A stretch of DNA of 64,000 bases from Prevotella sp. GTDB lineage: Bacteria > Bacteroidota > Bacteroidia > Bacteroidales > Bacteroidaceae. The position numbers were made by a program, and so were the translations under genes. This document shows, piece by piece, positions 1-64,000 of this stretch. The notes beneath the pieces were generated by a model. That model saw only the letters and a list, made by a program, of their open reading frames with translations, was not told the origin of the DNA and made no database searches. Numbering within the stretch: position 1 is the first letter of the stretch; every line of letters starts with the position of its first letter. The DNA is taken from the NCBI GenBank assembly GCA_017475005.1, contig JAFVGI010000066.1:1-64000 (forward strand), in the 5' to 3' direction.

Positions 1-498
1 CTTTGTATAGTGAGACTCAGCAGAAGCAACCTCATCCTCAACACCAGCGAGAACACCAAGTTCACACTCTACTGTAACGTCATACTTGTGAGCATACTCT
101 ACAACCTGACGAGAAATCTTGATATTCTCCTCGTAAGGCAGTGAAGAACCGTCGAACATAACACTTGAGAAGCCCATGTCGATACAATCCTTACAGAGTT
201 CGAAGCTGTCACCGTGATCGAGGTGAAGAACGATTTCAGGCTTTTCGCAACCGAGTTCCTTAGCATAAGCAACAGCACCCTCTGCCATGTAGCGAAGGAT
301 TGAAGCGTTAGCATAGTTACGAGCACCTTTTGATACCTGCATGATAACAGGTGACTTTGTCTCTACTGCAGCCTGAACGATAGCCTGCATCTGCTCCATA
401 GTGTTGAAATTGAATGCTGGGATAGCATAGCCACCAGCAACGGCACGCTTGAACATCTCACGGGTGTTCACAAGGCCAAGGTCTTTGTAATTTACCAT
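1..498 (-). CDS. fba: Class II fructose-bisphosphate aldolase (C-terminal part beyond window)
   Basis: Glycolytic and gluconeogenic enzyme that cleaves fructose-1,6-bisphosphate into DHAP and glyceraldehyde-3-phosphate with a divalent metal. The reverse-strand translation starts MVNYKDLGLVNTREMF at the ATG complementary to 496-498 and stays open for 166 codons to the window edge, so the C-terminal half is missing. Family marks seen are the N-terminal AFNFNTMEQ block, the SKGARNYAN block, and the metal-site stretch HLDHGDSFE with the following MFDGSSLPYEENI. A TAnnTTTG box lies 38 nt upstream of the ATG. The family call is firm; the active-site residues further downstream cannot be seen. Confidence 0.93.
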   Translation of the reverse strand, partial: MVNYKDLGLVNTREMFKRAVAGGYAIPAFNFNTMEQMQAIVQAAVETKSPVIMQVSKGARNYANASILRYMAEGAVAYAKELGCEKPEIVLHLDHGDSFELCKDCIDMGFSSVMFDGSSLPYEENIKISRQVVEYAHKYDVTVECELGVLAGVEDEVASAESHYTK

Positions 499-536
499 TT
501 TGTATATAATTTAACGTGAAAATAACTTTCGGTGTG

Positions 537-544
537 CAAAGTTA
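537..544 (-). promoter_or_regulatory. Bacteroidota -7 box for the aldolase gene
   Basis: Reverse strand reads TAACTTTG, matching the TAnnTTTG consensus of the Bacteroidota primary sigma factor. The -33 zone is occupied by a hexanucleotide tandem repeat (555-578). Confidence 0.6.
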
Positions 545-554
545 GGGAAAAATT

Positions 555-578
555 AACGAAAACGAAAACGAAAACGAA
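555..578. repeat. (AACGAA)x4 tandem repeat in the aldolase promoter
   Basis: Four perfect AACGAA units followed by an A-rich run. On the coding strand this is (TTCGTT)x4, placed about 11-34 nt upstream of the -7 box, where a -33 element would be expected. Confidence 0.85.
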
Positions 579-660
579 AAAATTTTAATTATTTTCCCAC
601 TTTTTTAGCACATCTTCCCCACCTTGTATAATATACATTGCAAAACAGACGTTATTATAA

Positions 661-743
661 TGTATGGTCAAAGGTCTAAGGTCAAAAGTCTAGGGTCAAT
701 TAACATTTCACACTATAAACGGTAAACTATAAACTGTAAACTA
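661..743. repeat. Degenerate intergenic repeats before queH
   Basis: Two flavours of short imperfect repeats fill the spacer: GGTCAAAGGTC-like units (about 664-698) and ACTATAAACGGTAAACT-like units (about 712-742). They end directly at the queH start. Related GGTCAA units occur inside queH itself. No promoter box is visible between the repeats and queH. Confidence 0.7.
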
Positions 744-745
744 GC

Positions 746-1375
746 ATGGTTCTTCTTCATTGCTGTTGCGCCCCATGTTCCGCAGCCATCATTGAATGGA
801 TGATGAATAATGACATCATCCCCACCTTATATTATTATAACCCCAACATATATCCGCAGGAAGAATATCTCATCCGCAAGAACGAACTCACGCGCTATGC
901 TACCGAGCTTGGTCTCACCGTAATTGATGACGACTACGACCACCAGCAGTGGGAAGACTGGGTATGCCACAGTCTCGGCACTTCGGAACTACAAGATTTC
1001 CCTGAGCGCGGCCCACGCTGCCTTGAATGTTTCAAGATGCGTCTGCTCGCTACTGCCCGCAAATGCCAGGAACTCGGCATCGAGCGTTTCACCACTACCC
1101 TCGCCTCTTCGCGTTGGAAGTCCCTCGACCAAATCAATGCTGCCGGCCAATGGGCAGCAGATATGGTGAACGGTCAACGGTCAACGGATGATGGTGAACA
1201 GGCTATGGTCACTTTCTGGGACAAGAACTGGCGCAAGGGAGGCCTTCAGGACCGTCGCAATGCCCTTCTAAAAGAGAAAGGCTTCTACAACCAGCTCTAC
1301 TGCGGCTGCGAGTTTTCGCAAAGACAAAATTTACAGAAAATTCAAAAAGAGGGAGATAATTCCTGTATTGATTAA
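746..1375 (+). CDS. queH: Epoxyqueuosine reductase QueH
   Basis: QueH (former DUF208) reduces epoxyqueuosine to queuosine in tRNA as the last step of Q synthesis; it replaces the cobalamin-dependent QueG. The 209-aa product starts with the hallmark HCCCAPC (residues 5-11), continues with RCLEC (C92, C95), FWDKNWRKGG near 157-166, and YCGCEFS (C186, C188); these cysteines fit the iron-sulfur sites of the family. Residues about 141-154 (VNGQRSTDDGEQAM) come from a GGTCAACGG repeat and look like an in-frame insertion. The last 15 codons overlap, on the opposite strand, the 3' end of the chimeric GltS ORF. Function is confident. Confidence 0.92.
   Translation: MVLLHCCCAPCSAAIIEWMMNNDIIPTLYYYNPNIYPQEEYLIRKNELTRYATELGLTVIDDDYDHQQWEDWVCHSLGTSELQDFPERGPRCLECFKMRLLATARKCQELGIERFTTTLASSRWKSLDQINAAGQWAADMVNGQRSTDDGEQAMVTFWDKNWRKGGLQDRRNALLKEKGFYNQLYCGCEFSQRQNLQKIQKEGDNSCID
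1164..1203. repeat. In-frame GGTCAACGG repeat within queH
   Basis: GGTGAACGGTCAACGG-type units, similar to the intergenic repeats upstream, encode a Gly/Asn/Ser-rich loop between two conserved QueH blocks. Confidence 0.65.
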
Positions 1376-2566
1376 GTCTGCAAACATTGCTCCTATGATT
1401 GGAACGATGAGGAAAGGCTTGACTGTATAGCGATATTTATAACATACAGCACTCATGTTGGCCATCGCATTAGGAGTTGCGCCAAGACCGAAGCCACACA
1501 TTCCCGCACACAGGACAGCAGCGTCATAGTCACGACCTAACAGAGGGAATGCCACCATGTATGCAAACAATGCCATCAGAACCACCTGTGATATCAGGAT
1601 AACTATCAGTGGAAGGGCCAGACTTTGAAGTTCCCAAAGCTTTAGTGATATCATCGCCATTCCGAGGAACAGAGACAGGCAGATATTACCGACACTGACA
1701 ATTCTCTCCATATCAAGATGCTTATCAGCCTTCACCCATTTGCCGTTTTCCTTGTATTTGACGAATCCTATAGTATTACGGGCAATAGCTGCTAATATCA
1801 ATGCTCCAAAATATGTTGGGAACGTGACGCCCGTCATTTTGAACAACCAGCTCAATATGGTTCCGCCACCCATTACCAGAAGAATGCAATAGGAAGCCTT
1901 CGCATACTGCTGGAACTCCTGTTCATTCGTGCTGATACGTTTTGTACGACCTGTTGGCGATGCCTCGTCACTCTCTATACCAGCCATAGCAGGATCGATC
2001 TCTTCATCTGGCGCTTGCACTTGTTCATGCGTCAGTTTCGTGCGGATAATCCTCTCTGCGTCCTGATGACGATAAGACGTATTGGCATAGAGGTCAGTAC
2101 CCTTACTGCCGTATAACGCATTCACGGTACCAATGCCGGCAGCATCCTTTCCGAAGTCACCCTGTCCTTCCACGAAGCCTTTCACCTTTTCAGGCATCTT
2201 CATGTTGATATCCATCACCCTGCCCATTCCGATGGTACCCTTCGCTACACCCGTATTGTCACAAACCTGAATCTTAGCGATATCCTTGGCCTTCATTTGG
2301 CTAAGAATCAATCTTGTGTCACCATTCACCGGACAGTTGTCGATGCGCAGGTTATAGATACCGATAACATCCTCATAACCGGCAATCATCAACTCCGGCA
2401 TCATCTGGAGAATATCCATCAGCGTTTCCTCCCCTGTCAGTTCCATTCGCTGGGGATATATCATCGCCCTGTCAGCCTTTATCTCTATGATGGGCACATC
2501 ATTTTGCGCGCCCATAGAGGCCGACAACAGCAAACAGCTTATTAATATGAGAATATGTCGGTACAT
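1331..2566 (-). CDS. Chimeric ORF: TonB-receptor-like N-terminus fused to C-terminal half of GltS
   Basis: A single 411-codon ORF with two incompatible halves. Residues 1-20 are a signal peptide ending near GAQ. Residues about 25-180 resemble the plug and early barrel of a TonB-dependent receptor (LMDILQMMPELMI, a Cys/Asn-rich loop, DIAKIQVCDNTG, then VKGFVEGQGDF and YANTSYRHQDA). Residues about 214-411 are the second half of a sodium/glutamate symporter: SVGNICLSLFLGMAMISLKL, GRDYDAAVLCAGMCGFGLG, ATPNAMANM, and a closing hydrophobic stretch. GltS is normally about 400 aa with two inverted halves; the first half is absent. The junction lies around 1930-2020. An outer-membrane plug and an inner-membrane carrier half are unlikely to make one working protein, so this is probably a deletion fusion or decaying gene; misassembly is an alternative. 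Confidence 0.7.
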   Translation of the reverse strand: MYRHILILISCLLLSASMGAQNDVPIIEIKADRAMIYPQRMELTGEETLMDILQMMPELMIAGYEDVIGIYNLRIDNCPVNGDTRLILSQMKAKDIAKIQVCDNTGVAKGTIGMGRVMDINMKMPEKVKGFVEGQGDFGKDAAGIGTVNALYGSKGTDLYANTSYRHQDAERIIRTKLTHEQVQAPDEEIDPAMAGIESDEASPTGRTKRISTNEQEFQQYAKASYCILLVMGGGTILSWLFKMTGVTFPTYFGALILAAIARNTIGFVKYKENGKWVKADKHLDMERIVSVGNICLSLFLGMAMISLKLWELQSLALPLIVILISQVVLMALFAYMVAFPLLGRDYDAAVLCAGMCGFGLGATPNAMANMSAVCYKYRYTVKPFLIVPIIGAMFADLINTGIISLFLNFL

Positions 2567-2625
2567 TTATCTTCTACGTGACGGAGTTTTTGTAGGTTAA
2601 ATAAAGAAAGATATATAATTCGGTG

Positions 2626-2633
2626 CAAAGATA
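2626..2633 (-). promoter_or_regulatory. -7 box for the chimeric ORF
   Basis: Reverse strand TATCTTTG, about 60 nt before the ATG at 2566. Confidence 0.55.
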
Positions 2634-2653
2634 CTATTAAGAGAGCAAAATAC

Positions 2654-2687
2654 CAAGCAAAAGAGAAACTATTTTCATTTTTGCTTG
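2654..2687. repeat. Inverted repeat in the divergent spacer
   Basis: CAAGCAAAA at 2654-2662 and its exact complement TTTTGCTTG at 2679-2687, loop 16 nt. It sits upstream of both divergent promoters. Further right (2705-2770) CCCTAG-type motifs recur three times; I cannot assign them. The rest of 2567-2927 holds the two promoters and a short repeat. Confidence 0.5.
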
Positions 2688-2870
2688 TATTTAGTCACTT
2701 TTCGTCCCTAGGAGGCTACACGTGCAATGCCCTAGAGGGTAACTAGAAAAATATTATTCCCTAACTAGGCAGGAAATTTGGTTATTGAAAGAAGGGCATA
2801 GTTCCAGGCAAAAATAGAGGTCTCCAAACAAAAAATAGAGCACTTGTTTTGAAGTCTCAGATAATTTGAT

Positions 2871-2878
2871 TACTTTTG
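2871..2878 (+). promoter_or_regulatory. -7 box for nhaD
   Basis: TACTTTTG, with a TTTTG about 20 nt upstream that suits the -33 element. The leader then runs through TTAATTCATAATTC repeats (2893-2925) to the ATG at 2928. Confidence 0.6.
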
Positions 2879-2892
2879 CAGCGAAAGTTTTC

Positions 2893-2925
2893 TCTTAATT
2901 CATAATTCTTAATTCATAATTAAAT
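2893..2925. repeat. TTAATTCATAATTC repeat in nhaD leader
   Basis: Two and a half copies of a TTAATTCATAATTC-like unit directly before the ATG; a sister of the GAATTATGAATT repeat between pstS and the porin. Confidence 0.7.
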
Positions 2926-2927
2926 AA

Positions 2928-4283
2928 ATGTCAACATTATCTTTGATGATTGTCATTGTCTTCTGTATCGGCTATTTCTGCATAGCCATAGAGAGCCTGA
3001 CAAAAGTGAACAAGGCAGCCGTAGCGCTGCTGATGTTTGTAGCAACGTGGACACTGTTCATGTTTGCCCCCGAGTTATATCTGCCAGAAGCTATCGGTGA
3101 GCTGAAGGCCGCTGTGGTAAGCACCGAAATAGAGCACCACTTGGGCTCGACAGCCACAACGCTGTTTTTCCTGATGGGCGCCATGACGATTGTGGAGCTG
3201 GTCGATCAGAATGGCGGCTTCAACTTTGTACGCAACACACTGCAGACCAAGTCGAAGAGAGCATTGCTGTGGCGTATCGCCTTTATGACGTTCATACTGT
3301 CGGCCATTCTTGACAACCTGACGACATCTATCGTGATGATTATGATTCTGCGCAAGCTCGTTGCCGACAAACAAGACCGCCTCATCTATGCCGCCTTGGT
3401 AGTCATTGCGGCCAACTCCGGTGGCGCTTTCTCGCCTATCGGCGACGTAACCACCATCATGCTATGGAACAAGGGCGTTATCACTGCAGCTGGTGTCATC
3501 ATGGAGATTTTCATCCCTTCGCTGGTATCAATGGTCATTCCTGCCTACCTCCTGTCGCTGTCACTGAAAGGCGGCCTAACATCCGTTCAGGAGACAACCG
3601 TCGCTGAAGAGAGTGACGGCCTGTCATCTACTCAGCGTAAGGCCATCTTCTTCCTCGGTGTGGGCGGTCTCATATTCGTACCAATATTCAAGACCATCAC
3701 CCACCTGCCACCGTTTGTTGGCATCCTGCTCGTGCTTGGCGTGCTTTGGACGGTGACAGAGATTTTCTATACCCGCATCCATCAGGAACAAGAGGATACC
3801 GCAGACAACCGCAACACCCAGAAGCGCGTATCAAAGATGCTTTCACGCATCGACATGGACACCATACTCTTCTTCCTCGGCATATTGATGGCCGTAGGCT
3901 GTCTGGAGACTATCGGTGTGCTCGAAATGCTCGGTAAGGGTCTCGACACAGTATTTGAGGGCAACCACTATCTGGTGACAGGCATCATTGGTGTGCTGTC
4001 CAGCATCGTCGATAACGTGCCTCTCGTAGCAGGCTGCATGGGTATGTATCCCGTTACACCCACTGGCGACATGGCCATCGACGGCATCTTCTGGCAGCTG
4101 CTCGCCTACTGCGCCGGCGTGGGCGGTTCGATGCTCATCATCGGCTCCGCTGCAGGCGTCGTCGTCATGGGACTGGAGAAGATAACCTTCGGCTGGTACA
4201 TGAAGAAAATCACGTGGATTGCCTTCACCGGCTACCTCGCCGGCATACTCATCTACTGGATTGAGAAGACATTCCTATTCTAA
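2928..4283 (+). CDS. nhaD: Na+/H+ antiporter NhaD
   Basis: Inner-membrane antiporter of the ion transporter superfamily, expelling Na+ in exchange for protons. The 451-aa product is almost wholly hydrophobic with about 11-13 membrane segments and carries the family blocks HHLGSTATTLFFLMGAMTIV, DQNGGFNF, LSAILDNLTTSIVM, AANSGGAFSPIGDVTT and SSIVDNVPLVAG; the Asp/Asn-rich paired motifs are typical of NhaD/ArsB-like carriers. It is followed by a strong hairpin terminator. Together with the downstream Nqr pump it makes sense as part of a sodium cycle: Nqr exports Na+ using redox energy, while NhaD links Na+ to pH homeostasis (inference). Confidence 0.92.
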   Translation: MSTLSLMIVIVFCIGYFCIAIESLTKVNKAAVALLMFVATWTLFMFAPELYLPEAIGELKAAVVSTEIEHHLGSTATTLFFLMGAMTIVELVDQNGGFNFVRNTLQTKSKRALLWRIAFMTFILSAILDNLTTSIVMIMILRKLVADKQDRLIYAALVVIAANSGGAFSPIGDVTTIMLWNKGVITAAGVIMEIFIPSLVSMVIPAYLLSLSLKGGLTSVQETTVAEESDGLSSTQRKAIFFLGVGGLIFVPIFKTITHLPPFVGILLVLGVLWTVTEIFYTRIHQEQEDTADNRNTQKRVSKMLSRIDMDTILFFLGILMAVGCLETIGVLEMLGKGLDTVFEGNHYLVTGIIGVLSSIVDNVPLVAGCMGMYPVTPTGDMAIDGIFWQLLAYCAGVGGSMLIIGSAAGVVVMGLEKITFGWYMKKITWIAFTGYLAGILIYWIEKTFLF

Positions 4284-4298
4284 AATATAACGTTTTAT

Positions 4299-4336
4299 AA
4301 TAATCCCTGACAAGTTAATTCTTGCCAGGGATTATT
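4299..4336 (+). terminator. Hairpin terminator of nhaD
   Basis: AATAATCCCTGaCAAG, loop TTAATT, CTTGcCAGGGATTATT: a 16-bp stem with one mismatch, 15 nt after the stop codon. Confidence 0.75.
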
Positions 4337-4365
4337 AGTATCAAACGGAGCAACCCGTTAAACTA

Positions 4366-4402
4366 CACACCGTTCTGCATGAGCATAGCGGTGGTGTTTT
4401 TT
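4366..4402 (+). terminator. Second hairpin with T-tract
   Basis: CACACCG (4366-4372) faces CGGTGGTG and is followed by six T residues. It looks like an intrinsic terminator but has no gene directly before it apart from nhaD, so it may be a leftover of a lost gene or a back-up terminator. Confidence 0.4.
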
Positions 4403-4443
4403 CGCTGATGTCTATCAAATTAGTACGACATATAAACATCTGT

Positions 4444-4549
4444 CTGCAGGCAGCTCCTAGGCTCCTCCTTGCCTGCTCCGTGCCAGTTCCTAAGCTGCTC
4501 CAAAGGGTTGTTTGAGTAAGCTTAGGAGCAGGCTAGAGCGAGGCTGCAG
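4444..4549. repeat. Long imperfect hairpin with CTGCAG ends
   Basis: The block begins and ends with CTGCAG. Inside, GCCTGCT (4471-4477) and CCTAAGCT (4489-4496) pair with the continuous arm at 4519-4533. The left arm has an extra 9-11 nt, so the structure has one large bulge. No ORF of note lies inside. It could be a small non-autonomous element or an RNA; I cannot assign it. Confidence 0.45.
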
Positions 4550-4550
4550 T

Positions 4551-4592
4551 GAGAGAAGTGAGTGGGAAGAAGATGAGGGATGATGTAAGAAG
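4551..4592. repeat. GAAGAAG/GGATGATGTAAGAAGG repeat
   Basis: A degenerate purine-rich repeat. Its core GGATGATGTAAGAAGG is found again, as reverse complement, at the 5' end of btuC (60274-60317), and in a looser form at the 3' end of hemA. Confidence 0.65.
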
Positions 4593-4650
4593 GCTGATAG
4601 CTGAGATTCCGTTTTTCCGTACTTTATTTTGTAGAGTGTAGGATTTTTTG

Positions 4651-4658
4651 TAACTTTG
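4651..4658 (+). promoter_or_regulatory. -7 box for the rhuM-like gene
   Basis: TAACTTTG with TTTTG about 19 nt upstream. The roughly 105-nt leader that follows can form two small hairpins: GCCGT/ACGGC around 4658-4675 and GCGAA/TTCGC around 4674-4689. Confidence 0.55.
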
Positions 4659-4770
4659 CCGTCGTAAACAACGGCGAACCTGCTTTCGCTCGGCATAATG
4701 AAAACGTGTTTTCCATCTGCCCTCGCTTAATTGCAGCTTTGCAAACGGATTGAAAACGTTATAAGGATTT

Positions 4771-5802
4771 ATGGCAAAGAAAGAGAATAACGAATTGGTG
4801 AATAGGAATCAGGCTTTTCTTATATATCAGGACGATAACGGAACAACTCGTGTGAACGTAAGATTTGAGGGCGAGGACGTGTGGCTGACGCAAGAGCAGA
4901 TGATGGATCTGTTTGATGCTTCGCAACAGGATGTGAGCTATCACATCGGACAGATATACGAAGATGAAGAACAAGACCCAGAACGAACTCACAAAAAATT
5001 TTTGTTAGTTCGCCAAGAGGGAAATCGTAGCGTTAAGCGACAGATAAGCCACTACAATCTGGACATGATTATCGCCGTGGGATATAGGGTTAGGTCGCAG
5101 GTAGCTACGCGCTTCCGTCAATGGGCTACGGCACATCTGCGTGAGTTTATCCAGAAGGGATTCGTGCTAGATGATGAACGACTAAAGGGTAACCGCAGCC
5201 GTTATTTCAGGGAGCTGCTACAACGCATCCGTGACATTCGCAGCAGCGAGCGCAACCTCTATCAACAGGTGACAGATATCTTCATCACGAGCATCGATTA
5301 TGATCCTAACGCCAATCTGACGCGTCAGTTCTTTGCAACGGTTCAGAACAAGTTGCACTATGCGGCTCATCAGCATACGGCTGCCGAGCTGATATACGAC
5401 AGGGTGGATGCTGACAAGCCAATGGTGGGAATGACAAACTTCAAAGGCAACTATATCACGAAGGAGGATGTGCAGATAGCAAAGAACTACCTGACAGAGC
5501 AGGAGCTAACCTATCTGAACTTGCTGGTATCACAATACTTGGACTTTGCTGAAATCCAGGCGCTCCAGCAGTTGCCCATGAGAATGGTGGAATGGATAGA
5601 GAAACTGGACGAACTGATGAAACTATCAGGCAGACAACTGCTGGTGGATAAAGGTTCAATAAGTCATGAACAGGCGAAGCAGAAAGCCATCGCTGAGTTT
5701 GAAAAATACCGCAAGCTAGAGATGCTGCAATACGAAAGCGACTACGACAGGGCCATTAGAGAACTGATAGACAAAGAGAAGGAGAAAAACAATGAATCAT
5801 AG
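4771..5802 (+). CDS. rhuM: RhuM family protein
   Basis: A 343-aa protein of the RhuM (virulence protein RhuM) family, whose members are scattered among genomic and defence islands and have no settled biochemical role. Seen here: the N-terminal block VWLTQEQMMDLFDASQQDVS (DNA-binding-like), the centre NLDMIIAVGYRVRSQVATRF followed by RQWATAHLREFIQKGFVLDD, then ELLQRIRDIRSSERNLYQQV and the SIDYDPNANLTRQFFATVQN block that defines the family, and a charged C-terminus. The start at 4771 is preceded by an AT-rich spacer. It stands alone between a hairpin-rich spacer and a terminator, with no restriction or toxin partner nearby, which suggests a single-gene acquisition (inference). Confidence 0.85.
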   Translation: MAKKENNELVNRNQAFLIYQDDNGTTRVNVRFEGEDVWLTQEQMMDLFDASQQDVSYHIGQIYEDEEQDPERTHKKFLLVRQEGNRSVKRQISHYNLDMIIAVGYRVRSQVATRFRQWATAHLREFIQKGFVLDDERLKGNRSRYFRELLQRIRDIRSSERNLYQQVTDIFITSIDYDPNANLTRQFFATVQNKLHYAAHQHTAAELIYDRVDADKPMVGMTNFKGNYITKEDVQIAKNYLTEQELTYLNLLVSQYLDFAEIQALQQLPMRMVEWIEKLDELMKLSGRQLLVDKGSISHEQAKQKAIAEFEKYRKLEMLQYESDYDRAIRELIDKEKEKNNES

Positions 5803-5825
5803 TAATCAGAACACAATCGAGAAAT

Positions 5826-5860
5826 AAAAAAGATGCAAGGTTATGGCCTTGCATCTTTTT
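5826..5860. terminator. Bidirectional terminator between rhuM and nqrF
   Basis: AAAAAGATGCAAGG, 6-nt loop, CCTTGCATCTTTTT: perfect stem with A-tract and T-tract, so it can stop transcription from both convergent units. Confidence 0.8.
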
Positions 5861-5877
5861 ATTTTGCCTGCGGGGAT

Positions 5878-7161
5878 TTATCCACCGAAGTTGTCGAAGC
5901 GTATCATGTCGTCTTCTACACCAAGAGAGTGTAGCAAGTCGAGCACGGTCTTTGCCATCATTGGAGGTCCGCAGAGGTAGTACTCGCAGTCTTCTGGTGC
6001 CTCGTGAGCTTTCAGATAGGTGTCGCCCATTACTGGTGCTACGAAGCCCGGAGTGTATTTGATGCCTGCTGCGTCCGCCTTTGGATCTGGACGGTCGAGT
6101 GCCAGATGGAAGTGGAAGTTAGGGAAGTCCTTCTCCAACTGCAGGAAGTCATCGAGGAATGGTATCTCCTCAAGAGCACGCGCACCATAGAAGTAGTGCA
6201 TTGGGCGCTTGCGGTCTTCGTCGTTGACGCCGTGTCCCTTCAGCATGTGCATAATCTGTGCACGCAGAGGAGCCATACCGGCACCACCACCTACCCATAT
6301 CATCTCACGACCAGTGCCGTACTGTGGACGGAACTCTCCGTAAGGTCCTGACATACGAACCTTGTCGCCTGGCTTCAGTGAGAAGATGAATGTTGATGCT
6401 ATGCCGCAAGGTACATCCATGAAGCCTGTACCCTGATCCTTTGGCTTGAACGGAGGTGTTGCGATACGCACATTAAGTGTGATGATATCACCTTCGTCAG
6501 GATAGTTCGCCATAGAGTAAGCACGGATGGTAGCAACCTCATTCTTCTGCTTAAGACCGAAGAGTCCGAACTTCTCCCATGCAGGCAGATAGGTATCACC
6601 GATAAGGGACTTGTCGAACTTGTTGTAGTCGAGGTCGTACTCTGGGATGACAATCTGTGCGTAAGAACCTGGCTCGAAGTCCATGTGCTCACCTGGAGGC
6701 AGCTGTACCTTGAATTCCTTGATGAAGGTAGCCACATTCTTATTACCTATAACTGTGCACTCCCATTCCTTTACACCGAGGACGCTTTCAGGAACCTTCA
6801 CTTCCATATCGCCCTTCACCTTTGCCTGACAGCCGAGACGCCACTTGTCCTTTATCTCCTTACGAGAGAAATGTGGACGCTCAGAGTCGAGTATCTCACC
6901 GCCACCAGAGAGAATCTGCAGTTTACACTGTCCGCAGCTGGCCTTACCACCACAAGCAGAAGGCAGGAAGATGCCGTTCTCATTAAGGGTAGCCATTACG
7001 CTGTTGCCCTGATCAACTGTAAGTTTTGTATCACCATTGACAGTCAATGTCACCTGTCCGCTTGGAGACAAATATTTCTTTGCCACAAGAAGGACAACGA
7101 CCAAGACGAGTATTACAATTAAGAATACCGCTATACTAAGTATAATAAAACTTGTGTTCAT
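5878..7161 (-). CDS. nqrF: Na+-translocating NADH:quinone reductase subunit F
   Basis: Entry subunit of Na+-NQR: takes electrons from NADH through FAD to a [2Fe-2S] cluster. The 427-aa product has an N-terminal membrane anchor (residues 5-27), a ferredoxin-like domain with C70, C76, C79 and C111 in the spacing of characterised NqrF, an FAD domain with RAYSMANYP and GPYGEFR, and an NAD-binding region with GGGAGMAPLRAQI and YLCGPPMM near the end. Last gene of the nqrABCDEF run and followed by a strong terminator. Only 12 nt separate it from nqrE. Confidence 0.96.
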   Translation of the reverse strand: MNTSFIILSIAVFLIVILVLVVVLLVAKKYLSPSGQVTLTVNGDTKLTVDQGNSVMATLNENGIFLPSACGGKASCGQCKLQILSGGGEILDSERPHFSRKEIKDKWRLGCQAKVKGDMEVKVPESVLGVKEWECTVIGNKNVATFIKEFKVQLPPGEHMDFEPGSYAQIVIPEYDLDYNKFDKSLIGDTYLPAWEKFGLFGLKQKNEVATIRAYSMANYPDEGDIITLNVRIATPPFKPKDQGTGFMDVPCGIASTFIFSLKPGDKVRMSGPYGEFRPQYGTGREMIWVGGGAGMAPLRAQIMHMLKGHGVNDEDRKRPMHYFYGARALEEIPFLDDFLQLEKDFPNFHFHLALDRPDPKADAAGIKYTPGFVAPVMGDTYLKAHEAPEDCEYYLCGPPMMAKTVLDLLHSLGVEDDMIRFDNFGG

Positions 7162-7173
7162 TCTGCCCTCCTA

Positions 7174-7800
7174 TTATAGTTTAAGTCCTGAGAAACACAT
7201 CATTGCCATAGCCATCAGGCCTACAACGATAAACGAAATACCAAGTCCCTGAAGTGGCTTTGGAACATCTGAGTACTGCATCTTTTCCCTTATGGCACCC
7301 AATGACACGATAGCGAGAGTCCAACCGAAACCGGAGCCGATGGCATAAACCATAGCATCCCAAACGCTACCGAGATACTGAGTATTTGCAGGGTCGAGGT
7401 TGATGCGCTGCTGCATGAAGAGTGATGCACCCATGATGGCACAGTTTACTGCTATCAGCGGCAGGAAGATACCCAACGCACCATAGAGAGATGGTGAGAA
7501 ACGCTCTACTATCATTTCCACCAGCTGCACGATACCTGCAATCACAGCAATGAAGAGGATGAATGCAAGGTAAGACAGGTCAACGCCCTCTACCATACAG
7601 TCAGGTCCGAGAACCTCTGTCTGCAGCAGGTAGTTGACAGGAACAGTAATAAACAATACGAATGTTACTGCTATACCCAGTCCCAAAGATGTCTTTACAT
7701 TCTTACTAACGGCAAGGTAAGAACACATGCCGAGGAAGAAGGCAAATATCATGTTGTCGACAAAAATCGACCTGAAGAATAAATTAATCATCTGTTCCAT
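7174..7800 (-). CDS. nqrE: Na+-NQR subunit E
   Basis: Integral membrane subunit; NqrD and NqrE form the pseudo-symmetrical pair that carries a membrane [2Fe-2S] centre. 208 aa, six predicted membrane segments; starts [20 protein letters not shown] and shows [15 protein letters not shown], with a Cys in the first half and another near the end as expected for the shared cluster. Its ATG touches the last base of nqrD, indicating translational coupling. Confidence 0.95.
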
Positions 7801-8414
7801 TATGCTTCCTCCTTATAAAAGAATGCTCTGTGCACCCATATTACACATCCGATGATGATAAGCGCCATAGCTGGCATTGTCATCATACCATTGTTGATAT
7901 ATCCAAAGTCGTAAGCTCCTTCAGGAATTATCTGATATCCCAGCAGTGAGCCACGTCCGAAGAATTCGCGTGCAGCACCCACGATAACGAGTATCATACC
8001 GTATCCGAGACCGTTTGCGAAACCATCCACGAGAGAAGGCCAAGGCTTGTTCTGCATAGCAAAAGCCTCCAAGCGACCCATCAGGATACAGTTGGTGATT
8101 ATCAGACCTACATATACAGAGAGCTGTACACTAACATCATAAACAAATGCCTTCAACACCTGTGATACGATAGTTACGAGGGCAGCAACGACAACCAGCT
8201 GCACCACGATACGTATTCTGTTAGGGATAGTGTTACGAAGAACAGAAATTATGAGGTTGCTGAAGGAGGTAATTACCGTCACAGCAATACCCATGACAAG
8301 AGCTGGCTTCAGCTGTGATGTAACAGCCAAGGCACTACAGATACCGAGCACCTGCACAAGCACCGGATTGAGCACATTCAACGGTGCCATAAATACTTCC
8401 TTTATCTTATTCAT
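7800..8414 (-). CDS. nqrD: Na+-NQR subunit D
   Basis: Membrane partner of NqrE (RnfA/RnfE-like fold). 204 aa and mostly hydrophobic; blocks [34 protein letters not shown] and [20 protein letters not shown] match the family, including the Cys residues at GICSA and TNCI that bridge the NqrD/E cluster. Overlaps nqrC by 8 nt. Confidence 0.95.
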
Positions 8415-9081
8415 GGCTCAAAAGCGTTTTATATTTTGCAAAACCGTCCTGCAACATGTCTGACACGCCGTTAGAGGTAAGGGTGGCACCAGTGATGCCA
8501 TCGACTTCACTCTCAGGGTTCTTCAAGTCGCTTGACTTAACTACTTTCAAAGCAGGCTTGCCGTCGGCACCGTAAATCTTCTTGCCGATGAACTTGTCCT
8601 GCCACTCCTTAGAATCCTTGATATCAGCACCAAGACCAGCGGTCTCAGAATCGTGATTGAAGTAGGCTCCATATACGGTATTGCCGTCTTCATTCACAGC
8701 TACATAACCCCAGATAGCACCCCAGAGTCCCATACCATATACTGGTACGACATACTTCTTCTCACCATTCACCTGGCACTCATAAACCTTATAGTTGCCA
8801 GCCTTATAGTCAGCGCTGTTGAGGTTGAAAGCAGCTTCATTGTTTTCCTTGGTAGCCTCATCGCTTAGCACAACCTCGTTATACTTGGCTCCTGCCTCAC
8901 TGTCGCTGAGGTTACGGATATTCAGGGCTGCAAGAATCTGCTTCTTCTTATCGAGTGCCACATTCACATCCTGACGTGGTTTCAACGTACTACTAACGAA
9001 AGCCAGCAGGAATGCTACTATAACTACCATTACACAGCTATATGCAATGATATATACATTATTATTAGTATTCAGTTTCAT
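8407..9081 (-). CDS. nqrC: Na+-NQR subunit C
   Basis: Periplasm-facing flavoprotein subunit with covalently bound FMN. 224 aa with one N-terminal membrane helix (residues about 9-30) and the flavinylation motif DGITGATLTS near residues 195-203, where a Thr (about 202) receives FMN through ApbE. No apbE gene is seen in this window. Overlaps nqrB by 4 nt. Confidence 0.95.
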   Translation of the reverse strand: MKLNTNNNVYIIAYSCVMVVIVAFLLAFVSSTLKPRQDVNVALDKKKQILAALNIRNLSDSEAGAKYNEVVLSDEATKENNEAAFNLNSADYKAGNYKVYECQVNGEKKYVVPVYGMGLWGAIWGYVAVNEDGNTVYGAYFNHDSETAGLGADIKDSKEWQDKFIGKKIYGADGKPALKVVKSSDLKNPESEVDGITGATLTSNGVSDMLQDGFAKYKTLLSHE

Positions 9082-10235
9082 GCCTTAGCCCTCCTTAATC
9101 GTTTATTAATGTTACTCTGCACAACAAAATAGTCAATTGTTGGAGCCATCATATTGCCAAACAGTATAGCAAGCATCATACCCTCTGGGAAACCAGGGTT
9201 CATGACACGGATGATGACAGCGAGAGCGCCTATTATGATACCATATATCCATTTTCCTGTTTCTGTACGAGCAGAGGTAACAGGATCTGTTGCCATAAAG
9301 ACAGCACCGAAGCAGAAGCCACCCAGCACGAGGTGTTCATACCATTCTACAGGAGTGCTTCCGAGGCTCTGGAATATAAATGCCATGATGCCACCGCTGA
9401 GGAATACACTGAGCATTATCTTCCATGATGCGATACCTGCCCACAACAATATGATAGCGCCAATAGCTATTGCTACTACACTTGTCTCACCGATAGAACC
9501 AGGGATAAAGCCCAAGAAGCTGTCCATCAGACTTGCGCTTGGTGCCACATTCTGTGCCATCTGTCCGAGAGGAGTAGCACATGTGAAGGCATTTGGCAGG
9601 TCATTTCCCAAGCCGCAGAATTTCTCTGTTGCCACCCAGACGGTATCACCACTCATCTTTGTTGGGTAGGAGAAGAAAAGGAATGCGCGCGCGAGGAGAG
9701 CAACGTTGAAGATGTTCATTCCTGTACCGCCAAATATCTCCTTACCGAAGATAACAGCAAAGGCAACAGCCAGCACCAGTACCCATAACGGGCAACCGAT
9801 AGGTAGAATCATAGGAATGATGATACCACTTACGAGGTATCCTTCCTGAATCTCTTCATGCTTCCACTGTGCCCAGGCAAATTCAATACCCAAACCGACG
9901 ATATAACTTACTATAATCTTTGGCAGCACCAGCAAAGCGCCATACAGGAACACCTCCCAGAAAGATGATGTAGCCAATGTACCGGCAGCCAAGTAATTCT
10001 GGTAGCCCACATTATACATACCAAAGAGAAGAGCAGGTATAAGGGCTATCACCACCATACTCATGATACGCTTGGAGTCGATAGCATCATGAATGTTCAC
10101 ACCAGTCTTTGACGTGGTGTTAGGAACGTAAAGAAAAGTCTCAAAGCCGTCGAAGACACTCTGGAAAGCAGAGAACTTACCGCCTGGCTCAAACTGAGGC
10201 TTTATCTTATCAATATATTTTCTTAGTTTCATCAT
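9078..10235 (-). CDS. nqrB: Na+-NQR subunit B
   Basis: Large membrane subunit involved in Na+ translocation; binds covalent FMN and riboflavin. 385 aa, about ten membrane segments; FTCATPLGQM around residues 217-226 sits where NqrB proteins carry their FMN-threonine (T221 here). Conserved stretches FGKEIFGGTGMNIFNVAL and VFMATDPVTSARTETGKW are present. Starts MMKLRKYIDK; the first or second Met could be used. Overlaps nqrA by 4 nt. Confidence 0.95.
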   Translation of the reverse strand: MMKLRKYIDKIKPQFEPGGKFSAFQSVFDGFETFLYVPNTTSKTGVNIHDAIDSKRIMSMVVIALIPALLFGMYNVGYQNYLAAGTLATSSFWEVFLYGALLVLPKIIVSYIVGLGIEFAWAQWKHEEIQEGYLVSGIIIPMILPIGCPLWVLVLAVAFAVIFGKEIFGGTGMNIFNVALLARAFLFFSYPTKMSGDTVWVATEKFCGLGNDLPNAFTCATPLGQMAQNVAPSASLMDSFLGFIPGSIGETSVVAIAIGAIILLWAGIASWKIMLSVFLSGGIMAFIFQSLGSTPVEWYEHLVLGGFCFGAVFMATDPVTSARTETGKWIYGIIIGALAVIIRVMNPGFPEGMMLAILFGNMMAPTIDYFVVQSNINKRLRRAKA

Positions 10236-11572
10236 TCATTCTCCTTTCTCAACATATCAAGTCCTTCACGAACTATTTTCTGTAATTCCAACTTACTACT
10301 GTCGACAAATTCCGCAAGAGCGAAATCCTCTGGACTTACCTCATAGATGCCAAGGGCTTCCATCTTGTCGATATCATTTGCTATGATAGCCTTGATGAGA
10401 TATTCTCCATAGATGTCCATTGGCAATACCTTGTCGTACTCACCACTCATTATCATGTGGCGCTCACCACCCTTTACGCGGGCATCCAGCTTGTAGCCAC
10501 CTTTCTTTGGCAGAAGCCATGAGAAGTATGAACGGTTTACAGAGAACTGATTGAAGCGAGGTAATATCCATCCGAATATCTCGTCAGCATCATCACCTTC
10601 CGGGATTACGGTAATCTCAGAACAATGTGCTCCGACAGTACACTTTGTGCATCCTGGCTGTGCCTTACCTGTAAGAGGGTTGCCAATAATGACACGCACA
10701 TTCTCGCTTGCCAGCATATCCTTAACGTCTATCTGAGCACCGACTAATGCGTCGAAATATGCAGGTTCCTTTACCTCCGAGCCAGCGATTGCCAAAGTGC
10801 GAGTAAGATTTACCTTACCGGTGTTAAACAGGCGACCGAAGAAAATAACAGCAGTAGGATCTACTGTCCAGACCACTTCGCCCTTGTTTACTGGGTCGAT
10901 GTTATTCACCTGTACTCCTACGTTGCCAGCAGGACATTTGCCTTTGAATACTACCACCTCGGCATCTTCTACTGATGTCAGAGAAGAATCCTCTCCTACT
11001 CCCAGATACACCTTTGCAATCTTGCTGAGGGCTGTCAGGCCTGCCTGGAAGTCAGCCTCCTGTCCCTTCACCTCATACTCGAAGTCACCTGCCAGCGGCA
11101 TGTCCCTCAAAGCAGAAACGAAGATAGCCTTTGGTTCTGTCTGGTCATTGGTAGAAATGGCGTATGGCAGCTGATTGATGTAACCGAAGAGACCAGCTTC
11201 CAAGAGAGCTTTCTTCACATTCTCTCCAGAGAGGCTCTTTACATCTTTCTTGCCGAAATCCACAAATTCCTGTTGTGCATCAGCTTCTACCTGCACACTA
11301 AGTACCTTTCTGCGTTCGCCGCGCTCTACAAGTGTTACAGTACCGCTTACCGGGCTTGCGAACTTAACTTCCGGATAAGCCTTGTTGATGAACAGAGCAT
11401 CACCGGCCTTCACCTTGTCGCCTTCCTTAACGACGACCTTGGGCTTGACACCCTGGAAATCGTCAGGCTGCAAGGCATAGACACTACCTGCCTGGATGGT
11501 CTGCTTCTCCTTTGCAGCAACACCCTTCAGGTTGATGTCAAGACCACGATGCAGTTTAACAATCTTTGTCAT
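10232..11572 (-). CDS. nqrA: Na+-NQR subunit A
   Basis: Soluble cytoplasmic subunit associated with quinone reduction. 446 aa; N-terminal RnfC-like barrel start HRGLDINLKGVA, middle GTSV-like lipoyl-type segment (SPVSGTVTLVERGERR), and QPGCTKCTVGAHCSE near residue 310. Only 23 nt separate it from the upstream aminotransferase and I see no TAnnTTTG box there, so the nqr genes may be read from the aminotransferase promoter at 12666. Confidence 0.95.
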   Translation of the reverse strand: MTKIVKLHRGLDINLKGVAAKEKQTIQAGSVYALQPDDFQGVKPKVVVKEGDKVKAGDALFINKAYPEVKFASPVSGTVTLVERGERRKVLSVQVEADAQQEFVDFGKKDVKSLSGENVKKALLEAGLFGYINQLPYAISTNDQTEPKAIFVSALRDMPLAGDFEYEVKGQEADFQAGLTALSKIAKVYLGVGEDSSLTSVEDAEVVVFKGKCPAGNVGVQVNNIDPVNKGEVVWTVDPTAVIFFGRLFNTGKVNLTRTLAIAGSEVKEPAYFDALVGAQIDVKDMLASENVRVIIGNPLTGKAQPGCTKCTVGAHCSEITVIPEGDDADEIFGWILPRFNQFSVNRSYFSWLLPKKGGYKLDARVKGGERHMIMSGEYDKVLPMDIYGEYLIKAIIANDIDKMEALGIYEVSPEDFALAEFVDSSKLELQKIVREGLDMLRKENE

Positions 11573-11595
11573 AACTACGATTTATAATTTAACTA

Positions 11596-12636
11596 CTAAC
11601 TATTTTCAAGTGCTATCTTCTTGATTGTGTCAACCACAACCTGTATCTGTTCACGACGACCCAAAGTGATGCGCAAGCAGTCCTCCAAGCCCTTGTCACC
11701 CATGAACTTGATCTTATAGTCCTGCTCAGCCATAGCTTTCTGCAAAGCTTCCTTAATAGCTACAGGATAGCGTACCAGAATAAAGTTTGCTACGCTCTTG
11801 AACACTTTGAAGCCAGGCATATCGCCCAGTTCTTTCTTGAACAGTTGTCTGTCCCACTCCATATCATCTGCCACCTTACGATAGTGGTCGTCGCTGTCTA
11901 TTGCAGCCATAGCGACAGCCTCAGAGAAGCGGTTGTAGCCAAGATATTTGTTGGCATAGCTGAGGAAGCCCTCATGTCCTTTGCCCATGAAGCCAAATCC
12001 CATACGCAAACCAGGCAAACCATAGAACTTACTCAAGGTGCGAGAGATAATGAGATTCTGATATTTATCCACCAATGGAGCGATATATGCGGTATCCTTG
12101 GTAATGAATGATGCATAAGCTTCATCAACGAGAACCATAGTGTCATTAGGGATATTCTCCATTATCTTACCTATCTCCTCTGGACTCAGGCAGTTGCCTG
12201 TAGGGTTGTTTGGAGATGCCAGGAGCAACATGCGAGGATGTATCTTATTGGTAAGACTGATTACCTCGTCCACGTCATAAGCGAAAGTATCTTCACGCTC
12301 ATAGAGAGGGTACATCTCAAATGTACCGCCACACTCTCCGGCAATACGATTGTAATACCACCAAGAGAACTCAGGTATCATGATGGTGTTATTACCGCCA
12401 GTAGAGAGATAGTAGTGTACTGCATTCTTCAGGATATCCTCACCGCCATAACCGAGCAGCACCTGCTCTTCTGGCACATTGTATATCTCGCTGAGACGTA
12501 CAGAGAAAATGCTCTTCTTACCCTCATCGTAAATACGGGTATAGAAGCACAATTGCATTGGGTCGAAATTCTTTATCGCATCCAGTACCTTCTGAGAAGG
12601 TGAAAAATTAAATTCGTTTCTGTCAAGAAAATTCAT
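11596..12636 (-). CDS. PLP-dependent aminotransferase, histidinol-phosphate aminotransferase-like
   Basis: Fold-type I aminotransferase, 346 aa. Seen: SPNNPTG (141-147), DEAY (171-174), and ISRTLSKFYGLPGLRMGFG with the Schiff-base lysine K203 and the phosphate-binding Arg. This pattern fits the HisC/CobD branch. No other histidine gene is nearby, and a divergently transcribed CDP-alcohol phosphatidyltransferase lies next door, so the real substrate may not be histidinol phosphate (inference). It is followed at 23 nt by nqrA. Family certain, substrate uncertain. Confidence 0.8.
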   Translation of the reverse strand: MNFLDRNEFNFSPSQKVLDAIKNFDPMQLCFYTRIYDEGKKSIFSVRLSEIYNVPEEQVLLGYGGEDILKNAVHYYLSTGGNNTIMIPEFSWWYYNRIAGECGGTFEMYPLYEREDTFAYDVDEVISLTNKIHPRMLLLASPNNPTGNCLSPEEIGKIMENIPNDTMVLVDEAYASFITKDTAYIAPLVDKYQNLIISRTLSKFYGLPGLRMGFGFMGKGHEGFLSYANKYLGYNRFSEAVAMAAIDSDDHYRKVADDMEWDRQLFKKELGDMPGFKVFKSVANFILVRYPVAIKEALQKAMAEQDYKIKFMGDKGLEDCLRITLGRREQIQVVVDTIKKIALENS

Positions 12637-12665
12637 ATCTTATTTCAATTTACACGTTGAGTGGG

Positions 12666-12673
12666 CAAAATTA
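12666..12673 (-). promoter_or_regulatory. -7 box for the aminotransferase (possibly also nqr)
   Basis: Reverse strand TAATTTTG, 29 nt before the ATG at 12636. Confidence 0.55.
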
Positions 12674-12760
12674 CAAAAAAAACTTAAATTATCAGCTAAA
12701 AACATAAAGTTTTTATCGTTTTTATATTTTTTTAGTATCAAATCTGTACAAAACACGAAA

Positions 12761-12790
12761 TTCTTCACCCTTCACTCTTCACTCTTCACT
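12761..12790. repeat. TTCACTC repeat in a promoter
   Basis: Units of the type CTTCACTCTTCACT, ending 8 nt before the -7 box at 12799, so the repeat covers the -33 zone. Confidence 0.7.
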
Positions 12791-12798
12791 TTTTTTTG

Positions 12799-12806
12799 TA
12801 CCTTTG
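12799..12806 (+). promoter_or_regulatory. -7 box 8 nt before the ATG (leaderless type)
   Basis: TACCTTTG followed by CAGCCAAT and then ATG at 12815. With Bacteroidota initiation a few nt after the box, the transcript would begin at or next to the start codon. Confidence 0.65.
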
Positions 12807-12814
12807 CAGCCAAT

Positions 12815-13804
12815 ATGGAACAAAAACAAGGCTACCAAGCCTCCCTCAAGTCAATAGAGACGGAAGACTGGCTCGATCTTCATGTCATCCGTCCCTTATG
12901 TTATCAGATAGCTCGTCTATTTGCAATATTTGATATTCATCCCAATACTGTAACCATTTGGTCGATGATTATTGGTGTCATAAGTGCTTACTTCTTTGCC
13001 CAGACATCTTTTTACTATAACGGCACAACAGGTCTTCTGATAAACCTCATTGGTGTCATTCTGCTGATGTGGGCAGACATCTTTGACTGTGTTGACGGAC
13101 AGTTGGCACGCCTTACAGGCAAGAAGAGCCCTATTGGCAGAATTCTCGATGGAATGGCTGGTTTTGTATGGTTTATCCCCATTTATCTATGCATCGTTTA
13201 TAGGTTTTACCTGCATCATGACATAGAGTTTTCTTTCTTGGGAATAGACAACAACGAGCAAAACACCCTCATTGCTACAGGCATTGTCCTGATACTATCC
13301 TTTATCTCAGGGTTCCAAGGCATGGGAGGTCAACAGCGAGTGGCCGATTATTATATACAGGTACATCTACTTTTCCTGAAGGGAGAAGAAGGTAGCGAGC
13401 TCGACCATTCCGACAAACAACGTCAGAAACTCAAGGAGCTGAAAGAGAGAAAAGCGTCATGGGCAGAGATAGCCTTTCAGAAGTCGTATATCGACTATAC
13501 TGTAAAGCAAGAAAAGGCCACACCAGAGTTTCAGAATTTCGTATCACTGGCAACGCAGAAATATGGCGGCATCGGCAAGATTCCAACCGACATCCGCGAA
13601 GAATTCCATAAGGAATCCCTTGCCCTGATAAAGTGGAACGGGCTTCTCACATTCAATTTCCGTGCAGCCTTCTTCTTTATGTTCTGCCTGCTCGATGTGC
13701 CAGCCCTCAATTTCGTATGGGAGATAGTAGGCATGGGCCTGCTGACAGCATATGTGCAGCATCGCCATGAAGCTTTCTGCAAACGTTTAGCAGCAAAACT
13801 ATAA
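12815..13804 (+). CDS. CDP-alcohol phosphatidyltransferase family protein
   Basis: Membrane enzyme family that joins a CDP-linked lipid to an alcohol. 329 aa with about six membrane segments. The signature runs D91-x2-D94-G95-x2-A98-R99-x8-G108-x3-D112, but the last position, normally the fourth Asp (catalytic base), is Gly116 (SPIGRILDGMAG). A 100-residue soluble insert (about 185-285) is rich in Lys/Glu. The downstream gene encodes an LPG-synthase-type membrane protein 2 nt away, so the pair may make and move an unusual phospholipid (inference). Either the branch uses a different base or the enzyme has lost activity. Confidence 0.8.
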   Translation: MEQKQGYQASLKSIETEDWLDLHVIRPLCYQIARLFAIFDIHPNTVTIWSMIIGVISAYFFAQTSFYYNGTTGLLINLIGVILLMWADIFDCVDGQLARLTGKKSPIGRILDGMAGFVWFIPIYLCIVYRFYLHHDIEFSFLGIDNNEQNTLIATGIVLILSFISGFQGMGGQQRVADYYIQVHLLFLKGEEGSELDHSDKQRQKLKELKERKASWAEIAFQKSYIDYTVKQEKATPEFQNFVSLATQKYGGIGKIPTDIREEFHKESLALIKWNGLLTFNFRAAFFFMFCLLDVPALNFVWEIVGMGLLTAYVQHRHEAFCKRLAAKL

Positions 13805-13806
13805 GT

Positions 13807-14862
13807 ATGACTTGGACTAAACAGCGTCTCAACGACCTCTTCTTCATAATCGGTGTTGTTGCCGTAGTAGTGATGATGCTGACCTTCGACGTCAGTTTCA
13901 TTGAACTTTGGGATCACCTTTGCCATGCGGGCTACTGGCTCATCCCAATCCTTGGCGTTTGGATTATCATATATGGCATCAACGGCCTTGCATGGAGAGA
14001 AGTGATGCGTGGAGTCATGCGTAGTGCAGAAGACATAGAGCCTTCTGAGAAGATACCGGGATTCTGGCGTATCTTCAGACTTACCGTAACGGGCTATGCC
14101 CTGAATTATGCCACTCCAGTAGGCGGACTTGGAGGAGAGCCTTACCGCATCATGGAATTGTCACGCGACATCTCGAAGCAACATGCTTCATCATCCGTCA
14201 TACTCTACGCCATGATGCATATCTTCGCACATTTCTGGCTGTGGTTCACCTCTGTATTCCTCTATTTCGCCCTTGCCGCAATCGGAGATGTTCCTATGAC
14301 CCCAGCCATTGGCATCACGATGGGAGTAATCATAGTATTCTGCCTGATAGCCTTCTATTTATTCTCAAAAGGCTATCGTAACGGTCTTGTAATAAACGTA
14401 TTAGGATGGATTGGCCACATACCCGGACTTAAAGGTTGGAGCAAGCGTTTTTACGAAAAACATGAGGAAGCCCTTCATAATGTTGACACCCAGATTGCGG
14501 CACTCTTCAGTCAGGACAAGAAAGCCTTTTACAATAGCCTGTTCTTGGAATACTTCTCACGCATTGTCCAGGCAACCGAAATACTCTTCATGCTCCTGTT
14601 GTTCGGCATCGACTGCGGTGGTGGCTTCAGCGGCATCATGCTCACCTTCCTCCACTCTATCCTGATATTGGCCTTCACAACACTTTTCGCCAATCTCATC
14701 GGCTTTCTCCCCATGCAGCTTGGCGTTCAGGAAGGCGGTTTTGTTCTCTCGATAGCAGCACTAGGATTATCAGCAGCCCTCGGCATATTTGTAAGTATAA
14801 TATGCCGTGTAAGAGAAATAATCTGGATAGCTATAGGATTGGCTTTTATGAGGCTGAAATAG
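13807..14862 (+). CDS. Lysylphosphatidylglycerol synthase TM-region / UPF0104 family membrane protein
   Basis: 351 aa with about eight hydrophobic segments and the family features YALNYATPVGGLGGEPYRIM (residues 98-117) and IGFLPMQLGVQEGGFVLS near 298-315. The family covers flippase-like domains of MprF/AglD-type proteins, with no soluble aminoacyl-transferase domain here. Cotranscribed with the phosphatidyltransferase before it. Function as a lipid translocase is an inference from the family. Confidence 0.8.
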   Translation: MTWTKQRLNDLFFIIGVVAVVVMMLTFDVSFIELWDHLCHAGYWLIPILGVWIIIYGINGLAWREVMRGVMRSAEDIEPSEKIPGFWRIFRLTVTGYALNYATPVGGLGGEPYRIMELSRDISKQHASSSVILYAMMHIFAHFWLWFTSVFLYFALAAIGDVPMTPAIGITMGVIIVFCLIAFYLFSKGYRNGLVINVLGWIGHIPGLKGWSKRFYEKHEEALHNVDTQIAALFSQDKKAFYNSLFLEYFSRIVQATEILFMLLLFGIDCGGGFSGIMLTFLHSILILAFTTLFANLIGFLPMQLGVQEGGFVLSIAALGLSAALGIFVSIICRVREIIWIAIGLAFMRLK

Positions 14863-14878
14863 TCATAAAAGCCAATCC
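14836..14878. terminator. Perfect 16-bp inverted repeat between convergent genes
   Basis: GGATTGGCTTTTATGA (14836-14851), 11-nt spacer with the stop codon, TCATAAAAGCCAATCC (14863-14878). No T-tract on either side, so it may stop or protect both transcripts. The left arm is coding for the flippase-like C-terminus. Confidence 0.55.
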
Positions 14879-14885
14879 CAAAACT

Positions 14886-16193
14886 TTACAGAAAGGCATA
14901 ACGACAAATGAAGAGGACTGCCAGAAGGATGGTGGCCCAGTTCATATTGTTGCGCTCGTCTTTATCCTTTAATTTTCCTGAGAAGAGGTGGATAAGCACA
15001 TAGGAGATAACACCCATGAGTATGCCGTCAGAGATGCTGTAGGTCAGAGGCATGAGGACAATACAGATGAAGCAAGGTATTCCCGTAGCATAGTCGGAGA
15101 AATCGACCTTGCGCACTTCATACATCATCATTACACCTACGAGTATCAAAGCTGAAGCAGTAGCCTGTGGTGGGATAGCGAGGAACAATGGAGCAAAGAG
15201 CAGTGCTGCGAAAAAGCAGACTGCCGTTGTAAGGCTTGTGAGACCTGAGCGGCCACCGACATTAACACCTGACGCACTCTCGACATAGGTCGTAACCGTT
15301 GAGGTGCCGAGCATAGATCCTACAGTAGTACCGATAGCATCGGCCATGAAGGCTTGATTCAGATTCTTCACATTACCATCATCATCAACCATACCTGCAC
15401 GATTGGAAACACCTATGAGGGTGCCGATAGTGTCGAACATATCGATGAACAGGAATGTCAGCACAACGATTACCATATCTACAGTGAATACATTGTGGAA
15501 CTCAAACTGCCAGAAGACGGGCTCTATAGATGGCGGTGCAGAAACGATGCCTGTATAGTTTGTGATGCCAAGAGGAATACCTATGGCAGTAGTCACAAGA
15601 ATGCCGATAAGCAGGGCTCCCGTCACTTTTCTAACCAATAGGGCTGCTGTCACCAAAATACCAAATACGCTCAGCAACACTCCTGCTTCGTGCACATTGC
15701 CAAGAGTAATGAAAGTAGCTTCTGAAGAGGTTACAATGCCTGCACTTTTGAGACCCACAAAAGCAATAAACAATCCGATACCAGGACTAATAGCACGTCG
15801 AAGCACAAGAGGAATGGCATTGACAATATACCTACGCAGACCTGTAATGGTAAGGATAATAAAGACGAGACCTTCTATCAGCACGGCAGTCAATGCAAAC
15901 TGCCATGTGTAACCCATAGTAAGTACTACAGTATATGCGAAGAAGGCATTCAAACCCATACCTGGAGCCAAGGCAAATGGCAGCCTGGCATAGATGGCCA
16001 TTACCAATGTGGCAATTACAGCCGAAAGACAGGTAGTGGTGAATATAGCACCTGCATCCATACCTGCAGCCGAAAGAATGGTTGGGTTTACTGCGAGAAT
16101 GTACGCCATCGTAAGAAACGTGGTTATACCACCTATTACTTCCTTACGCAATGTCATTGTTGACGAATCAAAACCAAAAATTTTCTGTAACAT
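14886..16193 (-). CDS. NCS2/AzgA-type purine permease
   Basis: Inner-membrane proton-coupled uptake of hypoxanthine, guanine or adenine (AzgA/PbuG/GhxP branch). 435 aa, about 12-14 membrane segments; blocks VIGGITTFLTMAYILAVNP, FALAPGMGLNAFFAYTVVL, FIDMFDTIGTLIGVSNRAG and TVTTYVESASGVNVGGRSGL are diagnostic. It is the last gene of a minus-strand run after the acyltransferase and lipoprotein; no TAnnTTTG box lies in the 63-nt spacer, which is filled with a TTAAAGGGG repeat. Exact purine not assignable. Confidence 0.9.
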   Translation of the reverse strand: MLQKIFGFDSSTMTLRKEVIGGITTFLTMAYILAVNPTILSAAGMDAGAIFTTTCLSAVIATLVMAIYARLPFALAPGMGLNAFFAYTVVLTMGYTWQFALTAVLIEGLVFIILTITGLRRYIVNAIPLVLRRAISPGIGLFIAFVGLKSAGIVTSSEATFITLGNVHEAGVLLSVFGILVTAALLVRKVTGALLIGILVTTAIGIPLGITNYTGIVSAPPSIEPVFWQFEFHNVFTVDMVIVVLTFLFIDMFDTIGTLIGVSNRAGMVDDDGNVKNLNQAFMADAIGTTVGSMLGTSTVTTYVESASGVNVGGRSGLTSLTTAVCFFAALLFAPLFLAIPPQATASALILVGVMMMYEVRKVDFSDYATGIPCFICIVLMPLTYSISDGILMGVISYVLIHLFSGKLKDKDERNNMNWATILLAVLFICRYAFL

Positions 16194-16195
16194 AG

Positions 16196-16244
16196 TTTTA
16201 AAGGGGAGTTAAAGGGGGAGTTAAAAAGGGATTTAAAGGGAGAG
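16196..16244. repeat. TTAAAGGGGGAG repeat
   Basis: Four imperfect units of a TTAAAGGGGGAG-like sequence between the lipoprotein and the purine permease. Confidence 0.7.
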
Positions 16245-16256
16245 ATAGATCGTGAG

Positions 16257-16736
16257 TTAAGGATTATTTATCACAGAATAGTACTTCTTCTCAGAATAGA
16301 GGGAATCTGCGCCCTGTTTTTCTTCTATCCGGAAGTTTATGTATTTCTTGTTGCGAGATTCCCAGCGGCTCAGGATATAGGCTCTGTTGAACTTTAGGGT
16401 GTCTGCCGCTTCTATTACCTTCACTTCTATAGATGACTGTATGGAAATAGGTTCTGAAGGTCTCTCACTATAATATAGCATACATCTTATTACCGTATCT
16501 GAAGCACAGATAACGTTTAAGCGCAGCCCTTGGGCGAAATTCAATTCCACATCCTCATCTGTCAATATCTTTGTGACATAGCTATTGCTGGCATATATGT
16601 CGCACATCTCGGCCTTCATATACGACAGACTCCCGTCACCAGTATCGTAGGGCTCACTTTTGCATGCTTGTAGCAGCAAGCCAGTTGCGACAAGGATTAG
16701 CGTACATAGTAAGTATCTTCTCACGCAAGAAATCAT
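16257..16736 (-). CDS. Putative lipoprotein, NigD-like
   Basis: 159 aa with a lipoprotein signal: basic start MISCVRRYLL, hydrophobic core and lipobox LLLQAC (Cys25). The rest is a small beta-rich domain. The layout (short lipoprotein with YMKAEMCDIYASN and a central LRLNVICASDTVIR strand) recalls the NigD-like proteins common in Bacteroidales, but I cannot confirm this. Its start overlaps the acyltransferase 3' end by 83 nt, so the two are probably cotranscribed. Function unknown. Confidence 0.65.
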   Translation of the reverse strand: MISCVRRYLLCTLILVATGLLLQACKSEPYDTGDGSLSYMKAEMCDIYASNSYVTKILTDEDVELNFAQGLRLNVICASDTVIRCMLYYSERPSEPISIQSSIEVKVIEAADTLKFNRAYILSRWESRNKKYINFRIEEKQGADSLYSEKKYYSVINNP

Positions 16737-17835
16737 AATCGGGATTAGGAACTTTTACTTTTGCTATCTGTTTGTTCAAGTATTTCTCGAAGGTTTGCTT
16801 GTCAGCAGATGTGTACTTATCGCTATTGTTGGTACCGTCAAGTTCATCCTTTGCTATCCAGTTACATGGATAAAGTCGGTACCGAGAATGAATCTCAGAA
16901 TCAATATGCTGGGCGATTTCATGGAACATCTCTTTACGAGGAACGTCTTTTTTACCCATTTCATCGAGCCATTCGTCTATGCATGGAGACAATTCGTAGT
17001 GTACCCTACCCTTGAATCCCATGATGCCTGTCTTCATATTATCAAGGTCATCCTGCTTACTCTTCTTCCATCCAGGGACATCGCGCTTAAACTGAAATTC
17101 CTCTGCCTTCAAGTAATCGCACGGATCATATTCGTAACTGATGGTAAGAGGTGCGATATGCAGGTCCTTCAAGGCATCTGTCAAAGATGTTCCCTCCTCT
17201 ACTCCCATAGCGAACATCTTCAGTACACTATCCTGAGTACGGTCATCAGAGTCTTTTGCCCTACCCTCTCGCTGGGCTATCCATATATTCTCGCCTTTTT
17301 CATTGACGGCATAGTGGATATACTCACTCATAAGGCGTGATGAACGCATCATCTCATGCGCAGTAAGGCCTCGACGAACAGTAAAGCATTTGTTCATGCG
17401 AACCAGTTTCTTTATCCATGGATATATAAGGAGATTGTCACCGATGCCTATCTCGCATGTGCGCTCAAACCCATTATCATGGAGCATCAAATCAAGGAAT
17501 GCTGAATCGAGGACTATGTCACGATGGTTAGAAACAAAGAGGTAACGTTTTTGCTTCACCATATCCTTGGGGTACGAGAAGGTTGTTCCCTTGGTGCAAC
17601 GTCGGATGCATAGTTTCACCACAGGTTTCATAAAACGTATTTGGAAGTCCTGTGCCGTCTTGACACCACTGAAAAGCAGACGAAGAAGGAAATTCCGCAA
17701 AAACTTTGGCAGCCAAGGAGCGAAGCCATTCATGATGAGATTAAACTGCCTGTCTTCAAGAAGTTCTTTGAAAACGACAGGCATTTCGTCCTCATTATAG
17801 GGGCGGATTTCATCAAAATCTGGATTGTATGACAT
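16654..17835 (-). CDS. Glycerophosphate-type acyltransferase family protein
   Basis: 393 aa when started at the ATG complementary to 17833-17835 (MSYNPDFDEIRPYNEDE). I chose this start because a -7 box lies at 17856-17863; the longer reading frame to 17931 would begin upstream of the promoter. The catalytic block is VSNHRDIVLDSAFLD: the His and Asp are separated by five residues rather than the usual four (HX5D). A later REGRAKDSDD block corresponds to the glycerophosphate-binding EGxR motif. Probably acts in membrane lipid acylation at the inner membrane; substrate unknown. Confidence 0.8.
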   Translation of the reverse strand: MSYNPDFDEIRPYNEDEMPVVFKELLEDRQFNLIMNGFAPWLPKFLRNFLLRLLFSGVKTAQDFQIRFMKPVVKLCIRRCTKGTTFSYPKDMVKQKRYLFVSNHRDIVLDSAFLDLMLHDNGFERTCEIGIGDNLLIYPWIKKLVRMNKCFTVRRGLTAHEMMRSSRLMSEYIHYAVNEKGENIWIAQREGRAKDSDDRTQDSVLKMFAMGVEEGTSLTDALKDLHIAPLTISYEYDPCDYLKAEEFQFKRDVPGWKKSKQDDLDNMKTGIMGFKGRVHYELSPCIDEWLDEMGKKDVPRKEMFHEIAQHIDSEIHSRYRLYPCNWIAKDELDGTNNSDKYTSADKQTFEKYLNKQIAKVKVPNPDYDFLREKILTMYANPCRNWLAATSMQK

Positions 17836-17855
17836 TGTTTCTCGATAATTTTCTG

Positions 17856-17863
17856 CAAAAATA
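17856..17863 (-). promoter_or_regulatory. -7 box for the acyltransferase
   Basis: Reverse strand TATTTTTG, 20 nt before the ATG at 17835; it decides the start codon. Confidence 0.55.
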
Positions 17864-17906
17864 CAATGTTTTTTCGGAAAAAAAGAAATATTGACTATTT
17901 TTTTTG

Positions 17907-17914
17907 TAATTTTG
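17907..17914 (+). promoter_or_regulatory. -7 box for the NSS transporter
   Basis: TAATTTTG, 40 nt before the ATG at 17955. Confidence 0.55.
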
Positions 17915-17954
17915 CCCCCCAAGACAACCAAATCTTTAAAAATATATAATCATA

Positions 17955-19355
17955 ATGTCAAAACACAAGAAAAAAAACCGAAACTCCTTTAGCGGTTCCT
18001 TGGGATTTGTGCTTGCTGCAGCAGGAAGCGCTGTAGGACTAGGTAATATTTGGCGTTTCCCATACCTTGCAGCCCGCAATGGTGGAGGTGTATTCCTTAT
18101 GGTATATATCATTCTTGCCCTCACCTTCGGTTTCACCTTGCTTATTACAGAAGTAGCCATCGGCAGACGTTCACAACAGGGACCACTGACAGCCTATAAG
18201 TTCTTCAACAAGAAATGGGCCTTCGTAGGCTTCCTGTCGTTTATAATTCCATCGATAATATACCCATACTATTGCGTCATTGGAGGATGGGTACTGAAAT
18301 ATTTCATACAGTACCTGACATTCGAAAGTGCAGCAGCCGTAGAAGATTCCTTCTTCACAGGTTTCATCACTCAGCAATGGGCCCCAATAGGATATATGTT
18401 CTTCTTTGCTGCAACATGTTTCTTCGTAGTATATAGCGGAGTAGAAAAGGGTATTGAAAAATTCTCAAAGATAGTAATGCCCCTGTTGTTGGTATTGGTT
18501 GTATTTATCTGTATCTACTCACTCTTCATGGAGCATACAGATGCCAACGGAGTAACGCGTACCGGCTTAGAGGGTGCTGCTGTTTACTTTATTCCAAACT
18601 TTGAGGGCATCACAGTCACCAAATTCCTGAAGATTACTATGGACGCCTGCTCACAGCTGTTCTACTCTCTGAGTATCGCTATGGGTATCATGGTAGCTTA
18701 TGGCTCATACATGAAAAAGAATGTCAACCTGGGACAGGCCGTTGACCGCATCGAGATATGTGATACGACGATTGCTCTCCTAGCTGGTTTGATGGTTATC
18801 CCTGCTGTCTATGTCTTCATGGGAACAGAAGGAATGGGTGCTGGCCCAGGACTTATCTTCGTTGCCCTCCCAAAGATATTCCAATCTCTCGGAGCCTTCG
18901 GACCTATCATGGGATTAGCATTCTTCCTGCTTGTACTCTTTGCTGCCACAACCAGTGCCGTGAGCATTCTGGAGGCTTGTGTTTCAAGTGTTATGGATGC
19001 CTTCCATTGGAGCAGAACAAAATCTGTCTGCATCATGCAGGGAGGAGCACTCATCTCAAGTATTATCGTTTGTCTGGGATATAACGTATTCTACTTCGAA
19101 TACGAACTGCCTAATGGAGCAACAGCACAGATACTTGATATCTTCGATTATGTCTCTAACAACTTGTTGATGCCAGGTCTTGCAATACTGACCTGCTTAT
19201 TGTTTGGATGGATAATAAAGCCAAACCTCCTCATTGGAGAGATACGCCTGAATGGCTACAAATTCGTGCGAAAGAAAATGTATGTTGTTATGCTGAAGTA
19301 TATTGTTCCTATATTGCTCACAATACTTCTCATAGGAGCTTTCGGACTTTACTAG
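17955..19355 (+). CDS. Sodium-dependent transporter, NSS (SNF) family
   Basis: LeuT-like Na+:amino-acid symporter in the inner membrane. 466 aa, about 11-12 membrane segments; GSAVGLGNIWRFPYLAARNG near the start carries the unwound TM1 Na+/substrate site, and SQLFYSLSIAMGIMVAYGSY is the TM6 equivalent. AATTSAVSILEACVSSVMDA corresponds to the TM8 sodium site. Substrate cannot be read from sequence; tyrosine, tryptophan or leucine are common in the family. Single gene with its own promoter and terminator. Confidence 0.9.
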   Translation: MSKHKKKNRNSFSGSLGFVLAAAGSAVGLGNIWRFPYLAARNGGGVFLMVYIILALTFGFTLLITEVAIGRRSQQGPLTAYKFFNKKWAFVGFLSFIIPSIIYPYYCVIGGWVLKYFIQYLTFESAAAVEDSFFTGFITQQWAPIGYMFFFAATCFFVVYSGVEKGIEKFSKIVMPLLLVLVVFICIYSLFMEHTDANGVTRTGLEGAAVYFIPNFEGITVTKFLKITMDACSQLFYSLSIAMGIMVAYGSYMKKNVNLGQAVDRIEICDTTIALLAGLMVIPAVYVFMGTEGMGAGPGLIFVALPKIFQSLGAFGPIMGLAFFLLVLFAATTSAVSILEACVSSVMDAFHWSRTKSVCIMQGGALISSIIVCLGYNVFYFEYELPNGATAQILDIFDYVSNNLLMPGLAILTCLLFGWIIKPNLLIGEIRLNGYKFVRKKMYVVMLKYIVPILLTILLIGAFGLY

Positions 19356-19375
19356 TGTAAAGTGAAAAGTGAAGA
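19356..19375. repeat. AAAGTGAAAAGTGAAG repeat
   Basis: Short GTGAAAAGTGAA-type repeat directly after the stop codon; related units lie inside the cobalamin adenosyltransferase gene. Confidence 0.55.
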
Positions 19376-19378
19376 ATT

Positions 19379-19417
19379 AAAAAATCCGGGAAGAATTTTC
19401 ATCTTTCCGGATTTTTC
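19379..19417. terminator. Hairpin terminator after the NSS gene
   Basis: AAAAATCCGG and CCGGATTTTT with an extended AAGA/TCTT and flanking A and T tracts; usable from both strands, as the next gene is convergent. It is followed by TTTAACCGTTA repeats up to the ligase stop codon. Confidence 0.75.
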
Positions 19418-19449
19418 TTTAACCGTTAGACTTTAACCGTTAACCATTA

Positions 19450-21078
19450 TTACACTCTATATAGAAGTCCGTTCTTCAGGTCTGCCTCTGCTATCTCCTT
19501 TATCTTTACGTGCAGCTTCTTACCTGTAGCATTGAATGGTATGAATTCCGTAAAGCGATAGTAACGAGGACGCTTGAAGTTTGCAATGTCTGAGCTCTGC
19601 TTACAGAAGGCATCCAACTCGTCAGGTGTCAGAGACTTATCATCACGAACGATGTAAGCTGTTACCATCTGTCCACGAACCTTATCAGGCACAGAGGTGA
19701 CAATACAGTCCTTCACCTTTGGATGGGTATTCAGGACAGCCTCAACTTCTGTTGGATAGATATTCTCACCAGAAGATATAATCATATCATCCTTACGACC
19801 TACTATGGTAACAAACTGGTTCTTATCCCATGTACCGAGGTCATTGGTATATATGAATCCCTTATAGAACTTTTTCTCTGTTTCCTCTGGCTTGTCATGA
19901 TATATATAAGGAGACTTTGCCGGTGAGCAGATAATAACCTCACCTACCTCTGTACCATCTGTTGATACCAAATCATCTGGCTCAGCCTTACGGTCTTCAT
20001 ATACCTTTACTACACGAACATCATCATCAACGCATGATGCTCCGGCTGTACCAGCATTCTCTGGCAGGTCGAATGGACGCAGGAAGGTATTCCAGAATGT
20101 TTCTGTAGTACCATATCCATTATATATATTAGGTGTAAGAACCTTCTGATAACGTATGCAAGCAGAACGCTCCAGAGGGCTACCCATTGTTACGATACCC
20201 TTCAAAGTACTGATGTCATAGCTCTGACGCTCCTGTTCGTCAGCCAGTTCTTCGAGAACAGTAGGTACTCCGACAACAAATGTTATCTTATACTTCTGCA
20301 CCAGTTTCAATGCTTTGCGAGCCTCAAACTTACCCAGTATAACGAGTGTAGCACCAGCATAGAAGGTAGGGCAAGGACCTGCACAATGCAAACCACCACG
20401 ATGGAACCAAGGAGTAGTATTCATTGTAATGTCCTTATAGCTCATTGGGAAGTGAATCATCACATCATGAGCAGACAACACCTCATTGATACTTGTCATA
20501 GCAACACCCTTTGGTCTGCCTGTAGTACCTGATGTATAAAGGCGGGTTGTCTCATCATATATATTGTATTCACATGTATATGGAGGCTCCTCTATGCTGC
20601 CAGATGCAACATAATCATTATAGCGTATGGCGCCTTCCATCTCCTTATCACTTGCTACGACAATCTTCTTTGGCTTATGCTTTGCCTGCTTCACCGCAGC
20701 AAGAGCACTTTCTAGTTTTGACTCGCAAACCATCAGAATCAGAGGTTTTGAATCATCTATATTGTATGCCAACTCGCCAGTACTGATACGATAGTTTACA
20801 GGACAGCATACACCGTGCATCTTGTGTGCTGCTACATATGCAAAAGCGAACTCAGGACGATTCACCATCTGAACCATTACGACATCGCCTTTCTTGAAAC
20901 CATCGGCATGCAAAGCATTACACAAGCGGTTAGTGTCCTCGTTTAACTGTCTATAAGTCCATTCTTTACCAGTTTCGGATGCTATCATAGCAATACGATC
21001 TGCGTAACGACGAACATTACGCATATAACCTTCTATCCATGTATAATGGCTTTCGAAAATCTGTTTAAAGTCTGTCAT
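19450..21078 (-). CDS. Acyl-CoA synthetase (AMP-forming ligase)
   Basis: Class I adenylate-forming enzyme that activates a carboxylic acid as acyl-AMP and then acyl-CoA. 542 aa; P-loop RLYTSGTTGRPKGVAM near residue 187, NGYGTTETFW near 330, motif YTNDLGTWDKNQFVTIVGRKDD with the hinge region, ISSGENIYPTEVE and the catalytic lysine in FNATGKKLHVK. The profile resembles medium- or long-chain fatty acid or aromatic acid CoA ligases; the substrate is not defined. Third gene of a thioesterase-ligase-ligase run, 18 nt after its neighbour. Confidence 0.85.
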   Translation of the reverse strand: MTDFKQIFESHYTWIEGYMRNVRRYADRIAMIASETGKEWTYRQLNEDTNRLCNALHADGFKKGDVVMVQMVNRPEFAFAYVAAHKMHGVCCPVNYRISTGELAYNIDDSKPLILMVCESKLESALAAVKQAKHKPKKIVVASDKEMEGAIRYNDYVASGSIEEPPYTCEYNIYDETTRLYTSGTTGRPKGVAMTSINEVLSAHDVMIHFPMSYKDITMNTTPWFHRGGLHCAGPCPTFYAGATLVILGKFEARKALKLVQKYKITFVVGVPTVLEELADEQERQSYDISTLKGIVTMGSPLERSACIRYQKVLTPNIYNGYGTTETFWNTFLRPFDLPENAGTAGASCVDDDVRVVKVYEDRKAEPDDLVSTDGTEVGEVIICSPAKSPYIYHDKPEETEKKFYKGFIYTNDLGTWDKNQFVTIVGRKDDMIISSGENIYPTEVEAVLNTHPKVKDCIVTSVPDKVRGQMVTAYIVRDDKSLTPDELDAFCKQSSDIANFKRPRYYRFTEFIPFNATGKKLHVKIKEIAEADLKNGLLYRV

Positions 21079-21096
21079 TTTGTTTAAGTATTATTG

Positions 21097-22761
21097 TTAT
21101 TTTGAATCTACCTTTCTTATTACTGCTCGCTGCACCTTTCCACTGATTGTTTTTGGCAATTCATCAACGAAATCTATTATTCGTGGATATTTATATGGTG
21201 CTGTCTCGCGCTTCACATGGGCTTGAAGTTCTTTTACGAGACTGTCAGAAGCCTTTTCCTTATACTCCTTGTTGAGTACTATTGTAGCCTTCACAATCTG
21301 TCCTCTCAGGTCATCAGGAACAGCTGTTACCGCGCACTCGAGAACTGCTGGATGCGTCATCAAAGCTGACTCCACCTCAAAAGGACCTACACGATAGCCA
21401 GAAGTCTTTATAACATCGTCAATACGGGAAACAAACCAAAAATAACCATCTTGGTCATAGTACACAACATCGCCTGTATGGTACTTGCCGTCAACAATGC
21501 GATGTTCTGTCATCTCTTCATTACGATAGTATTTCTTAAAGAGCCCCAAGGTCTTCTCTTCTCCTATCTTTATTACCAGTTCTCCTTGTTCCATCGGAGC
21601 CACAGAATTACCTTTATCATCAATGACATCTATATCATATTGAGGATTTCTGAGGCCCATTGCTCCTGGCTTTGGAGTAACCCACGGATATGTGCCGACA
21701 ACCATTGTTGTTTCAGTTTGTCCATAAGCTTCACGAATTATGATGCTCGTTCTGTCATGCCACTTTTCAAAAACACTTGGATTAAGTGGCTCACCAGCTG
21801 TAGTACACCATTTTAGTGAAGACAAATCATATTCCTCTATATTCTCGCGCACAAGGAATCTGTATATTGTTGGCGGGGCACAGAATGAGGTAATTTTAAA
21901 ATCCTGCATTACCTTCAAGAGGTCTGCCGGTTTAAAATGTCCTTCGTAGTCATATACAAAAACTGTAGCACCAGCAATCATCTGCCCATAGAATTTACCC
22001 CATGCTGCCTTACCCCATCCAGTATCAGCAAGTGTGAGGTGGAGGGATTCATCATTAAGATTGTGCCAATATTTTGCAGTAACAATATGTGCCAAAGGAT
22101 AAGAATAGTCATGCATCACCATCTTTGGCTCTCCTGTAGTGCCACTCGTAAAATATAAAAGGAAGTTGTCAGTAACCTTATTCCTCTTAATTTCTTCTAA
22201 TGGAGCCGCTTCCTGCAGGCCACGCCAGAAATCGTAAAAGCCATTTGGAACGAGAGGACCTATGGATATACAATGACGTAACATCGGACAGAACCTGCGT
22301 GCTTTCTGCACATGGCCCAAAACGATAGGATCACCACATGATACTATACAAGTAATACCAGCCATATGACACCTATACATTATATCCTTGTCTGTCAACA
22401 TGTGGGTTGCTGGTATTGCAACAGCTCCAATTTTATGAAGGGCTACCATAGCATACCACCATTCGACACGTCGTTTCAAAATCAGCATCACACGGTCGCC
22501 TTTCTCAATACCAATACCCTGAAAGAATGCAGCACATTGGTCAGAGATATTTTTAAAGGCACCATAGGTCACATGTTTTATATCACCTTTATCATTTGCC
22601 CATAGCAACGCTTCCTTTTCCGGCACAGCCTTTGCCCAAGCATCAACAACATCGTATCCAAAGTTGAAATTTTCGGGCACTTTGACCTTGAAACCTTGCA
22701 TAAAATCCTCATAAGACGAGAATTCTTCTTTTTCTAGAAATTTGTTTAGCATACTATTCAT
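21097..22761 (-). CDS. Acetyl/medium-chain acyl-CoA synthetase-like AMP ligase
   Basis: Second adenylate-forming ligase, 554 aa, closer to the ACSM/Acs branch: LYFTSGTTGEPKMVMHDYSY near 205, EAYGQTETTMVVG near 345, YHTGDVVYYDQDGYFWFVSR, DDVIKTSGYRVGPFEVES and the catalytic ELPKTISGKVQRAVIRK close to the C-terminus. Overlaps the thioesterase by 4 nt. The set suggests uptake or salvage of short- to medium-chain or branched acids with a matching thioesterase (inference). Confidence 0.85.
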   Translation of the reverse strand: MNSMLNKFLEKEEFSSYEDFMQGFKVKVPENFNFGYDVVDAWAKAVPEKEALLWANDKGDIKHVTYGAFKNISDQCAAFFQGIGIEKGDRVMLILKRRVEWWYAMVALHKIGAVAIPATHMLTDKDIMYRCHMAGITCIVSCGDPIVLGHVQKARRFCPMLRHCISIGPLVPNGFYDFWRGLQEAAPLEEIKRNKVTDNFLLYFTSGTTGEPKMVMHDYSYPLAHIVTAKYWHNLNDESLHLTLADTGWGKAAWGKFYGQMIAGATVFVYDYEGHFKPADLLKVMQDFKITSFCAPPTIYRFLVRENIEEYDLSSLKWCTTAGEPLNPSVFEKWHDRTSIIIREAYGQTETTMVVGTYPWVTPKPGAMGLRNPQYDIDVIDDKGNSVAPMEQGELVIKIGEEKTLGLFKKYYRNEEMTEHRIVDGKYHTGDVVYYDQDGYFWFVSRIDDVIKTSGYRVGPFEVESALMTHPAVLECAVTAVPDDLRGQIVKATIVLNKEYKEKASDSLVKELQAHVKRETAPYKYPRIIDFVDELPKTISGKVQRAVIRKVDSK

Positions 22762-23198
22762 TGTTTAGCAAGGTTTTCGTTTCCTTCAAATGCTGCAACC
22801 ATTCTTCTGAAGTCTTCTGGTATATCTACCGACTGCTGCAGCTCATTATCCATCACTACCATCACCGTCTCACACTCACACTTCACGTCATTTGTACGCT
22901 TGTTCAAGGCACGCTGATGCAAGGTAAAACTCTTATGTCCCAGCTTTTTTATGGCTGTCTCTATAACTATCTCATCAGGAAAATAGACAGGCGATATGAA
23001 ATCTGCATCCACATGCACCACTACTATAGAAACTTTTTCAAAGATATCCTTACCAACCACATCAAAAAGGTAGCGGGTCTTACACATGTCAAATAAAGAG
23101 AAATATACAGAATTATTGACATGACCGAACCTGTCCACATCTGAAAATCTCAGTTGGGCAGGCATCTGATGATGGTATATATCATTAAATTTCTCCAT
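22758..23198 (-). CDS. Acyl-CoA thioesterase, hotdog fold (YbgC/FadM-like)
   Basis: 146 aa. The start LRFSDVDRFGHVNNSVYFSL shows the 4-hydroxybenzoyl-CoA thioesterase-type motif with Asp20/Asp22 and His26 as candidate catalytic residues; the remainder has the beta-strand pattern of a single hotdog domain. First gene of the unit with the two CoA ligases and overlaps the next by ATGA. It probably hydrolyses acyl-CoA of the same substrates. Confidence 0.85.
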   Translation of the reverse strand: MEKFNDIYHHQMPAQLRFSDVDRFGHVNNSVYFSLFDMCKTRYLFDVVGKDIFEKVSIVVVHVDADFISPVYFPDEIVIETAIKKLGHKSFTLHQRALNKRTNDVKCECETVMVVMDNELQQSVDIPEDFRRMVAAFEGNENLAKQ

Positions 23199-23221
23199 CT
23201 TTTCACTCGCTATCTATTCGT

Positions 23222-23260
23222 TCTGCACATTTTGCACATTTTGTGCATTTGTGCATTTTT
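23222..23260. repeat. TTTTGCACA/TTTGTGCA repeat in the leader
   Basis: Four alternating TGCACATTT and TGTGCATTT units in the 5' leader of the thioesterase operon; adjacent units are partly self-complementary. Confidence 0.6.
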
Positions 23261-23277
23261 TCTCTGATTTTCGGGTG

Positions 23278-23285
23278 CAAAAGTA
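23278..23285 (-). promoter_or_regulatory. -7 box for the thioesterase-ligase operon
   Basis: Reverse strand TACTTTTG, about 79 nt before the ATG at 23198. Confidence 0.55.
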
Positions 23286-23357
23286 AGAAAAAGAGAAATT
23301 TAGAGCATAAAAATAAAAGAAAAATATACCGAAATGTCGATATTTGGCGACGAAACG

Positions 23358-24104
23358 TCACGTCATCTTTAGCCATTCGCACACTTCTCTTTTGCGTGTG
23401 CGACTGACAATGATATTTGGAAAATTTTTACCTTTCAACAAAATACACAACTTTCCATTTTCCCTTCTTTCTGTACCCAAAACCTGCTCTATTGGCACTA
23501 TATATTTCCTATTTACCTTTTTAAATTTTTCCTCGCCGAGTTGCATAGCCATCTCGTCTAATGTCTTATCTACGCGGTAGGAATTTCCGTCGAGCAGTTT
23601 TATGTAGGTATTCTTTTGCTCAGACACTATGTATCTTATTGTAGAAAAGTAAATTATTCGTTCACCATTGAAGGTCTTGACAACCATTCGGGGGTTTTCT
23701 TCACCACCCTTTGACCAACTACCTTGAGGGGTCAATAACGGCGACACCTTACGTAATCTTACAGCTTTTGAAATGGCTTTGATTAGATTTGCTTCTTCAA
23801 CGGGTTTGATAAGATATGATAAACTATGATATTCAAATGCCTTCAACGCAAACTCCTCATGCGAAGTGACAAAGATAAGGGGTACATGACTGGGAACAAT
23901 ATTTAAGACATCGAAAATCATATCATTACCCAGCATAACGTCTGTAATAATGATATCAATATCCTTATGTCGTAAGATATAATCACGACATTGTTCTATC
24001 GTAGTAAACGGACCTATCACTTCATACCCAACGTCATGATCTTCAAGGACGCCGCATATAAAATGATAGTTCTGTACATCTGTATCGAATATCAATATCT
24101 TCAT
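23358..24104 (-). CDS. LytTR-family response regulator
   Basis: 248 aa. Receiver domain residues 1-120 with the phospho-acceptor in IIITDVMLGND (Asp55), Thr80 in FVTSHEE and Lys100 in SYLIKPVEE; C-terminal LytTR DNA-binding domain about 140-245 (YIVSEQKNTYIKLLDGNSYR, FKKVNRKYIVPIEQV). No sensor kinase lies next to it, so it is an orphan regulator here. Own promoter at 24128. Confidence 0.92.
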   Translation of the reverse strand: MKILIFDTDVQNYHFICGVLEDHDVGYEVIGPFTTIEQCRDYILRHKDIDIIITDVMLGNDMIFDVLNIVPSHVPLIFVTSHEEFALKAFEYHSLSYLIKPVEEANLIKAISKAVRLRKVSPLLTPQGSWSKGGEENPRMVVKTFNGERIIYFSTIRYIVSEQKNTYIKLLDGNSYRVDKTLDEMAMQLGEEKFKKVNRKYIVPIEQVLGTERRENGKLCILLKGKNFPNIIVSRTRKREVCEWLKMT

Positions 24105-24127
24105 GATTTTGCTTGAATAACCGTTTG

Positions 24128-24135
24128 CAAAGATA
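24128..24135 (-). promoter_or_regulatory. -7 box for the LytTR regulator
   Basis: Reverse strand TATCTTTG, 23 nt before the ATG at 24104. Confidence 0.6.
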
Positions 24136-24198
24136 CCACATAAATCACAAATAACACAAGAATTAGTATTTTTTTTTCTTTTTGTTTGGTATTTTGCT

Positions 24199-24233
24199 CG
24201 CTAAATCGTACCTTTAACCAAAGTTTAAGGTAC
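24199..24233 (+). promoter_or_regulatory. Second, degenerate copy of the ddl promoter inside an inverted repeat
   Basis: CGCTAAATCGTACCTTT at 24199-24215 is identical to 24273-24289, which belongs to the ddl promoter; the upstream copy reads TACCTTTA and so lacks the final G. Its right part forms GTACCTTTAA / TTAAGGTAC (24208-24233). Confidence 0.6.
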
Positions 24234-24282
24234 TTACGCTCAAAAAAATAAAAAAAAATTTTGTTTTTTCTTCGCTAAATCG

Positions 24283-24290
24283 TACCTTTG
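24283..24290 (+). promoter_or_regulatory. -7 box 9 nt before the ddl ATG (leaderless type)
   Basis: TACCTTTG, with TTTTG 19 nt upstream as -33. ATG follows at 24300, so the mRNA would have almost no leader. This box overlaps the alternative TTG start at 24288, which argues against that start. Confidence 0.7.
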
Positions 24291-24299
24291 CAGGCAATT

Positions 24300-25295
24300 A
24301 TGAAAAGAACTATAGCAATAATATGTGGCGGAGACTCTTCAGAGCATGACGTTTCTCTGCGTTCAGGAGCAGGTATATACTCCTTTTTCCATGAGGGTGA
24401 ATACAACCTTTATATCGTTGACATCAAGAAAGGCGATTGGCATGTAAAACTGTCTGACGGAACTCAGGCGCCTATCGACAAGAATGATTTCTCATTCGTT
24501 GAGAATGGCCAGAAGAAGACGTTTGATTATGCTTACATCACTATTCATGGCACCCCAGGAGAAAATGGACAGCTGCAGGGATATCTGGATCTTATCGGCA
24601 TTCCATACAGCACAAGTGGCGTACTCGTAGAAGCCCTTACCTTCGATAAGTTTGTACTCAACAACTACCTGAAGGGATTTGGAGTATCTGTTGCCGACAG
24701 CATCTTGGTACGTAAAGGCGAAGAGGGTGCTGTTACCGATGAGCGCATCAAGGAAACGGTTGGTTACCCTTGTTTCGTGAAGCCAGCTGCTGACGGTTCT
24801 TCTTTTGGCGTCAGCAAGGTAAAGTCGTTCGCAGATATGCCAAAGGCATTAGAACTCTCTTTCGGGCAGAGCGACGTCGTTATGATTGAGGGCTTCCTTG
24901 AAGGTATGGAGATATCACAGGGAGTTTACAAGACAAAGCAGAAGAGTGTCGTTTTCCCAGCAACAGAGGTTGTCAGCGAGAATGAGTTCTTCGACTATGA
25001 CGCAAAATATAACGGTCAGGTTCAGGAAATCACCCCAGCCCGCATGGCACCAGAAGTGGCCGAGCGCGTAGCAAAAATCACATCTGCTATATATGATATT
25101 CTGCATGCCAACGGCATCATACGCATTGACTATATCATTAAGAATCCATATACTCCGGCAGAGGCTAAGATACGTATGCTGGAGATAAACACCACACCTG
25201 GTATGACTCAAACATCTTTCATACCACAGCAGGTGCGTGCTGCAGGTCTGGATATAGGAGAGGTATTGAAGGAAATTGTAGAAAATCAGTTTTGA
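24300..25295 (+). CDS. ddl: D-alanine--D-alanine ligase
   Basis: ATP-grasp enzyme that makes the D-Ala-D-Ala dipeptide for peptidoglycan. 331 aa from MKRTIAIICGGDSSEHDVSL. Family marks: the SSEHDVS N-terminal block, HGTPGENGQLQGYLDLIGIP, the lid lysines in YPCFVKPAADGSSFGVSKV, MIEGFLEGMEIS, and the metal-binding end MLEINTTPGMTQTSFIPQQ. First gene of ddl-metH-metF on the plus strand, with 36 nt to metH. Confidence 0.95.
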   Translation: MKRTIAIICGGDSSEHDVSLRSGAGIYSFFHEGEYNLYIVDIKKGDWHVKLSDGTQAPIDKNDFSFVENGQKKTFDYAYITIHGTPGENGQLQGYLDLIGIPYSTSGVLVEALTFDKFVLNNYLKGFGVSVADSILVRKGEEGAVTDERIKETVGYPCFVKPAADGSSFGVSKVKSFADMPKALELSFGQSDVVMIEGFLEGMEISQGVYKTKQKSVVFPATEVVSENEFFDYDAKYNGQVQEITPARMAPEVAERVAKITSAIYDILHANGIIRIDYIIKNPYTPAEAKIRMLEINTTPGMTQTSFIPQQVRAAGLDIGEVLKEIVENQF

Positions 25296-25305
25296 GTGTA
25301 TCATT

Positions 25306-25325
25306 GAGAGGTTAGAGGTTAGAGA
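25306..25325. repeat. GAGGTTAGAGGTTAGAG repeat
   Basis: Two and a half GAGGTTA units between ddl and metH. Confidence 0.55.
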
Positions 25326-25331
25326 CTATTG

Positions 25332-28300
25332 ATGAGGAAGAGTATTTCTGAAATACAAACACAAATAAATGAGCGAATACTCATTCTGGATGGCGCTACT
25401 GGAACATATCTCCAACAGCACGGGAGCAGTGGTTGCAATGATGCGCTATGCCTTACTAATCCTGAGTTGATAAGGCAGATGCATTCTGATTACATTGCAG
25501 CAGGTGCGGATATAATAGAAACCAACTCCTTTAACTGCAACCGCTTTTCTCTGACGGAATATGGTCTGGAAGATAAGGTTTACGATATTAGCAAGAGAGC
25601 AGCCGAGATAGCACGCGAAGCTGCAGGAGATACTGTGCTCGTTGCAGGAAGCATCGGCCCTACGAGCAAAACCCTTTCGATGTCCACAGATGTCAATACT
25701 CCCGAGTCCCGTGAGGTATCTTTTCAGGAAATGCACGACACCTATTGTGACCAGGTACAAGGACTTATCGACGGAGGAGCAGACCTCCTGCTTGTAGAGA
25801 CTGTCTTTGATACCCTCAACTGCAAATGCGCCATGAAGGCGATAGAAGATGTTTGCAAGGAGATGGGTATCGTAATGCCTGTGATGGTTAGCGTTACCCT
25901 CAGCGACAATTCCGGAAGAACATTGAGCGGACAGACATTGGAAGCATTTGTGGCTTCTATCGGAGGTACTGCCCTACCCTCTCGTCCTGAGACACAGAGC
26001 AGCATTCTCTTTTCCGTAGGTCTTAATTGCGGATTTGGGGCGAAGCAGCTCCTTCCGTACATCAAACGTCTCAACGAGATTGTTCCATATAACATTTCCG
26101 TACACCCCAATGCCGGACTCCCAAATGTGATGGGAGAATATGACGAGACCCCCGAAACCTTTGCAGAAAATGCCAGGCAAGCCCTCGAAGACGGTTTGCG
26201 CATAAACATATTCGGAGGCTGCTGCGGAACAACACCTGACCATATCAGGGCTTTAAAGGAAGTCGTAAGGCAGTATGCTCCCCAAAAGTATGAGCAAAAG
26301 CAGGCGTCCAACTGCGTATTGAGCGGCCTGGAGCCCCTGCAGCTCAACGGTACCTTCATCAATGTCGGCGAAAGGACAAATGTTGCCGGTTCTGCGAAAT
26401 TCAAGAAACTGATAGCTGCGAAGGACTACGAGGCAGCACTCTCTATTGCCCGTCAGCAGGTGGAGAATGGAGCACAGATAATAGACATCTGTATGGACGA
26501 CGGCATGATAGAAGGTGTAGAAGCAATGACTACATTTCTACGCCTCATTGCCGCAGAACCCGAGATAGCCAAAGTGCCGATAATGATTGACTCCTCAAAG
26601 TGGGAGATAATCAAAGCCGGATTGGAAAATGTGCAGGGAAAGAGCATCGTCAACAGTATTTCCTTAAAAGAAGGTGAAGAACCATTCTTGAAGAAGGCCA
26701 AGCACATACAATCTATGGGAGCCGCTACCGTCGTAATGTTATTCGACGAGCAGGGACAGGCAGACTCCTACGAAAGAAAAGTTTCTGTGGCACGCAGAGC
26801 ATACGCTTTACTGAAGGGCATCGGTTTCCCTACCCAGGATATTATCTTTGACCCCAATGTTCTTGCCGTAGCAACTGGTATGCCTGAACACAACGATTAT
26901 GCCCGTGCCTTTATTGAGGCATGCAGAACTATACATCAGGAAATGCCGGAGGTGCATCTGTCCGGTGGTATTTCCAATCTTTCTTTTTCCTTCAGGGGCA
27001 ACAACGTCATAAGGCAGGCGATGCATTCGGTGTTCCTTTATCATGCCATGCAGGCAGGACTGGATATGAGTATCCTGAATCCTGCAATGACGACAATCTA
27101 TTCGGAGATTCCGGAAGATTTGCGAGATATTGTGGAAGATGTAATCCTCAACAGGAACGAAACAGCAGGAGACAGATTGATGGCATATGCTGAAAGCCAT
27201 AAGCCCGAAGCCGCATCATCTTCTGCAAAGGGAAATACTTCCGCAGCTTCACAAGAAGGTGGAGACCTGCATGCTCTAATCTCACGAGCTTTCCTGAAGG
27301 GAATCACCGATGATATCGAGGATTTAACAACACAGGCGCTAAAAGAAGTGTCTGCACCTCTGGCTGTCATCGATACATACCTCATGCCGGCAATGGAGGA
27401 GGTTGGTCGCCTGTTTGGAGAAGGAAAGATGTTCCTGCCACAAGTGGTGAAATCTGCAAGGGTAATGAAAAAGGCCGTTGCAGTATTGGAGCCATATATG
27501 ACGCAGGACAGTATTGAGGCTGAAGAATCATCGACCCTAGCAACAAATCCTATTGTTTTTGCAACAGTTAGGGGTGACGTTCATGACATCGGCAAGAACA
27601 TCTCTGCTGTCGTACTGCAATGCAACGGTTTTCGAGTGCACGACCTTGGCGTTATGGTAGAGACCAATACTATCGTTGATACTGCAGAACAGGAGCACTC
27701 CCCTGTTATCTGTCTGTCTGGTCTCATCACCCCCTCACTTGACGAGATGATAAAGGTGCTGCAGGAACTTCGTCGCAGAGGAATGACAATTCCTGTGATA
27801 GTAGGTGGTGCTACTACTAGCGACGTGCATACAGCGGTAAAGATGGCACCGGAATATGAGGACTGCGTAGTAATCCATTCACCATCTGCAGCCGAGAATG
27901 CCAATATCATAAGGCACCTGCTGGGAGAGAACAGCGCTGACTACATAGCAGAAGTAAAAGCGAAGCAGGAACAACTGAGGCAAGAATATATCATTGCCCA
28001 GCAAGAAAAGGCACCACAAAGTTTTTCTCTTGCCGAAGCACGTCAAAGGCGCCATATAAAGAAAGCCACAGAGGTTGCGATTCCTTCCCAAGAAGCGATG
28101 CATCCCTTATATGAGGAGGTTTCGGTATCAAAGGTTCGGCAGTACATCAATTGGAATATGTTCTTCCAGGCATGGGGACTGAAGGGCGACACCCGTACAG
28201 AGAGCGATGGCCAACAGCTCAAGGCTGATGCGGAACAGATGCTCCGCGAGATAGAGGTGCAGAACACCATCCGCCTCATTGTAAAGGCGCAGATAATGCC

Positions 28301-28775
28301 TGCCTACAGCACTCCGTACGATGAAATCGTAATAAACGGACACATCCTGCCTATGCCACGCAGTAAAAAAGCAGAGGACGAGAGCAGATGTCTGGCTGAC
28401 TACATACTGCGCAAAGAAGAAGGAAATGACTTCATCTGCCCATTCGTGGTAAGTGCCGGTATTGGCCTGAAGAAACTGCAGGAGCACTACAGAAACAATA
28501 ATGACGAATATCGTGCCACGATAGCGAAGCTGCTTTGCGACCGTCTGACAGAGGCCCTTGCGGAATACATGGAAAGACGCATAGGCTGGGGTACGAGCCA
28601 TATCAGGATGGCTTTCGGATACGGAGCATGTCCTGACCACTCACTGAAACGCGACGTCTTTGAGTTGCTCGGAGTAGATTTCCTCTCCCTGACAGAAACC
28701 AATATGATTATCCCAGGCGAAACAATCTGCGGACTATTATTTGCAAACACCCCAACAAAATATTTTAATGTATGA
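25332..28775 (+). CDS. metH: Cobalamin-dependent methionine synthase
   Basis: Transfers the methyl group of 5-methyl-THF via cobalamin to homocysteine. 1147 aa from the ATG at 25332 (a TTG one codon earlier is less likely). Domains in order: homocysteine-binding barrel with zinc cysteines near 232 and in GGCCGTTPDHI near 295; pterin-binding domain starting NGTFINVGERTNVAGS; B12 cap; B12 domain with DVHDIGKN near 750 (His is the cobalt ligand) and SLSGLITPSLDEM-type region; AdoMet reactivation domain ending with IRMAFGYGACPDH and NMIIPGETICGLLFA. All four modules are present; it is slightly shorter than the roughly 1230-aa E. coli enzyme. Overlaps metF by 4 nt. Needs the B12 taken up by the btu locus. 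Confidence 0.96.
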   Translation: MRKSISEIQTQINERILILDGATGTYLQQHGSSGCNDALCLTNPELIRQMHSDYIAAGADIIETNSFNCNRFSLTEYGLEDKVYDISKRAAEIAREAAGDTVLVAGSIGPTSKTLSMSTDVNTPESREVSFQEMHDTYCDQVQGLIDGGADLLLVETVFDTLNCKCAMKAIEDVCKEMGIVMPVMVSVTLSDNSGRTLSGQTLEAFVASIGGTALPSRPETQSSILFSVGLNCGFGAKQLLPYIKRLNEIVPYNISVHPNAGLPNVMGEYDETPETFAENARQALEDGLRINIFGGCCGTTPDHIRALKEVVRQYAPQKYEQKQASNCVLSGLEPLQLNGTFINVGERTNVAGSAKFKKLIAAKDYEAALSIARQQVENGAQIIDICMDDGMIEGVEAMTTFLRLIAAEPEIAKVPIMIDSSKWEIIKAGLENVQGKSIVNSISLKEGEEPFLKKAKHIQSMGAATVVMLFDEQGQADSYERKVSVARRAYALLKGIGFPTQDIIFDPNVLAVATGMPEHNDYARAFIEACRTIHQEMPEVHLSGGISNLSFSFRGNNVIRQAMHSVFLYHAMQAGLDMSILNPAMTTIYSEIPEDLRDIVEDVILNRNETAGDRLMAYAESHKPEAASSSAKGNTSAASQEGGDLHALISRAFLKGITDDIEDLTTQALKEVSAPLAVIDTYLMPAMEEVGRLFGEGKMFLPQVVKSARVMKKAVAVLEPYMTQDSIEAEESSTLATNPIVFATVRGDVHDIGKNISAVVLQCNGFRVHDLGVMVETNTIVDTAEQEHSPVICLSGLITPSLDEMIKVLQELRRRGMTIPVIVGGATTSDVHTAVKMAPEYEDCVVIHSPSAAENANIIRHLLGENSADYIAEVKAKQEQLRQEYIIAQQEKAPQSFSLAEARQRRHIKKATEVAIPSQEAMHPLYEEVSVSKVRQYINWNMFFQAWGLKGDTRTESDGQQLKADAEQMLREIEVQNTIRLIVKAQIMPAYSTPYDEIVINGHILPMPRSKKAEDESRCLADYILRKEEGNDFICPFVVSAGIGLKKLQEHYRNNNDEYRATIAKLLCDRLTEALAEYMERRIGWGTSHIRMAFGYGACPDHSLKRDVFELLGVDFLSLTETNMIIPGETICGLLFANTPTKYFNV

Positions 28776-29743
28776 GAGTTACCGATATCATAAAGAATGC
28801 AGAGGCCAATGGCCAGAAACGCTTTTCGTTTGAGTTGCTTCCACCGCTCAAGGGCGATGGCATACACTCCATCTTTGACGCCATCGACTCACTGATGCCT
28901 TACGACCCGGCATTCATCAACGTCACCTCCCACCGCGAGGAAATGAAATATACAGAGCGTCCCGACGGACTGATTGAGAAGCACGTGGTGCGCCGCCGCC
29001 CAGGAACTACTGGCGTGTGCGCTCGCATAAAGCAGAAATATGGCATTGAGGTAGTGCCTCACGTCATCTGCGGCGGGCAGACCAAGTATGACATCGAGGA
29101 CCTCCTGATAGACCTTGACTTCCTCAGCATCAAAAATGTCCTGGCTCTGCGCGGTGATGCTATGCCAGGCACGAGCCGCTTCACCCCCACCCCAGGCGGA
29201 CATGCGCATGCTGATGCTCTGGTGAAACAGATAAGCGATATGAACAAAGGCATCTTCATTGATGCCGAACCCAATACTAGCCATTGTTCTGAGTTCTGCA
29301 TCGGTGTAGCCGGATATCCTGAGAAACACGTGGAGTCACCCAATACAAAGACCGACATCGAGTATCTGAAGCAGAAGATTGATGCCGGAGCAGAATATAT
29401 CGCCACCCAGATATGCTATGACACGGACACCCTATTGCGTTTCCGCGACAGATGCAGGGAGGCTGGCATCAATGTCCCTATTCTCCCAGGCTTGAAACCT
29501 TTTGCCACAAAGACACAGCTGACGATACTTCCACAGACCTTTGCTGTAGATTTGCCACAGGAGTTGGTGGAGAAGGTTATGAGCTGCCGAAATAACGACG
29601 ATGTAAAGAAGGTAGGCATTGAATGGGGTATAAAGCAAGGCGAAACCCTCTTGAAGGAAGGCTTCGCCATATTACATTTCTACACCATGACCCGCACCCA
29701 GCAAGTCGAAGAAATTGTCAAAGAGTTAGGAATTAGGAGTTAG
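28772..29743 (+). CDS. metF: 5,10-methylenetetrahydrofolate reductase
   Basis: FAD-dependent TIM-barrel enzyme that supplies 5-methyl-THF for MetH. 323 aa; FSFELLPPLKGDG at the start, FINVTSHREE, ALRGDAMPG near 130, the PNTSHC and AGYPEKHVESPN blocks, and YIATQICYDTDTLLRFRDRC. The last codons (ELGIRS and stop) lie within a GGAATTAGGAGTTAGG repeat that continues downstream, so the present C-terminus and stop were set by a repeat. ATGA overlap with metH shows coupling. Confidence 0.94.
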   Translation: MRVTDIIKNAEANGQKRFSFELLPPLKGDGIHSIFDAIDSLMPYDPAFINVTSHREEMKYTERPDGLIEKHVVRRRPGTTGVCARIKQKYGIEVVPHVICGGQTKYDIEDLLIDLDFLSIKNVLALRGDAMPGTSRFTPTPGGHAHADALVKQISDMNKGIFIDAEPNTSHCSEFCIGVAGYPEKHVESPNTKTDIEYLKQKIDAGAEYIATQICYDTDTLLRFRDRCREAGINVPILPGLKPFATKTQLTILPQTFAVDLPQELVEKVMSCRNNDDVKKVGIEWGIKQGETLLKEGFAILHFYTMTRTQQVEEIVKELGIRS

Positions 29744-29790
29744 GAGTTCCATTCCCCATTCCTCATTCCTTATTCCTCATTTCTCATTAC
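29723..29790. repeat. AGTTAGGAATTAGG / CATTCCTCATTCC repeat at the metF end
   Basis: AGTTAGGAATTAGGAGT-type units followed by CATTCCTCATTCC-type units. Nearly the same compound sequence is found in the pstB leader (32813-32857). Confidence 0.8.
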
Positions 29791-29814
29791 ACAAAAACCA
29801 AGAAAACCCCACTC

Positions 29815-29935
29815 CAATAGTATAAAGTCTTTACAGACTATCGCAGCACTTCACGTTCTAAGTCTTTTATAAGCGAGCTTATACATCCTTACCCCCCGAA
29901 CTGCTGCAACTGCCTACGTCAGGTTTATACTATTG
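29815..29935 (+). ncRNA. Candidate structured element, copy 1 (unknown class)
   Basis: Perfect terminal stem CAATAGTATAAA (29815-29826) / TTTATACTATTG (29924-29935). Inside: lateral hairpin AGTCT-TTAC-AGACT (29826-29839), stem GCAGCA (29843-29848) / TGCTGC (29902-29907), and hairpin TATAAG-CGAG-CTTATA (29868-29883). A second element with the same lateral AGTCT/AGACT hairpin and a similar TATAA...CTTATA tip is at 51624-51769. Strand of transcription is unproven. It could be an RNA, a transcript-end structure of metF or of the gene on the other strand, or a small mobile hairpin element. Confidence 0.5.
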
Positions 29936-29948
29936 TCGCGGAAAAACC

Positions 29949-29961
29949 CTGCCTTTGGCAG
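29949..29961. terminator. Small hairpin CTGCC-TTT-GGCAG
   Basis: On the minus strand it is followed by GG and five T residues, so it may terminate minus-strand transcription from the cobalamin adenosyltransferase. Confidence 0.4.
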
Positions 29962-29984
29962 AAAAACATTTTTCAGTCTAACAG

Positions 29985-29992
29985 TAAATTTG
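29985..29992 (+). promoter_or_regulatory. -7 box of a candidate ncRNA
   Basis: TAAATTTG followed by a T-run; no protein start follows in the next 200 nt on this strand, but a highly structured stretch does. Confidence 0.45.
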
Positions 29993-29998
29993 TTTTTT

Positions 29999-30195
29999 TA
30001 GGCCGGCGTTGAGCTCAGGCTGGGGTTATTTGCCTTTAGCAGTTCGTAGGCCTTGGGCCTGTTGTGAGGGCTGGGTGATTGTCGGGGAGCTTGCTCACCA
30101 GCAGGCAGACAAACCTTACAACACTGGTGCTATCAGCACAACGAACTGTGTAAAGGATGTTTTTAAGGTTTTTGTTTCAAAGCCCTACGCGCAAA
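29999..30195 (+). ncRNA. Candidate structured RNA, 6S-like architecture
   Basis: Stems seen: CAGTTCGT (30040-30047) with ACGAACTG, extended by CCTTTA/TAAAGG around a 1-nt bulge; small hairpins AGGCC-TTG-GGCCT on the left strand and GTGCT-ATC-AGCAC on the right strand; an apical arm GTTGTGAGG / CCTTACAAC enclosing GCTGG(G)TGA / TCACCAGC. A long rod with a central opening carrying a small hairpin on each strand is reminiscent of 6S RNA. An outer pairing GGCT/AGCC and GCGT/ACGC may close the base. Exact ends are guesses. Class assignment is an inference; the pairing is directly visible. Confidence 0.45.
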
Positions 30196-30209
30196 CTAAA
30201 GGTTTTTTG

Positions 30210-30758
30210 TTACACAAATACGTCTTTAGTATTATTGTCAACATTCAGTTTTCTGGCGAGGATGAAGAGATAGTCGCTCAGTCTGTTGACATACCTCAGC
30301 ATTCCGTCAAGGTCACCATCCTCACTTTTCACTTTTAACTTTTCACTTTTAGCTTTTAGCATCGCCCGTTCTGCCCTACGGCAAACTGTGCGGCAGACGT
30401 GGGCAATAGCTGCTGCCCTGCTACCACCTGGCAGAATGAAGTGGAAGCGTTTGTCTTCTTGAGCTTCCTCCACGATAGCTGTGAGGCGGTCTATCTCAGC
30501 CTCCATGCTTTCTGCTGAAAGAGCTTTGTCAGTCTTTGCACCAGCCAAACTGCCACCGATGATAAAGAGGACCCTCTGTATCTCCGTCAGGAATCTTTTG
30601 TCTTTTTCATCCGTGCAGTAGGTCATCAGCAATCCCAACTGAGAATTCAGCTCATCGATGGTGCCGTAAGCCTCAAGACGTTCGCACTTTTTCTCGACTC
30701 GCCGGCCGTCAGCCAACGATGTCATTCCCTTATCACCTGTTTTTGTATATATCTTCAT
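30210..30758 (-). CDS. Cob(I)alamin adenosyltransferase, PduO type
   Basis: Converts cob(I)alamin and ATP to adenosylcobalamin. 182 aa from MKIYTKTGDKGMTSL; start chosen because the -7 box lies 9 nt upstream and the longer frame would begin before the promoter. TKTGDKG is the ATP-binding start, then RLEAYGTIDELNSQLG, FILPGG, CRTVCRRAERA and LRYVNRLSDYLFILAR. Between the last two blocks, residues about 134-148 (KAKSEKLKVKSEDGD) are encoded by an ACTTTTCACTTTTAAC repeat and form a Lys/Ser-rich loop. The 5' end and promoter are duplicated at 48081-48193. Fits with MetH and btu genes. Confidence 0.92.
   Translation of the reverse strand: MKIYTKTGDKGMTSLADGRRVEKKCERLEAYGTIDELNSQLGLLMTYCTDEKDKRFLTEIQRVLFIIGGSLAGAKTDKALSAESMEAEIDRLTAIVEEAQEDKRFHFILPGGSRAAAIAHVCRTVCRRAERAMLKAKSEKLKVKSEDGDLDGMLRYVNRLSDYLFILARKLNVDNNTKDVFV
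30321..30360. repeat. In-frame CACTTTTAACTTTT repeat in the adenosyltransferase
   Basis: Four CACTTTTAACTTTT-like units; same flavour as the AAAGTGAAAAGTGAAG repeat at 19356. Confidence 0.7.
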
Positions 30759-30767
30759 AACGGGTGA

Positions 30768-30775
30768 CAAAATTA
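30768..30775 (-). promoter_or_regulatory. -7 box 9 nt before ATG (leaderless type)
   Basis: Reverse strand TAATTTTG preceded by AATCG, giving AATCGTAATTTTG as in the ddl and btuB promoters (AATCGTACCTTTG). Confidence 0.65.
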
Positions 30776-30862
30776 CGATTAAACGAGCAAAAAACCAAAT
30801 TTTTATTTGAGTTTTTTCGAGTGAGAGTAATTTCAAGCCCCTAAAAGGGAATAAAAAGTACG

Positions 30863-30905
30863 AAAAAATAAATTGATATTCCAAGAAACATCAATTTATT
30901 TTTTT
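30863..30905. terminator. Terminator hairpin after the LuxR-type gene
   Basis: AAAAAATAAATTGAT (30863-30877), 12-nt loop, ATCAATTTATTTTTT: perfect stem, T-tract on both strands. Confidence 0.75.
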
Positions 30906-30908
30906 AAT

Positions 30909-31556
30909 CTATATGTAAAACTCCGAGGAGTCCACGAGGCCGGCGCGGAGGGCGTACCTGGTGGCTTCGTGGGCGGTGTTGATGCCCAACTTGCGAAAGA
31001 TATTCTTACGGTGGGTGGTGACGGTGTGGACGCTAAGGTATCGCTCGGCGGCAATCTCCTTCGTGGTCTTTCCCTGCGCAATAGCCCGCACTATCTCCGT
31101 CTCGGTCTGCGTAAGGACATAGTTTGACATCTGTTTCTCCTCCTGCTGTTGGGCGATGATGGTCTCCATAGCCCGCTGACTGAGGTAGCGGTTGTGCTGG
31201 CTAACCATTATGATAGCCTGACGCAACTCGCTGACAGAACTGTCCTTGAGCACCACGCTGAACTGGTGGGAGGAATATACGACACGGCGCACGAACTGGG
31301 GTGCGAGTTCGTCGCTGAAGAGTATCCACTCTGACAAACTGAAACGTTCGGCGACAATCAGCAATTGGTCTTCGTCCTGAAAATCAAACAGCGTATAGTC
31401 TAATATTACTACTGCTCCAGGATGGAGGGTGAGCAGTTTCACCACCCCCGCCCGATTGGAGGCAACATATACGGCACTGTCCTTGCCCTCACCGATGAGG
31501 TGCTCCAGAGCATAACGTGTCAGTTCCTGGTTGTCGGCTATGATAAATTCTTTCAT
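30909..31556 (-). CDS. LuxR/NarL-type response regulator
   Basis: 215 aa. N-terminal receiver-like domain 1-125 with Asp53 (VVILDYT) and Lys104 in the VVLKDSS turn; only one acidic residue (Asp8) is seen in the early acidic pocket, so metal binding may be reduced. C-terminal HTH 148-195: LTQTETEIVRAIAQGKTTKE followed by IAAERYLSVHTVTTHRKNIF. No histidine kinase nearby. It lies just downstream of the phosphate transport genes but has its own promoter at 31583 and terminator. Confidence 0.9.
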   Translation of the reverse strand: MKEFIIADNQELTRYALEHLIGEGKDSAVYVASNRAGVVKLLTLHPGAVVILDYTLFDFQDEDQLLIVAERFSLSEWILFSDELAPQFVRRVVYSSHQFSVVLKDSSVSELRQAIIMVSQHNRYLSQRAMETIIAQQQEEKQMSNYVLTQTETEIVRAIAQGKTTKEIAAERYLSVHTVTTHRKNIFRKLGINTAHEATRYALRAGLVDSSEFYI

Positions 31557-31582
31557 TTACAGACATTCTTGTTTTCTGGATG

Positions 31583-31590
31583 CAAAAGTA
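31583..31590 (-). promoter_or_regulatory. -7 box for the LuxR-type regulator
   Basis: Reverse strand TACTTTTG, 26 nt before the ATG at 31556. Confidence 0.6.
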
Positions 31591-31727
31591 TGACTTTTAG
31601 CGCAATTCTCCAAATATCCCACAAAATTCAGAACATATCACTGATATAACAAACGAAAAAGAAAATCATTCTGTTCATCAGGTCCGATATACCCCTTGAC
31701 AGAATAATATTCTTCATACCCCAAAAA

Positions 31728-31757
31728 GTTAAGATTAAGGTTAACGTTAAGGTTGAA
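31728..31757. repeat. TTAAGATTAAGGTTAACG repeat
   Basis: GTTAAGATTAAGGTTAACGT-type units just downstream of the 43-codon ORF. Confidence 0.6.
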
Positions 31758-31762
31758 TAAAA

Positions 31763-31894
31763 TCACACCACTCCGTTGCCGACGAAGCCTAACAGGAGCA
31801 AAAATAAAGCTCCTGCCGTATAGACAAGAGCACTTTGCCAACTCTGATCTTCCTCATTGAAAGGAGAATATTCGAAAGAATCATTGTAGCTCAT
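31763..31894 (-). CDS. Small membrane protein, 43 aa (hypothetical)
   Basis: A short ORF 26 nt after pstB on the same strand: polar N-terminus MSYNDSFEYSPFNEEDQSW, then one hydrophobic helix (about residues 22-42: SALVYTAGALFLLLLGFVG) and stop. This is the usual design of small regulatory membrane proteins. No own promoter; it would be translated from the pst mRNA, in the place where many phosphate operons have phoU, which is absent here. A role in phosphate uptake is only suggested by position. It might also be chance, since it is short. Confidence 0.45.
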   Translation of the reverse strand: MSYNDSFEYSPFNEEDQSWQSALVYTAGALFLLLLGFVGNGVV

Positions 31895-31920
31895 AACTAT
31901 ATATATACTAAAAACAATGG

Positions 31921-32787
31921 TTAACTGATGCCGCCACTGAGATATTTTTTTGTCAGCTCATGTTTCGGATTGCCAAACACTTCTTTCGCATCGCCCTGTT
32001 CGATGACCTCGCCGAGATACATGAAGATTACGTGGTCGGCAATGCGCTGTGCCTGACGCAGGGTGTGCGTTACCATGACAATGGAGTAGTCAGTCTTCAA
32101 CTTCACGAAGAGGTCTTCGACGGTCTTGCTTGATATCGGGTCCAGCGCACTGGTGCTCTCGTCGGCCAGCAGGTAACTGGGCTCCACTGCCAGCGAACGT
32201 GCCAGGCAGAGACGCTGCTGCTGTCCGCCGGAAAGCTTTACGGCAGGAGTATGCAGACGGTCCTTCACCTCATCCCACAAACCAACGGCCTCCAGATAAT
32301 GCTTTACCACAAGGTCGAGCTTGCGCTTGCCACGCACACCGTGAATGCGACAGCCGTATGCGATGTTGTCATAGATGCTCATAGGCAGCGGACAAGGACG
32401 CTGGGGCACAAGGCCGATGTTACGACGCAACTCCGTCATCTGACTGGGACCGGCAGCAATGACATCCTGCTTGCCAAGGTTCACCTCGCCGTCTATCTTC
32501 ACACCCTCTATCGAATCAACAAGACGGTTGAAGGTACGCAGGAGAGTGGTCTTGCCACAACCGGACGGACCGATGATACACGTAATTTTATTTTGAGGGA
32601 TCTCTACATTTACATCCTTCAAGATGTGAGACTTTCCGATGCGGATATTCAGGTTGTGCGTTGCCAGACGCGTATCCTCCAGACGCGAGAACTTGCGGTC
32701 AACGATGAACGGCACCTGCATCGTCCAGGGAATATGACGGCTGATATGTGCACCAAACACATTGGGGAGACTGATTGATAAACTCAT
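31921..32787 (-). CDS. pstB: Phosphate ABC transporter ATP-binding protein
   Basis: Cytoplasmic ATPase of the high-affinity phosphate importer. 288 aa; Walker A GPSGCGKTT, Q-loop LVPQRPCPLPMSIYDNI, signature LSGGQQQRLCLARSLA, Walker B region YLLADESTSALDPISS (the usual DEPTSALD has Ser for Pro here), and VTHTLRQAQRIADH. About 38 residues longer than typical PstB at the N-terminus; an internal Met (MQVPFIV) could be the real start. It has its own promoter and a repeat-filled leader, separate from pstA by 156 nt. Confidence 0.93.
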   Translation of the reverse strand: MSLSISLPNVFGAHISRHIPWTMQVPFIVDRKFSRLEDTRLATHNLNIRIGKSHILKDVNVEIPQNKITCIIGPSGCGKTTLLRTFNRLVDSIEGVKIDGEVNLGKQDVIAAGPSQMTELRRNIGLVPQRPCPLPMSIYDNIAYGCRIHGVRGKRKLDLVVKHYLEAVGLWDEVKDRLHTPAVKLSGGQQQRLCLARSLAVEPSYLLADESTSALDPISSKTVEDLFVKLKTDYSIVMVTHTLRQAQRIADHVIFMYLGEVIEQGDAKEVFGNPKHELTKKYLSGGIS

Positions 32788-32812
32788 AGGGATGTGAATA
32801 TTTTTGATTTTT

Positions 32813-32858
32813 GAGTTAGGAATTAGGAGTTAGGAGTTCATTCCTCATTCCTCATTCT
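32813..32858. repeat. AGTTAGGAATTAGG / CATTCCTCATTCC repeat in the pstB leader
   Basis: Same compound repeat, in the same orientation, as at the end of metF (29723-29790). Confidence 0.8.
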
Positions 32859-32873
32859 TTTTATTTACGGCCG

Positions 32874-32881
32874 CAAAGGTA
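32874..32881 (-). promoter_or_regulatory. -7 box for pstB with overlapping inverted repeat
   Basis: Reverse strand TACCTTTG. ACGGC-GATTCT-GCCGT (32881-32896) starts at the box and fills the spacer, a position suited to an operator. GCAAAGGTACGGCGA is shared exactly with the porin promoter (36749-36763). Confidence 0.55.
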
Positions 32882-32927
32882 CGGCGATTCTGCCGTCTGT
32901 GCAATACCATTTGGATAGTAAAGTGCA

Positions 32928-32943
32928 TACCAAACGTTTGGTA
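32928..32943. promoter_or_regulatory. 16-bp perfect palindrome TACCAAACGTTTGGTA
   Basis: Directly abuts the pstA stop codon and lies about 50 nt upstream of the pstB -7 box; a related half-site TACCATTTGGATA is at 32906-32918. Could be an operator or an RNA-end signal. Confidence 0.45.
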
Positions 32944-33789
32944 TCAAATCTTGTTTCGCGAAAAGCGGTTCATTATAAAGCGTCCGCTCAACGATAGGGT
33001 CAGCACTATTGCCGTCAGCACCACCGCCGCAGCGTATGCACGGTCCTGCACCTCCAACTGCGGAGCACTGAGCTGGAAGAATACACTCAACGGCAGCGAT
33101 GCCGTCTGCTGAGTGAGACTCGTCGGAATGCTGTCACTGAAACCCGCCGTGAACATGACACCCGCAGCATCACCAATGGCACGACCGATGCTCAGCAATG
33201 TTGCCGTAGCAATGGCAGGGGCTATCTGACGGATTACAACGCTGATGGTCTCAAGTCTGGTAGAACCGAGGCTGTATCCTGCCTCCAGCAAATCCTGCGG
33301 TATCGTCTTTGCCACCTCGTCCATCGAACGTATGAAGATGGGGATGATAAGCAGTGTCACCACGATGATGCCACCCAACAGCGACGTGCGAAGACCGAAG
33401 AATATCATGATGGTAAAACCGAAGGCACCATATACGATACTTGGAATACCGAACAGCACGTCATACGCCAGACGGGCAACGGCACCGAGCTTTGAGTGGG
33501 GCTTGAGATAGACATTCAGGTAGAACACCACTGGTATAGAAACCAAAAGACCTAGCACCGTAGCACCACCTACTATATATATCGAACCGACGATAGCATT
33601 AAGGAAACCGCCCTCCTTTCCGATATAGAAGCCACCACCCGGCAGCGACGACACCATCTCCCACGACAATACAGGCAGTCCTCGCTTAAAGACCGACCAG
33701 ATGACGCTGACCACAAAGAACAGCACCAGGGCAATGGAAGCATACATCAAGACCTTCCAAATCTTTTCTATGACAATAGCTCTTTTCAT
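32944..33789 (-). CDS. pstA: Phosphate ABC transporter permease PstA
   Basis: Inner-membrane permease subunit, 281 aa, six membrane segments; YDVLFGIPSIVYGAFGFTIM and EAGYSLGSTRLETISVVIRQ (EAA loop contacting PstB) are characteristic. Its start codon shares a base with the pstC stop. Confidence 0.93.
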   Translation of the reverse strand: MKRAIVIEKIWKVLMYASIALVLFFVVSVIWSVFKRGLPVLSWEMVSSLPGGGFYIGKEGGFLNAIVGSIYIVGGATVLGLLVSIPVVFYLNVYLKPHSKLGAVARLAYDVLFGIPSIVYGAFGFTIMIFFGLRTSLLGGIIVVTLLIIPIFIRSMDEVAKTIPQDLLEAGYSLGSTRLETISVVIRQIAPAIATATLLSIGRAIGDAAGVMFTAGFSDSIPTSLTQQTASLPLSVFFQLSAPQLEVQDRAYAAAVVLTAIVLTLSLSGRFIMNRFSRNKI

Positions 33790-34676
33790 TATCTCTGCAT
33801 TTTACGTAACACGAGTCGTGAGAACAGGTTAAACACCAGCACTACGAAGAACAATATGAATGCTGCAAACATCAATGCACTCTCATAAAGCGGCAGCGAC
33901 AGCATCTCTCCGTAGTTGTTTGCTATCAGTGCCGGAATGGGATAGCAGGCATTGAGCAGCGAAGTGGGTACGATGGCAAGGTTGCCGCAGACCATGATGA
34001 CGGCAATCGTCTCTCCCAAGGTACGACTGGCAGCCAATACGATAGCCGCAATGACACCCGGTGCCGTTTTTCGCAGAATTACATCCTTCGTCGTCTGCCA
34101 ACGCGTAGCACCTAACGACCATGCCGCCTCGCGGTAGTCGATGCTAACATTGCTGAAGATTTCGATAAACAAACTTACCAGCAGCGGTATCACCGTCACG
34201 CCGAGCACAATGCCCGTCGCCAGCACGGTATATCCGCTCGAATCACGATGCAACGATGGTGCAACCACATCTGCCACCCACGGCACAATGACCAGCATGC
34301 CCCATACACCATAGATAACCGACGGAAGACCTGCCAGGATGTCGAGCAGCGGAAAGACATATCGCTTCACCGACGTATGAGCATACTCCGTAAGATAAAT
34401 TGCCATCAGTAGCGAAATGGGAATGGCAATGCTAAGCGCCAGGAGCGACACGTCGAGCGTACCAATCAAAAAGGGAAAGAATCCGAACTTATTGCTCATC
34501 GGGCGCCACTCACCTTCCGTCAACAGGTCCCAAAGAGAATGCTCCTGCAAGATGGGCACCGACTTCAGGTACAGCCCCACCGCCATGGCGACAACTAAAA
34601 GCAGGCTGCTGACGGTCAATATGGCCATCAGCTGCTCTGCGATATGATCTTTTAGTAGTCTTTTATCCTTTGACAT
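33789..34676 (-). CDS. pstC: Phosphate ABC transporter permease PstC
   Basis: Partner permease, 295 aa; LDILAGLPSVIYGVWGMLVI, EAAWSLGATRWQTTKDVILR as EAA loop and AASRTLGETIAVIMVCGN are diagnostic. Six nt separate it from pstS. Confidence 0.93.
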   Translation of the reverse strand: MSKDKRLLKDHIAEQLMAILTVSSLLLVVAMAVGLYLKSVPILQEHSLWDLLTEGEWRPMSNKFGFFPFLIGTLDVSLLALSIAIPISLLMAIYLTEYAHTSVKRYVFPLLDILAGLPSVIYGVWGMLVIVPWVADVVAPSLHRDSSGYTVLATGIVLGVTVIPLLVSLFIEIFSNVSIDYREAAWSLGATRWQTTKDVILRKTAPGVIAAIVLAASRTLGETIAVIMVCGNLAIVPTSLLNACYPIPALIANNYGEMLSLPLYESALMFAAFILFFVVLVFNLFSRLVLRKMQR

Positions 34677-34682
34677 AACAGT

Positions 34683-35666
34683 TTATTTCTTCACGCCCAA
34701 CTTCTTCAGGCCGGCATCCAGTTTCTCCTGTGGTATGCCGATATATCCCTGAGGACCGTTTTCCTTCTGTCCGTCAGTAAGGATATACTCCAGGAATGCC
34801 ACTACGACAGGATTGGTAGGCACGCCCTTTGAAACAAAGTACAGGTCGCGAGCAGGAGGTGATGGATAGCGGCCATCGGCAATAGCCTTTACAACGTTCT
34901 CCTTGGTGTCATAGAAGTCCTCGTCTGGATCTATCTGACCATTCTCGTTCAAATCGATTGGAGCAATGGTAATACCAGGATTTGGTTTGCCTGTCTTTGT
35001 GTCGTAGGCATATCCGATGTTGTTCAAACCAAGACCATTTACATCCTTCTGAATAGCAGCAGCCAGGCCCGGATCACCAAATACAGCAGTTCCCTGAAGG
35101 TCTTCCTGCTTTTTACCGAGATACAGCGCCCATGTCTCAGCAGCACCGCAGGCATCACTGCGGGTATAAACCACTACAGGATTCTTGTCACCGGTACCGA
35201 CAACCTGACCCCATGTCTTTTTCTCGCCCTTAATCCACAGCGAAATAAAATCATCGCGCTTCACACCGTGCTTCTTCAAATCAGCAAGCACAGGGTTCTT
35301 GGCATTGATGGTTGGCACTACGGCATCCTTTGCCACAGCAAAACCTACTGCACCACGTTCTGTCTCTGCAGGACTGAGTTCACGGCTCACCATGCCGAAG
35401 TCCACTACCCCAGCGATAGCATCGGTAACACCCTTACCGGCACCGCCTGCTGAGACGTCAATCTTCACACCAGGATGAAGCTTCTGGAACTCACTGGCCC
35501 ATTGCACTGCCAAAGGATAGAGCGCAAAAGCACCAGACAAAGAGATTTCACCACTCAGTTCTTCATCAGAGCCAGCCTTTGATTCTTTCTTACCACCGCA
35601 AGCGGTCAGCGACAAGGTCAGCACTGCTGCACCTAATATCGCAAATAAATAATTCTTCTTGTTCAT
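34683..35666 (-). CDS. pstS: Phosphate-binding lipoprotein PstS
   Basis: Periplasmic phosphate receptor of the Pst importer, 327 aa; lipobox SLTAC (Cys23), then SGEISLSGAFALYPLAVQWA, GKGVTDAIAGVVDFGMVSRE and TRSDACGAAETWALYLG, which supply phosphate-coordinating residues. Type II binding-protein fold by family. Confidence 0.92.
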   Translation of the reverse strand: MNKKNYLFAILGAAVLTLSLTACGGKKESKAGSDEELSGEISLSGAFALYPLAVQWASEFQKLHPGVKIDVSAGGAGKGVTDAIAGVVDFGMVSRELSPAETERGAVGFAVAKDAVVPTINAKNPVLADLKKHGVKRDDFISLWIKGEKKTWGQVVGTGDKNPVVVYTRSDACGAAETWALYLGKKQEDLQGTAVFGDPGLAAAIQKDVNGLGLNNIGYAYDTKTGKPNPGITIAPIDLNENGQIDPDEDFYDTKENVVKAIADGRYPSPPARDLYFVSKGVPTNPVVVAFLEYILTDGQKENGPQGYIGIPQEKLDAGLKKLGVKK

Positions 35667-35682
35667 TGTTTTATTTGATTTT

Positions 35683-35715
35683 GAATAATGGATTATGAAT
35701 TATGAATTAAATTAG
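35683..35715. repeat. ATTATGAATTATGAATT repeat
   Basis: Fills the spacer between the porin stop and pstS; the porin stop codon lies at its edge. Confidence 0.65.
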
Positions 35716-36683
35716 AATTGCCATACAACCTGTGTCTCAAACTGGTTGGTATTCTTTGCCACCTTATTATTACTATATGTATAAGCGGCCTGGATGCGCA
35801 GTTTCTTCAGAGGCAAGATGTTTGCACCCACCTGGTAGTTCCACTGACGTTCGTCACCGTCGCGGTCAGCCTTGAAATAGTCAATACTTGCTATAGGCTG
35901 TACGACCTTCGACACCCAGTAGCCTGCCGTAGCATAGACACCATCGCTCTTCTTGCCTGCAGTATTACCGTTCAGATACTCACTGCGCAAGGTCAGCTTG
36001 TCGGTTTTATACTCCACACCGGCAGAGGTACGGATGCGCACATGCTCATCACCCTTTTCGCCATATACGCCCTGATAATGTCCAAAGCTAAAAGCCAGTT
36101 CCTTCACAAAAGGCCTGAACCATACCAGACCGGCAAAATCCTTTTTATTATTATTATCCTTGATGTTGATGCCGTTACCGTTAAACACGCCGACACGATA
36201 ACTAAACAGTTTGTTCAGCAAGTCACCATATAACGTGACGCCGACATCACGGCCATTGGCTTTCAAACCGCTCAAGTCGTTATAGCCATTCAACTTGGCA
36301 ACTGCTGCAGGGTTCTCGATAGTCAGCCATGTAGCAGGACCGTAGAGCGTCTCCTGAGAGTATGGCACTTTGTATTCACCTATCTGCACATTAACCTCCG
36401 GCAAAAGCTTCACCCTCAGGTAAGCATCTATCACCTTCACAGTTGTCTCATACTCAGCCTGGAACTTATAATCCAGCCTTTCACCCAATTCGCCATCAGC
36501 AGCCAGACGGACACGCCGTACATCAAAACCATGCGTATCACCTTCTTTGTCACTCCATGAATAGCGAACATTCACCAAGCCCGAAATCTTTGGGGCCTTC
36601 AATTCCTGGGCTGCCACTGGCAAAACAGATGCCACAGCCAACACGCCCGCAAGCGTCATCCTTAGTTTTCTTGATCTTTTCAT
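35712..36683 (-). CDS. Phosphate-selective porin (OprO/OprP family)
   Basis: Outer-membrane barrel for anion or phosphate passage. 323 aa; signal peptide cut near PVAAQ (residue 26), then alternating beta-strands such as VRRVRLAADGELGERLDYKF, INIQ-type strands and a terminal aromatic (QVVWQF), the usual BAM signal. The EYKVPYSQE and pipeline order porin-pstS-pstC-pstA-pstB suggest a complete phosphate entry route from surface to cytoplasm. Confidence 0.85.
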   Translation of the reverse strand: MKRSRKLRMTLAGVLAVASVLPVAAQELKAPKISGLVNVRYSWSDKEGDTHGFDVRRVRLAADGELGERLDYKFQAEYETTVKVIDAYLRVKLLPEVNVQIGEYKVPYSQETLYGPATWLTIENPAAVAKLNGYNDLSGLKANGRDVGVTLYGDLLNKLFSYRVGVFNGNGINIKDNNNKKDFAGLVWFRPFVKELAFSFGHYQGVYGEKGDEHVRIRTSAGVEYKTDKLTLRSEYLNGNTAGKKSDGVYATAGYWVSKVVQPIASIDYFKADRDGDERQWNYQVGANILPLKKLRIQAAYTYSNNKVAKNTNQFETQVVWQF

Positions 36684-36749
36684 ACCTAATTAAATTTGTG
36701 TTTATGTTGTTGTGTGTTAAAGAAAAATCTTTGTTCTGATTTCCGAGTG

Positions 36750-36757
36750 CAAAGGTA
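36750..36757 (-). promoter_or_regulatory. -7 box for the porin-pst operon
   Basis: Reverse strand TACCTTTG, 66 nt before the ATG; embedded in GCAAAGGTACGGCGA, also found at the pstB promoter. Confidence 0.6.
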
Positions 36758-36762
36758 CGGCG

Positions 36763-36793
36763 AAAAAAACACGCGGGCAATACCGCCCGCGTG
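36763..36793 (-). terminator. Terminator of the siroheme/sulfate operon
   Basis: CACGCGGGC (36770-36778) and GCCCGCGTG (36785-36793) with a T-run at 36763-36769 on the minus strand, 70 nt after the cysH stop. Confidence 0.8.
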
Positions 36794-36862
36794 GTAAATT
36801 AAATGCCTAATTTATGTGATGCCATGTGGCAAAACTTTGGTATATGTCCCATTTTTTCTTGG

Positions 36863-37573
36863 TCAGTGCCGCTGATGCAAGCCACATTCGCGATGGTCAG
36901 GCGACTCCCACCACCAGCGACCGGAGCGCACATCCTCACCTGGCTGAACAGCACGGGTACATGGCTCACAACCTATGCTTGGGTATCCGCGGTCATGCAG
37001 CTTATTATAAGGCACACTGTGCATCTTGATATAATCCCACACCTGCTGTTCCGTCCACGAGATGAGGGGATTCACCTTGATGAGCTGGTGCATCTCGTCC
37101 CACTCTACAACCTGCATATCCTGACGGGTAATGCTTTGTTCACGACGCAAGCCACATATCCATACATCAAGACCCTGAAAGGCACGCTTGAGGGGTTCGA
37201 GCTTACGAATCTGGCAGCAACGGTGACGGCTCTCAACACTATTATAGAAAAGGTTAATGCCCTCTTCACGCACCATCCGCTGCACTTCATGGTAGTCGGG
37301 GAAGAACACCTCTATCTTTATGCCGTATGTCATGTTCGTCTTTTCTATGAGTTGATATGTCTCAGGGAAGAGGCGCCCCGTGTCAAGAGTGAATATACGG
37401 GTATTTTTGTCTTGAGTGACAATGATATCCGTCAGTGTCTGATCCTCAATAGACAGAGAGGAAGAAAGAGCGATGCGCCCTTGGTATGCCTTGAGGAAAT
37501 AGCCGACGACCTCTTGGGCGGACGCATCGCGAAAACGTTCATTTAAATCACGTATGAGTTGTGTTCTTTCCAT
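36863..37573 (-). CDS. cysH: Adenylyl-sulfate (APS) reductase, CysH type
   Basis: Reduces APS to sulfite and AMP. 236 aa; PP-loop region ALSSSLSIEDQTLTDII, FTLDTGRLFPETY, then the cluster cysteines HRCCQIRK and GCEPCTR, which mark [4Fe-4S]-containing APS-specific reductases, and a C-terminal ECGLH with the catalytic Cys. The absence of a cysC kinase in the operon agrees with direct APS use. Overlaps cysN by 31 nt; last gene of the operon. Confidence 0.93.
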   Translation of the reverse strand: MERTQLIRDLNERFRDASAQEVVGYFLKAYQGRIALSSSLSIEDQTLTDIIVTQDKNTRIFTLDTGRLFPETYQLIEKTNMTYGIKIEVFFPDYHEVQRMVREEGINLFYNSVESRHRCCQIRKLEPLKRAFQGLDVWICGLRREQSITRQDMQVVEWDEMHQLIKVNPLISWTEQQVWDYIKMHSVPYNKLHDRGYPSIGCEPCTRAVQPGEDVRSGRWWWESPDHRECGLHQRH

Positions 37574-38871
37574 ATTGCTTCTGTTTTAATCATACCGGCA
37601 CCGACTGTTTCGTTGGTGTCAGGGTCAATAAAGATGACGCTACCCGTAATGCGGTTCTGGCGATAGTCATCAAAGGTGAGGTACTGTGCCGTATGGATGC
37701 TTATCTCAGCGATATCATTCATCCGCAGTTGTGCTACACCGGGTTCCTTCTCTAGTGTGTTGATATTACGGCGATAATTTATGGTGCGCACAATAGCGAT
37801 TGTCTCACAGGTTGTCTGACGTACAATATACCTTGAACGCGGTTGCAATGGTTGCTCATTAAACCAACATACATCAAGACGAATATCCTGCTCCAGATGT
37901 GGCTGTGGCTCATCTGACTTCACCAAAATGTTGCCACGCGAAATATCAATATCATCCGCTAACTGCAGGGTAATGCTCTGCGGCGGTGTCGCCTCGGTGA
38001 GTTCATCGGCAGCTTGTGTGATATGTGTCACAACAGACTCCAAACCCCTCGGCAATACCTTTACGCGGTCACCGACACGTATGACACCGCTGGCGACACG
38101 ACCTGCATAGCCTCGGAAGTCGGGAAAACGACTACTGATAGGACGTATTACATACTGTACTGGGAATCGGAAAGCACGCTGCACATCGGTCTCTACATTC
38201 GATGCTGACTTTCTGACAGGTACTGTTTCCAAAAACTCCAACAATGGAGCGCCCTTGTACCATGGTGTATGTTCAGAACGATTCACCACATTGTCACCTT
38301 CTTTTGCAGAAATAGGAATAAAGGTTACATTCTGGATATGCAGCGTCTTCGCCATCTGCTTATAGTCAGCCACAATCTTATTAAACACTTCCTCGGAGAA
38401 GTCGACAAGGTCCATTTTATTGACAGCCACCACAATGTTAGGGATACCGAGCAGCGATGAGATATATGAGTGGCGCACCGTCTGTTCCAACACCCCATGA
38501 CGGGCATCGACGAGAATGATACTAAGGTCAGCTGTCGAAGCACCCGTTACCATGTTTCGTGTATATTGTATATGTCCCGGAGTATCAGCAATAACGAACT
38601 TCCGTTTCGGCGTAGCAAAGTAGCGATAAGCCACATCGATGGTGATACCCTGTTCGCGTTCTGCTCGCAGGCCATCAGTCAATAGGGCCAGGTTCACTTC
38701 CTCGTTACCGCGTGATTTTGAAGCAGCCTCAACCGCCTCCAACTGGTCTTCAAAGATAGACTTTGAATCGTATAGTAATCGACCTATTAGTGTCGATTTG
38801 CCATCATCTACACTTCCCGCTGTTGAGAAGCGTAGCAATTGCATATCTAAATAACCTCTTTCTGTTGCCAT
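37543..38871 (-). CDS. cysN: Sulfate adenylyltransferase subunit 1 (GTPase)
   Basis: GTP-hydrolysing partner that drives ATP sulfurylase. 442 aa; GSVDDGKSTLIGRLLYD (G1), ADTPGH (G3), NKMD (G4), EREQGITIDVAYRYF switch region, followed by EF-Tu-like beta-barrel domains. No APS kinase domain is fused. Pairs with CysD 46 nt upstream. Confidence 0.94.
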   Translation of the reverse strand: MATERGYLDMQLLRFSTAGSVDDGKSTLIGRLLYDSKSIFEDQLEAVEAASKSRGNEEVNLALLTDGLRAEREQGITIDVAYRYFATPKRKFVIADTPGHIQYTRNMVTGASTADLSIILVDARHGVLEQTVRHSYISSLLGIPNIVVAVNKMDLVDFSEEVFNKIVADYKQMAKTLHIQNVTFIPISAKEGDNVVNRSEHTPWYKGAPLLEFLETVPVRKSASNVETDVQRAFRFPVQYVIRPISSRFPDFRGYAGRVASGVIRVGDRVKVLPRGLESVVTHITQAADELTEATPPQSITLQLADDIDISRGNILVKSDEPQPHLEQDIRLDVCWFNEQPLQPRSRYIVRQTTCETIAIVRTINYRRNINTLEKEPGVAQLRMNDIAEISIHTAQYLTFDDYRQNRITGSVIFIDPDTNETVGAGMIKTEAIWKEHNSYVI

Positions 38872-38874
38872 AAT

Positions 38875-38911
38875 TTCAATGTGAAATGTGAAACGTAAAA
38901 TGTGAAATATT
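38875..38911. repeat. GTGAAATGTGAAACG repeat
   Basis: Three to four units of a TGTGAAATGTGAAACG-like repeat between cysD and cysN. Confidence 0.65.
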
Positions 38912-38917
38912 CAACTA

Positions 38918-39817
38918 TCAAAAGTATCCAGCCTTCTTGCGGTCTTCCATGCTGGTTTCGCTGCGTTTATCATCTGCTCGTCCGCCTCGTTCAGTTACAC
39001 GGGTGGCAGCAATTTCCTCAATAATATCTTCCAGTGAGTGAGCTTCCGAAAGCGTCAGACCAGTACAGGTGATATCCCCGATGGTACGACAGCGCACATG
39101 TTTTGTCACAACCTGTTCTGTTGGTTTGAGTTTGATACATGGTTCAGCAGCCAACCACTGGCCATCACGTTCAAACACCTTTCGTTCGTGGGTGTAGTAA
39201 AGACTTGGCATCTCTATCTGTTCCTGCAGAATATACTGCCACACATCCATCTCCGTCCAGTTGGAGATAGGGAACACACGGAAATGCTCACCCATTGCTT
39301 TGCGTCCATTGAAGATATTCCACAACTCAGGGCGTTGATTCTTTGGGTTCCACTGGCCAAACTCATCACGATGGCTGAAGAAGCGCTCCTTTGCGCGGGC
39401 TTTCTCTTCGTCACGACGTGCGCCACCAATGGCGGCATCGAAATGATATTTCTCGATAGTATCGAGCAGCGTGGTGGTCTGCAATTTGTTACGTGAAGCG
39501 TAGTAGCCAGTTTCTTCCTTTACACGCCCTGTGTCAATACTCTCCTGCACGGAACCGACAATCAGTTCTGCACCGAGTTTGCTGACGAGTGCATCGCGGT
39601 AGTCGATGGTTTCCTGAAAGTTATGTCCTGTGTCGATGTGCAACAGGGGGAATGGAATCTTTGCAGGATAGAATGCCTTGTAGGCAAGGTGGACGATGAC
39701 TATTGAGTCCTTGCCACCGGAAAAGAGGATTACGGGGCGCTCAAACTGCGCTGCAACCTCGCGGAGTACGTAGATGCTCTCCGCCTCGAGTTCTTTCAAA
39801 TGTGTAATCATACTCAT
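38918..39817 (-). CDS. cysD: Sulfate adenylyltransferase subunit 2
   Basis: PP-loop ATP sulfurylase subunit that makes APS. 299 aa from MSMITHLKELEAES; this ATG gives the usual 4-nt overlap with hemL and the normal family length, unlike the longer frame to 40036, which is read through hemL in another frame. VILFSGGKDSIVIVHLA is the PP-loop; GGARRDEEKARAKER and ISNWTEMDVWQYI are diagnostic. Confidence 0.94.
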   Translation of the reverse strand: MSMITHLKELEAESIYVLREVAAQFERPVILFSGGKDSIVIVHLAYKAFYPAKIPFPLLHIDTGHNFQETIDYRDALVSKLGAELIVGSVQESIDTGRVKEETGYYASRNKLQTTTLLDTIEKYHFDAAIGGARRDEEKARAKERFFSHRDEFGQWNPKNQRPELWNIFNGRKAMGEHFRVFPISNWTEMDVWQYILQEQIEMPSLYYTHERKVFERDGQWLAAEPCIKLKPTEQVVTKHVRCRTIGDITCTGLTLSEAHSLEDIIEEIAATRVTERGGRADDKRSETSMEDRKKAGYF

Positions 39818-41094
39818 ACTATGCTTTCTTTTATTGATTTCAGTACATATTTCAATATATCGTCGTTGTGACACTCTGAGATGAAGTTGCCTTCGAACTG
39901 CGATGGTGATACGTATATGCCGCGCTCCAGCATTTTCTTGAAATAGCGTGCGAAGCGTTCTTGGCTGCTGCGGCGGGCGTCGGCGAAATTGCGGACGGGG
40001 TGTTCGTTGAAGAACAGGGTGAACATTGAGCCGCAATGGTTCAGCTGGATATCCTTGCCGCGGATGATGTCTTGCAGTTCTGTAATAAAACGGTTGCTGC
40101 GCTCTTCCAGTTTTTCGTAGAAACGGGGAAAGGTGAGTTGATGCAGCGTCTCTATACCGGCAGCCATCGCCACAGGATTTCCACTCAACGTGCCGGCCTG
40201 ATATACCGGTCCGTCGGGAGCTAACATCGCCATGATATCGGCCCGTCCGCCGAAGGCTGCTGCGGGGAAGCCGCCACCGACAATCTTGCCCACCGTAGTC
40301 ATATCGGGCTTGATGCCGAAGCGTTGCTGTGCGCCTCCGAAGGCCAGACGGAATCCTGTTATTACCTCGTCGAAGATGAGTATGGCGCCGTATTGTGCCG
40401 TCAGGCGGCGTGTTGCTTTCAGGAAATCTATCGTCGGCACTACAACACCCATGTTGCAGGCAACGGGTTCCAGGATGACGGCGGCTGTTGTGTCGCCATG
40501 ATTGCGGAAGTATTGTTCCAACGCCTCCACATTATTGTAAGGCAGGCATACGGTATGTTTCGTGAAATCATCTGGCACACCGGCACTGGAGGCGGTGCTG
40601 ATATTGGCTACTGCAGAACCGGCACTCACTAACAGGTGGTCGGCATGACCGTGGTAGTTTCCTTCAAACTTCACAAGGGTGTCACGCCCCGTATATCCTC
40701 GTGCCACACGGATGGCAGACATAGTGGCCTCTGTGCCGCTGTTGACAAAGCGTAGCCGTTCCATCGACGGAAAGGCTTCGCGGACACGTTCTGCCAATAC
40801 CGTCTCGGCTTCGCTGGGTATGCCGTAGCTGCTGCCGCGTCCTATGGCTTCGATGGCACGGCGACTGACGGCAGGATTGTTGTGGCCCAGAATAAAAACG
40901 CCCCACGACATGCAGAAGTCTATCAACGTATTGCCATCGATGTCTTCTATGTATGCACGGTTGGCCTGCTTGATGAAGAGGGGTGTAGTACCGACGCTGC
41001 GCAGGGCACGTACCGGACTGTTGATACCGCCGGGGATAACGCCCCGTGCCCGTTCAAAGGCCTGTTGTGATAAAGGTCTGTTGTTTATGCCCAT
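39814..41094 (-). CDS. hemL: Glutamate-1-semialdehyde 2,1-aminomutase
   Basis: PLP enzyme of the C5 pathway that makes 5-aminolevulinate. 426 aa; PGGINSPVRALRSVG, NSGTEATMSAIRVARGYTGR, FDEVITGFR and the Schiff-base lysine in TTVGKIVGGGFPAAAFGG. Partner of HemA upstream in the same operon. Overlaps hemB by 10 nt and cysD by 4 nt. Confidence 0.95.
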   Translation of the reverse strand: MGINNRPLSQQAFERARGVIPGGINSPVRALRSVGTTPLFIKQANRAYIEDIDGNTLIDFCMSWGVFILGHNNPAVSRRAIEAIGRGSSYGIPSEAETVLAERVREAFPSMERLRFVNSGTEATMSAIRVARGYTGRDTLVKFEGNYHGHADHLLVSAGSAVANISTASSAGVPDDFTKHTVCLPYNNVEALEQYFRNHGDTTAAVILEPVACNMGVVVPTIDFLKATRRLTAQYGAILIFDEVITGFRLAFGGAQQRFGIKPDMTTVGKIVGGGFPAAAFGGRADIMAMLAPDGPVYQAGTLSGNPVAMAAGIETLHQLTFPRFYEKLEERSNRFITELQDIIRGKDIQLNHCGSMFTLFFNEHPVRNFADARRSSQERFARYFKKMLERGIYVSPSQFEGNFISECHNDDILKYVLKSIKESIV

Positions 41095-42056
41095 CGCTGC
41101 TGATATTCTTTTGCGTAATACGTTATGATATACTGTGCACCGGCACGTTTGATGGCAATGAGGCTTTCGAATACCACACGCTGTTCGTCAAGAAATCCTT
41201 GCAGGGCAGCGGCTTTTAGCATGGCATACTCGCCACTGACCTGATATGCCACCATCGGCACTTGCGGAAACTTCTCTGCCGCACGGGCTATGATGTCGAG
41301 ATAAGGTATTGCCGGCTTCACCATCGTCCAGTCGGCACCTTCTTCTATATCCGCACCGATTTCCTCAAGGCCCTGACCATGTGTGCGATAGTCCATCTGA
41401 TAGGTCTTCCTGTCGCCGAATGACGGAGCAGAGTCGGCGGCATCGCGGAACGGGCCATAGAATGCGGAGGCATATTTGGCAGAGTATGCCAGCACCTTTG
41501 TCTTGCCGTCAAGTCCTGCCTCATGCAGCCGATGCTTGATGGCTTCCACCTGACCATCCATCATGGCAGAAGGGGCTACAAAGTCGGCACCGGCCTTTGC
41601 ATGCTGATATGCCATCTCCGCCAGCAGGGGCAGGGTGGTATCGTTATCCACATCGTGATGATGCAGCAGTCCGCAATGACCGTGACTGGTATATCCGCAA
41701 AGGCATACATCAGTGAAAACGACAGTCTGCGGCGAGGCTTGTTTTATTGCCCTCACGGCACGTACTATCAGGCTGTCGTCGGCATAGGCGGCAGTACCGC
41801 GCTCGTCCTTCACGTCGTCACTGACAACGCCAAAGAGCAGCACCTTGTCAATGCCTAATCTTTTTACCTCAAGTGTATCTTCTACGAGGGTATCAATGCT
41901 ATAGCGGTTAATACCCGGCATTGTGGGAACAGGTTCCACAATACCCTCTCCTTCCACCACGAAATACGGGTAGATGAAGTCTTGGACGCTGAGGGCCACA
42001 TCGGCATACTTATCCCGTGTGGTCTGGTCTGTCCTGAATGTTCTGAATCTTTTCAT
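41085..42056 (-). CDS. hemB: Delta-aminolevulinic acid dehydratase (porphobilinogen synthase)
   Basis: Condenses two ALA to porphobilinogen. 323 aa; zinc cysteines in DVCLCGYTSHGHCG, Schiff-base lysines in LAYSAKYASAFYGPFR and WTMVKPAIPYLD, and DFVAPSAMMDGQV. The start overlaps the 3' end of the hemC/SUMT/hemD gene by 47 nt. Confidence 0.95.
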   Translation of the reverse strand: MKRFRTFRTDQTTRDKYADVALSVQDFIYPYFVVEGEGIVEPVPTMPGINRYSIDTLVEDTLEVKRLGIDKVLLFGVVSDDVKDERGTAAYADDSLIVRAVRAIKQASPQTVVFTDVCLCGYTSHGHCGLLHHHDVDNDTTLPLLAEMAYQHAKAGADFVAPSAMMDGQVEAIKHRLHEAGLDGKTKVLAYSAKYASAFYGPFRDAADSAPSFGDRKTYQMDYRTHGQGLEEIGADIEEGADWTMVKPAIPYLDIIARAAEKFPQVPMVAYQVSGEYAMLKAAALQGFLDEQRVVFESLIAIKRAGAQYIITYYAKEYQQRWA

Positions 42057-44016
42057 TTTGTCGGCTTTTTAAATGTTGGGCGGTAATCCTGCCGCGTGTC
42101 ACGTATTCGATATGTGATGGCAGGTCACCATATGTTGTAATGAAATTGTCGATGGTAGATGGTGATGTAAACACCACGCGCTGGATGTTTGACAGATTGA
42201 TGCGTCGGACATAACGGGGGTACACATTATGATATACCGTGAGTATCTTGACATCAAAACCTAATGCTTTGATACCCTCCGGAATAATATCGAGAGCAAG
42301 ATCAGAGCGTGGTATGAGTACCCGTCCGCGAGGCTGGCGGCTGAAATAGTCAATGACTCCGTAGCTGTCGTCTATCTCCGTCTGCTCCACATTCTCTGCT
42401 CCTGCGGTCTTCAGGGCTTGTGTCGTAGATGGGCCTATCGAAACAATTCGTCCCGCGAAGCCGCCCTTCCAATGTTTCACGGCATAGCGGCTGGTGAATA
42501 GCAGGTAGTCATAACTCTCGCGAGGTGGCACTGCATAGTCGATGGGCTTTATCTCTATCAATGGCGTATGGATGTAGTCGGGATTGGGACACACCAAACC
42601 TGTATAGAGTGTCCTGCGGATATTTGAGGCACCCTGATGGCGGAGTCTCGCTACGTCGCCAACCAATGCGATGACTGGAAGTTTGACCTTTCTTTTAGTC
42701 GCTTCGCTTTGTAAAAGCGTTCCGTAGGGCCGAGCGGATCTTTGACCTTTGACCTCAGACCTCAGACCTTCGACTGTTGTCTCAAAGGTTTCTTCGTCGG
42801 GAAGTGATACATTATGTACCAGCAATACCGGTGTAGTGTCTGCCCACCCTTCTGCCTGTAGTGCCTCACCTATCTGTGCCAGCCGTGCGCCACCCATGTA
42901 ATAGACAATCGTCTCGGTATTGGGGACAATGGGCTGTGCGGAATGTCCATTCACGAAAGCCACACTGGAACTGATGCCTCTTTGTGTCAGGCTGACTCCT
43001 GTGGTAGCAGCTAATGCCGATGCTGTCGTAATGCCGGGAATAACGGACACCTCTACAAGGTTACTCTGCAGGTATTCTATCTCTTCTCCTGCATGTCCGA
43101 ACACCATAGGGTCGCCTCCTTTCAGGCGAACGACTTCCTTGCCTTCCCTGGCAGCCTTGAGCAGCAAGCGATTTATGTCGTCTTGTTCTGCATGGTGGCA
43201 ACCGCTACGCTTTCCGACATAGTATTTCTCTGCACTCAACGTATCGAGAAAGTCTTTTCCTATCAGGTCGTCGTAGAAGATGATGTCGGCATCTTGCAGT
43301 GCCTTGACAGCCTTGACAGTCAACAGTTCAGGGTCTCCGGGACCGAAGCCCACAAGTGTCACCTTTCCCTGACGATGCAAAACATCCTCGCGCTTGAAGA
43401 CTGTCTTCAGTTCTTCCCTACCCCGCAAAGCAGTGATAGCCAGATACCCTTGCAGCGGATGTGTCTCGAAGGGCAGCACCTCGCTGATGTCATTCTCCAT
43501 TCCTAACCTCTTCAGGGCACAGGTGGCAACGATGGCAGCATCAATCTTACCATCGCGTACCTGACTGACGCGTTCTTCTATGCAGCCTCGGATGCCTACG
43601 ACCTTCAAATCGGGACGCAGGGCCAGCAATTCCTTGCGGCGCATTGCAGAACTGGTACCAACGGTACTGCCTGCCGGCAACTGTTCTAATGTCAGGTGGT
43701 CGCGGCTTACGAGTGAATCGCTCTGGTCGAACGGAGGGAACAACGCTATCACCTCCAACCTTTCATCCAACGGATAAGGCAGGTCTTTGGCGGAGTGTAT
43801 GGCAATGTCGGCACGCTTGCTGATTAGGGCTTCGTCAAGTTCCCGCGTGAACATATCGGCAGGTGCCTCGCCGTCAAGCAGCGAAATGTGCTGGTGCCGG
43901 TCACCATACGACGACAGTGTCTCCAGACGATAGTCTATCTCCGGAAACTTCTCCATCGCCTCTCTGACCTGTAATTGCGAGAGGGGGCTTTGTCGTGCTA
44001 TAATCCGTATGCTCAT
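42010..44016 (-). CDS. Trifunctional fusion: HemC-like (truncated), uroporphyrinogen-III methyltransferase, HemD
   Basis: 668 aa. Residues 1-about 208 are hydroxymethylbilane synthase domains 1 and 2 (IIARQSPLSQLQV, HSAKDLP, GTSSAMRRKELL, GIRGCIEERV). The third HemC domain, which holds the cysteine binding the dipyrromethane primer, is absent; the chain passes straight to SUMT (218-about 458: VGFGPGDPELLTVKA, RLKGGDPMVFGHAGEE, VIPGITTASALAATTG, YYMG). Residues about 462-668 are uroporphyrinogen-III synthase (LLFTSRYAVKHW, VFTSPSTIDNF). A repeat-derived segment (about 417-443) interrupts the end of SUMT. The gene would turn porphobilinogen into precorrin-2, the siroheme precursor. How the HemC part works without its usual cofactor domain is unclear. 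Confidence 0.88.
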   Translation of the reverse strand: MSIRIIARQSPLSQLQVREAMEKFPEIDYRLETLSSYGDRHQHISLLDGEAPADMFTRELDEALISKRADIAIHSAKDLPYPLDERLEVIALFPPFDQSDSLVSRDHLTLEQLPAGSTVGTSSAMRRKELLALRPDLKVVGIRGCIEERVSQVRDGKIDAAIVATCALKRLGMENDISEVLPFETHPLQGYLAITALRGREELKTVFKREDVLHRQGKVTLVGFGPGDPELLTVKAVKALQDADIIFYDDLIGKDFLDTLSAEKYYVGKRSGCHHAEQDDINRLLLKAAREGKEVVRLKGGDPMVFGHAGEEIEYLQSNLVEVSVIPGITTASALAATTGVSLTQRGISSSVAFVNGHSAQPIVPNTETIVYYMGGARLAQIGEALQAEGWADTTPVLLVHNVSLPDEETFETTVEGLRSEVKGQRSARPYGTLLQSEATKRKVKLPVIALVGDVARLRHQGASNIRRTLYTGLVCPNPDYIHTPLIEIKPIDYAVPPRESYDYLLFTSRYAVKHWKGGFAGRIVSIGPSTTQALKTAGAENVEQTEIDDSYGVIDYFSRQPRGRVLIPRSDLALDIIPEGIKALGFDVKILTVYHNVYPRYVRRINLSNIQRVVFTSPSTIDNFITTYGDLPSHIEYVTRGRITAQHLKSRQNEKIQNIQDRPDHTG
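42741..42774. repeat. In-frame TTTGACCTCAGACC repeat
   Basis: TTTGACCTTTGACCTCAGACC-type units encode GLRSEVKGQRS between two conserved SUMT blocks; related to the GGTCAAAGGTC units at 664. Confidence 0.7.
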
Positions 44017-44948
44017 ATTACGTCTTTCATTTTTTGTCCTTCATCCTTCTTCCATCTTACTTCTTCCTTCGTACGAAGTTTTCTCCTGCGAAGGATATCC
44101 TGCAGTTCTGCGATTTCTTCTTCTATGATAGCCTCGGCATGCGCTATCTCGCTCTGGCGCACAGAGATATTTTTGCGAACACGCTGCTCCACATCACGTA
44201 TGTTATAAAGGGTGACATTGGGTAGTCTGCCGACACTCGGAGCGATGTCACGGGGAAAGGCCAAATCGATGGCAAGCAGTGACTTGTTTACAGGCAAATC
44301 GTCTGCTTGTATCAAAGCATGTGGTGCGGAGGTGGCACTGATGAGGATATCTGTGTCTGCGAGGAAACGCTGTTTGTCGTGCAACTGATACACCTCTATA
44401 CCCAATGGATCTGCCAGCGCGTGTGCCTTTATCTGACTGCGGTTGGCAAGAAATACGAGCCGCGCCCCTTTGTTCTTCAGGAATTTCAGGATGTCGGACG
44501 TCAGTTTGTTGACACCGATGATGGTAATGCGGCTCTTACTCAGATCGATATGCTCCTGCTGCATTATCTCTATAGCAGCCAGCGAATGGCTCACAGCGCC
44601 GCGTGATATCTCTGTCTCAGTACGGACACGTTTCCCTACTTGCAAAGCGCAGGCAAAGAGTTTATTCATCTCAGCACTGAGTCGATACAGGCTCATAGCC
44701 TGCTGATAGCATTCCTTCACCTGTCCCTGAACCGCCTTTTCGCCTATCAGGGCCGATTCGAGTCCCGACGTTACGCGAAACAGATGTCGGGCCACATCGT
44801 CAGGAACATCGCCGTCACCATAGTATAGCTCCACACGATTGCATGTCTGCAGCAGTACCGACCCTGCTGGACGGCACAACCCGCGAAAGTATGCTTCGCG
44901 CTCTTCTAACGATGTATTTTGTTGGTTAACTGATTTGTATGCTATCAT
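44013..44948 (-). CDS. hemA: Glutamyl-tRNA reductase (short form)
   Basis: First committed step of the C5 route; NADPH reduces glutamyl-tRNA to glutamate-1-semialdehyde. 311 aa: catalytic Cys in LLQTCNRVELYYG (residues about 32-44), SALIGEKAVQGQVKECYQ, ISRGAVSHSLAAIEI, NADPH domain with ITIIGVNKLTSDIL, IDLAFPRDIAPSV. The long spinal helix is present but the C-terminal dimerisation domain is missing (family length is often above 400 aa). The last 15 or so residues (TKEEVRWKKDEGQKMKDVI) come from a CTTCATCCTTCTTCC repeat. It overlaps the precorrin-2 dehydrogenase by 23 nt and the fusion gene by 4 nt. Confidence 0.9.
   Translation of the reverse strand: MIAYKSVNQQNTSLEEREAYFRGLCRPAGSVLLQTCNRVELYYGDGDVPDDVARHLFRVTSGLESALIGEKAVQGQVKECYQQAMSLYRLSAEMNKLFACALQVGKRVRTETEISRGAVSHSLAAIEIMQQEHIDLSKSRITIIGVNKLTSDILKFLKNKGARLVFLANRSQIKAHALADPLGIEVYQLHDKQRFLADTDILISATSAPHALIQADDLPVNKSLLAIDLAFPRDIAPSVGRLPNVTLYNIRDVEQRVRKNISVRQSEIAHAEAIIEEEIAELQDILRRRKLRTKEEVRWKKDEGQKMKDVI
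44027..44070. repeat. CCTTCATCCTTCTTCC repeat forming the HemA C-terminus
   Basis: Pyrimidine-rich degenerate units on the plus strand; same family as 4551-4592 and the btuC start. Confidence 0.6.
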
Positions 44949-45381
44949 GCTCTATACTTTCTTTTATTCTGTCTCTCACCCTGATGCTTCGCTTGACATC
45001 CTTACTGTCTGAGGCGACGCTGATTGTCAAATCGCCATTGCGATAAATGGCTGGCGAGGTAAAGTCACATTCGGCAGGCGAATCACAGACGCTTGTCAGG
45101 ATGCCGCGTTGCCGGGCCAGAGAATGGATGTGGTGGTTCAACTCGTGGTTGCCGGTGCAAACAAAGAGTAGGGTCACACCGTCCAAGTCGCTTTCTGCAA
45201 AGTCACGTTCTTCCCAGCTGAATGGCAGCGCCTTGATGCCATCGCTCATCTCGGGGGCAATGACTGTGGCACGCTCGGTAAAGCGACTCAATATTGTCGC
45301 CTTATGAGTAGCCACCTTGCCGCCGCCGACTATCAGTATGCGAGCATCACTAATGCGTATGTTAATAGGAAGAAAATCCAC
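44926..45381 (-). CDS. Precorrin-2 dehydrogenase (siroheme synthase N-terminal domain)
   Basis: 151 aa, Met8/SirC/CysG-N family: oxidises precorrin-2 to sirohydrochlorin with NAD and may insert iron. MDFLPINIRISDARILIVGG GK-type Rossmann start (IVGGGKVATHK), LLFVCTGNHELN, VCDSPAECDFTSPAIYRNGD and ISVASDSKDVKRSIRVRDRI. It starts with GTG. No separate chelatase is present in this window, so this protein may do both steps (inference). Confidence 0.88.
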   Translation of the reverse strand: MDFLPINIRISDARILIVGGGKVATHKATILSRFTERATVIAPEMSDGIKALPFSWEERDFAESDLDGVTLLFVCTGNHELNHHIHSLARQRGILTSVCDSPAECDFTSPAIYRNGDLTISVASDSKDVKRSIRVRDRIKESIEHDSIQIS

Positions 45382-45392
45382 TTTTCAATAAA

Positions 45393-45426
45393 CTCTTACC
45401 TCTCACCTCTTACCTCTCACTTCTTC
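45393..45426. repeat. CTTACCTCTCACCTCTTACC repeat
   Basis: Three units of a TTACCTCTCACC-type repeat between the sulfite reductase and precorrin-2 dehydrogenase, reaching into the last codons of the former. Confidence 0.65.
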
Positions 45427-47747
45427 CTTATCACCACTTTCCAGTAATCGTCCACCTTTTCAGTAGAAAGAACCTCATGCCCTTCCTGACGCACACTGCC
45501 TGGCACGTTCTGTATTGGCTGCCCATCATCAAGCAGTATCTCCAACAGCTGTCCGCTCTGCATAGTGGAGAGTTCTATCTTCGTCTTCACGAAATTCATC
45601 GGACACGCCACACCTCTAAGGTCTTTTTTGAGAGAAGAGGAATCCCCTCCCTTACCCTCCGGAGGTAGGGAGTCTCCACTTTGGGGAGATTTAGAGGGGG
45701 GCACCTTAAACTGCAGCGAGTCATCCATTGAGGCATACAGCTCATTCACCTTTGCTGCCAACGCGTCTATCTGCTCTCGGTCGTTTGACAACGATTCAGC
45801 ATGACGGGCCTTCTCGACAATAGTCTTGAAACCAGCATTCACAATGCCGGCATTGATAAACAGCTCTTCAAAGTTGGTATATACTTCGTCGTCCGTACGA
45901 GGGTCGGCACCACGGGTGACGAGCAACATACGGGAAGCAGAGAATACTATGTCACGCAGCAGTTGTTCCTCGTCGACACCCGGCTGTGCCAATGCTGCCT
46001 GCTTTTCCTTGATGGTGGCCTGATCCAGTTCTATGATGTCGAACAGACCTGCAGAACATTCGGCCTTGCCGTGACTGGTCAACGAGAATACTTCTTCGGC
46101 ACCCCAGTCGAAGTAATGGTTCTTGTCATCCTCAAACGAAGGCACATCCCGATAGCGGGCAATCAACTCCTTGATAACATCGGCACCCTCTTTGCGTACA
46201 AAGGCATCGTAACTGTCATACTGGTCTTTCACCGTGAGGTAATGGCCCAGATAATCAACTACGAACTGCGGTATGTCTCTTGCTGCCAGATAGCCAAGGG
46301 CCTCTGCCAGTTCTGTCTTGCCGTTTACGCGAGCCCATACGGTATATGCCGGATAAGGATGGTCTCCTACTCTGCCGATACGTCCGCTGAAGCCCAAGTC
46401 GCTCCACGCATTCTGGGCACACGAGTTAGAGCAGCCGTTGATATTTATCTTCAGGTCGGGCAGTTTGTCGAGGTCCAGTGTGCTTTTCTCCAACTGTCTG
46501 CGAATACCCTTTACCAATCCCTTTGGCAGACAGATGCCCAAGCGGCAGGTGTCGGCGCCGGTACATGATGTGAGGTTATTGAGTATGACAGGCACATCGA
46601 GCGACAGACCCAATGACTTGAAGAACTGATAGACATTTGGCAGATACGCCTCTGGAATATTTCGCAGCTGCATATTCTGACGTGGCGTGAAGCGGATGAC
46701 GTCATTGCCAAATTCCTTCAGGAAGTCTGCTATCTTTTCAAAGACATCGGGGGACGTATTGCCATGCAGGAACGGTATAACGGCGTAGAAGCCTTCGCCT
46801 ACGCTCTGCTTTTGTGCATAGCGCTGCTTCCATGTAGCAAATGCCTCACTCTCGTCCACTACAGGAGCAAATGACGGCTTTTTATATTCCTGCTGTAACA
46901 GGGCCGGCGTAAAGTCCAGCGTCTCATCGTCAACCAGTTTGTCATACTCCTCCTTATAGAGTCTCCGCGTCTCTTCCTCGCCGTTCTTGTAAAATATATA
47001 ACGTATGCGAGCCTTATGACGGTTCTTTCTGTTGCCGTTCAGGTTAAAGAAGTTCTTTGCAGCCTTTGCCGCACGGAACAGGTCTTTCTCGGGCAGGAAG
47101 TCGAACACCTGCCACCCCTTGTGCGGATTGCTCGCCACACTACCGCCCAGCAGCACCCTGAAGCCACGCTGTCCGCCCCTTATCTGCGGAATAAGTCCTA
47201 GGTCTGCCACTAGTGAGAAGTTAGCATCTTCCTCATTCATGTCGAAGGCAATCTTCAGCTTTCGGGGCATTGACCACGAATCCTTCTCGGCAATCAGTCG
47301 CGTTGTCAGTCCTATGGCATATGGATAGGGGTCGAAAGTCTCCCGGCTGCTGATGCCTCCCAGCTCGTTCACCAGCATGTTGCGTACGGTATTTCCGCCG
47401 CCGCCCTGTGTGGCAAGGCCTGCTTCCTTCAGTGCAAGTAGCGCCTCGGTAGCCTGGTCGATGCTCACGTCGTGTATCTGCACCTCCTGACGCGTCGTGA
47501 TATGTATGTGCGAGCAGTTCACCAGCCGTCCCACCTCAGCCACACGGCGCAGCTGACGCGGCGTAATGAGTCCGCCCGTGCAGCGTATGCGTAACATATA
47601 GTGGCCGTCCTGCCGCTGTTCGTAAATACCCATCGGTACACGGTTCGATTTCAACTGTGCGCCACTTATTTCTCCTTTTTTATATTGCTCTATGAGCCGT
47701 TGATTGTACTGTATGTCTGCTGTCAGACTCTCTGGTATGATATACAT
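45417..47747 (-). CDS. Sulfite reductase hemoprotein with C-terminal helical and TusA-like domains
   Basis: 776 aa. Residues 1-about 540 form a ferredoxin-type sulfite/nitrite reductase: two half-repeats, THIHITTRQEVQIHDV-like siroheme contacts, TSCTGADTCRLG and NGCSNSCAQ supplying the four cysteines of the [4Fe-4S]-siroheme site. A following helical region (about 565-690; SASRMLLVTRGADPRTDDEV) resembles a HEPN-type bundle. The end (about 707-776; DLRGVACPMNFVKTKIELS) is a TusA/SirA-like sulfur carrier fold with its CP motif. Between the last two lies a repeat-coded linker (PPSKSPQSGDSLPPEGKGGD). Reduces sulfite to sulfide; the electron donor is not encoded nearby. First gene of the operon. 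Confidence 0.88.
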   Translation of the reverse strand: MYIIPESLTADIQYNQRLIEQYKKGEISGAQLKSNRVPMGIYEQRQDGHYMLRIRCTGGLITPRQLRRVAEVGRLVNCSHIHITTRQEVQIHDVSIDQATEALLALKEAGLATQGGGGNTVRNMLVNELGGISSRETFDPYPYAIGLTTRLIAEKDSWSMPRKLKIAFDMNEEDANFSLVADLGLIPQIRGGQRGFRVLLGGSVASNPHKGWQVFDFLPEKDLFRAAKAAKNFFNLNGNRKNRHKARIRYIFYKNGEEETRRLYKEEYDKLVDDETLDFTPALLQQEYKKPSFAPVVDESEAFATWKQRYAQKQSVGEGFYAVIPFLHGNTSPDVFEKIADFLKEFGNDVIRFTPRQNMQLRNIPEAYLPNVYQFFKSLGLSLDVPVILNNLTSCTGADTCRLGICLPKGLVKGIRRQLEKSTLDLDKLPDLKININGCSNSCAQNAWSDLGFSGRIGRVGDHPYPAYTVWARVNGKTELAEALGYLAARDIPQFVVDYLGHYLTVKDQYDSYDAFVRKEGADVIKELIARYRDVPSFEDDKNHYFDWGAEEVFSLTSHGKAECSAGLFDIIELDQATIKEKQAALAQPGVDEEQLLRDIVFSASRMLLVTRGADPRTDDEVYTNFEELFINAGIVNAGFKTIVEKARHAESLSNDREQIDALAAKVNELYASMDDSLQFKVPPSKSPQSGDSLPPEGKGGDSSSLKKDLRGVACPMNFVKTKIELSTMQSGQLLEILLDDGQPIQNVPGSVRQEGHEVLSTEKVDDYWKVVIRKK
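45645..45702. repeat. In-frame CCCTCCGGAGG repeat in the sulfite reductase gene
   Basis: Contains the palindrome CCTCCGGAGG and two GGGAG/CTCCC arms; codes for a Pro/Ser/Gly-rich linker between domains. Confidence 0.7.
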
Positions 47748-47772
47748 ATTTTTTTATTTGTGTTTGCGGATG

Positions 47773-47780
47773 CAAAGGTA
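47773..47780 (-). promoter_or_regulatory. -7 box of the sulfite reductase-siroheme-cys operon
   Basis: Reverse strand TACCTTTG, 25 nt before the ATG at 47747. The nine genes after it run without another clear box to the terminator at 36763. Confidence 0.6.
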
Positions 47781-47964
47781 GGCACTTTTCTCTCCACCCA
47801 CAATCCCACGCACAGAGTATTTTATATACCAAACCTATGTGATATGCCATACCTAACGTTAATAACGGCAGGCTCGGCAACAAGACGATGCACACCTCCC
47901 GCACCCCTGTTGCTTAGGCAGAAAAGACAGTTATTAGTTTTTTCGGTCGAATATAGACATTTAT

Positions 47965-48000
47965 CAATGAGGATGTGCCTATTCTGGCACATCCTCATTG
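47965..48000. terminator. Perfect 15-bp hairpin
   Basis: CAATGAGGATGTGCC, loop TATTCT, GGCACATCCTCATTG. It spans the stop codon of the C-terminal-tail remnant on the minus strand. No T-tract. Confidence 0.55.
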
Positions 48001-48083
48001 TCATTAAGGTATTTGCTTTGTTTACGAAGGTCAAAGGTATTTTTCTTCACTCTCTTCCCGCTCAGGTCATAGACATCGTTGTC
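47979..48083 (-). pseudogene. Remnant of a protein C-terminus (Por-tail-like)
   Basis: On the minus strand, 34 codons end with a stop: NDVYDLSGKRVKKNTFDLRK and further. The VYDLSGKRV core resembles the C-terminal tails of secreted Bacteroidota proteins. Its upstream part is cut exactly where the duplicated adenosyltransferase fragment begins. The 47748-48272 spacer otherwise holds the operon promoter, two hairpins and the duplicated block; 47800-47960 shows nothing I recognise. Confidence 0.5.
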
Positions 48084-48193
48084 ATTCCCTTATCACCTGT
48101 TTTTGTATATATCTTCATTGCGGGGACAAAATTACGATTAAACGAGCAAAAAACCAAATTTTTATTTGAGTTTTTTCGAGTGAGAGTAGTTTC
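48081..48193 (-). pseudogene. Duplicated promoter and first 13 codons of the cobalamin adenosyltransferase
   Basis: Matches 30721-30834 over 113 bp with about four differences (one 1-bp deletion). It contains the AATCGTAATTTTG promoter, the ATG at 48116-48118 and codons for MKIYTKTGDKGMT; then the frame runs into foreign sequence and stops after 18 residues (TMSMT, stop). Confidence 0.8.
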
Positions 48194-48210
48194 GACGAAG
48201 TCAAAGGTAC

Positions 48211-48246
48211 GAAAAATTCCGTACTCCCCAAAGAAAGTACGGAAAA
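48211..48246 (-). terminator. Terminator of the S41 peptidase gene
   Basis: TTCCGTACT (48217-48225) and AGTACGGAA (48236-48244) followed on the minus strand by TTTTT. Confidence 0.65.
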
Positions 48247-48272
48247 AATTTCGCTAAACGTTAACCGTTATT

Positions 48273-50243
48273 TCACTTCATCTTCTTGGCTACCCACAGC
48301 ACCCACGGGTCAATATTGTCCGTGAGCTGCTCTGGGTAAGGCAGAGGGATAATGACATCGGGCTTGTGGCCGGGGTTCTTCTCCCTGCACAAGTCCTCAA
48401 AGATGTCATCAACAGTCATTGGATATGTCAATGATATATTGCTGTGGGGCAAACGTATGGTGTTGACATTGCCGGTCTGGTCACAACCATTGGTACGTTC
48501 ACGACCATAGACCTTGACGCGACTCTTGGGGTATTCACGAATCCACCTCACAGGCGATTCGCCGGCACTGGCGGTGTAGTTGTCAATGATGATAGCCCCT
48601 TTCTTCACAATTGCTGTTCTCTCCATACTTCCCTTAGGCCATGTCAGCCAGTTGATGAGACTGCCCTCCCGGATTACAAGAGCCTCTTTCATCACATCTT
48701 GGTGATAGCTGCCCGGCATTGCCTCGCAGTACTTCTTCAGTCTGCGGTTATTCTCAGTGCTTACCATATATAAACACTTAAAATCCTTCTCCATATTGCC
48801 TTCGCACATCAGCCATGTAAACAGCATACTGATGTGGTCGCTACCGCCTCCGTTGCCGCGAAGGTCGAGGATAAGGTATTTACAACCCGACTGCTTGAAC
48901 TCGGCTTCCTTTTTCTCCATCCATTCGTCGGTCGGCACATCTCCCATGCATGACGGCAGACGCAGCAGATAGGTCTCGTCATCCACCTTGCAGCCAACTG
49001 GTTCAGGAGCATAGTTAGGGATAAGTTTTCTGTAATTAACGATAACATCCTTCTCCATATTCCAGAAGGTTTGCGACGAGCAATTAGTATGGCGGTCGAA
49101 GTTTTTGTAGAACCAGAACACGTAACGGCTTACGGCCTCATCGCTTGTTATCTCGCCACGCATCAGCTGCGACAAGAGTGAGTCTTTCATGGCCTTATAT
49201 TCACCCTCAAAACCACACTTCATCAGAACAGGGAAGATGGCGTTGTTATGCTCGTTGGCATTAATGCAATAATCAAAAGTTTCAAAAGCCAAGCGGATGG
49301 AGTCTGGCTGAGAGCCATATTTCTCCGCGAAGCCGTCAACCATGAAGCGTGAGATATCCTTCGTCATTTGGGGAGTATTGGTGCCAAATACATCCTGAAT
49401 ATTCTGCGGCAGGCCGCAACGGTCCCACACGGTGACAGACGGATGGCCCTCACTGTCGATAGTGGTTATGGAGATTGTCTCGTCGTCAAACCAGTTCACG
49501 ACAGATGTCTGTCCGTCAATGTCATAGGCATATTCGCTCAGATAGGTGCAGGGGGAGAATCGGCATTGCAGATTAGTCCTTGGGAAGGAAGCGTTGCCAT
49601 AGACGGTAATCATTTCACGGCTGCCGAAAATCTGATAGGTCTCCTGCCCCGCCTTTTCTATCCAATACTGCGAGGTAGCAGTATTCGTCTGCTGTTTGCC
49701 ACGCAGTTTCCACACACCTTGAAGGCGGTGCTTCTTGGTACCGAACTTCATCTGCAGCAGGTTGCATGAGCGCAGCATCACGTCGTCAGAGTCTTTCACC
49801 TGCACGTATATCTCATCAATATTCGTCCCATAAGGGAACAGGTGCTCGTTGAAGGCGCTACGGTCGTTGAACCAGCGCAGGGTGAAAGTGCTGTCAGAAG
49901 TGCTAAACAGCTGTATGCCATTATTCTCTGTCTTTGACAGCTCACCTGTAAACTGCAGCGGTTTTCCGTCAGGATTGGAGAGTCCGAAATCAATAGGATC
50001 GCTTTCGAATACCACAGAGTTATAGCCAACTGTGAGAGAATACTTGTCCAGGCAGAACTTACACTGCTTGAACTGTGCCTCCAGATGCTTGCCGTCCTGA
50101 TGGATGATTTCGGAGAGTTTATATACTCCTTTTGGCTGATTTGTCTGCGCCATCAATGCTGAAGTTGCAGCGAATGACAGGATGATTACAAAAAACTGTA
50201 TTTTAAGGTGTTTGAATGTTTGTAGTAATTTAATCTTCATCAT
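48273..50243 (-). CDS. S41 family peptidase (C-terminal processing-type), exported
   Basis: 656 aa from MMKIKLLQTFKHLKIQFFVI, whose hydrophobic stretch ends in SALMAQ (signal peptide); a longer frame to 50279 adds 12 residues without changing this. The N-terminal 370 residues are of unknown fold with several beta-strands. The C-terminal S41 core shows YLILDLRGNGGGSDH and the catalytic serine in DNYTASAGESPV, near residue 570. Substrate unknown; probably periplasmic or surface. Follows a flavoprotein gene on the same strand at 65 nt. Confidence 0.82.
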   Translation of the reverse strand: MMKIKLLQTFKHLKIQFFVIILSFAATSALMAQTNQPKGVYKLSEIIHQDGKHLEAQFKQCKFCLDKYSLTVGYNSVVFESDPIDFGLSNPDGKPLQFTGELSKTENNGIQLFSTSDSTFTLRWFNDRSAFNEHLFPYGTNIDEIYVQVKDSDDVMLRSCNLLQMKFGTKKHRLQGVWKLRGKQQTNTATSQYWIEKAGQETYQIFGSREMITVYGNASFPRTNLQCRFSPCTYLSEYAYDIDGQTSVVNWFDDETISITTIDSEGHPSVTVWDRCGLPQNIQDVFGTNTPQMTKDISRFMVDGFAEKYGSQPDSIRLAFETFDYCINANEHNNAIFPVLMKCGFEGEYKAMKDSLLSQLMRGEITSDEAVSRYVFWFYKNFDRHTNCSSQTFWNMEKDVIVNYRKLIPNYAPEPVGCKVDDETYLLRLPSCMGDVPTDEWMEKKEAEFKQSGCKYLILDLRGNGGGSDHISMLFTWLMCEGNMEKDFKCLYMVSTENNRRLKKYCEAMPGSYHQDVMKEALVIREGSLINWLTWPKGSMERTAIVKKGAIIIDNYTASAGESPVRWIREYPKSRVKVYGRERTNGCDQTGNVNTIRLPHSNISLTYPMTVDDIFEDLCREKNPGHKPDVIIPLPYPEQLTDNIDPWVLWVAKKMK

Positions 50244-50308
50244 ATATTTTTTTTCATCTAGCAAGAGTAAGTGAGTCATTGTATTTCACAGCTGCAAACG
50301 CAGGGGGG

Positions 50309-51493
50309 CTAAATAAGTTGACGGCTGATGCTGCTGGCTACTATGTAGGCAGTGGTCCAAGCCGCCTGAAAATTGAAGCCTCCCGTTACGCCGTCTATAT
50401 CGAGTACCTCACCGGCAAAATAGAGGTGTGGCACATGGCGGCTTTCAAGGGTGGAGAGGTTGACGGCCTTCAGCGAGATGCCTCCGCAGGTGACAAATTC
50501 GTCTTTGAAAGGTGCACGCCCTGCCGTCTGATAAGTATCATTAAGCAGGACATTCATCAGTCGGTTTATATCCTTTTTATTGAGCTCTGCCCAACGAATG
50601 GCTGCCCGCTGCTCCAGAGACTTCTGCAACAAGTAGGCCCACAGGCGCTGCTGCAAACCGAAAGGACAAAAGGACGACAGCTGCTTCTGCGCATGAAGCG
50701 CCTGTTGCTCCGTTATCTTGGCCCGTATCTCTTCTTCCGACAGCTGCACCCACCGGATGCTGAGGGGCGAGCGGTATTCCCGTTCCGCCAGATAACGTGC
50801 TGCATAGCTTGAGAGGCGCAGGATGGCTGGACCGCTCACGCCCCAATGGGTTATCAGCAGGGGTCCGTCAGCACGCAGCTTTGTTCCGGGTAGCATGGCG
50901 GTGACATCGTTGACAACAAGGCCCTGCAGCGCCTGCAGCTGTTTGTCGGCAACAGAAAAGGAGAACAGCGACGGTACGGGAGCCTCTATCTCATGCCCCA
51001 AGTCTGCCAGCCACTCCAAGCCCTTGCCGCTGGGCGAACCGCCTGTCGTGACGACGATATTGTCGAAGCCCTCTAACTGCGAGAACGATATTATCTTCTC
51101 GCCGGTGCGTATCCTGACGCTATATCTGCGGGCAAGCGAGAGGAAGCAATCGATGATGGCGTGCGAATCCTGAGCCTTCGGAAAGACACACTCGTCATCC
51201 TGCGTCACCAATGGCACGCCGTGGTTCTCAAACCACTCGTAGGCATCCTGATGGTCAAAGACATTGAGCAGTCGCTTCATCAGCCTATGTCCACGCGGAT
51301 AGACCTGTTGCAGGTCCGTCACTCCGGCAAAGGAATTGGTGCAGTTGCAGCGTCCGCCACCACTAACCTCCACCTTTGTCAGCACACGTTGGCTGCGCTC
51401 AAAGATGGTAACATCCATCTCAGGCATCATCTCTTTCAGGTTTACGGCAAAAAAGAATCCTGCCGCCCCTCCGCCTATCACTGCTGTTCTCAT
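50309..51493 (-). CDS. HI0933/YhiN family NAD(P)/FAD-dependent oxidoreductase
   Basis: 394 aa. N-terminal FAD-binding GGGAAGFFFAVNLKEMMPEM, then KVEVSGGGRCNCTNSF, the family signature, VTTGGSPSGKGLEWLADLGH and the closing GEVLDIDGVTGGFNFQAAWT. The family includes BaiN-type and other flavoproteins with unclear substrates. ATG at 51493 is only 8 nt from its -7 box. Confidence 0.88.
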   Translation of the reverse strand: MRTAVIGGGAAGFFFAVNLKEMMPEMDVTIFERSQRVLTKVEVSGGGRCNCTNSFAGVTDLQQVYPRGHRLMKRLLNVFDHQDAYEWFENHGVPLVTQDDECVFPKAQDSHAIIDCFLSLARRYSVRIRTGEKIISFSQLEGFDNIVVTTGGSPSGKGLEWLADLGHEIEAPVPSLFSFSVADKQLQALQGLVVNDVTAMLPGTKLRADGPLLITHWGVSGPAILRLSSYAARYLAEREYRSPLSIRWVQLSEEEIRAKITEQQALHAQKQLSSFCPFGLQQRLWAYLLQKSLEQRAAIRWAELNKKDINRLMNVLLNDTYQTAGRAPFKDEFVTCGGISLKAVNLSTLESRHVPHLYFAGEVLDIDGVTGGFNFQAAWTTAYIVASSISRQLI

Positions 51494-51501
51494 AGCGGGG
51501 A

Positions 51502-51509
51502 CAAAGGTA
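51502..51509 (-). promoter_or_regulatory. -7 box 8 nt before ATG (leaderless type)
   Basis: Reverse strand TACCTTTG, then TCCCCGCT and ATG; TTTGTCCCCGC recurs in the duplicated adenosyltransferase promoter. Confidence 0.65.
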
Positions 51510-51514
51510 AGAAA

Positions 51515-51550
51515 AATAATTTATAATTAATAATCAAGAATTAAGAAAGT
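51515..51550. repeat. AATTAATAATCAAGAATTAAG repeat
   Basis: AT-rich degenerate units upstream of the divergent promoters. Confidence 0.5.
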
Positions 51551-51574
51551 TCAAAAAAAAGTATGGAGATTTTG

Positions 51575-51582
51575 TAACTTTG
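51575..51582 (+). promoter_or_regulatory. -7 box upstream of structured element 2
   Basis: TAACTTTG; 42 nt before the terminal stem of the element. A small hairpin CGAAG-GTA-CTTCG follows at about 51589-51602. Confidence 0.45.
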
Positions 51583-51623
51583 ACTGCGTCGAAGGTACTT
51601 CGTCATGGAAATACGGCTATAAA

Positions 51624-51769
51624 CAAAAAATACTCCATAAGAAGGCATAGTCTTATAGACTTAACATAAATAGCACAGCAAGGGTCTTATAAACAAGCTT
51701 ATAGCCCTTTGCATACTATTTATATGCCTGATATTTTATCATGTTTACCTTCTTTTGGAGTATTTTTTG
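51624..51769 (+). ncRNA. Candidate structured element, copy 2 (unknown class)
   Basis: Perfect 14-bp terminal arms CAAAAAATACTCCA (51624-51637) / TGGAGTATTTTTTG (51756-51769). Inside: GGCATA (51644-51649) / TATGCC (51723-51728), lateral hairpin AGTCT-TAT-AGACT (51649-51661), AAATAG (51668-51673) / CTATTT (51716-51721), and GCAAGGG / CCCTTTGC enclosing TATAA-ACAAGC-TTATA. Same order of parts as 29815-29935. Ends 32 nt before the btuB promoter. A promoter box at 51575 and the T-rich 3' arm would suit a small RNA; the arms would also suit a miniature inverted-repeat element. Confidence 0.5.
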
Positions 51770-51801
51770 AGTTTTTTCTTGCATTTCTCAAAACTTAATC
51801 G

Positions 51802-51809
51802 TACCTTTG
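51802..51809 (+). promoter_or_regulatory. -7 box of the cobalamin-uptake operon
   Basis: TACCTTTG inside AATCGTACCTTTGCA, as at ddl. Confidence 0.65.
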
Positions 51810-51829
51810 CACCCGCAAACGCGATTTGG

Positions 51830-51975
51830 TAAATGGGAATCAGGTGTAAGACCTGAGCTGTTCCTGCAGCTGTAAGCCCCTTTTTACCTGTTACAACAAG
51901 CCACTGACCTTTGTCGGGAAGGTGTAACAGAGGGGGTAAGCCAGAAGACCGACCTTTTTGCGAAGACAATATCGC
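51830..51975 (+). promoter_or_regulatory. Cobalamin riboswitch
   Basis: Conserved pieces in order: AATGGGAATCAGGTG, AAGACCTGAGCTGTTCC, TGCAGCTGTAAGC, B12 box AGCCACTGACC (51899-51909), TCGGGAAGG, and AAGCCAGAAGACCGACC. GCGAT (51831) and ATCGC (51971) can close the base. It sits between the promoter and the btuB ATG and should repress the uptake operon when cobalamin is plentiful. Confidence 0.92.
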
Positions 51976-51997
51976 TCCCAGGATTTGGAGTCAGATA

Positions 51998-53941
51998 ATG
52001 AAATACATTATATATAATAATAAGACGTATGTCATGCTCTTGTGCATGATGTGTTGGTGTATTTTCGCATCAGCACAGGAGTTGCGTGCAGACTCTACCT
52101 ATACTCTAAATGAAGTTGTGATAAAGAGTATTAAAGGATCAACACCAAATCAAACAATATCAAGAGAACAGCTTACTAATATTCCTTCTAATTCTGTTGC
52201 TGACGCTCTTAAATACATGTCAGGTGTTCAAATTAAGGATTATGGTGGTTTAGGCGGTCAGAAAACTATTAACGTCCGTTCTCTCGGTTCACAACATGTT
52301 GGTGTATATCTTGACGGAGTGCGTATTACCAACGTGCAGAACGGTACGGTTGATTTGGGTAAATACTCACTGACAACACTTGAGAGCATTTCACTCTTCA
52401 ATGCCAACAAAACAGAATATCTGATGATGGCCTCAGAATACGCTTCTGCCTCAACAGTATATCTGAAAACGCACCGTCCCGACTCCACTTCTTTTGTAGC
52501 ATCATACCAGAATGGTTCCTATGGCACACACAAGATAAACACCACCTATTCATACAAGAACTGGGGATTCATCGATGCCCAATTTGTACACTCACGTGGA
52601 GATTATCCCTTCAGATATCACACACAATACGAAGATACTACAGGAACGCGCAAGAACACTGCAATAACATTCTTCCGCATTGAAGGGTGTGCATTTTACA
52701 AGAACTTTCAATGGCACACCTATTACTATAACAGTTACCGTGAATTGCCTGGAGGAATCGTAAGACGCCTGACCGACAAATATACAGATTTAGGAAAAGA
52801 ATGGGACCGTAACTTCTTCACACAACTTACATGGCAAGAGAATTATGGCAAATTCGGCCTACGAGGAATTGCGAAATACACAAATGATTGGTTACATTAC
52901 AGCTCTGATTTTCCAGAAAACTATAACACAGTAAAAGCAAACAACCGCTATCACCAACAAGATGCATATGGTGCATTTGCCGGTTCATATAAGTACAAAG
53001 ATTTTGGAGTTTCTATATCAACAGACCTTAGGTGGTCAGATCTCACCACTGATGTAAAAAACTCACACTATGTATACAGGCTTGACAGCAAAACATCCGC
53101 AGCTGCATTCTATAATCATGACAAACTGAACATCAATGTGGCAGGGATGTACACCAACATTACGGACCATACCAACGGAAAAGCATCACCTTTAGATAAA
53201 CTTACTTGGAATGCTGTAGCCAGTTACTCTATCATTAAAAATTTAACTATAAGGACCTTTTACAAGACTGTATTTCGCGCTCCTACACTCAATGATCTCT
53301 ATTACAGACTTGTCGGCAATCGTTTCCTAAAACCTGAATATACTAAACAATTTGATGTGGGTCTGACTTATAATCTGACCACTCTATCAGGTTTAAGTAT
53401 TGACCTGCAAGCAGATTGGTATACAAATAGTGTCAAAGACCGCATCGTATGTCTACCTCTTAAAGGATCATACATGTGGACAATGCTCAATTACGGAAAA
53501 ACACATTTGACGGGTGTGGATATGAGTATAAACACACATTACAAGCCTTCAGATGGAATTTATGGTGAACATAGCCTTTTCCTCACAGGAACTTTTCAAG
53601 ATGACAGAAACCGCACAGATCCGACAGGAGATGCATACAATGATTATATCGCATATTCTCCAAAGTGGTCTTTCTCTGCCATTTATACAGCTTTGTACAA
53701 AGGTTTGACAGTTAGCATTAGTCACATGTTTGTAGATAAACGATATTGGACAACGGAAAACAAACTTGAAGCTCCACTTCGAGCATATCATTGCACAGAC
53801 ATAAAGGTCGGATATACTTTTCTCAAGCATTATACCGCAGAAGTTGAATGCCAGAATCTATTCGACAACAGATTTGAAATTGTACAACGTTGGCCAATGC
53901 CTGGCAGGCAGTTTGCAACCACACTTAGAGTGAAATTATGA
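51998..53941 (+). CDS. btuB: TonB-dependent cobalamin receptor BtuB
   Basis: Outer-membrane B12 transporter. 647 aa from MKYIIYNNKTYVMLL; the longer frame from 51911 is read through the riboswitch and is rejected. Signal peptide ends at FASAQ; plug domain: YTLNEVVIKSIKGS, ADALKYMSGVQIKDYGGLGG, TINVRSLGSQHVGVYLDGVR; then a 22-strand-type barrel with VRAPTLNDLYY-like repeat (FRAPTLNDLYYRLVGNRFLK) and FDNRFEIVQRWPMPGRQF at the C-terminus, ending in an aromatic-rich strand. Riboswitch control supports the cobalamin call. Overlaps the next gene by 4 nt. Confidence 0.92.
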   Translation: MKYIIYNNKTYVMLLCMMCWCIFASAQELRADSTYTLNEVVIKSIKGSTPNQTISREQLTNIPSNSVADALKYMSGVQIKDYGGLGGQKTINVRSLGSQHVGVYLDGVRITNVQNGTVDLGKYSLTTLESISLFNANKTEYLMMASEYASASTVYLKTHRPDSTSFVASYQNGSYGTHKINTTYSYKNWGFIDAQFVHSRGDYPFRYHTQYEDTTGTRKNTAITFFRIEGCAFYKNFQWHTYYYNSYRELPGGIVRRLTDKYTDLGKEWDRNFFTQLTWQENYGKFGLRGIAKYTNDWLHYSSDFPENYNTVKANNRYHQQDAYGAFAGSYKYKDFGVSISTDLRWSDLTTDVKNSHYVYRLDSKTSAAAFYNHDKLNINVAGMYTNITDHTNGKASPLDKLTWNAVASYSIIKNLTIRTFYKTVFRAPTLNDLYYRLVGNRFLKPEYTKQFDVGLTYNLTTLSGLSIDLQADWYTNSVKDRIVCLPLKGSYMWTMLNYGKTHLTGVDMSINTHYKPSDGIYGEHSLFLTGTFQDDRNRTDPTGDAYNDYIAYSPKWSFSAIYTALYKGLTVSISHMFVDKRYWTTENKLEAPLRAYHCTDIKVGYTFLKHYTAEVECQNLFDNRFEIVQRWPMPGRQFATTLRVKL

Positions 53942-55140
53942 TTCGTACATTCCTTATATATGCATTTTCATTAACCCTTTTGCTATCCTCATGTATAGAG
54001 GACAGCTATCTTGATGGGGATTGGGATGACATAACCAATAATGATTCCGATTCTTCATCTGACAATGAGAATCCATCCTCTTCAGCCGAAGAATCTATCG
54101 ACCTTGGAGGTGAGAGTATTATTGTTTGTTGTGAAGGTGCATGGCAGTGGGACAATGGTCAGTTAGCATTTTATAACGGAGCCACTGGGAAATTAATCAA
54201 TCAGTGGTTTCGACAAAAAAACGGCATCAAACTTGGTGACACGCCAAACGATATAATCCAATTAAATGATACCCTCATTGCTATTGCAGTAAACTGGTCA
54301 AATATAATACAATTCATTCGTCCTGACGGTACAGCATGCGGAGCTACAGAAGAAATTCCGAACAACAGGCGCATGTGCTCTGATGGTAAGTATTTATACG
54401 TCACTTCGTACGCTCATGTATGTGGCACACAGTATTTCGAAAAAGGATACGTAGCAAAAATAGACCTGAAAACAAAAAATGTCATAGCAACATGCGAAGT
54501 TGGTTGGGAACCTGAAGGAGTAAAGGAATATAAAGGGAAGTTGTACGTCGCAAATACTGGTGGCTACAGTTATTCCGAAAATCATGAATATGAATCAACC
54601 ATTTCAGTAGTCGATGCTGAGAGCATGACCATAGAGAACATCTTCGATACAGGATGTATAAACCTTTACAGCGAGATGTCACAGGCAGGACAGTATCTAT
54701 GTGTCAATTCTGTTGGCGACTATTATGGAACACCAGGATGTACGGTAGTCTTTGACTGTGAGACAGGAAATACCATTACCTTTGAACATCCCGCTACATG
54801 TAACACGACAGATGGTCAGTTCTTTTATACTATGGGAACAGACTTCTCCTATGATGACGAAGGATATTCCCAGGTATATATCCGAACCATAAATCCTGAA
54901 GACATGACAAGCGTAGAGGAGATATATAATGCTACCGTAACCGAGAAGCTCAAGAAACTAAAAAGCCCCTACGAGATATACATTTCTCCATATACCAAGA
55001 ATATCTATTTCACTGACGCTATGGACTACGGAAGCAGCGGTCGTGTATATGGATATTCAAAAGACGGGAAGGAAGTAATACCCGAACTGAAAGTATATAT
55101 GAACCCAGCACACATACTGGCTTTACCACGAAAGAAATAG
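53938..55140 (+). CDS. btuG: Surface lipoprotein, BtuG-like beta-propeller
   Basis: 400 aa; lipobox LLSSC (Cys19) followed by an acidic stretch IEDSYLDGDWDD that fits the export signal for surface lipoproteins of Bacteroidota, then a low-complexity Ser/Asp/Asn linker. Residues about 60-395 are repeated beta-blade units (GVKEYKGKLYVANTGGYSYS, VVDAESMTIENIFDTG, YISPYTKNIYFTDAMDYGSS) of the YncE/DUF5074 propeller type. BtuG proteins of Bacteroides cap BtuB and capture cobamides at the cell surface; position directly after btuB and under the riboswitch supports the same role. Confidence 0.85.
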   Translation: MIRTFLIYAFSLTLLLSSCIEDSYLDGDWDDITNNDSDSSSDNENPSSSAEESIDLGGESIIVCCEGAWQWDNGQLAFYNGATGKLINQWFRQKNGIKLGDTPNDIIQLNDTLIAIAVNWSNIIQFIRPDGTACGATEEIPNNRRMCSDGKYLYVTSYAHVCGTQYFEKGYVAKIDLKTKNVIATCEVGWEPEGVKEYKGKLYVANTGGYSYSENHEYESTISVVDAESMTIENIFDTGCINLYSEMSQAGQYLCVNSVGDYYGTPGCTVVFDCETGNTITFEHPATCNTTDGQFFYTMGTDFSYDDEGYSQVYIRTINPEDMTSVEEIYNATVTEKLKKLKSPYEIYISPYTKNIYFTDAMDYGSSGRVYGYSKDGKEVIPELKVYMNPAHILALPRKK

Positions 55141-55179
55141 TTTAACATACATTCATTTATAACCAACAAAACAAAAGTT

Positions 55180-58100
55180 ATGAAAAAAATTTACACTCTT
55201 TTGGCCATGCTCATGTGCATGGTAACAACCATTAAGGCTGTAGATTTCACTCTTAGCGGTAACAATACCAGTGGTTATCTGGTACTTCAGGATAGTAAGG
55301 GCGATGCCATTGCTCCTGCCAGTGCTTCTGGAGAGGGAACCTACAATGCCAAGTATTCATTTACAGGCGTGGCAGAGGGAACCTACACTATCGTAGGAAA
55401 GAGTTCCCAAAACCAGGAAGTTATTAACGGTACAGCCGAAATCACTATTGACAGTGAAAGCCAGGGACAGACCTACGATGTATGTACTGTCACAACTGGC
55501 ATCAACAATAGCGGTTGGGTGATGGGTACAGACTGGAATCCCAGCACATATACCGTAACGACAAACACCCAGAAGGCCCGCAAGTGCACACTGGGTGAAT
55601 CAACCACTGCTAACAGGGTATGTGTTCTGCTTCTCAAGGGTGACTCCTATACTCTGGACTTCACACTCAGCGAGGAGCGTCTGGCACAGAACTATGTTCC
55701 TGCTCAGGCTTCCGGCACAGTGACCTCACCATCATCTTCATCAGGTGTCAGCTGCGAACAGTTCGGTTACTACACAGTAACATTGGAGAGCGACATGGAT
55801 TTCACATTGGGTTGGAAGACAGGTTCTCCCAAAGCAGCTAACGGTGGAACACACTTCATTCCGCTGAACAATATTGAGCCTACCGTAAAAAATCTTGACG
55901 GTGGAAGGAAGGAATTAACCTTCAAGCTCACTGACAAATACTATTACATCTATCATGCTACAAAACCAGGTCACAGAACTATGAAGGGCTTCTTCTGCTT
56001 CTATGCAACAGAAACCGATACACAAAAGAATCCTACATTCGACCTTTCAGAGAGTGACTTCGGTGAGAACACACCTGACTGGATGAATCATGATGCTACT
56101 GCACACAGCGGCTCCAATGTAGCTGACATTTTCCTTAATGTCAACGAAAGAGGATATATCTCTATGAATACAGGTGACGAGATGGACATCTTCGGCATGC
56201 GCAACTGGCAGATGATTAACTCTATCATGAACTATTATGTTGATCCTGATTTCCACTATACAGTCATCAACGAAAATGGCCAGCAGGATAATAGCGTCAT
56301 CACCTTTGACAAGACATCCACAACATGGAATCCATGGGTCAAGATGAAGGCTGTCGGTAAAGGTACCGCTATAGTACTCGTAACATACGATGCATGTAAG
56401 ACAAAGATACACAAGACAGACGGCACTACTTCTGACTTCTACTTCAACGACAAGGACGGAGAATGGAGTGCCCTGTGGCCTGAGAATACCGGTGTCTATG
56501 TTGTTACCGTAGATCAGGATTCTTCTAAAGTAGTAACAAATATGAAGAATGCGGAAGGTCTCAATGTTATAAAAACCGGTGCTAATGCAGGTAAGCCAAC
56601 ACGTTATGCAGCAGAAAACGTAGATGCTGAGCTTGACGTGTTCTACTACACACCTGACCAGGAAGGCTACTCATACTCATTTACTCCAGAGAATGCCGTA
56701 AAGGTAGAGATAGCATACCCTGTAATCGGTGAGACAATGACCACCTTCAATGGTTTCGCTGAGACAGGTGTATCAAAAGATAATGAAGGCAAATACAGCG
56801 TATTGCTGAAAGAGGGCACAAATATCGTACGTCTTACTGACGCCAGCGGAAATGCCACCTATCAGGTTTTGCGTGCAAAGAGGGCTTCTTACGAGATTGT
56901 CAATGAGACACGTCCTGGTAAGACTCCTCAGGCTGGTGATAAGCTGAAGGTTCAGTACAGCGGTCTTTATCACCCATGTAACAAGCTTTCCGGTATATAC
57001 AATATGACAGCAGCCATCGTATATCAGGGAGTAGCAAATGACAACTCTATCGTAGGCGGCTCTGGTCAGTACAACTTCGGTGGCACACTTTCTGCCCAGG
57101 CTTTCTCTATCAGCATTCCATCTGACTATGACGCAGAGGCTAATCCTGTATATAGCATTGGCACAGGACTGCTCCGCTCAAGCGGTTTCGGATCTGCATA
57201 TGGTGCACACCGCTATATCACACGTGAGAATGGTGCAACACCTAACATGAATGCTACTGTGGGCACTGCTTTCTTCGGACAGCTGCCTGAGATAGCTCTC
57301 AATGTGGCCATTGCAAAGAAATATGGCATTAAGTTTGACATAACACCTGCTGAAGCTGATGCAAAAGTAATATTCAAGAACAGCGAAGGAACTGTTATTG
57401 AACCAGATGCAGAAGGCTATTACTATGGCATCTATGGTAAATACACCTATACTATTACTGCCGACGGTTACAAGTGTGTCAATGACAAACTCGTAGAATA
57501 TCAGGATGACACTCAAGAGAAGCAGACCATTGCTATTACACTTGATCCTCTCGGAGAGAACGACTGGAATGGTAAGGATATGACAGAGCCTAAAAAGGCA
57601 GACGGTTACTATCTTGTAACAACTGGTGCTGAACTGGCATGGGTTGCCAACGATATTAACGTTAACAAGAACTATACCGATAGCATCTCCATACAGAATG
57701 ACTTCGACCTCGGTTCTTATCCTTGGACTCCAATGGGTGGTGTTAACACCTCTACTGCATACCAGGGTGCTTTCCTCGGCAACGGACATACCATCAGTGG
57801 ACTCTATGTTAACGAGACACGTAACTATGTAGGTCTCTTCGGTCAGGTTAAGGGTAACATCAGCGGTATCACAGTAAATGGTAGCGTAACAACTACCGGC
57901 AGCTATGCAGGTGGTATCGCAGGTTGCTTCCAGGGTGCAGGCTATCAGAATGAAGAAGACTGGCGCACTCTTTCTGACTGTGTTAACCATGCTACCGTAA
58001 CTGCAAAGACATATGCTGGTGGTATCGCAGGTTCTCTGACAACTGGTGGTAAGATTGACAAGGTATATAATGATGCTGCTATCACTGCTACCAACACATC

Positions 58101-59334
58101 CCTGACTCAGGGCTATGCAGGTGGTATCGTAGGTAATGTAAACGGCATGTATGGTTATATCTACAATGCTTATAATCTCGGAAATGTCACAGCTATGTGT
58201 TATGTCGGAGGTATTGCAGGTTCAGAAAACTCCAGCGCTGTGGCTGAGAATCTCTACAACTTAGGCGAAATAACAGCTACTACTACAAATGCTTCTTACA
58301 CCCAATACTGCGGTTCAATCTTCGGTAGCAACACCTCTAACTACTCAAAGGTTAAGAATCTCTTTGCTGCCAAGTCATACATAGCAGAAAAGAATACAAC
58401 CATCGTAGAGGCTGAGGCATTCAAGACCGGTGAGGTTGCATACCAGTTAGGCAAAGCATTCGGACAGAACATTGGCAAGGATGACTATCCTACACTCGGT
58501 ACTTTCAAGGTTTATACCGACGGTGAGACATATTTCAACAACAATCCTGCATATGACGAGCTCATCAACTTCGAGGATGTTGACCTTGCTGGAGCTACAT
58601 TCTATAATGGCAGTGATGGTGCTGGTCTGATTTCAACAAAGGATGACTTCAGCTTCCTGAACTACTATGATACAAAGTATTATTCTTGGAACGGCTTCGC
58701 TGCTTCAGCTACTGTAAGCGATGTATTCAACGGATATGCTGATGACTCTCAGTATAATTCATGCACTGGAGGCGGTATGGAGTCTAAGCAGTTTGTTGTA
58801 GGATACTTCTCTGAATACAACTTCTACATGGATGACCAGCAGCCTGCAATATATGCCACAAAGAACATGAAACCTGAGTACGCATATATTACCAATACTG
58901 CAAATGCATACTTATCAATGTTGAATGGTGATGCATACGCAAAGAAGTTCACACCAGAAGACAAACTCACTCTTACCATCACCGGTATGACCGAGGATGA
59001 TGATGAGACAGGTAAAGTCGTATTCTATCTTGCTACTGACGGCAACATAGTAAACGAATGGACAAAGGTTGATCTTACCCCACTGGGTGTTGTAGATCAC
59101 ATCGTATTCTCTATGACCTCTACCGATACAGATTATGGATTTGCCAACACTCCTCTCTACTTCTGTCTTGACAACATGAAGATAGAGCTGACAGACGAAG
59201 AGCCAACAGCTATCTCTACTGTCAAGGAAGTTGCTCCTAAGACTCTGCTGAACGGTAAGTTCCTGGAGAACGGTCGCATCGTGATTGTGAAGAACGGTAA
59301 GAGGTTCTCTGCTAACGGTGCAGAAATAAAGTAA
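55180..59334 (+). CDS. Large secreted multi-domain protein of the B12 locus (GLUG repeats, DUF4465-like region)
   Basis: 1384 aa with signal peptide MKKIYTLLAMLMCMVTTIKA and no lipobox. Residues 25-900 hold several beta-rich domains I cannot name, with PEGA-like segments near 720-780. Residues about 905-1015 have GLUG-type repeats: SYAGGIAGCFQG, TYAGGIAGSLTTGG, GYAGGIVGNVNG, CYVGGIAGSEN. Residues about 1130-1340 (FYNGSDGAG, YYSWNGFAAS, GYFSEYNFYMDD, LYFCLDNMKIEL) resemble DUF4465, a domain seen in Bacteroidota cobamide loci. The tail LENGRIVIVKNGKRFSANG resembles a Por-type sorting tail. Likely a cell-surface protein that binds or presents corrinoids (inference). Confidence 0.75.
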   Translation: MKKIYTLLAMLMCMVTTIKAVDFTLSGNNTSGYLVLQDSKGDAIAPASASGEGTYNAKYSFTGVAEGTYTIVGKSSQNQEVINGTAEITIDSESQGQTYDVCTVTTGINNSGWVMGTDWNPSTYTVTTNTQKARKCTLGESTTANRVCVLLLKGDSYTLDFTLSEERLAQNYVPAQASGTVTSPSSSSGVSCEQFGYYTVTLESDMDFTLGWKTGSPKAANGGTHFIPLNNIEPTVKNLDGGRKELTFKLTDKYYYIYHATKPGHRTMKGFFCFYATETDTQKNPTFDLSESDFGENTPDWMNHDATAHSGSNVADIFLNVNERGYISMNTGDEMDIFGMRNWQMINSIMNYYVDPDFHYTVINENGQQDNSVITFDKTSTTWNPWVKMKAVGKGTAIVLVTYDACKTKIHKTDGTTSDFYFNDKDGEWSALWPENTGVYVVTVDQDSSKVVTNMKNAEGLNVIKTGANAGKPTRYAAENVDAELDVFYYTPDQEGYSYSFTPENAVKVEIAYPVIGETMTTFNGFAETGVSKDNEGKYSVLLKEGTNIVRLTDASGNATYQVLRAKRASYEIVNETRPGKTPQAGDKLKVQYSGLYHPCNKLSGIYNMTAAIVYQGVANDNSIVGGSGQYNFGGTLSAQAFSISIPSDYDAEANPVYSIGTGLLRSSGFGSAYGAHRYITRENGATPNMNATVGTAFFGQLPEIALNVAIAKKYGIKFDITPAEADAKVIFKNSEGTVIEPDAEGYYYGIYGKYTYTITADGYKCVNDKLVEYQDDTQEKQTIAITLDPLGENDWNGKDMTEPKKADGYYLVTTGAELAWVANDINVNKNYTDSISIQNDFDLGSYPWTPMGGVNTSTAYQGAFLGNGHTISGLYVNETRNYVGLFGQVKGNISGITVNGSVTTTGSYAGGIAGCFQGAGYQNEEDWRTLSDCVNHATVTAKTYAGGIAGSLTTGGKIDKVYNDAAITATNTSLTQGYAGGIVGNVNGMYGYIYNAYNLGNVTAMCYVGGIAGSENSSAVAENLYNLGEITATTTNASYTQYCGSIFGSNTSNYSKVKNLFAAKSYIAEKNTTIVEAEAFKTGEVAYQLGKAFGQNIGKDDYPTLGTFKVYTDGETYFNNNPAYDELINFEDVDLAGATFYNGSDGAGLISTKDDFSFLNYYDTKYYSWNGFAASATVSDVFNGYADDSQYNSCTGGGMESKQFVVGYFSEYNFYMDDQQPAIYATKNMKPEYAYITNTANAYLSMLNGDAYAKKFTPEDKLTLTITGMTEDDDETGKVVFYLATDGNIVNEWTKVDLTPLGVVDHIVFSMTSTDTDYGFANTPLYFCLDNMKIELTDEEPTAISTVKEVAPKTLLNGKFLENGRIVIVKNGKRFSANGAEIK

Positions 59335-59344
59335 GGCTTTAGTG

Positions 59345-60250
59345 ATGAAGCAAAATAGTTGTATTGTATTGTATTGCGCGGTGCTGCTTTTCCTTACCTC
59401 GTGTAAGGGGGGCAGCACCCCAGTTTTAAGTGAGGAGGGTCCCTTCTCACGCGTCATTGTGACGACAACAGTACACACTGCCCTCTTTCGCGAGTTGGGT
59501 GCCGGTGACTGCATTGTTGATACGTGCGAGATTGACGATGGCAATCCCGACATTGAGCGCATCATCAGTCATAATCCTGACGCTATATTCCTCTCCCCTT
59601 ACGAAGGACAGAACTTTGAGAAGATACGCAAGCTGGGCATTCCTATTGTCGAGATGCCCGACTATCTGGAGCCCACTCCCCTGGGCAGGGCTGCATGGAT
59701 GAAATATTACGGAAAGTTGCTTGGCAAAGAGCGCGAGGCAGACAGCCTGTATGCTGCGGTAGAGAGCGCTTATAACGCTCTGCGCGACTCTGTACGCCAA
59801 CATCTGGAAGGTAGCAAGGCTCCCAAACCGCGTGTATTCACCGAGATGAAGATTAGCTCTACGTGGTATGTTGCTACAGGACATTCTTACATTGCCACAC
59901 TCATTGCCGATGCGGGTGGCGACTATGTGTTCAAGGATATTGAAGGCAAGGGCTCCAAGCCTTTCAACCCCGAGGTGGTGTTCGACAAGGCGCAGGATGC
60001 TGACATATGGATGTTTAAATATGGTGCGTCGCGCGACAAGACACTTGCCGAGTTGGCTGCCGACTGGACCAACAACAGGCATTTTTGCGCATTTCAACAA
60101 GGCATGGTATTCGGATGTAACCTCTCCAAAACACGTTATTTTGAAGAGACGCCCTTTCATCCAGAGTTGCTGCTGCGTGACTTCGTAAATATCATCACCC
60201 CTGGCACACTAAAAGATTCATCGCTGCGTTACTATAAAAAACTACAGTAG
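59345..60250 (+). CDS. btuF: Cobalamin ABC transporter substrate-binding lipoprotein BtuF
   Basis: 301 aa from the ATG at 59345 (a GTG one codon earlier is possible). Lipobox LFLTSC. Cluster A binding-protein fold: RVIVTTTVHTALFRELGAGD, NPDIERIISHNPDAIFLSPY, then WYVATGHSYIATLIADAGGD and the C-terminal lobe FNPEVVFDKAQDADIWMF. Periplasmic partner for BtuC, which follows 10 nt later. Could also bind haem or siderophores by family, but the riboswitch-led operon makes corrinoid most likely. Confidence 0.85.
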   Translation: MKQNSCIVLYCAVLLFLTSCKGGSTPVLSEEGPFSRVIVTTTVHTALFRELGAGDCIVDTCEIDDGNPDIERIISHNPDAIFLSPYEGQNFEKIRKLGIPIVEMPDYLEPTPLGRAAWMKYYGKLLGKEREADSLYAAVESAYNALRDSVRQHLEGSKAPKPRVFTEMKISSTWYVATGHSYIATLIADAGGDYVFKDIEGKGSKPFNPEVVFDKAQDADIWMFKYGASRDKTLAELAADWTNNRHFCAFQQGMVFGCNLSKTRYFEETPFHPELLLRDFVNIITPGTLKDSSLRYYKKLQ

Positions 60251-60260
60251 CCAATTCATA

Positions 60261-61271
60261 ATGGGCAAGACGCATTCTTCCTTCTTCCTTCTTACATCAT
60301 CCATCATACTTCTTCTGTTGGTGCTCTTTGCGTGCAACCTACTTTTCGGCTCCGTGAGCATTCCTTTCATGGAGGTGTGGAATATCCTGACTGTAGGTGA
60401 TGCGGAGAAGGAGTCGTGGCGATATATAGTACTTGAGTCTCGGCTTCCCCAAGCCATTACAGCTATTCTTTGTGGTGCGTCACTTGCTGTCAGTGGTTTG
60501 TTACTACAGACCTCATTCCGCAATCCCCTTGCAGGTCCTTCCATTCTCGGCATCACCAACGGAGCCTCGCTGGGTGTGGCTATCGTCATGCTTATTGCCG
60601 GTGGCACAGTGGCAGGCACAGGCGGCAATATCGCCGTAGTGCTGGGCGCACTCATAGGTTCTCTGGCAGTGATAGTGCTTCTGCTATTTATGGCATCGAT
60701 AATACACTCAAACATAATGCTCCTCATCGTGGGCATCATGGTCAGCTTCCTCGTATCCTCGATAGTGTCTCTGACATATATCTTTGCCAATGCCGACAAT
60801 GTTCACGCCTACGTCATGTGGGGCATGGGCAGTTTTTCCGATGTCACCGTCGAACAGTTGCCTTGGTTTGTCAGCGTCTCACTATCTGCACTCCTGTTGG
60901 CTGTGACACTCGTAAAACCTCTCAATGCATTACTCCTTGGCGACGACTACGCCCAGAACCTTGGTATCAACATCCATCGCACCCGCTGGATGATACTCCT
61001 CTCCACAGGCTTACTGACTGCCATTGCAACAGCCTACTGCGGTCCTGTGGCATTCCTCGGACTTGCAACACCCCACATAGCACGTCTCATGCTCCGCACG
61101 GGCAACCACATACAGTTATTGCCCACCACCATCCTCACTGGAGCCGTAATGGCATTAGCATGTAACCTGCTCTGCATCATCCCGTCGGTCATGATGCCCC
61201 TCAACGCCGTAACCCCCATCTTCGGTGTCCCCGTGATACTCTATATCATCATCAGAAGAAGAGACTACTAA
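60261..61271 (+). CDS. btuC: Cobalamin ABC transporter permease BtuC (FecCD family)
   Basis: 336 aa, about ten membrane segments; VLESRLPQAITAILCGASLA, GLLLQTSFRNPLAGPSILGI, GASLGVAIVML, MVSFLVSSIVSL and CGPVAFLGLATPHIARLMLR are diagnostic FecCD/BtuC blocks. The first 18 residues (MGKTHSSFFLLTSSIILL) are largely coded by a pyrimidine-rich repeat. No ATPase (btuD) follows; the operon ends here and the next gene is on the other strand. Confidence 0.88.
   Translation: MGKTHSSFFLLTSSIILLLLVLFACNLLFGSVSIPFMEVWNILTVGDAEKESWRYIVLESRLPQAITAILCGASLAVSGLLLQTSFRNPLAGPSILGITNGASLGVAIVMLIAGGTVAGTGGNIAVVLGALIGSLAVIVLLLFMASIIHSNIMLLIVGIMVSFLVSSIVSLTYIFANADNVHAYVMWGMGSFSDVTVEQLPWFVSVSLSALLLAVTLVKPLNALLLGDDYAQNLGINIHRTRWMILLSTGLLTAIATAYCGPVAFLGLATPHIARLMLRTGNHIQLLPTTILTGAVMALACNLLCIIPSVMMPLNAVTPIFGVPVILYIIIRRRDY
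60274..60317. repeat. TTCTTCCTTCTTACATCATCC repeat at the btuC start
   Basis: Reverse complement contains GGATGATGTAAGAAGG, also found at 4576-4591 in an intergenic repeat. Confidence 0.65.
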
Positions 61272-61273
61272 TT

Positions 61274-61330
61274 TACACTCCTCCTTTAGTGTTCCTTTAG
61301 TCCTCCTTTACCCCTCCTTTAGTCTCCTTT
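61274..61330. repeat. CCTCCTTTAGTGTTCC repeat
   Basis: Five imperfect CCTTTAGTCCTCC-like units just after btuC. Confidence 0.65.
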
Positions 61331-61339
61331 GTATATTAT

Positions 61340-61416
61340 AGCAAGGGGGTAGCAAGGGGGTAGCAAGGGGGTAGCAAGGAGGTAGCAAGGAGGTAGCAAG
61401 GGGGTAGCAAGGGGGT
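61340..61416. repeat. 11-bp tandem repeat, seven copies
   Basis: Unit AGCAAGGGGGT; copies 4 and 5 read AGCAAGGAGGT, the others are identical. Fills the spacer between convergent btuC and the ResB/CcsA gene. Confidence 0.9.
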
Positions 61417-61429
61417 GATGAGACCACCA

Positions 61430-63391
61430 TTAGGCATAGCTGTGCATGCCTCCCAGAAGGTAGTTTACTCCAAAATAAGTGATTATGACAACCAGGAAGG
61501 CTGCAACCATGTAGAGGTGGTAAAAACGCGGCTTACTAAAAATGCCTACTGAAACCTTGTGGAGCGGTACAGCATATACCATTAGTGTGATGAGTGCCCA
61601 CGACTCTTTAGGATCCCACGACCAGTAGTTGCCCCACGACACGTTTGCCCATACAGCACCTAGGAAGATGCCGATGGCAAGAAGGAATACAGCGGGATAT
61701 AACAGCAGTTGAGAAAGGGCGGTGAGCTTTTCTAATTGAGAATTGAAAATTGATAATTGAAAATTGAAAATTATCAGTGCATATATTCCAATGAACATTT
61801 GGAGGGCGAAGAGTGCGTAGGCGCACATTACTGTCATGACATGCAATGAAAGCAATGGTGATTGGAGCACGGGCATCAGCGGAGTAATCTGCGAACTGTT
61901 GCCAGCCATCATTGCTACTAACAGACAACATAATGCAGCTAACGGTCCTAAGACAATGATGATGCGTACCTTACGAAAGAGAATCACAGTCATCACTATC
62001 AGCACCCATGCCATGAAGAGCATTGTTTCATAGCCGTTGCTGACAGGAATATGTCCGCTGAGCCACCAGCGCAAGCCAAGTTGCAGCGTGATGAGAATGG
62101 GGAATTTTATGCTTCGAAGATCGTTATAGAAAATCTCAGCCTTTGTCTTGCTGTCACTTGGCAGCAAATCGCCAATCATCGCATGCTGGAACAGTTTTAT
62201 CTTCGCTATAATCTCCATAGCGCGGTCGTGCTGACCTGTCACAATAGCCTCCGTCAGAAAATCCATCGACTGCTTAATGAAGAACTGCTCCTTGACAGGG
62301 ATTTCCTTCGGTAGCACTTGCCCGCCAGGAGGGAACCATTCAACAGGGGAGTGAGAGGGGAGTGAGAGAGGAGTGAGAGAGGATAGTTTATATGGAAAGA
62401 TTTTTGTGAATTGTCCGTTATAGAACATCTCTGCTATAGCATAACGTTCTTCAGCACCTTTCTTTTTTGGATTATTGAGAAGCAGTTCCTTCTCCCACGG
62501 CGAATAGTATATCATCCAACTGAAGAATATCTCATCAGCCGAATATCCATGCCACGAAGCGCTGCCAGTCATCTTGATAGCAAAGTCCGTAGCAACAGTA
62601 TTGAGGGGACAGATGCGGTTATTATAAAGAACATTTATAGTTCCCATGCGGTGAGCAATATCCTTGGGAACAACGGGGAGATTCTCTTCTGCCGTTGCCG
62701 TCATACTTATCAACAGCAATGCCACCGTTATCGCCTTCCGATAGAGTGTCCGCATCTGTGTCTTTTTTGACAGCAATGTAGCAATGATACCTAATAGGAG
62801 CATCAAATACCCACAATAGGTGATGGCAATGCCGTAAGGGTCGTAACTTACGCCTAATGTCACACCTTCGCCATCAGAGTCATAGCTTTTCTGAAACAGG
62901 CGATAGCCTTCAACATTACCGATATGGTTCATCGAAACCAGCACCTCGCCCTCCTTGCTCCCAATTACGCTCTGATAATCCATCGGAGCATCGGTACCAG
63001 GATAGTTTACAATACGGAATTCCTTCAGCGTTATGGAGTTGGCGGGTGACAGATTGCAGGATTGGTTCACACGCAGGTGTATTGTGTCGCTACTGGAGGT
63101 AAGATGGGTGACAAAAGCGCCAATCAGTATCACCACAAATGCCATGTGGAGCGTAAAGACAGCTAACCGTTTATAGAGTTTTCTCTTTATGAAACAAGCA
63201 CACGATACTACTGTTAGCACACCCCACAGGGCAGAGAACCACCATGCGCCGTAGATATTCTCGGCAACGAACTCCGTGCCGAAAAATTTCTCTATGACAG
63301 TGGCAAGCCCTATACACACCACGATGAGTGCATATAGGGCGAAGAAAACTTTATTTTTATATTGATTCAATAAAAAAGACAATTTGGTCAC
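61430..63391 (-). CDS. Cytochrome c biogenesis protein, ResB-CcsA fusion (System II)
   Basis: 653 aa starting with GTG. Residues about 1-215 are ResB/CcsB-like (N-terminal helices, periplasmic strand region with IRLRVNQSCNL-type part), residues about 225-400 a periplasmic-type insert, residues about 425-653 CcsA with the tryptophan-rich haem motif WGNYWSWDPKESW. It delivers and attaches haem to exported c-type apocytochromes. Two repeat-coded inserts are seen: KLSSLTPLSLPSHSP (about residue 337-351) and IIFNFQLSIFNSQLEKL (about 539-555) between membrane helices. It overlaps the next gene, a c-type cytochrome, by 35 nt, which fits its role. Confidence 0.88.
   Translation of the reverse strand: MTKLSFLLNQYKNKVFFALYALIVVCIGLATVIEKFFGTEFVAENIYGAWWFSALWGVLTVVSCACFIKRKLYKRLAVFTLHMAFVVILIGAFVTHLTSSSDTIHLRVNQSCNLSPANSITLKEFRIVNYPGTDAPMDYQSVIGSKEGEVLVSMNHIGNVEGYRLFQKSYDSDGEGVTLGVSYDPYGIAITYCGYLMLLLGIIATLLSKKTQMRTLYRKAITVALLLISMTATAEENLPVVPKDIAHRMGTINVLYNNRICPLNTVATDFAIKMTGSASWHGYSADEIFFSWMIYYSPWEKELLLNNPKKKGAEERYAIAEMFYNGQFTKIFPYKLSSLTPLSLPSHSPVEWFPPGGQVLPKEIPVKEQFFIKQSMDFLTEAIVTGQHDRAMEIIAKIKLFQHAMIGDLLPSDSKTKAEIFYNDLRSIKFPILITLQLGLRWWLSGHIPVSNGYETMLFMAWVLIVMTVILFRKVRIIIVLGPLAALCCLLVAMMAGNSSQITPLMPVLQSPLLSLHVMTVMCAYALFALQMFIGIYALIIFNFQLSIFNSQLEKLTALSQLLLYPAVFLLAIGIFLGAVWANVSWGNYWSWDPKESWALITLMVYAVPLHKVSVGIFSKPRFYHLYMVAAFLVVIITYFGVNYLLGGMHSYA
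61734..61774. repeat. In-frame AATTGAAAATTGA repeat in CcsA part
   Basis: Four AATTGAAAATTGA-type units encode the loop/helix segment FNFQLSIFNSQLE. Confidence 0.75.
62345..62383. repeat. In-frame GAGTGAGAGGG repeat in ResB-CcsA gene
   Basis: Three GGGAGTGAGAG-type units encode SSLTPLSLPSHSP. Confidence 0.75.
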
Positions 63392-64000
63392 GTTCTTTCT
63401 TCGACAGATTACGGAACTTCACTACGCTATTGTAAGCATCGCTCGTTCCTCCTTCGTTCTTACATCCATGCCACATGATAGCTTCCAGCACATTTCTTGC
63501 ACGACAGTCGTGCAGACGTTCCACACCACTACCACATTTCGCAGCCAATCCCCTACCCCACAACGGAGTAGTGCGACACCATCCTGTGCGGATATCGTTC
63601 TTCATCCACAGACGATGTTGAACAAAATCGGTATATGGCCAAATCTTCTGGTGCGGATAGCGGGGCATATCGCTGTCAGAGGTAAAGAACTTCGCTGGGT
63701 CCTGAATATGGTCTTCGCCCGTTGTCCACGAAGGACGGTGACAGGCAGCGCAACCAATCTGCGAGAAGAGTTCCTTACCCTTCTTGAAGTCCTCTGTAGT
63801 GGTGTTGCGTGCTGCAGGAACAGCCAAACCACGATGCCAGATCATCAGATTCTTATACTGCGCATCTGTCATCTCAGGCTCCAGCGATTTGCTTGTCAGG
63901 TATGTATATATATCCTTCTCAAGGTCGCCGGTATGCCATTCAGGATGCTGGTGCATCGGGTCTATAATATTGATATACTCCGTAAATCCTGCCTGTACAT
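63357..64000 (-). CDS. Di-heme oxidoreductase family protein (DUF1111), 5' part beyond window
   Basis: The frame is open to the window edge (upstream codons read AGFTEYINIIDP before MHQHPEWHTGD), so the true start is outside; 214 codons are visible. A c-type haem site GCAACHRPSW is present, with LWGRGLAAKCGSG and EAIMWHGCKNEGG as further family blocks. The family is related to di-haem peroxidases and is exported; its haem attachment would rely on the overlapping ResB-CcsA gene. Confidence 0.82.
   Translation of the reverse strand, partial: VQAGFTEYINIIDPMHQHPEWHTGDLEKDIYTYLTSKSLEPEMTDAQYKNLMIWHRGLAVPAARNTTTEDFKKGKELFSQIGCAACHRPSWTTGEDHIQDPAKFFTSDSDMPRYPHQKIWPYTDFVQHRLWMKNDIRTGWCRTTPLWGRGLAAKCGSGVERLHDCRARNVLEAIMWHGCKNEGGTSDAYNSVVKFRNLSKKERDQIVFFIESI

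Follow-up and report, generated by a model that had tools for sequence, protein, structure and literature searches.

Bacterial heptanucleotide repeats have been described from several lineages, among them Calothrix (whose repeats presumably are those that go under the name STRR), Nostoc, Xanthomonas and Beggiatoaceae. As cited in PMC4679880 and PMC4692102, where repeats of 5-11 nt abound in a genome, heptamers are in most cases the commonest class, for which a polymerase-based explanation is given, and the same sources refer to long simple sequence repeats with heptanucleotide units (Mrazek 2007) and to the heptanucleotide repeats of Calothrix. TAACTGA repeats are reported from Beggiatoaceae, cyanobacteria and five Bacteroidetes (PMC4679880), and G-rich heptamers (i.e. 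GGGAATC and GGGGA(C/T)T) from Xanthomonas and Nostoc (PMC4692102). The repeat arrays followed up here in the genome of a Prevotella-like gut bacterium belong with these known heptamer repeats of Nostoc, Xanthomonas and Beggiatoaceae. As far as the cited excerpts go, they share with the long simple sequence repeats and those of Calothrix the head-to-tail 7-bp units, the excess and the mostly extragenic location; with the TAACTGA repeats the heptameric unit, the placement at gene borders, the occasional presence in ORFs at the protein periphery, the lineage specificity and the 7-nt indels between strains (PMC4679880); and with the Xanthomonas and Nostoc heptamers a polarity (there, the G-rich strand is the sense strand directly after stops and the antisense strand directly before genes) as well as length and sequence variation between sister species (PMC4692102). 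Rickettsia palindromic elements are likewise short, dispersed and found in frame inside unrelated genes, as the heptad arrays are in unrelated protein genes here, but they are palindromic and ~150 bp long, whereas our arrays are direct 7-bp repeats with a median length of 33 bp in the main sample (PMC10969869). In comparison with the long simple sequence repeats and Calothrix, the present arrays are short and imperfect and comprise 49 unit types with non-random ends and shared variants; many units likewise set them apart from the Xanthomonas and Nostoc heptamers and from the TAACTGA repeats, the latter also by in-frame loop replacement shown by orthologues. Relative to the excerpts of PMC4679880, PMC4692102 and PMC10969869, the many-unit lexicon, the variants common to several loci, the locked ends and the in-frame loop replacement are new, to which we add a lexicon shift between sister species. 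TAACTGA doublets numbered 0 in our 652,608-b sample, and a GGG tract (runs of three or four G per unit being the trait of G-quadruplex heptamers) was found in none of the 45 unit types listed out of 49.

The window (the whole 64,000-nucleotide stretch that was analysed, from contig C61) is part of a 72-contig, 2.36-Mb genome (G000) that is 81% complete. It was studied together with a main own-genome sample of 652,608 b that includes it, a smaller own-genome sample of 452,608 b (the window plus 20 sampled stretches), 580,000 b of a sister species (G098) and stretches of other members of the genus. Judged by the metH protein, the nearest named relatives of the window are bins classed as Prevotellaceae or Prevotella; one comes from a sheep sample, and three bear RUG or UBA names (RUG presumably denoting rumen). 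The DNA identity of relatives over this region is ~86-97%. Shuffled DNA served as the null (10 shuffles of the window, one shuffled copy for the larger samples), and genic arrays in the wider samples were defined by open frames from simple greedy calling instead of curated annotation. Fused sequences and wrong or empty alignments (G149 and G302 at hemA; G359 and G149 at hemC-SUMT-hemD) were left out of the protein comparison.

The arrays are real and mainly of one class, namely imperfect head-to-tail heptanucleotides. Lag analysis of the window yielded 10 near-perfect segments at lag 7 (mean 0.0 over the 10 shuffles) and 6 at lag 14, every other lag from 2 to 40 giving at most 2, and 30 of the 52 rows returned by TRF had a period of 7, 14 or 21. 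The period was a multiple of 7 in 89/148 merged arrays of the smaller sample (3/9 in one shuffled copy), and in the main sample 117 heptad arrays stood against 0 in its shuffled copy. Per 100 kb, lag 7 amounted to 12.6 (G000) and 12.8 (relatives); in G000 it was followed by lag 11 (2.8 per 100 kb), with the remaining lags from 2 to 30 at or below 1.1, and the shuffled copy of the larger sample gave zero at every lag from 2 to 30. At a slightly looser cut-off the sister species was found to be as densely populated (G000: 117 arrays, 17.9 per 100 kb; G098: 103 arrays, 17.8 per 100 kb). The sequence-only reading, which had proposed that arrays with units of 7-14 bp recur throughout, was thus right about the recurrence, which shuffled sequence, named there as a possible refutation, does not reproduce, and has to be narrowed with respect to the unit, the main one being 7 bp. 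The 11-bp arrays (61279-61416 and 62348) form a second, rarer class, and units other than 7 bp were also seen at 16198 (12 bp) and 31728 (6 bp). Although spacers make up only 8.5% of the main sample they contain 93/117 heptad arrays, and 24/117 in G000 and 27/103 in G098 lie inside called genes. Within the window, 16 spacers hold an array of any period (TRF score >=30) and 11 a heptad array, in agreement with the at least 15 spacers claimed earlier.

The 49 unit types, to which the 117 arrays reduce when rotations and both strands are pooled, form a restricted lexicon. Pairs of arrays with a common unit numbered 185, as compared to a mean of 24.6 (maximum 41 of 500) when letters were shuffled within units, and units devoid of C or of G accounted for 92/117 arrays (65.7 +- 4.3 in the shuffled null). 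Furthermore, single-step variant units recurred at different loci in 61 pairs, against 14.6 +- 3.7 (maximum 30 of 1000), a count restricted to families of at least 3 arrays and a null based on a simple mutation model (transitions weighted twofold) that a strong mutation bias could raise. Many units have a loose skeleton in common, moderately above the null both when weighted by arrays (6.03 bits; mean 4.79, maximum 5.39) and by distinct units (4.94 bits; mean 4.18, maximum 4.62 of 60). Unit order was weakly shared between loci, with 9 pairs of 28-mers (mean 3.0, maximum 8 of 50) and with 18-, 21- and 24-mers common to loci within the null range, too weak a signal for copying to be proved by this route.

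The arrays also begin and end at preferred points of the unit, in a family-specific manner: AATTGAN arrays finish in AATT in 10/15 cases and 8/12 GGTTANN arrays share a single starting phase (TA of GGTTA), with no clear end-phase preference in ARTTAAG and GGTCNNN (2 of the 7 families). Judged against random ends simulated with the real flanks and the identical detector (400 runs), the end-phase sums of G000 (109.1 at the 5' and 113.3 at the 3' end) exceeded the simulated maxima (77.2 and 83.4), as did the 5' sum of G098 (77.8, maximum 63.0), while its 3' sum (63.8) stayed below the maximum (69.7). Among the 26 two-unit AGTGAAR runs of the G000 sample the period stops in 13, and AA follows in 13/13 with no base forced. 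Moreover, the arrays are polar with respect to genes: taking the purine-rich strand of each spacer array, the closer of its two neighbouring genes is found on the 5' side in a ratio of 61:26 in G000 (p 2e-4) and 57:17 in G098 (p 3e-6), and in G000 the gene on that side is a median of 2 bp away. A gene 3' end is the nearest border for 61/93 spacer arrays in G000, where the purine-rich strand is sense in 43 vs 18, and antisense in 20 vs 12 of those at 5' ends (G098: 37 vs 9 and 20 vs 8), so that in both genomes the sense-downstream, antisense-upstream polarity is carried by the purine-rich strand. Orientation relative to replication was considered and rejected: the direction of the purine strand bears no relation to the local GC skew (53:38 where the skew is negative, 14:12 where it is positive).

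The spacer arrays of the window illustrate both this diversity and its instability between relatives. Heptad arrays of GGTCAAA and ACTATAA upstream of queH (666..743) are largely absent from G193 and G098, and the TCTTCAC array of an upstream region (12762..12790), found also in the more distant G109, is replaced in G193 and G098 by a TTCCTAA-type array of equal length. An AGTGAAA array (19354..19373, + strand) starts within a stop codon and is followed by a GTGAAGAATT end. Further units are TAATTCA (2893..2921), TTAACCG (19419..19449) and AATAATT (51515..51547), all called in spacers by TRF, and AGAGGTT in the spacer before metH (25307..25324; TRF and orthologue comparison). The GAGTTAG and CATTCCT arrays at 29723..29788, of which the former comprises the last six metF codons and the stop, mark the left edge of a ~495-bp stretch missing from four relatives, and have an identical 26-mer in common with the composite GAGTTAG/TCATTCC array at 32800..32857, which is absent in G098. 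Whole-unit differences were noted at ATTATGA (35678..35709, one unit shorter in G098) and AATGTGA (38878..38908, one unit longer in G359), and the 11-bp arrays TCCTCCTTTAG and TAGCAAGGGGG (61279..61416; TRF) represent the separate minor class. One array of the window directly precedes a sequence resembling the Bacteroidetes promoter motif.

Inside genes, protein alignments place the arrays at variable sites. The GGTCAAC array of queH (1165..1187, + strand, aa 140-148) occupies a hypervariable loop whose aligned stretch comprises 37 residues in the window, 44 in G098 and 62 in G193, and corresponds to a gap in the alignment to the QueH structure 9dco. An AAAAGTG array encodes aa 175-188 of the cobalamin adenosyltransferase (30322..30360, - strand), an inter-helix loop that is the same in G193, varied in G098 and built of other filler in UBA7017 and RUG12014, and an AATTGAA array encodes aa 540-553 in a loop of the CcsA part of ResB-CcsA (61734..61772, - strand), whose linker (aa 337-348) holds an 11-bp in-frame array (62348..62383, - strand; TRF and protein alignment). 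Solved homologues of QueH, adenosyltransferase and CcsA are gapped or different at these sites. In the fused hemC-SUMT-hemD gene an AAAGGTC array shared with G193 and G098 spans the SUMT-HemD junction (42737..42774, - strand), which in G157, G099, G088, G374 and G302 is a short GQLGS-type linker without array; it is adjoined by a stem-loop-like, non-heptad in-frame insertion of ~45 bp (42691..42736, - strand) that adds 15 residues in the window only, is absent from G193 and G098, and has a related copy at L147:16736. The termini of metF, hemA and btuC are affected as well: in metF the array accounts for no more than the six final residues (ELGIRS, against GLRL or GLHL at the end of relatives), hemA gains from an in-frame heptad array (44037..44070, - strand) 14 C-terminal residues in the window, G193 and G359 that G157, G374, G088 and G099 do not possess, and the btuC heptad array (60275..60315, + strand) is in frame at the N-terminus from the ATG called at 60261, a putative start. 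The heptad array at the end of the sulfite reductase gene (45393..45424, - strand) covers only the final bases and the stop, leaves the C-terminus unchanged and measures 25, 32 or 39 bp, or is replaced (G359). Length differences were multiples of 3 in 8/8 comparisons (queH, adenosyltransferase, hemC-SUMT-hemD and hemA against G098, G193 or G359; three of them zero). Any pair of intact genes would show this, and the figure therefore demonstrates tolerance and not a preference of the process. Similar peptides (NSQLS, SSLFTLHSSL, SEELRVKSE, GQRSKVKG) recur in unrelated frames in the wider samples of G000 and G098. Avoidance of in-frame stops (which consensus units would give and the actual units do not; 0 real of 9 in G098) was discarded as circular, because genic arrays had been defined by open frames.

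Across 38 orthologous-site comparisons (19 with G098, 13 with G193, 6 with G359), 13 arrays were of equal length (two with a different unit), 7 differed by a non-zero multiple of 7, i.e. in whole units, and the remaining 18 were swapped, lacking or otherwise changed. The same sites thus vary in array presence, length and unit among relatives that are ~86-97% identical, and a clean empty site with target duplication, of the kind expected of a MITE or other transposon-mobilised element, was not found among those compared. G098 resembles G000 in density, polarity and end-phase bias and differs in lexicon (chi 107.7; permutation mean 68.3, maximum 97.5 of 2000), as exemplified by AAAGGTC (3 in G000 vs 16 in G098), AAGAGTG (8 vs 1) and AATTATC (7 vs 0). 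These differences support the active process suggested by the sequence-only reading, and the frame-keeping filter that it had placed at loops and termini agrees with the 93/117 arrays in spacers and the coding arrays at variable loops, a junction and termini; its own counter-test, that distant orthologues might share the peptides, turned up relatives with other peptides or none. Eight of its nine gene cases encode array residues, the exception being the sulfite reductase, and the case at 42.7 kb proved to be a composite of the heptad array and the window-only insertion. Three of its four pairings of a flavour between loci were retained (664/42741, 19356/30321 and 29723/32813), and 4551/60274 was dropped, as 4551 looks too degenerate and was uncalled by TRF.

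A degenerate four-unit pattern, which fixes the skeleton and so maps presence and not lexicon, matched in 198/249 genomes of the genus (0 to 508 overlapping matches per genome) and in 74/149 of the order, where counts were generally low. Single-contig members of the genus include a rich genome (G045, 106 matches) and two empty ones (G016 and G024), so that assembly does not explain the distribution. In 49,977 b from three distant Prevotella loci, lag 7 stood at 6.0 per 100 kb and was exceeded by lags 9, 8 and 14; in 120,484 b from nine further Bacteroidales loci it was 3.3 per 100 kb. Two probes were set aside: the reversed pattern is not an independent control (its counts are often as high), since units of the A[AG]TT[AG]A type fit both directions, and three exact AGTTAAG copies performed poorly across the phylum (4/198 genomes; 14 matches in G000 vs 2 for the reversed control). 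In sets of rich and poor genomes hand-picked from the pattern counts, the rich ones tending to be larger, Y1_Tnp occurred in 11/16 repeat-rich genomes (five of the rich set, G000 included, lack it) and 3/16 repeat-poor genomes, and RVT_1 in 10/16 and 13/16, respectively. Neither Y1 transposases nor RVT_1 reverse transcriptases were found in the 81%-complete G000, and both were rejected as required drivers, being missing from some repeat-rich genomes that are >90% complete; as they do not track the repeats, no driver was identified between these two families.

Taken together, the observed excess, lexicon, shared variants, non-random end phases, polarity, sister differences and in-frame loop replacement lead us to favour, by a modest preference, an explanation in which dispersed heptad cassettes are copied among sites, change by 7-bp slippage, and are tolerated in genes at open-frame loops and ends. 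Short arrays would be built from a pool of 7-bp units that is particular to the genome and whose members mostly lack C on one strand (AGTTAAG, AGTGAAG, AATTGAN, GGTTAAC, GGTCAAA, AATTATG and variants). They would spread to many sites, probably through copying from one array to another or into break sites by ectopic conversion or repair, the enzyme or repair path being putative. Once placed, arrays would gain or lose whole units by 7-bp slippage; spacers would tolerate them, above all directly at gene borders, and genes only at a variable loop, domain linker or terminus whose frame stays open, whence one loop may come to hold unrelated heptad-encoded peptides in sister species. Against this explanation stand the failure to find a clean empty site with target duplication, the weak sharing of unit order between loci, the 3' end-phase sum of G098 below its simulated maximum, the simple mutation model behind the shared-variant null and the lack of correspondence between the repeats and either Y1 transposases or RVT_1 reverse transcriptases. 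Local slippage alone, by which 7-bp repeats would arise de novo at each site, with a 7-nt step that suits the polymerase (and, by our own reasoning, 7-nt loops that escape mismatch repair), a lexicon reflecting slippage or mutation preferences and the same coding filter, is a serious possibility to which we give distinctly less credence. The whole-unit length changes between sisters and the loose skeleton common to many units speak for it, as do the predominance of heptamers in repeat-rich genomes and its polymerase explanation (in the cited passages of PMC4679880 and PMC4692102); the shared variants, the end phases, the same-length unit swap and the lexicon shift between sisters are, on the other hand, unexpected of purely local growth, and the 42-bp gains inside genes would require either 7-bp increments that break the frame or a single larger one.

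That the arrays are selected regulatory elements (promoter-proximal, or binding or stop sequences of the 3' UTR), the gene copies being spill-over, we hold to be unlikely: the position at gene borders (median 2 bp, with 61/93 spacer arrays nearest a gene 3' end), the array just before the promoter-like sequence and the similar polarity of the Xanthomonas and Nostoc heptamers (PMC4692102) would suit such a role, but unit identity is often lost at orthologous sites, 24/117 and 27/103 arrays (G000 and G098) lie inside called genes and pattern matches range from 0 to 508 within one genus. We regard as more doubtful still a dedicated activity that makes or moves the arrays, writing 7-bp units drawn from a set peculiar to the genome, with ends defined by a template, and extending them away from gene borders along the purine-rich strand, in the manner of telomere-like array synthesis or of cassette conversion. 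It is highly improbable that the arrays are artefacts of metagenome assembly and binning or of gene calling, a view for which the 72 contigs and 81% completeness of the window genome might be adduced, as separately assembled relatives carry the same arrays and the single-contig G045 has its 106 matches.

The system addresses a standing question, that is, why heptamers dominate the longer bacterial simple repeats. The genus-wide range from 0 to ~500 matches, together with the sister lexicons and the non-random ends, puts the generating process within reach of strain comparison and of genetics. Moreover, the in-frame cases show that low-complexity DNA supplies core enzymes with new protein loops, and if a dedicated writing activity did exist, the enzymes of these bacteria would continually be provided with new, ready-made loops and tails.

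A stem-loop-like element beginning CTTTYAGTCG lies at window positions 42691-42736, in frame within hemC-SUMT-hemD, and recurs in three other compared sequence stretches (L147:16736, L021:14726 and L140:13068, where the number after the colon is the position); heptad arrays (imperfect head-to-tail 7-bp repeats) adjoin it at three of these four sites. The genome additionally has a second, rarer repeat period of 11 bp, represented at window 61279-61416 by arrays of TCCTCCTTTAG and TAGCAAGGGGG (7.1 copies, 97% matches).

Another element, of about 90 bp (window 48127-48216), has matches of roughly 79-89% across many genomes of the genus, and its copies neighbour one another in three of them (G173, G389 and G344). 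Its first 67 bases are present a second time at window 30768-30834 (98.5% identity), and searches of the element found no tRNA and no Rfam match. A dispersed repeat at window 2616-2693 takes 17 of the 27 own-genome matches of a 2-kb query, and a Cobalamin riboswitch (RF00174, 78.5 bits) is located at window 51790-51971, within a region that carries B12 and tetrapyrrole genes.

As window 30855-39340 and 42010-47880 are 95-97% identical to the relatives G193, G098 (the sister species) and G359, whereas the stretch preceding 30855 reaches only about 86-88%, both segments look, judging by these identities, like interspecies recombination tracts.
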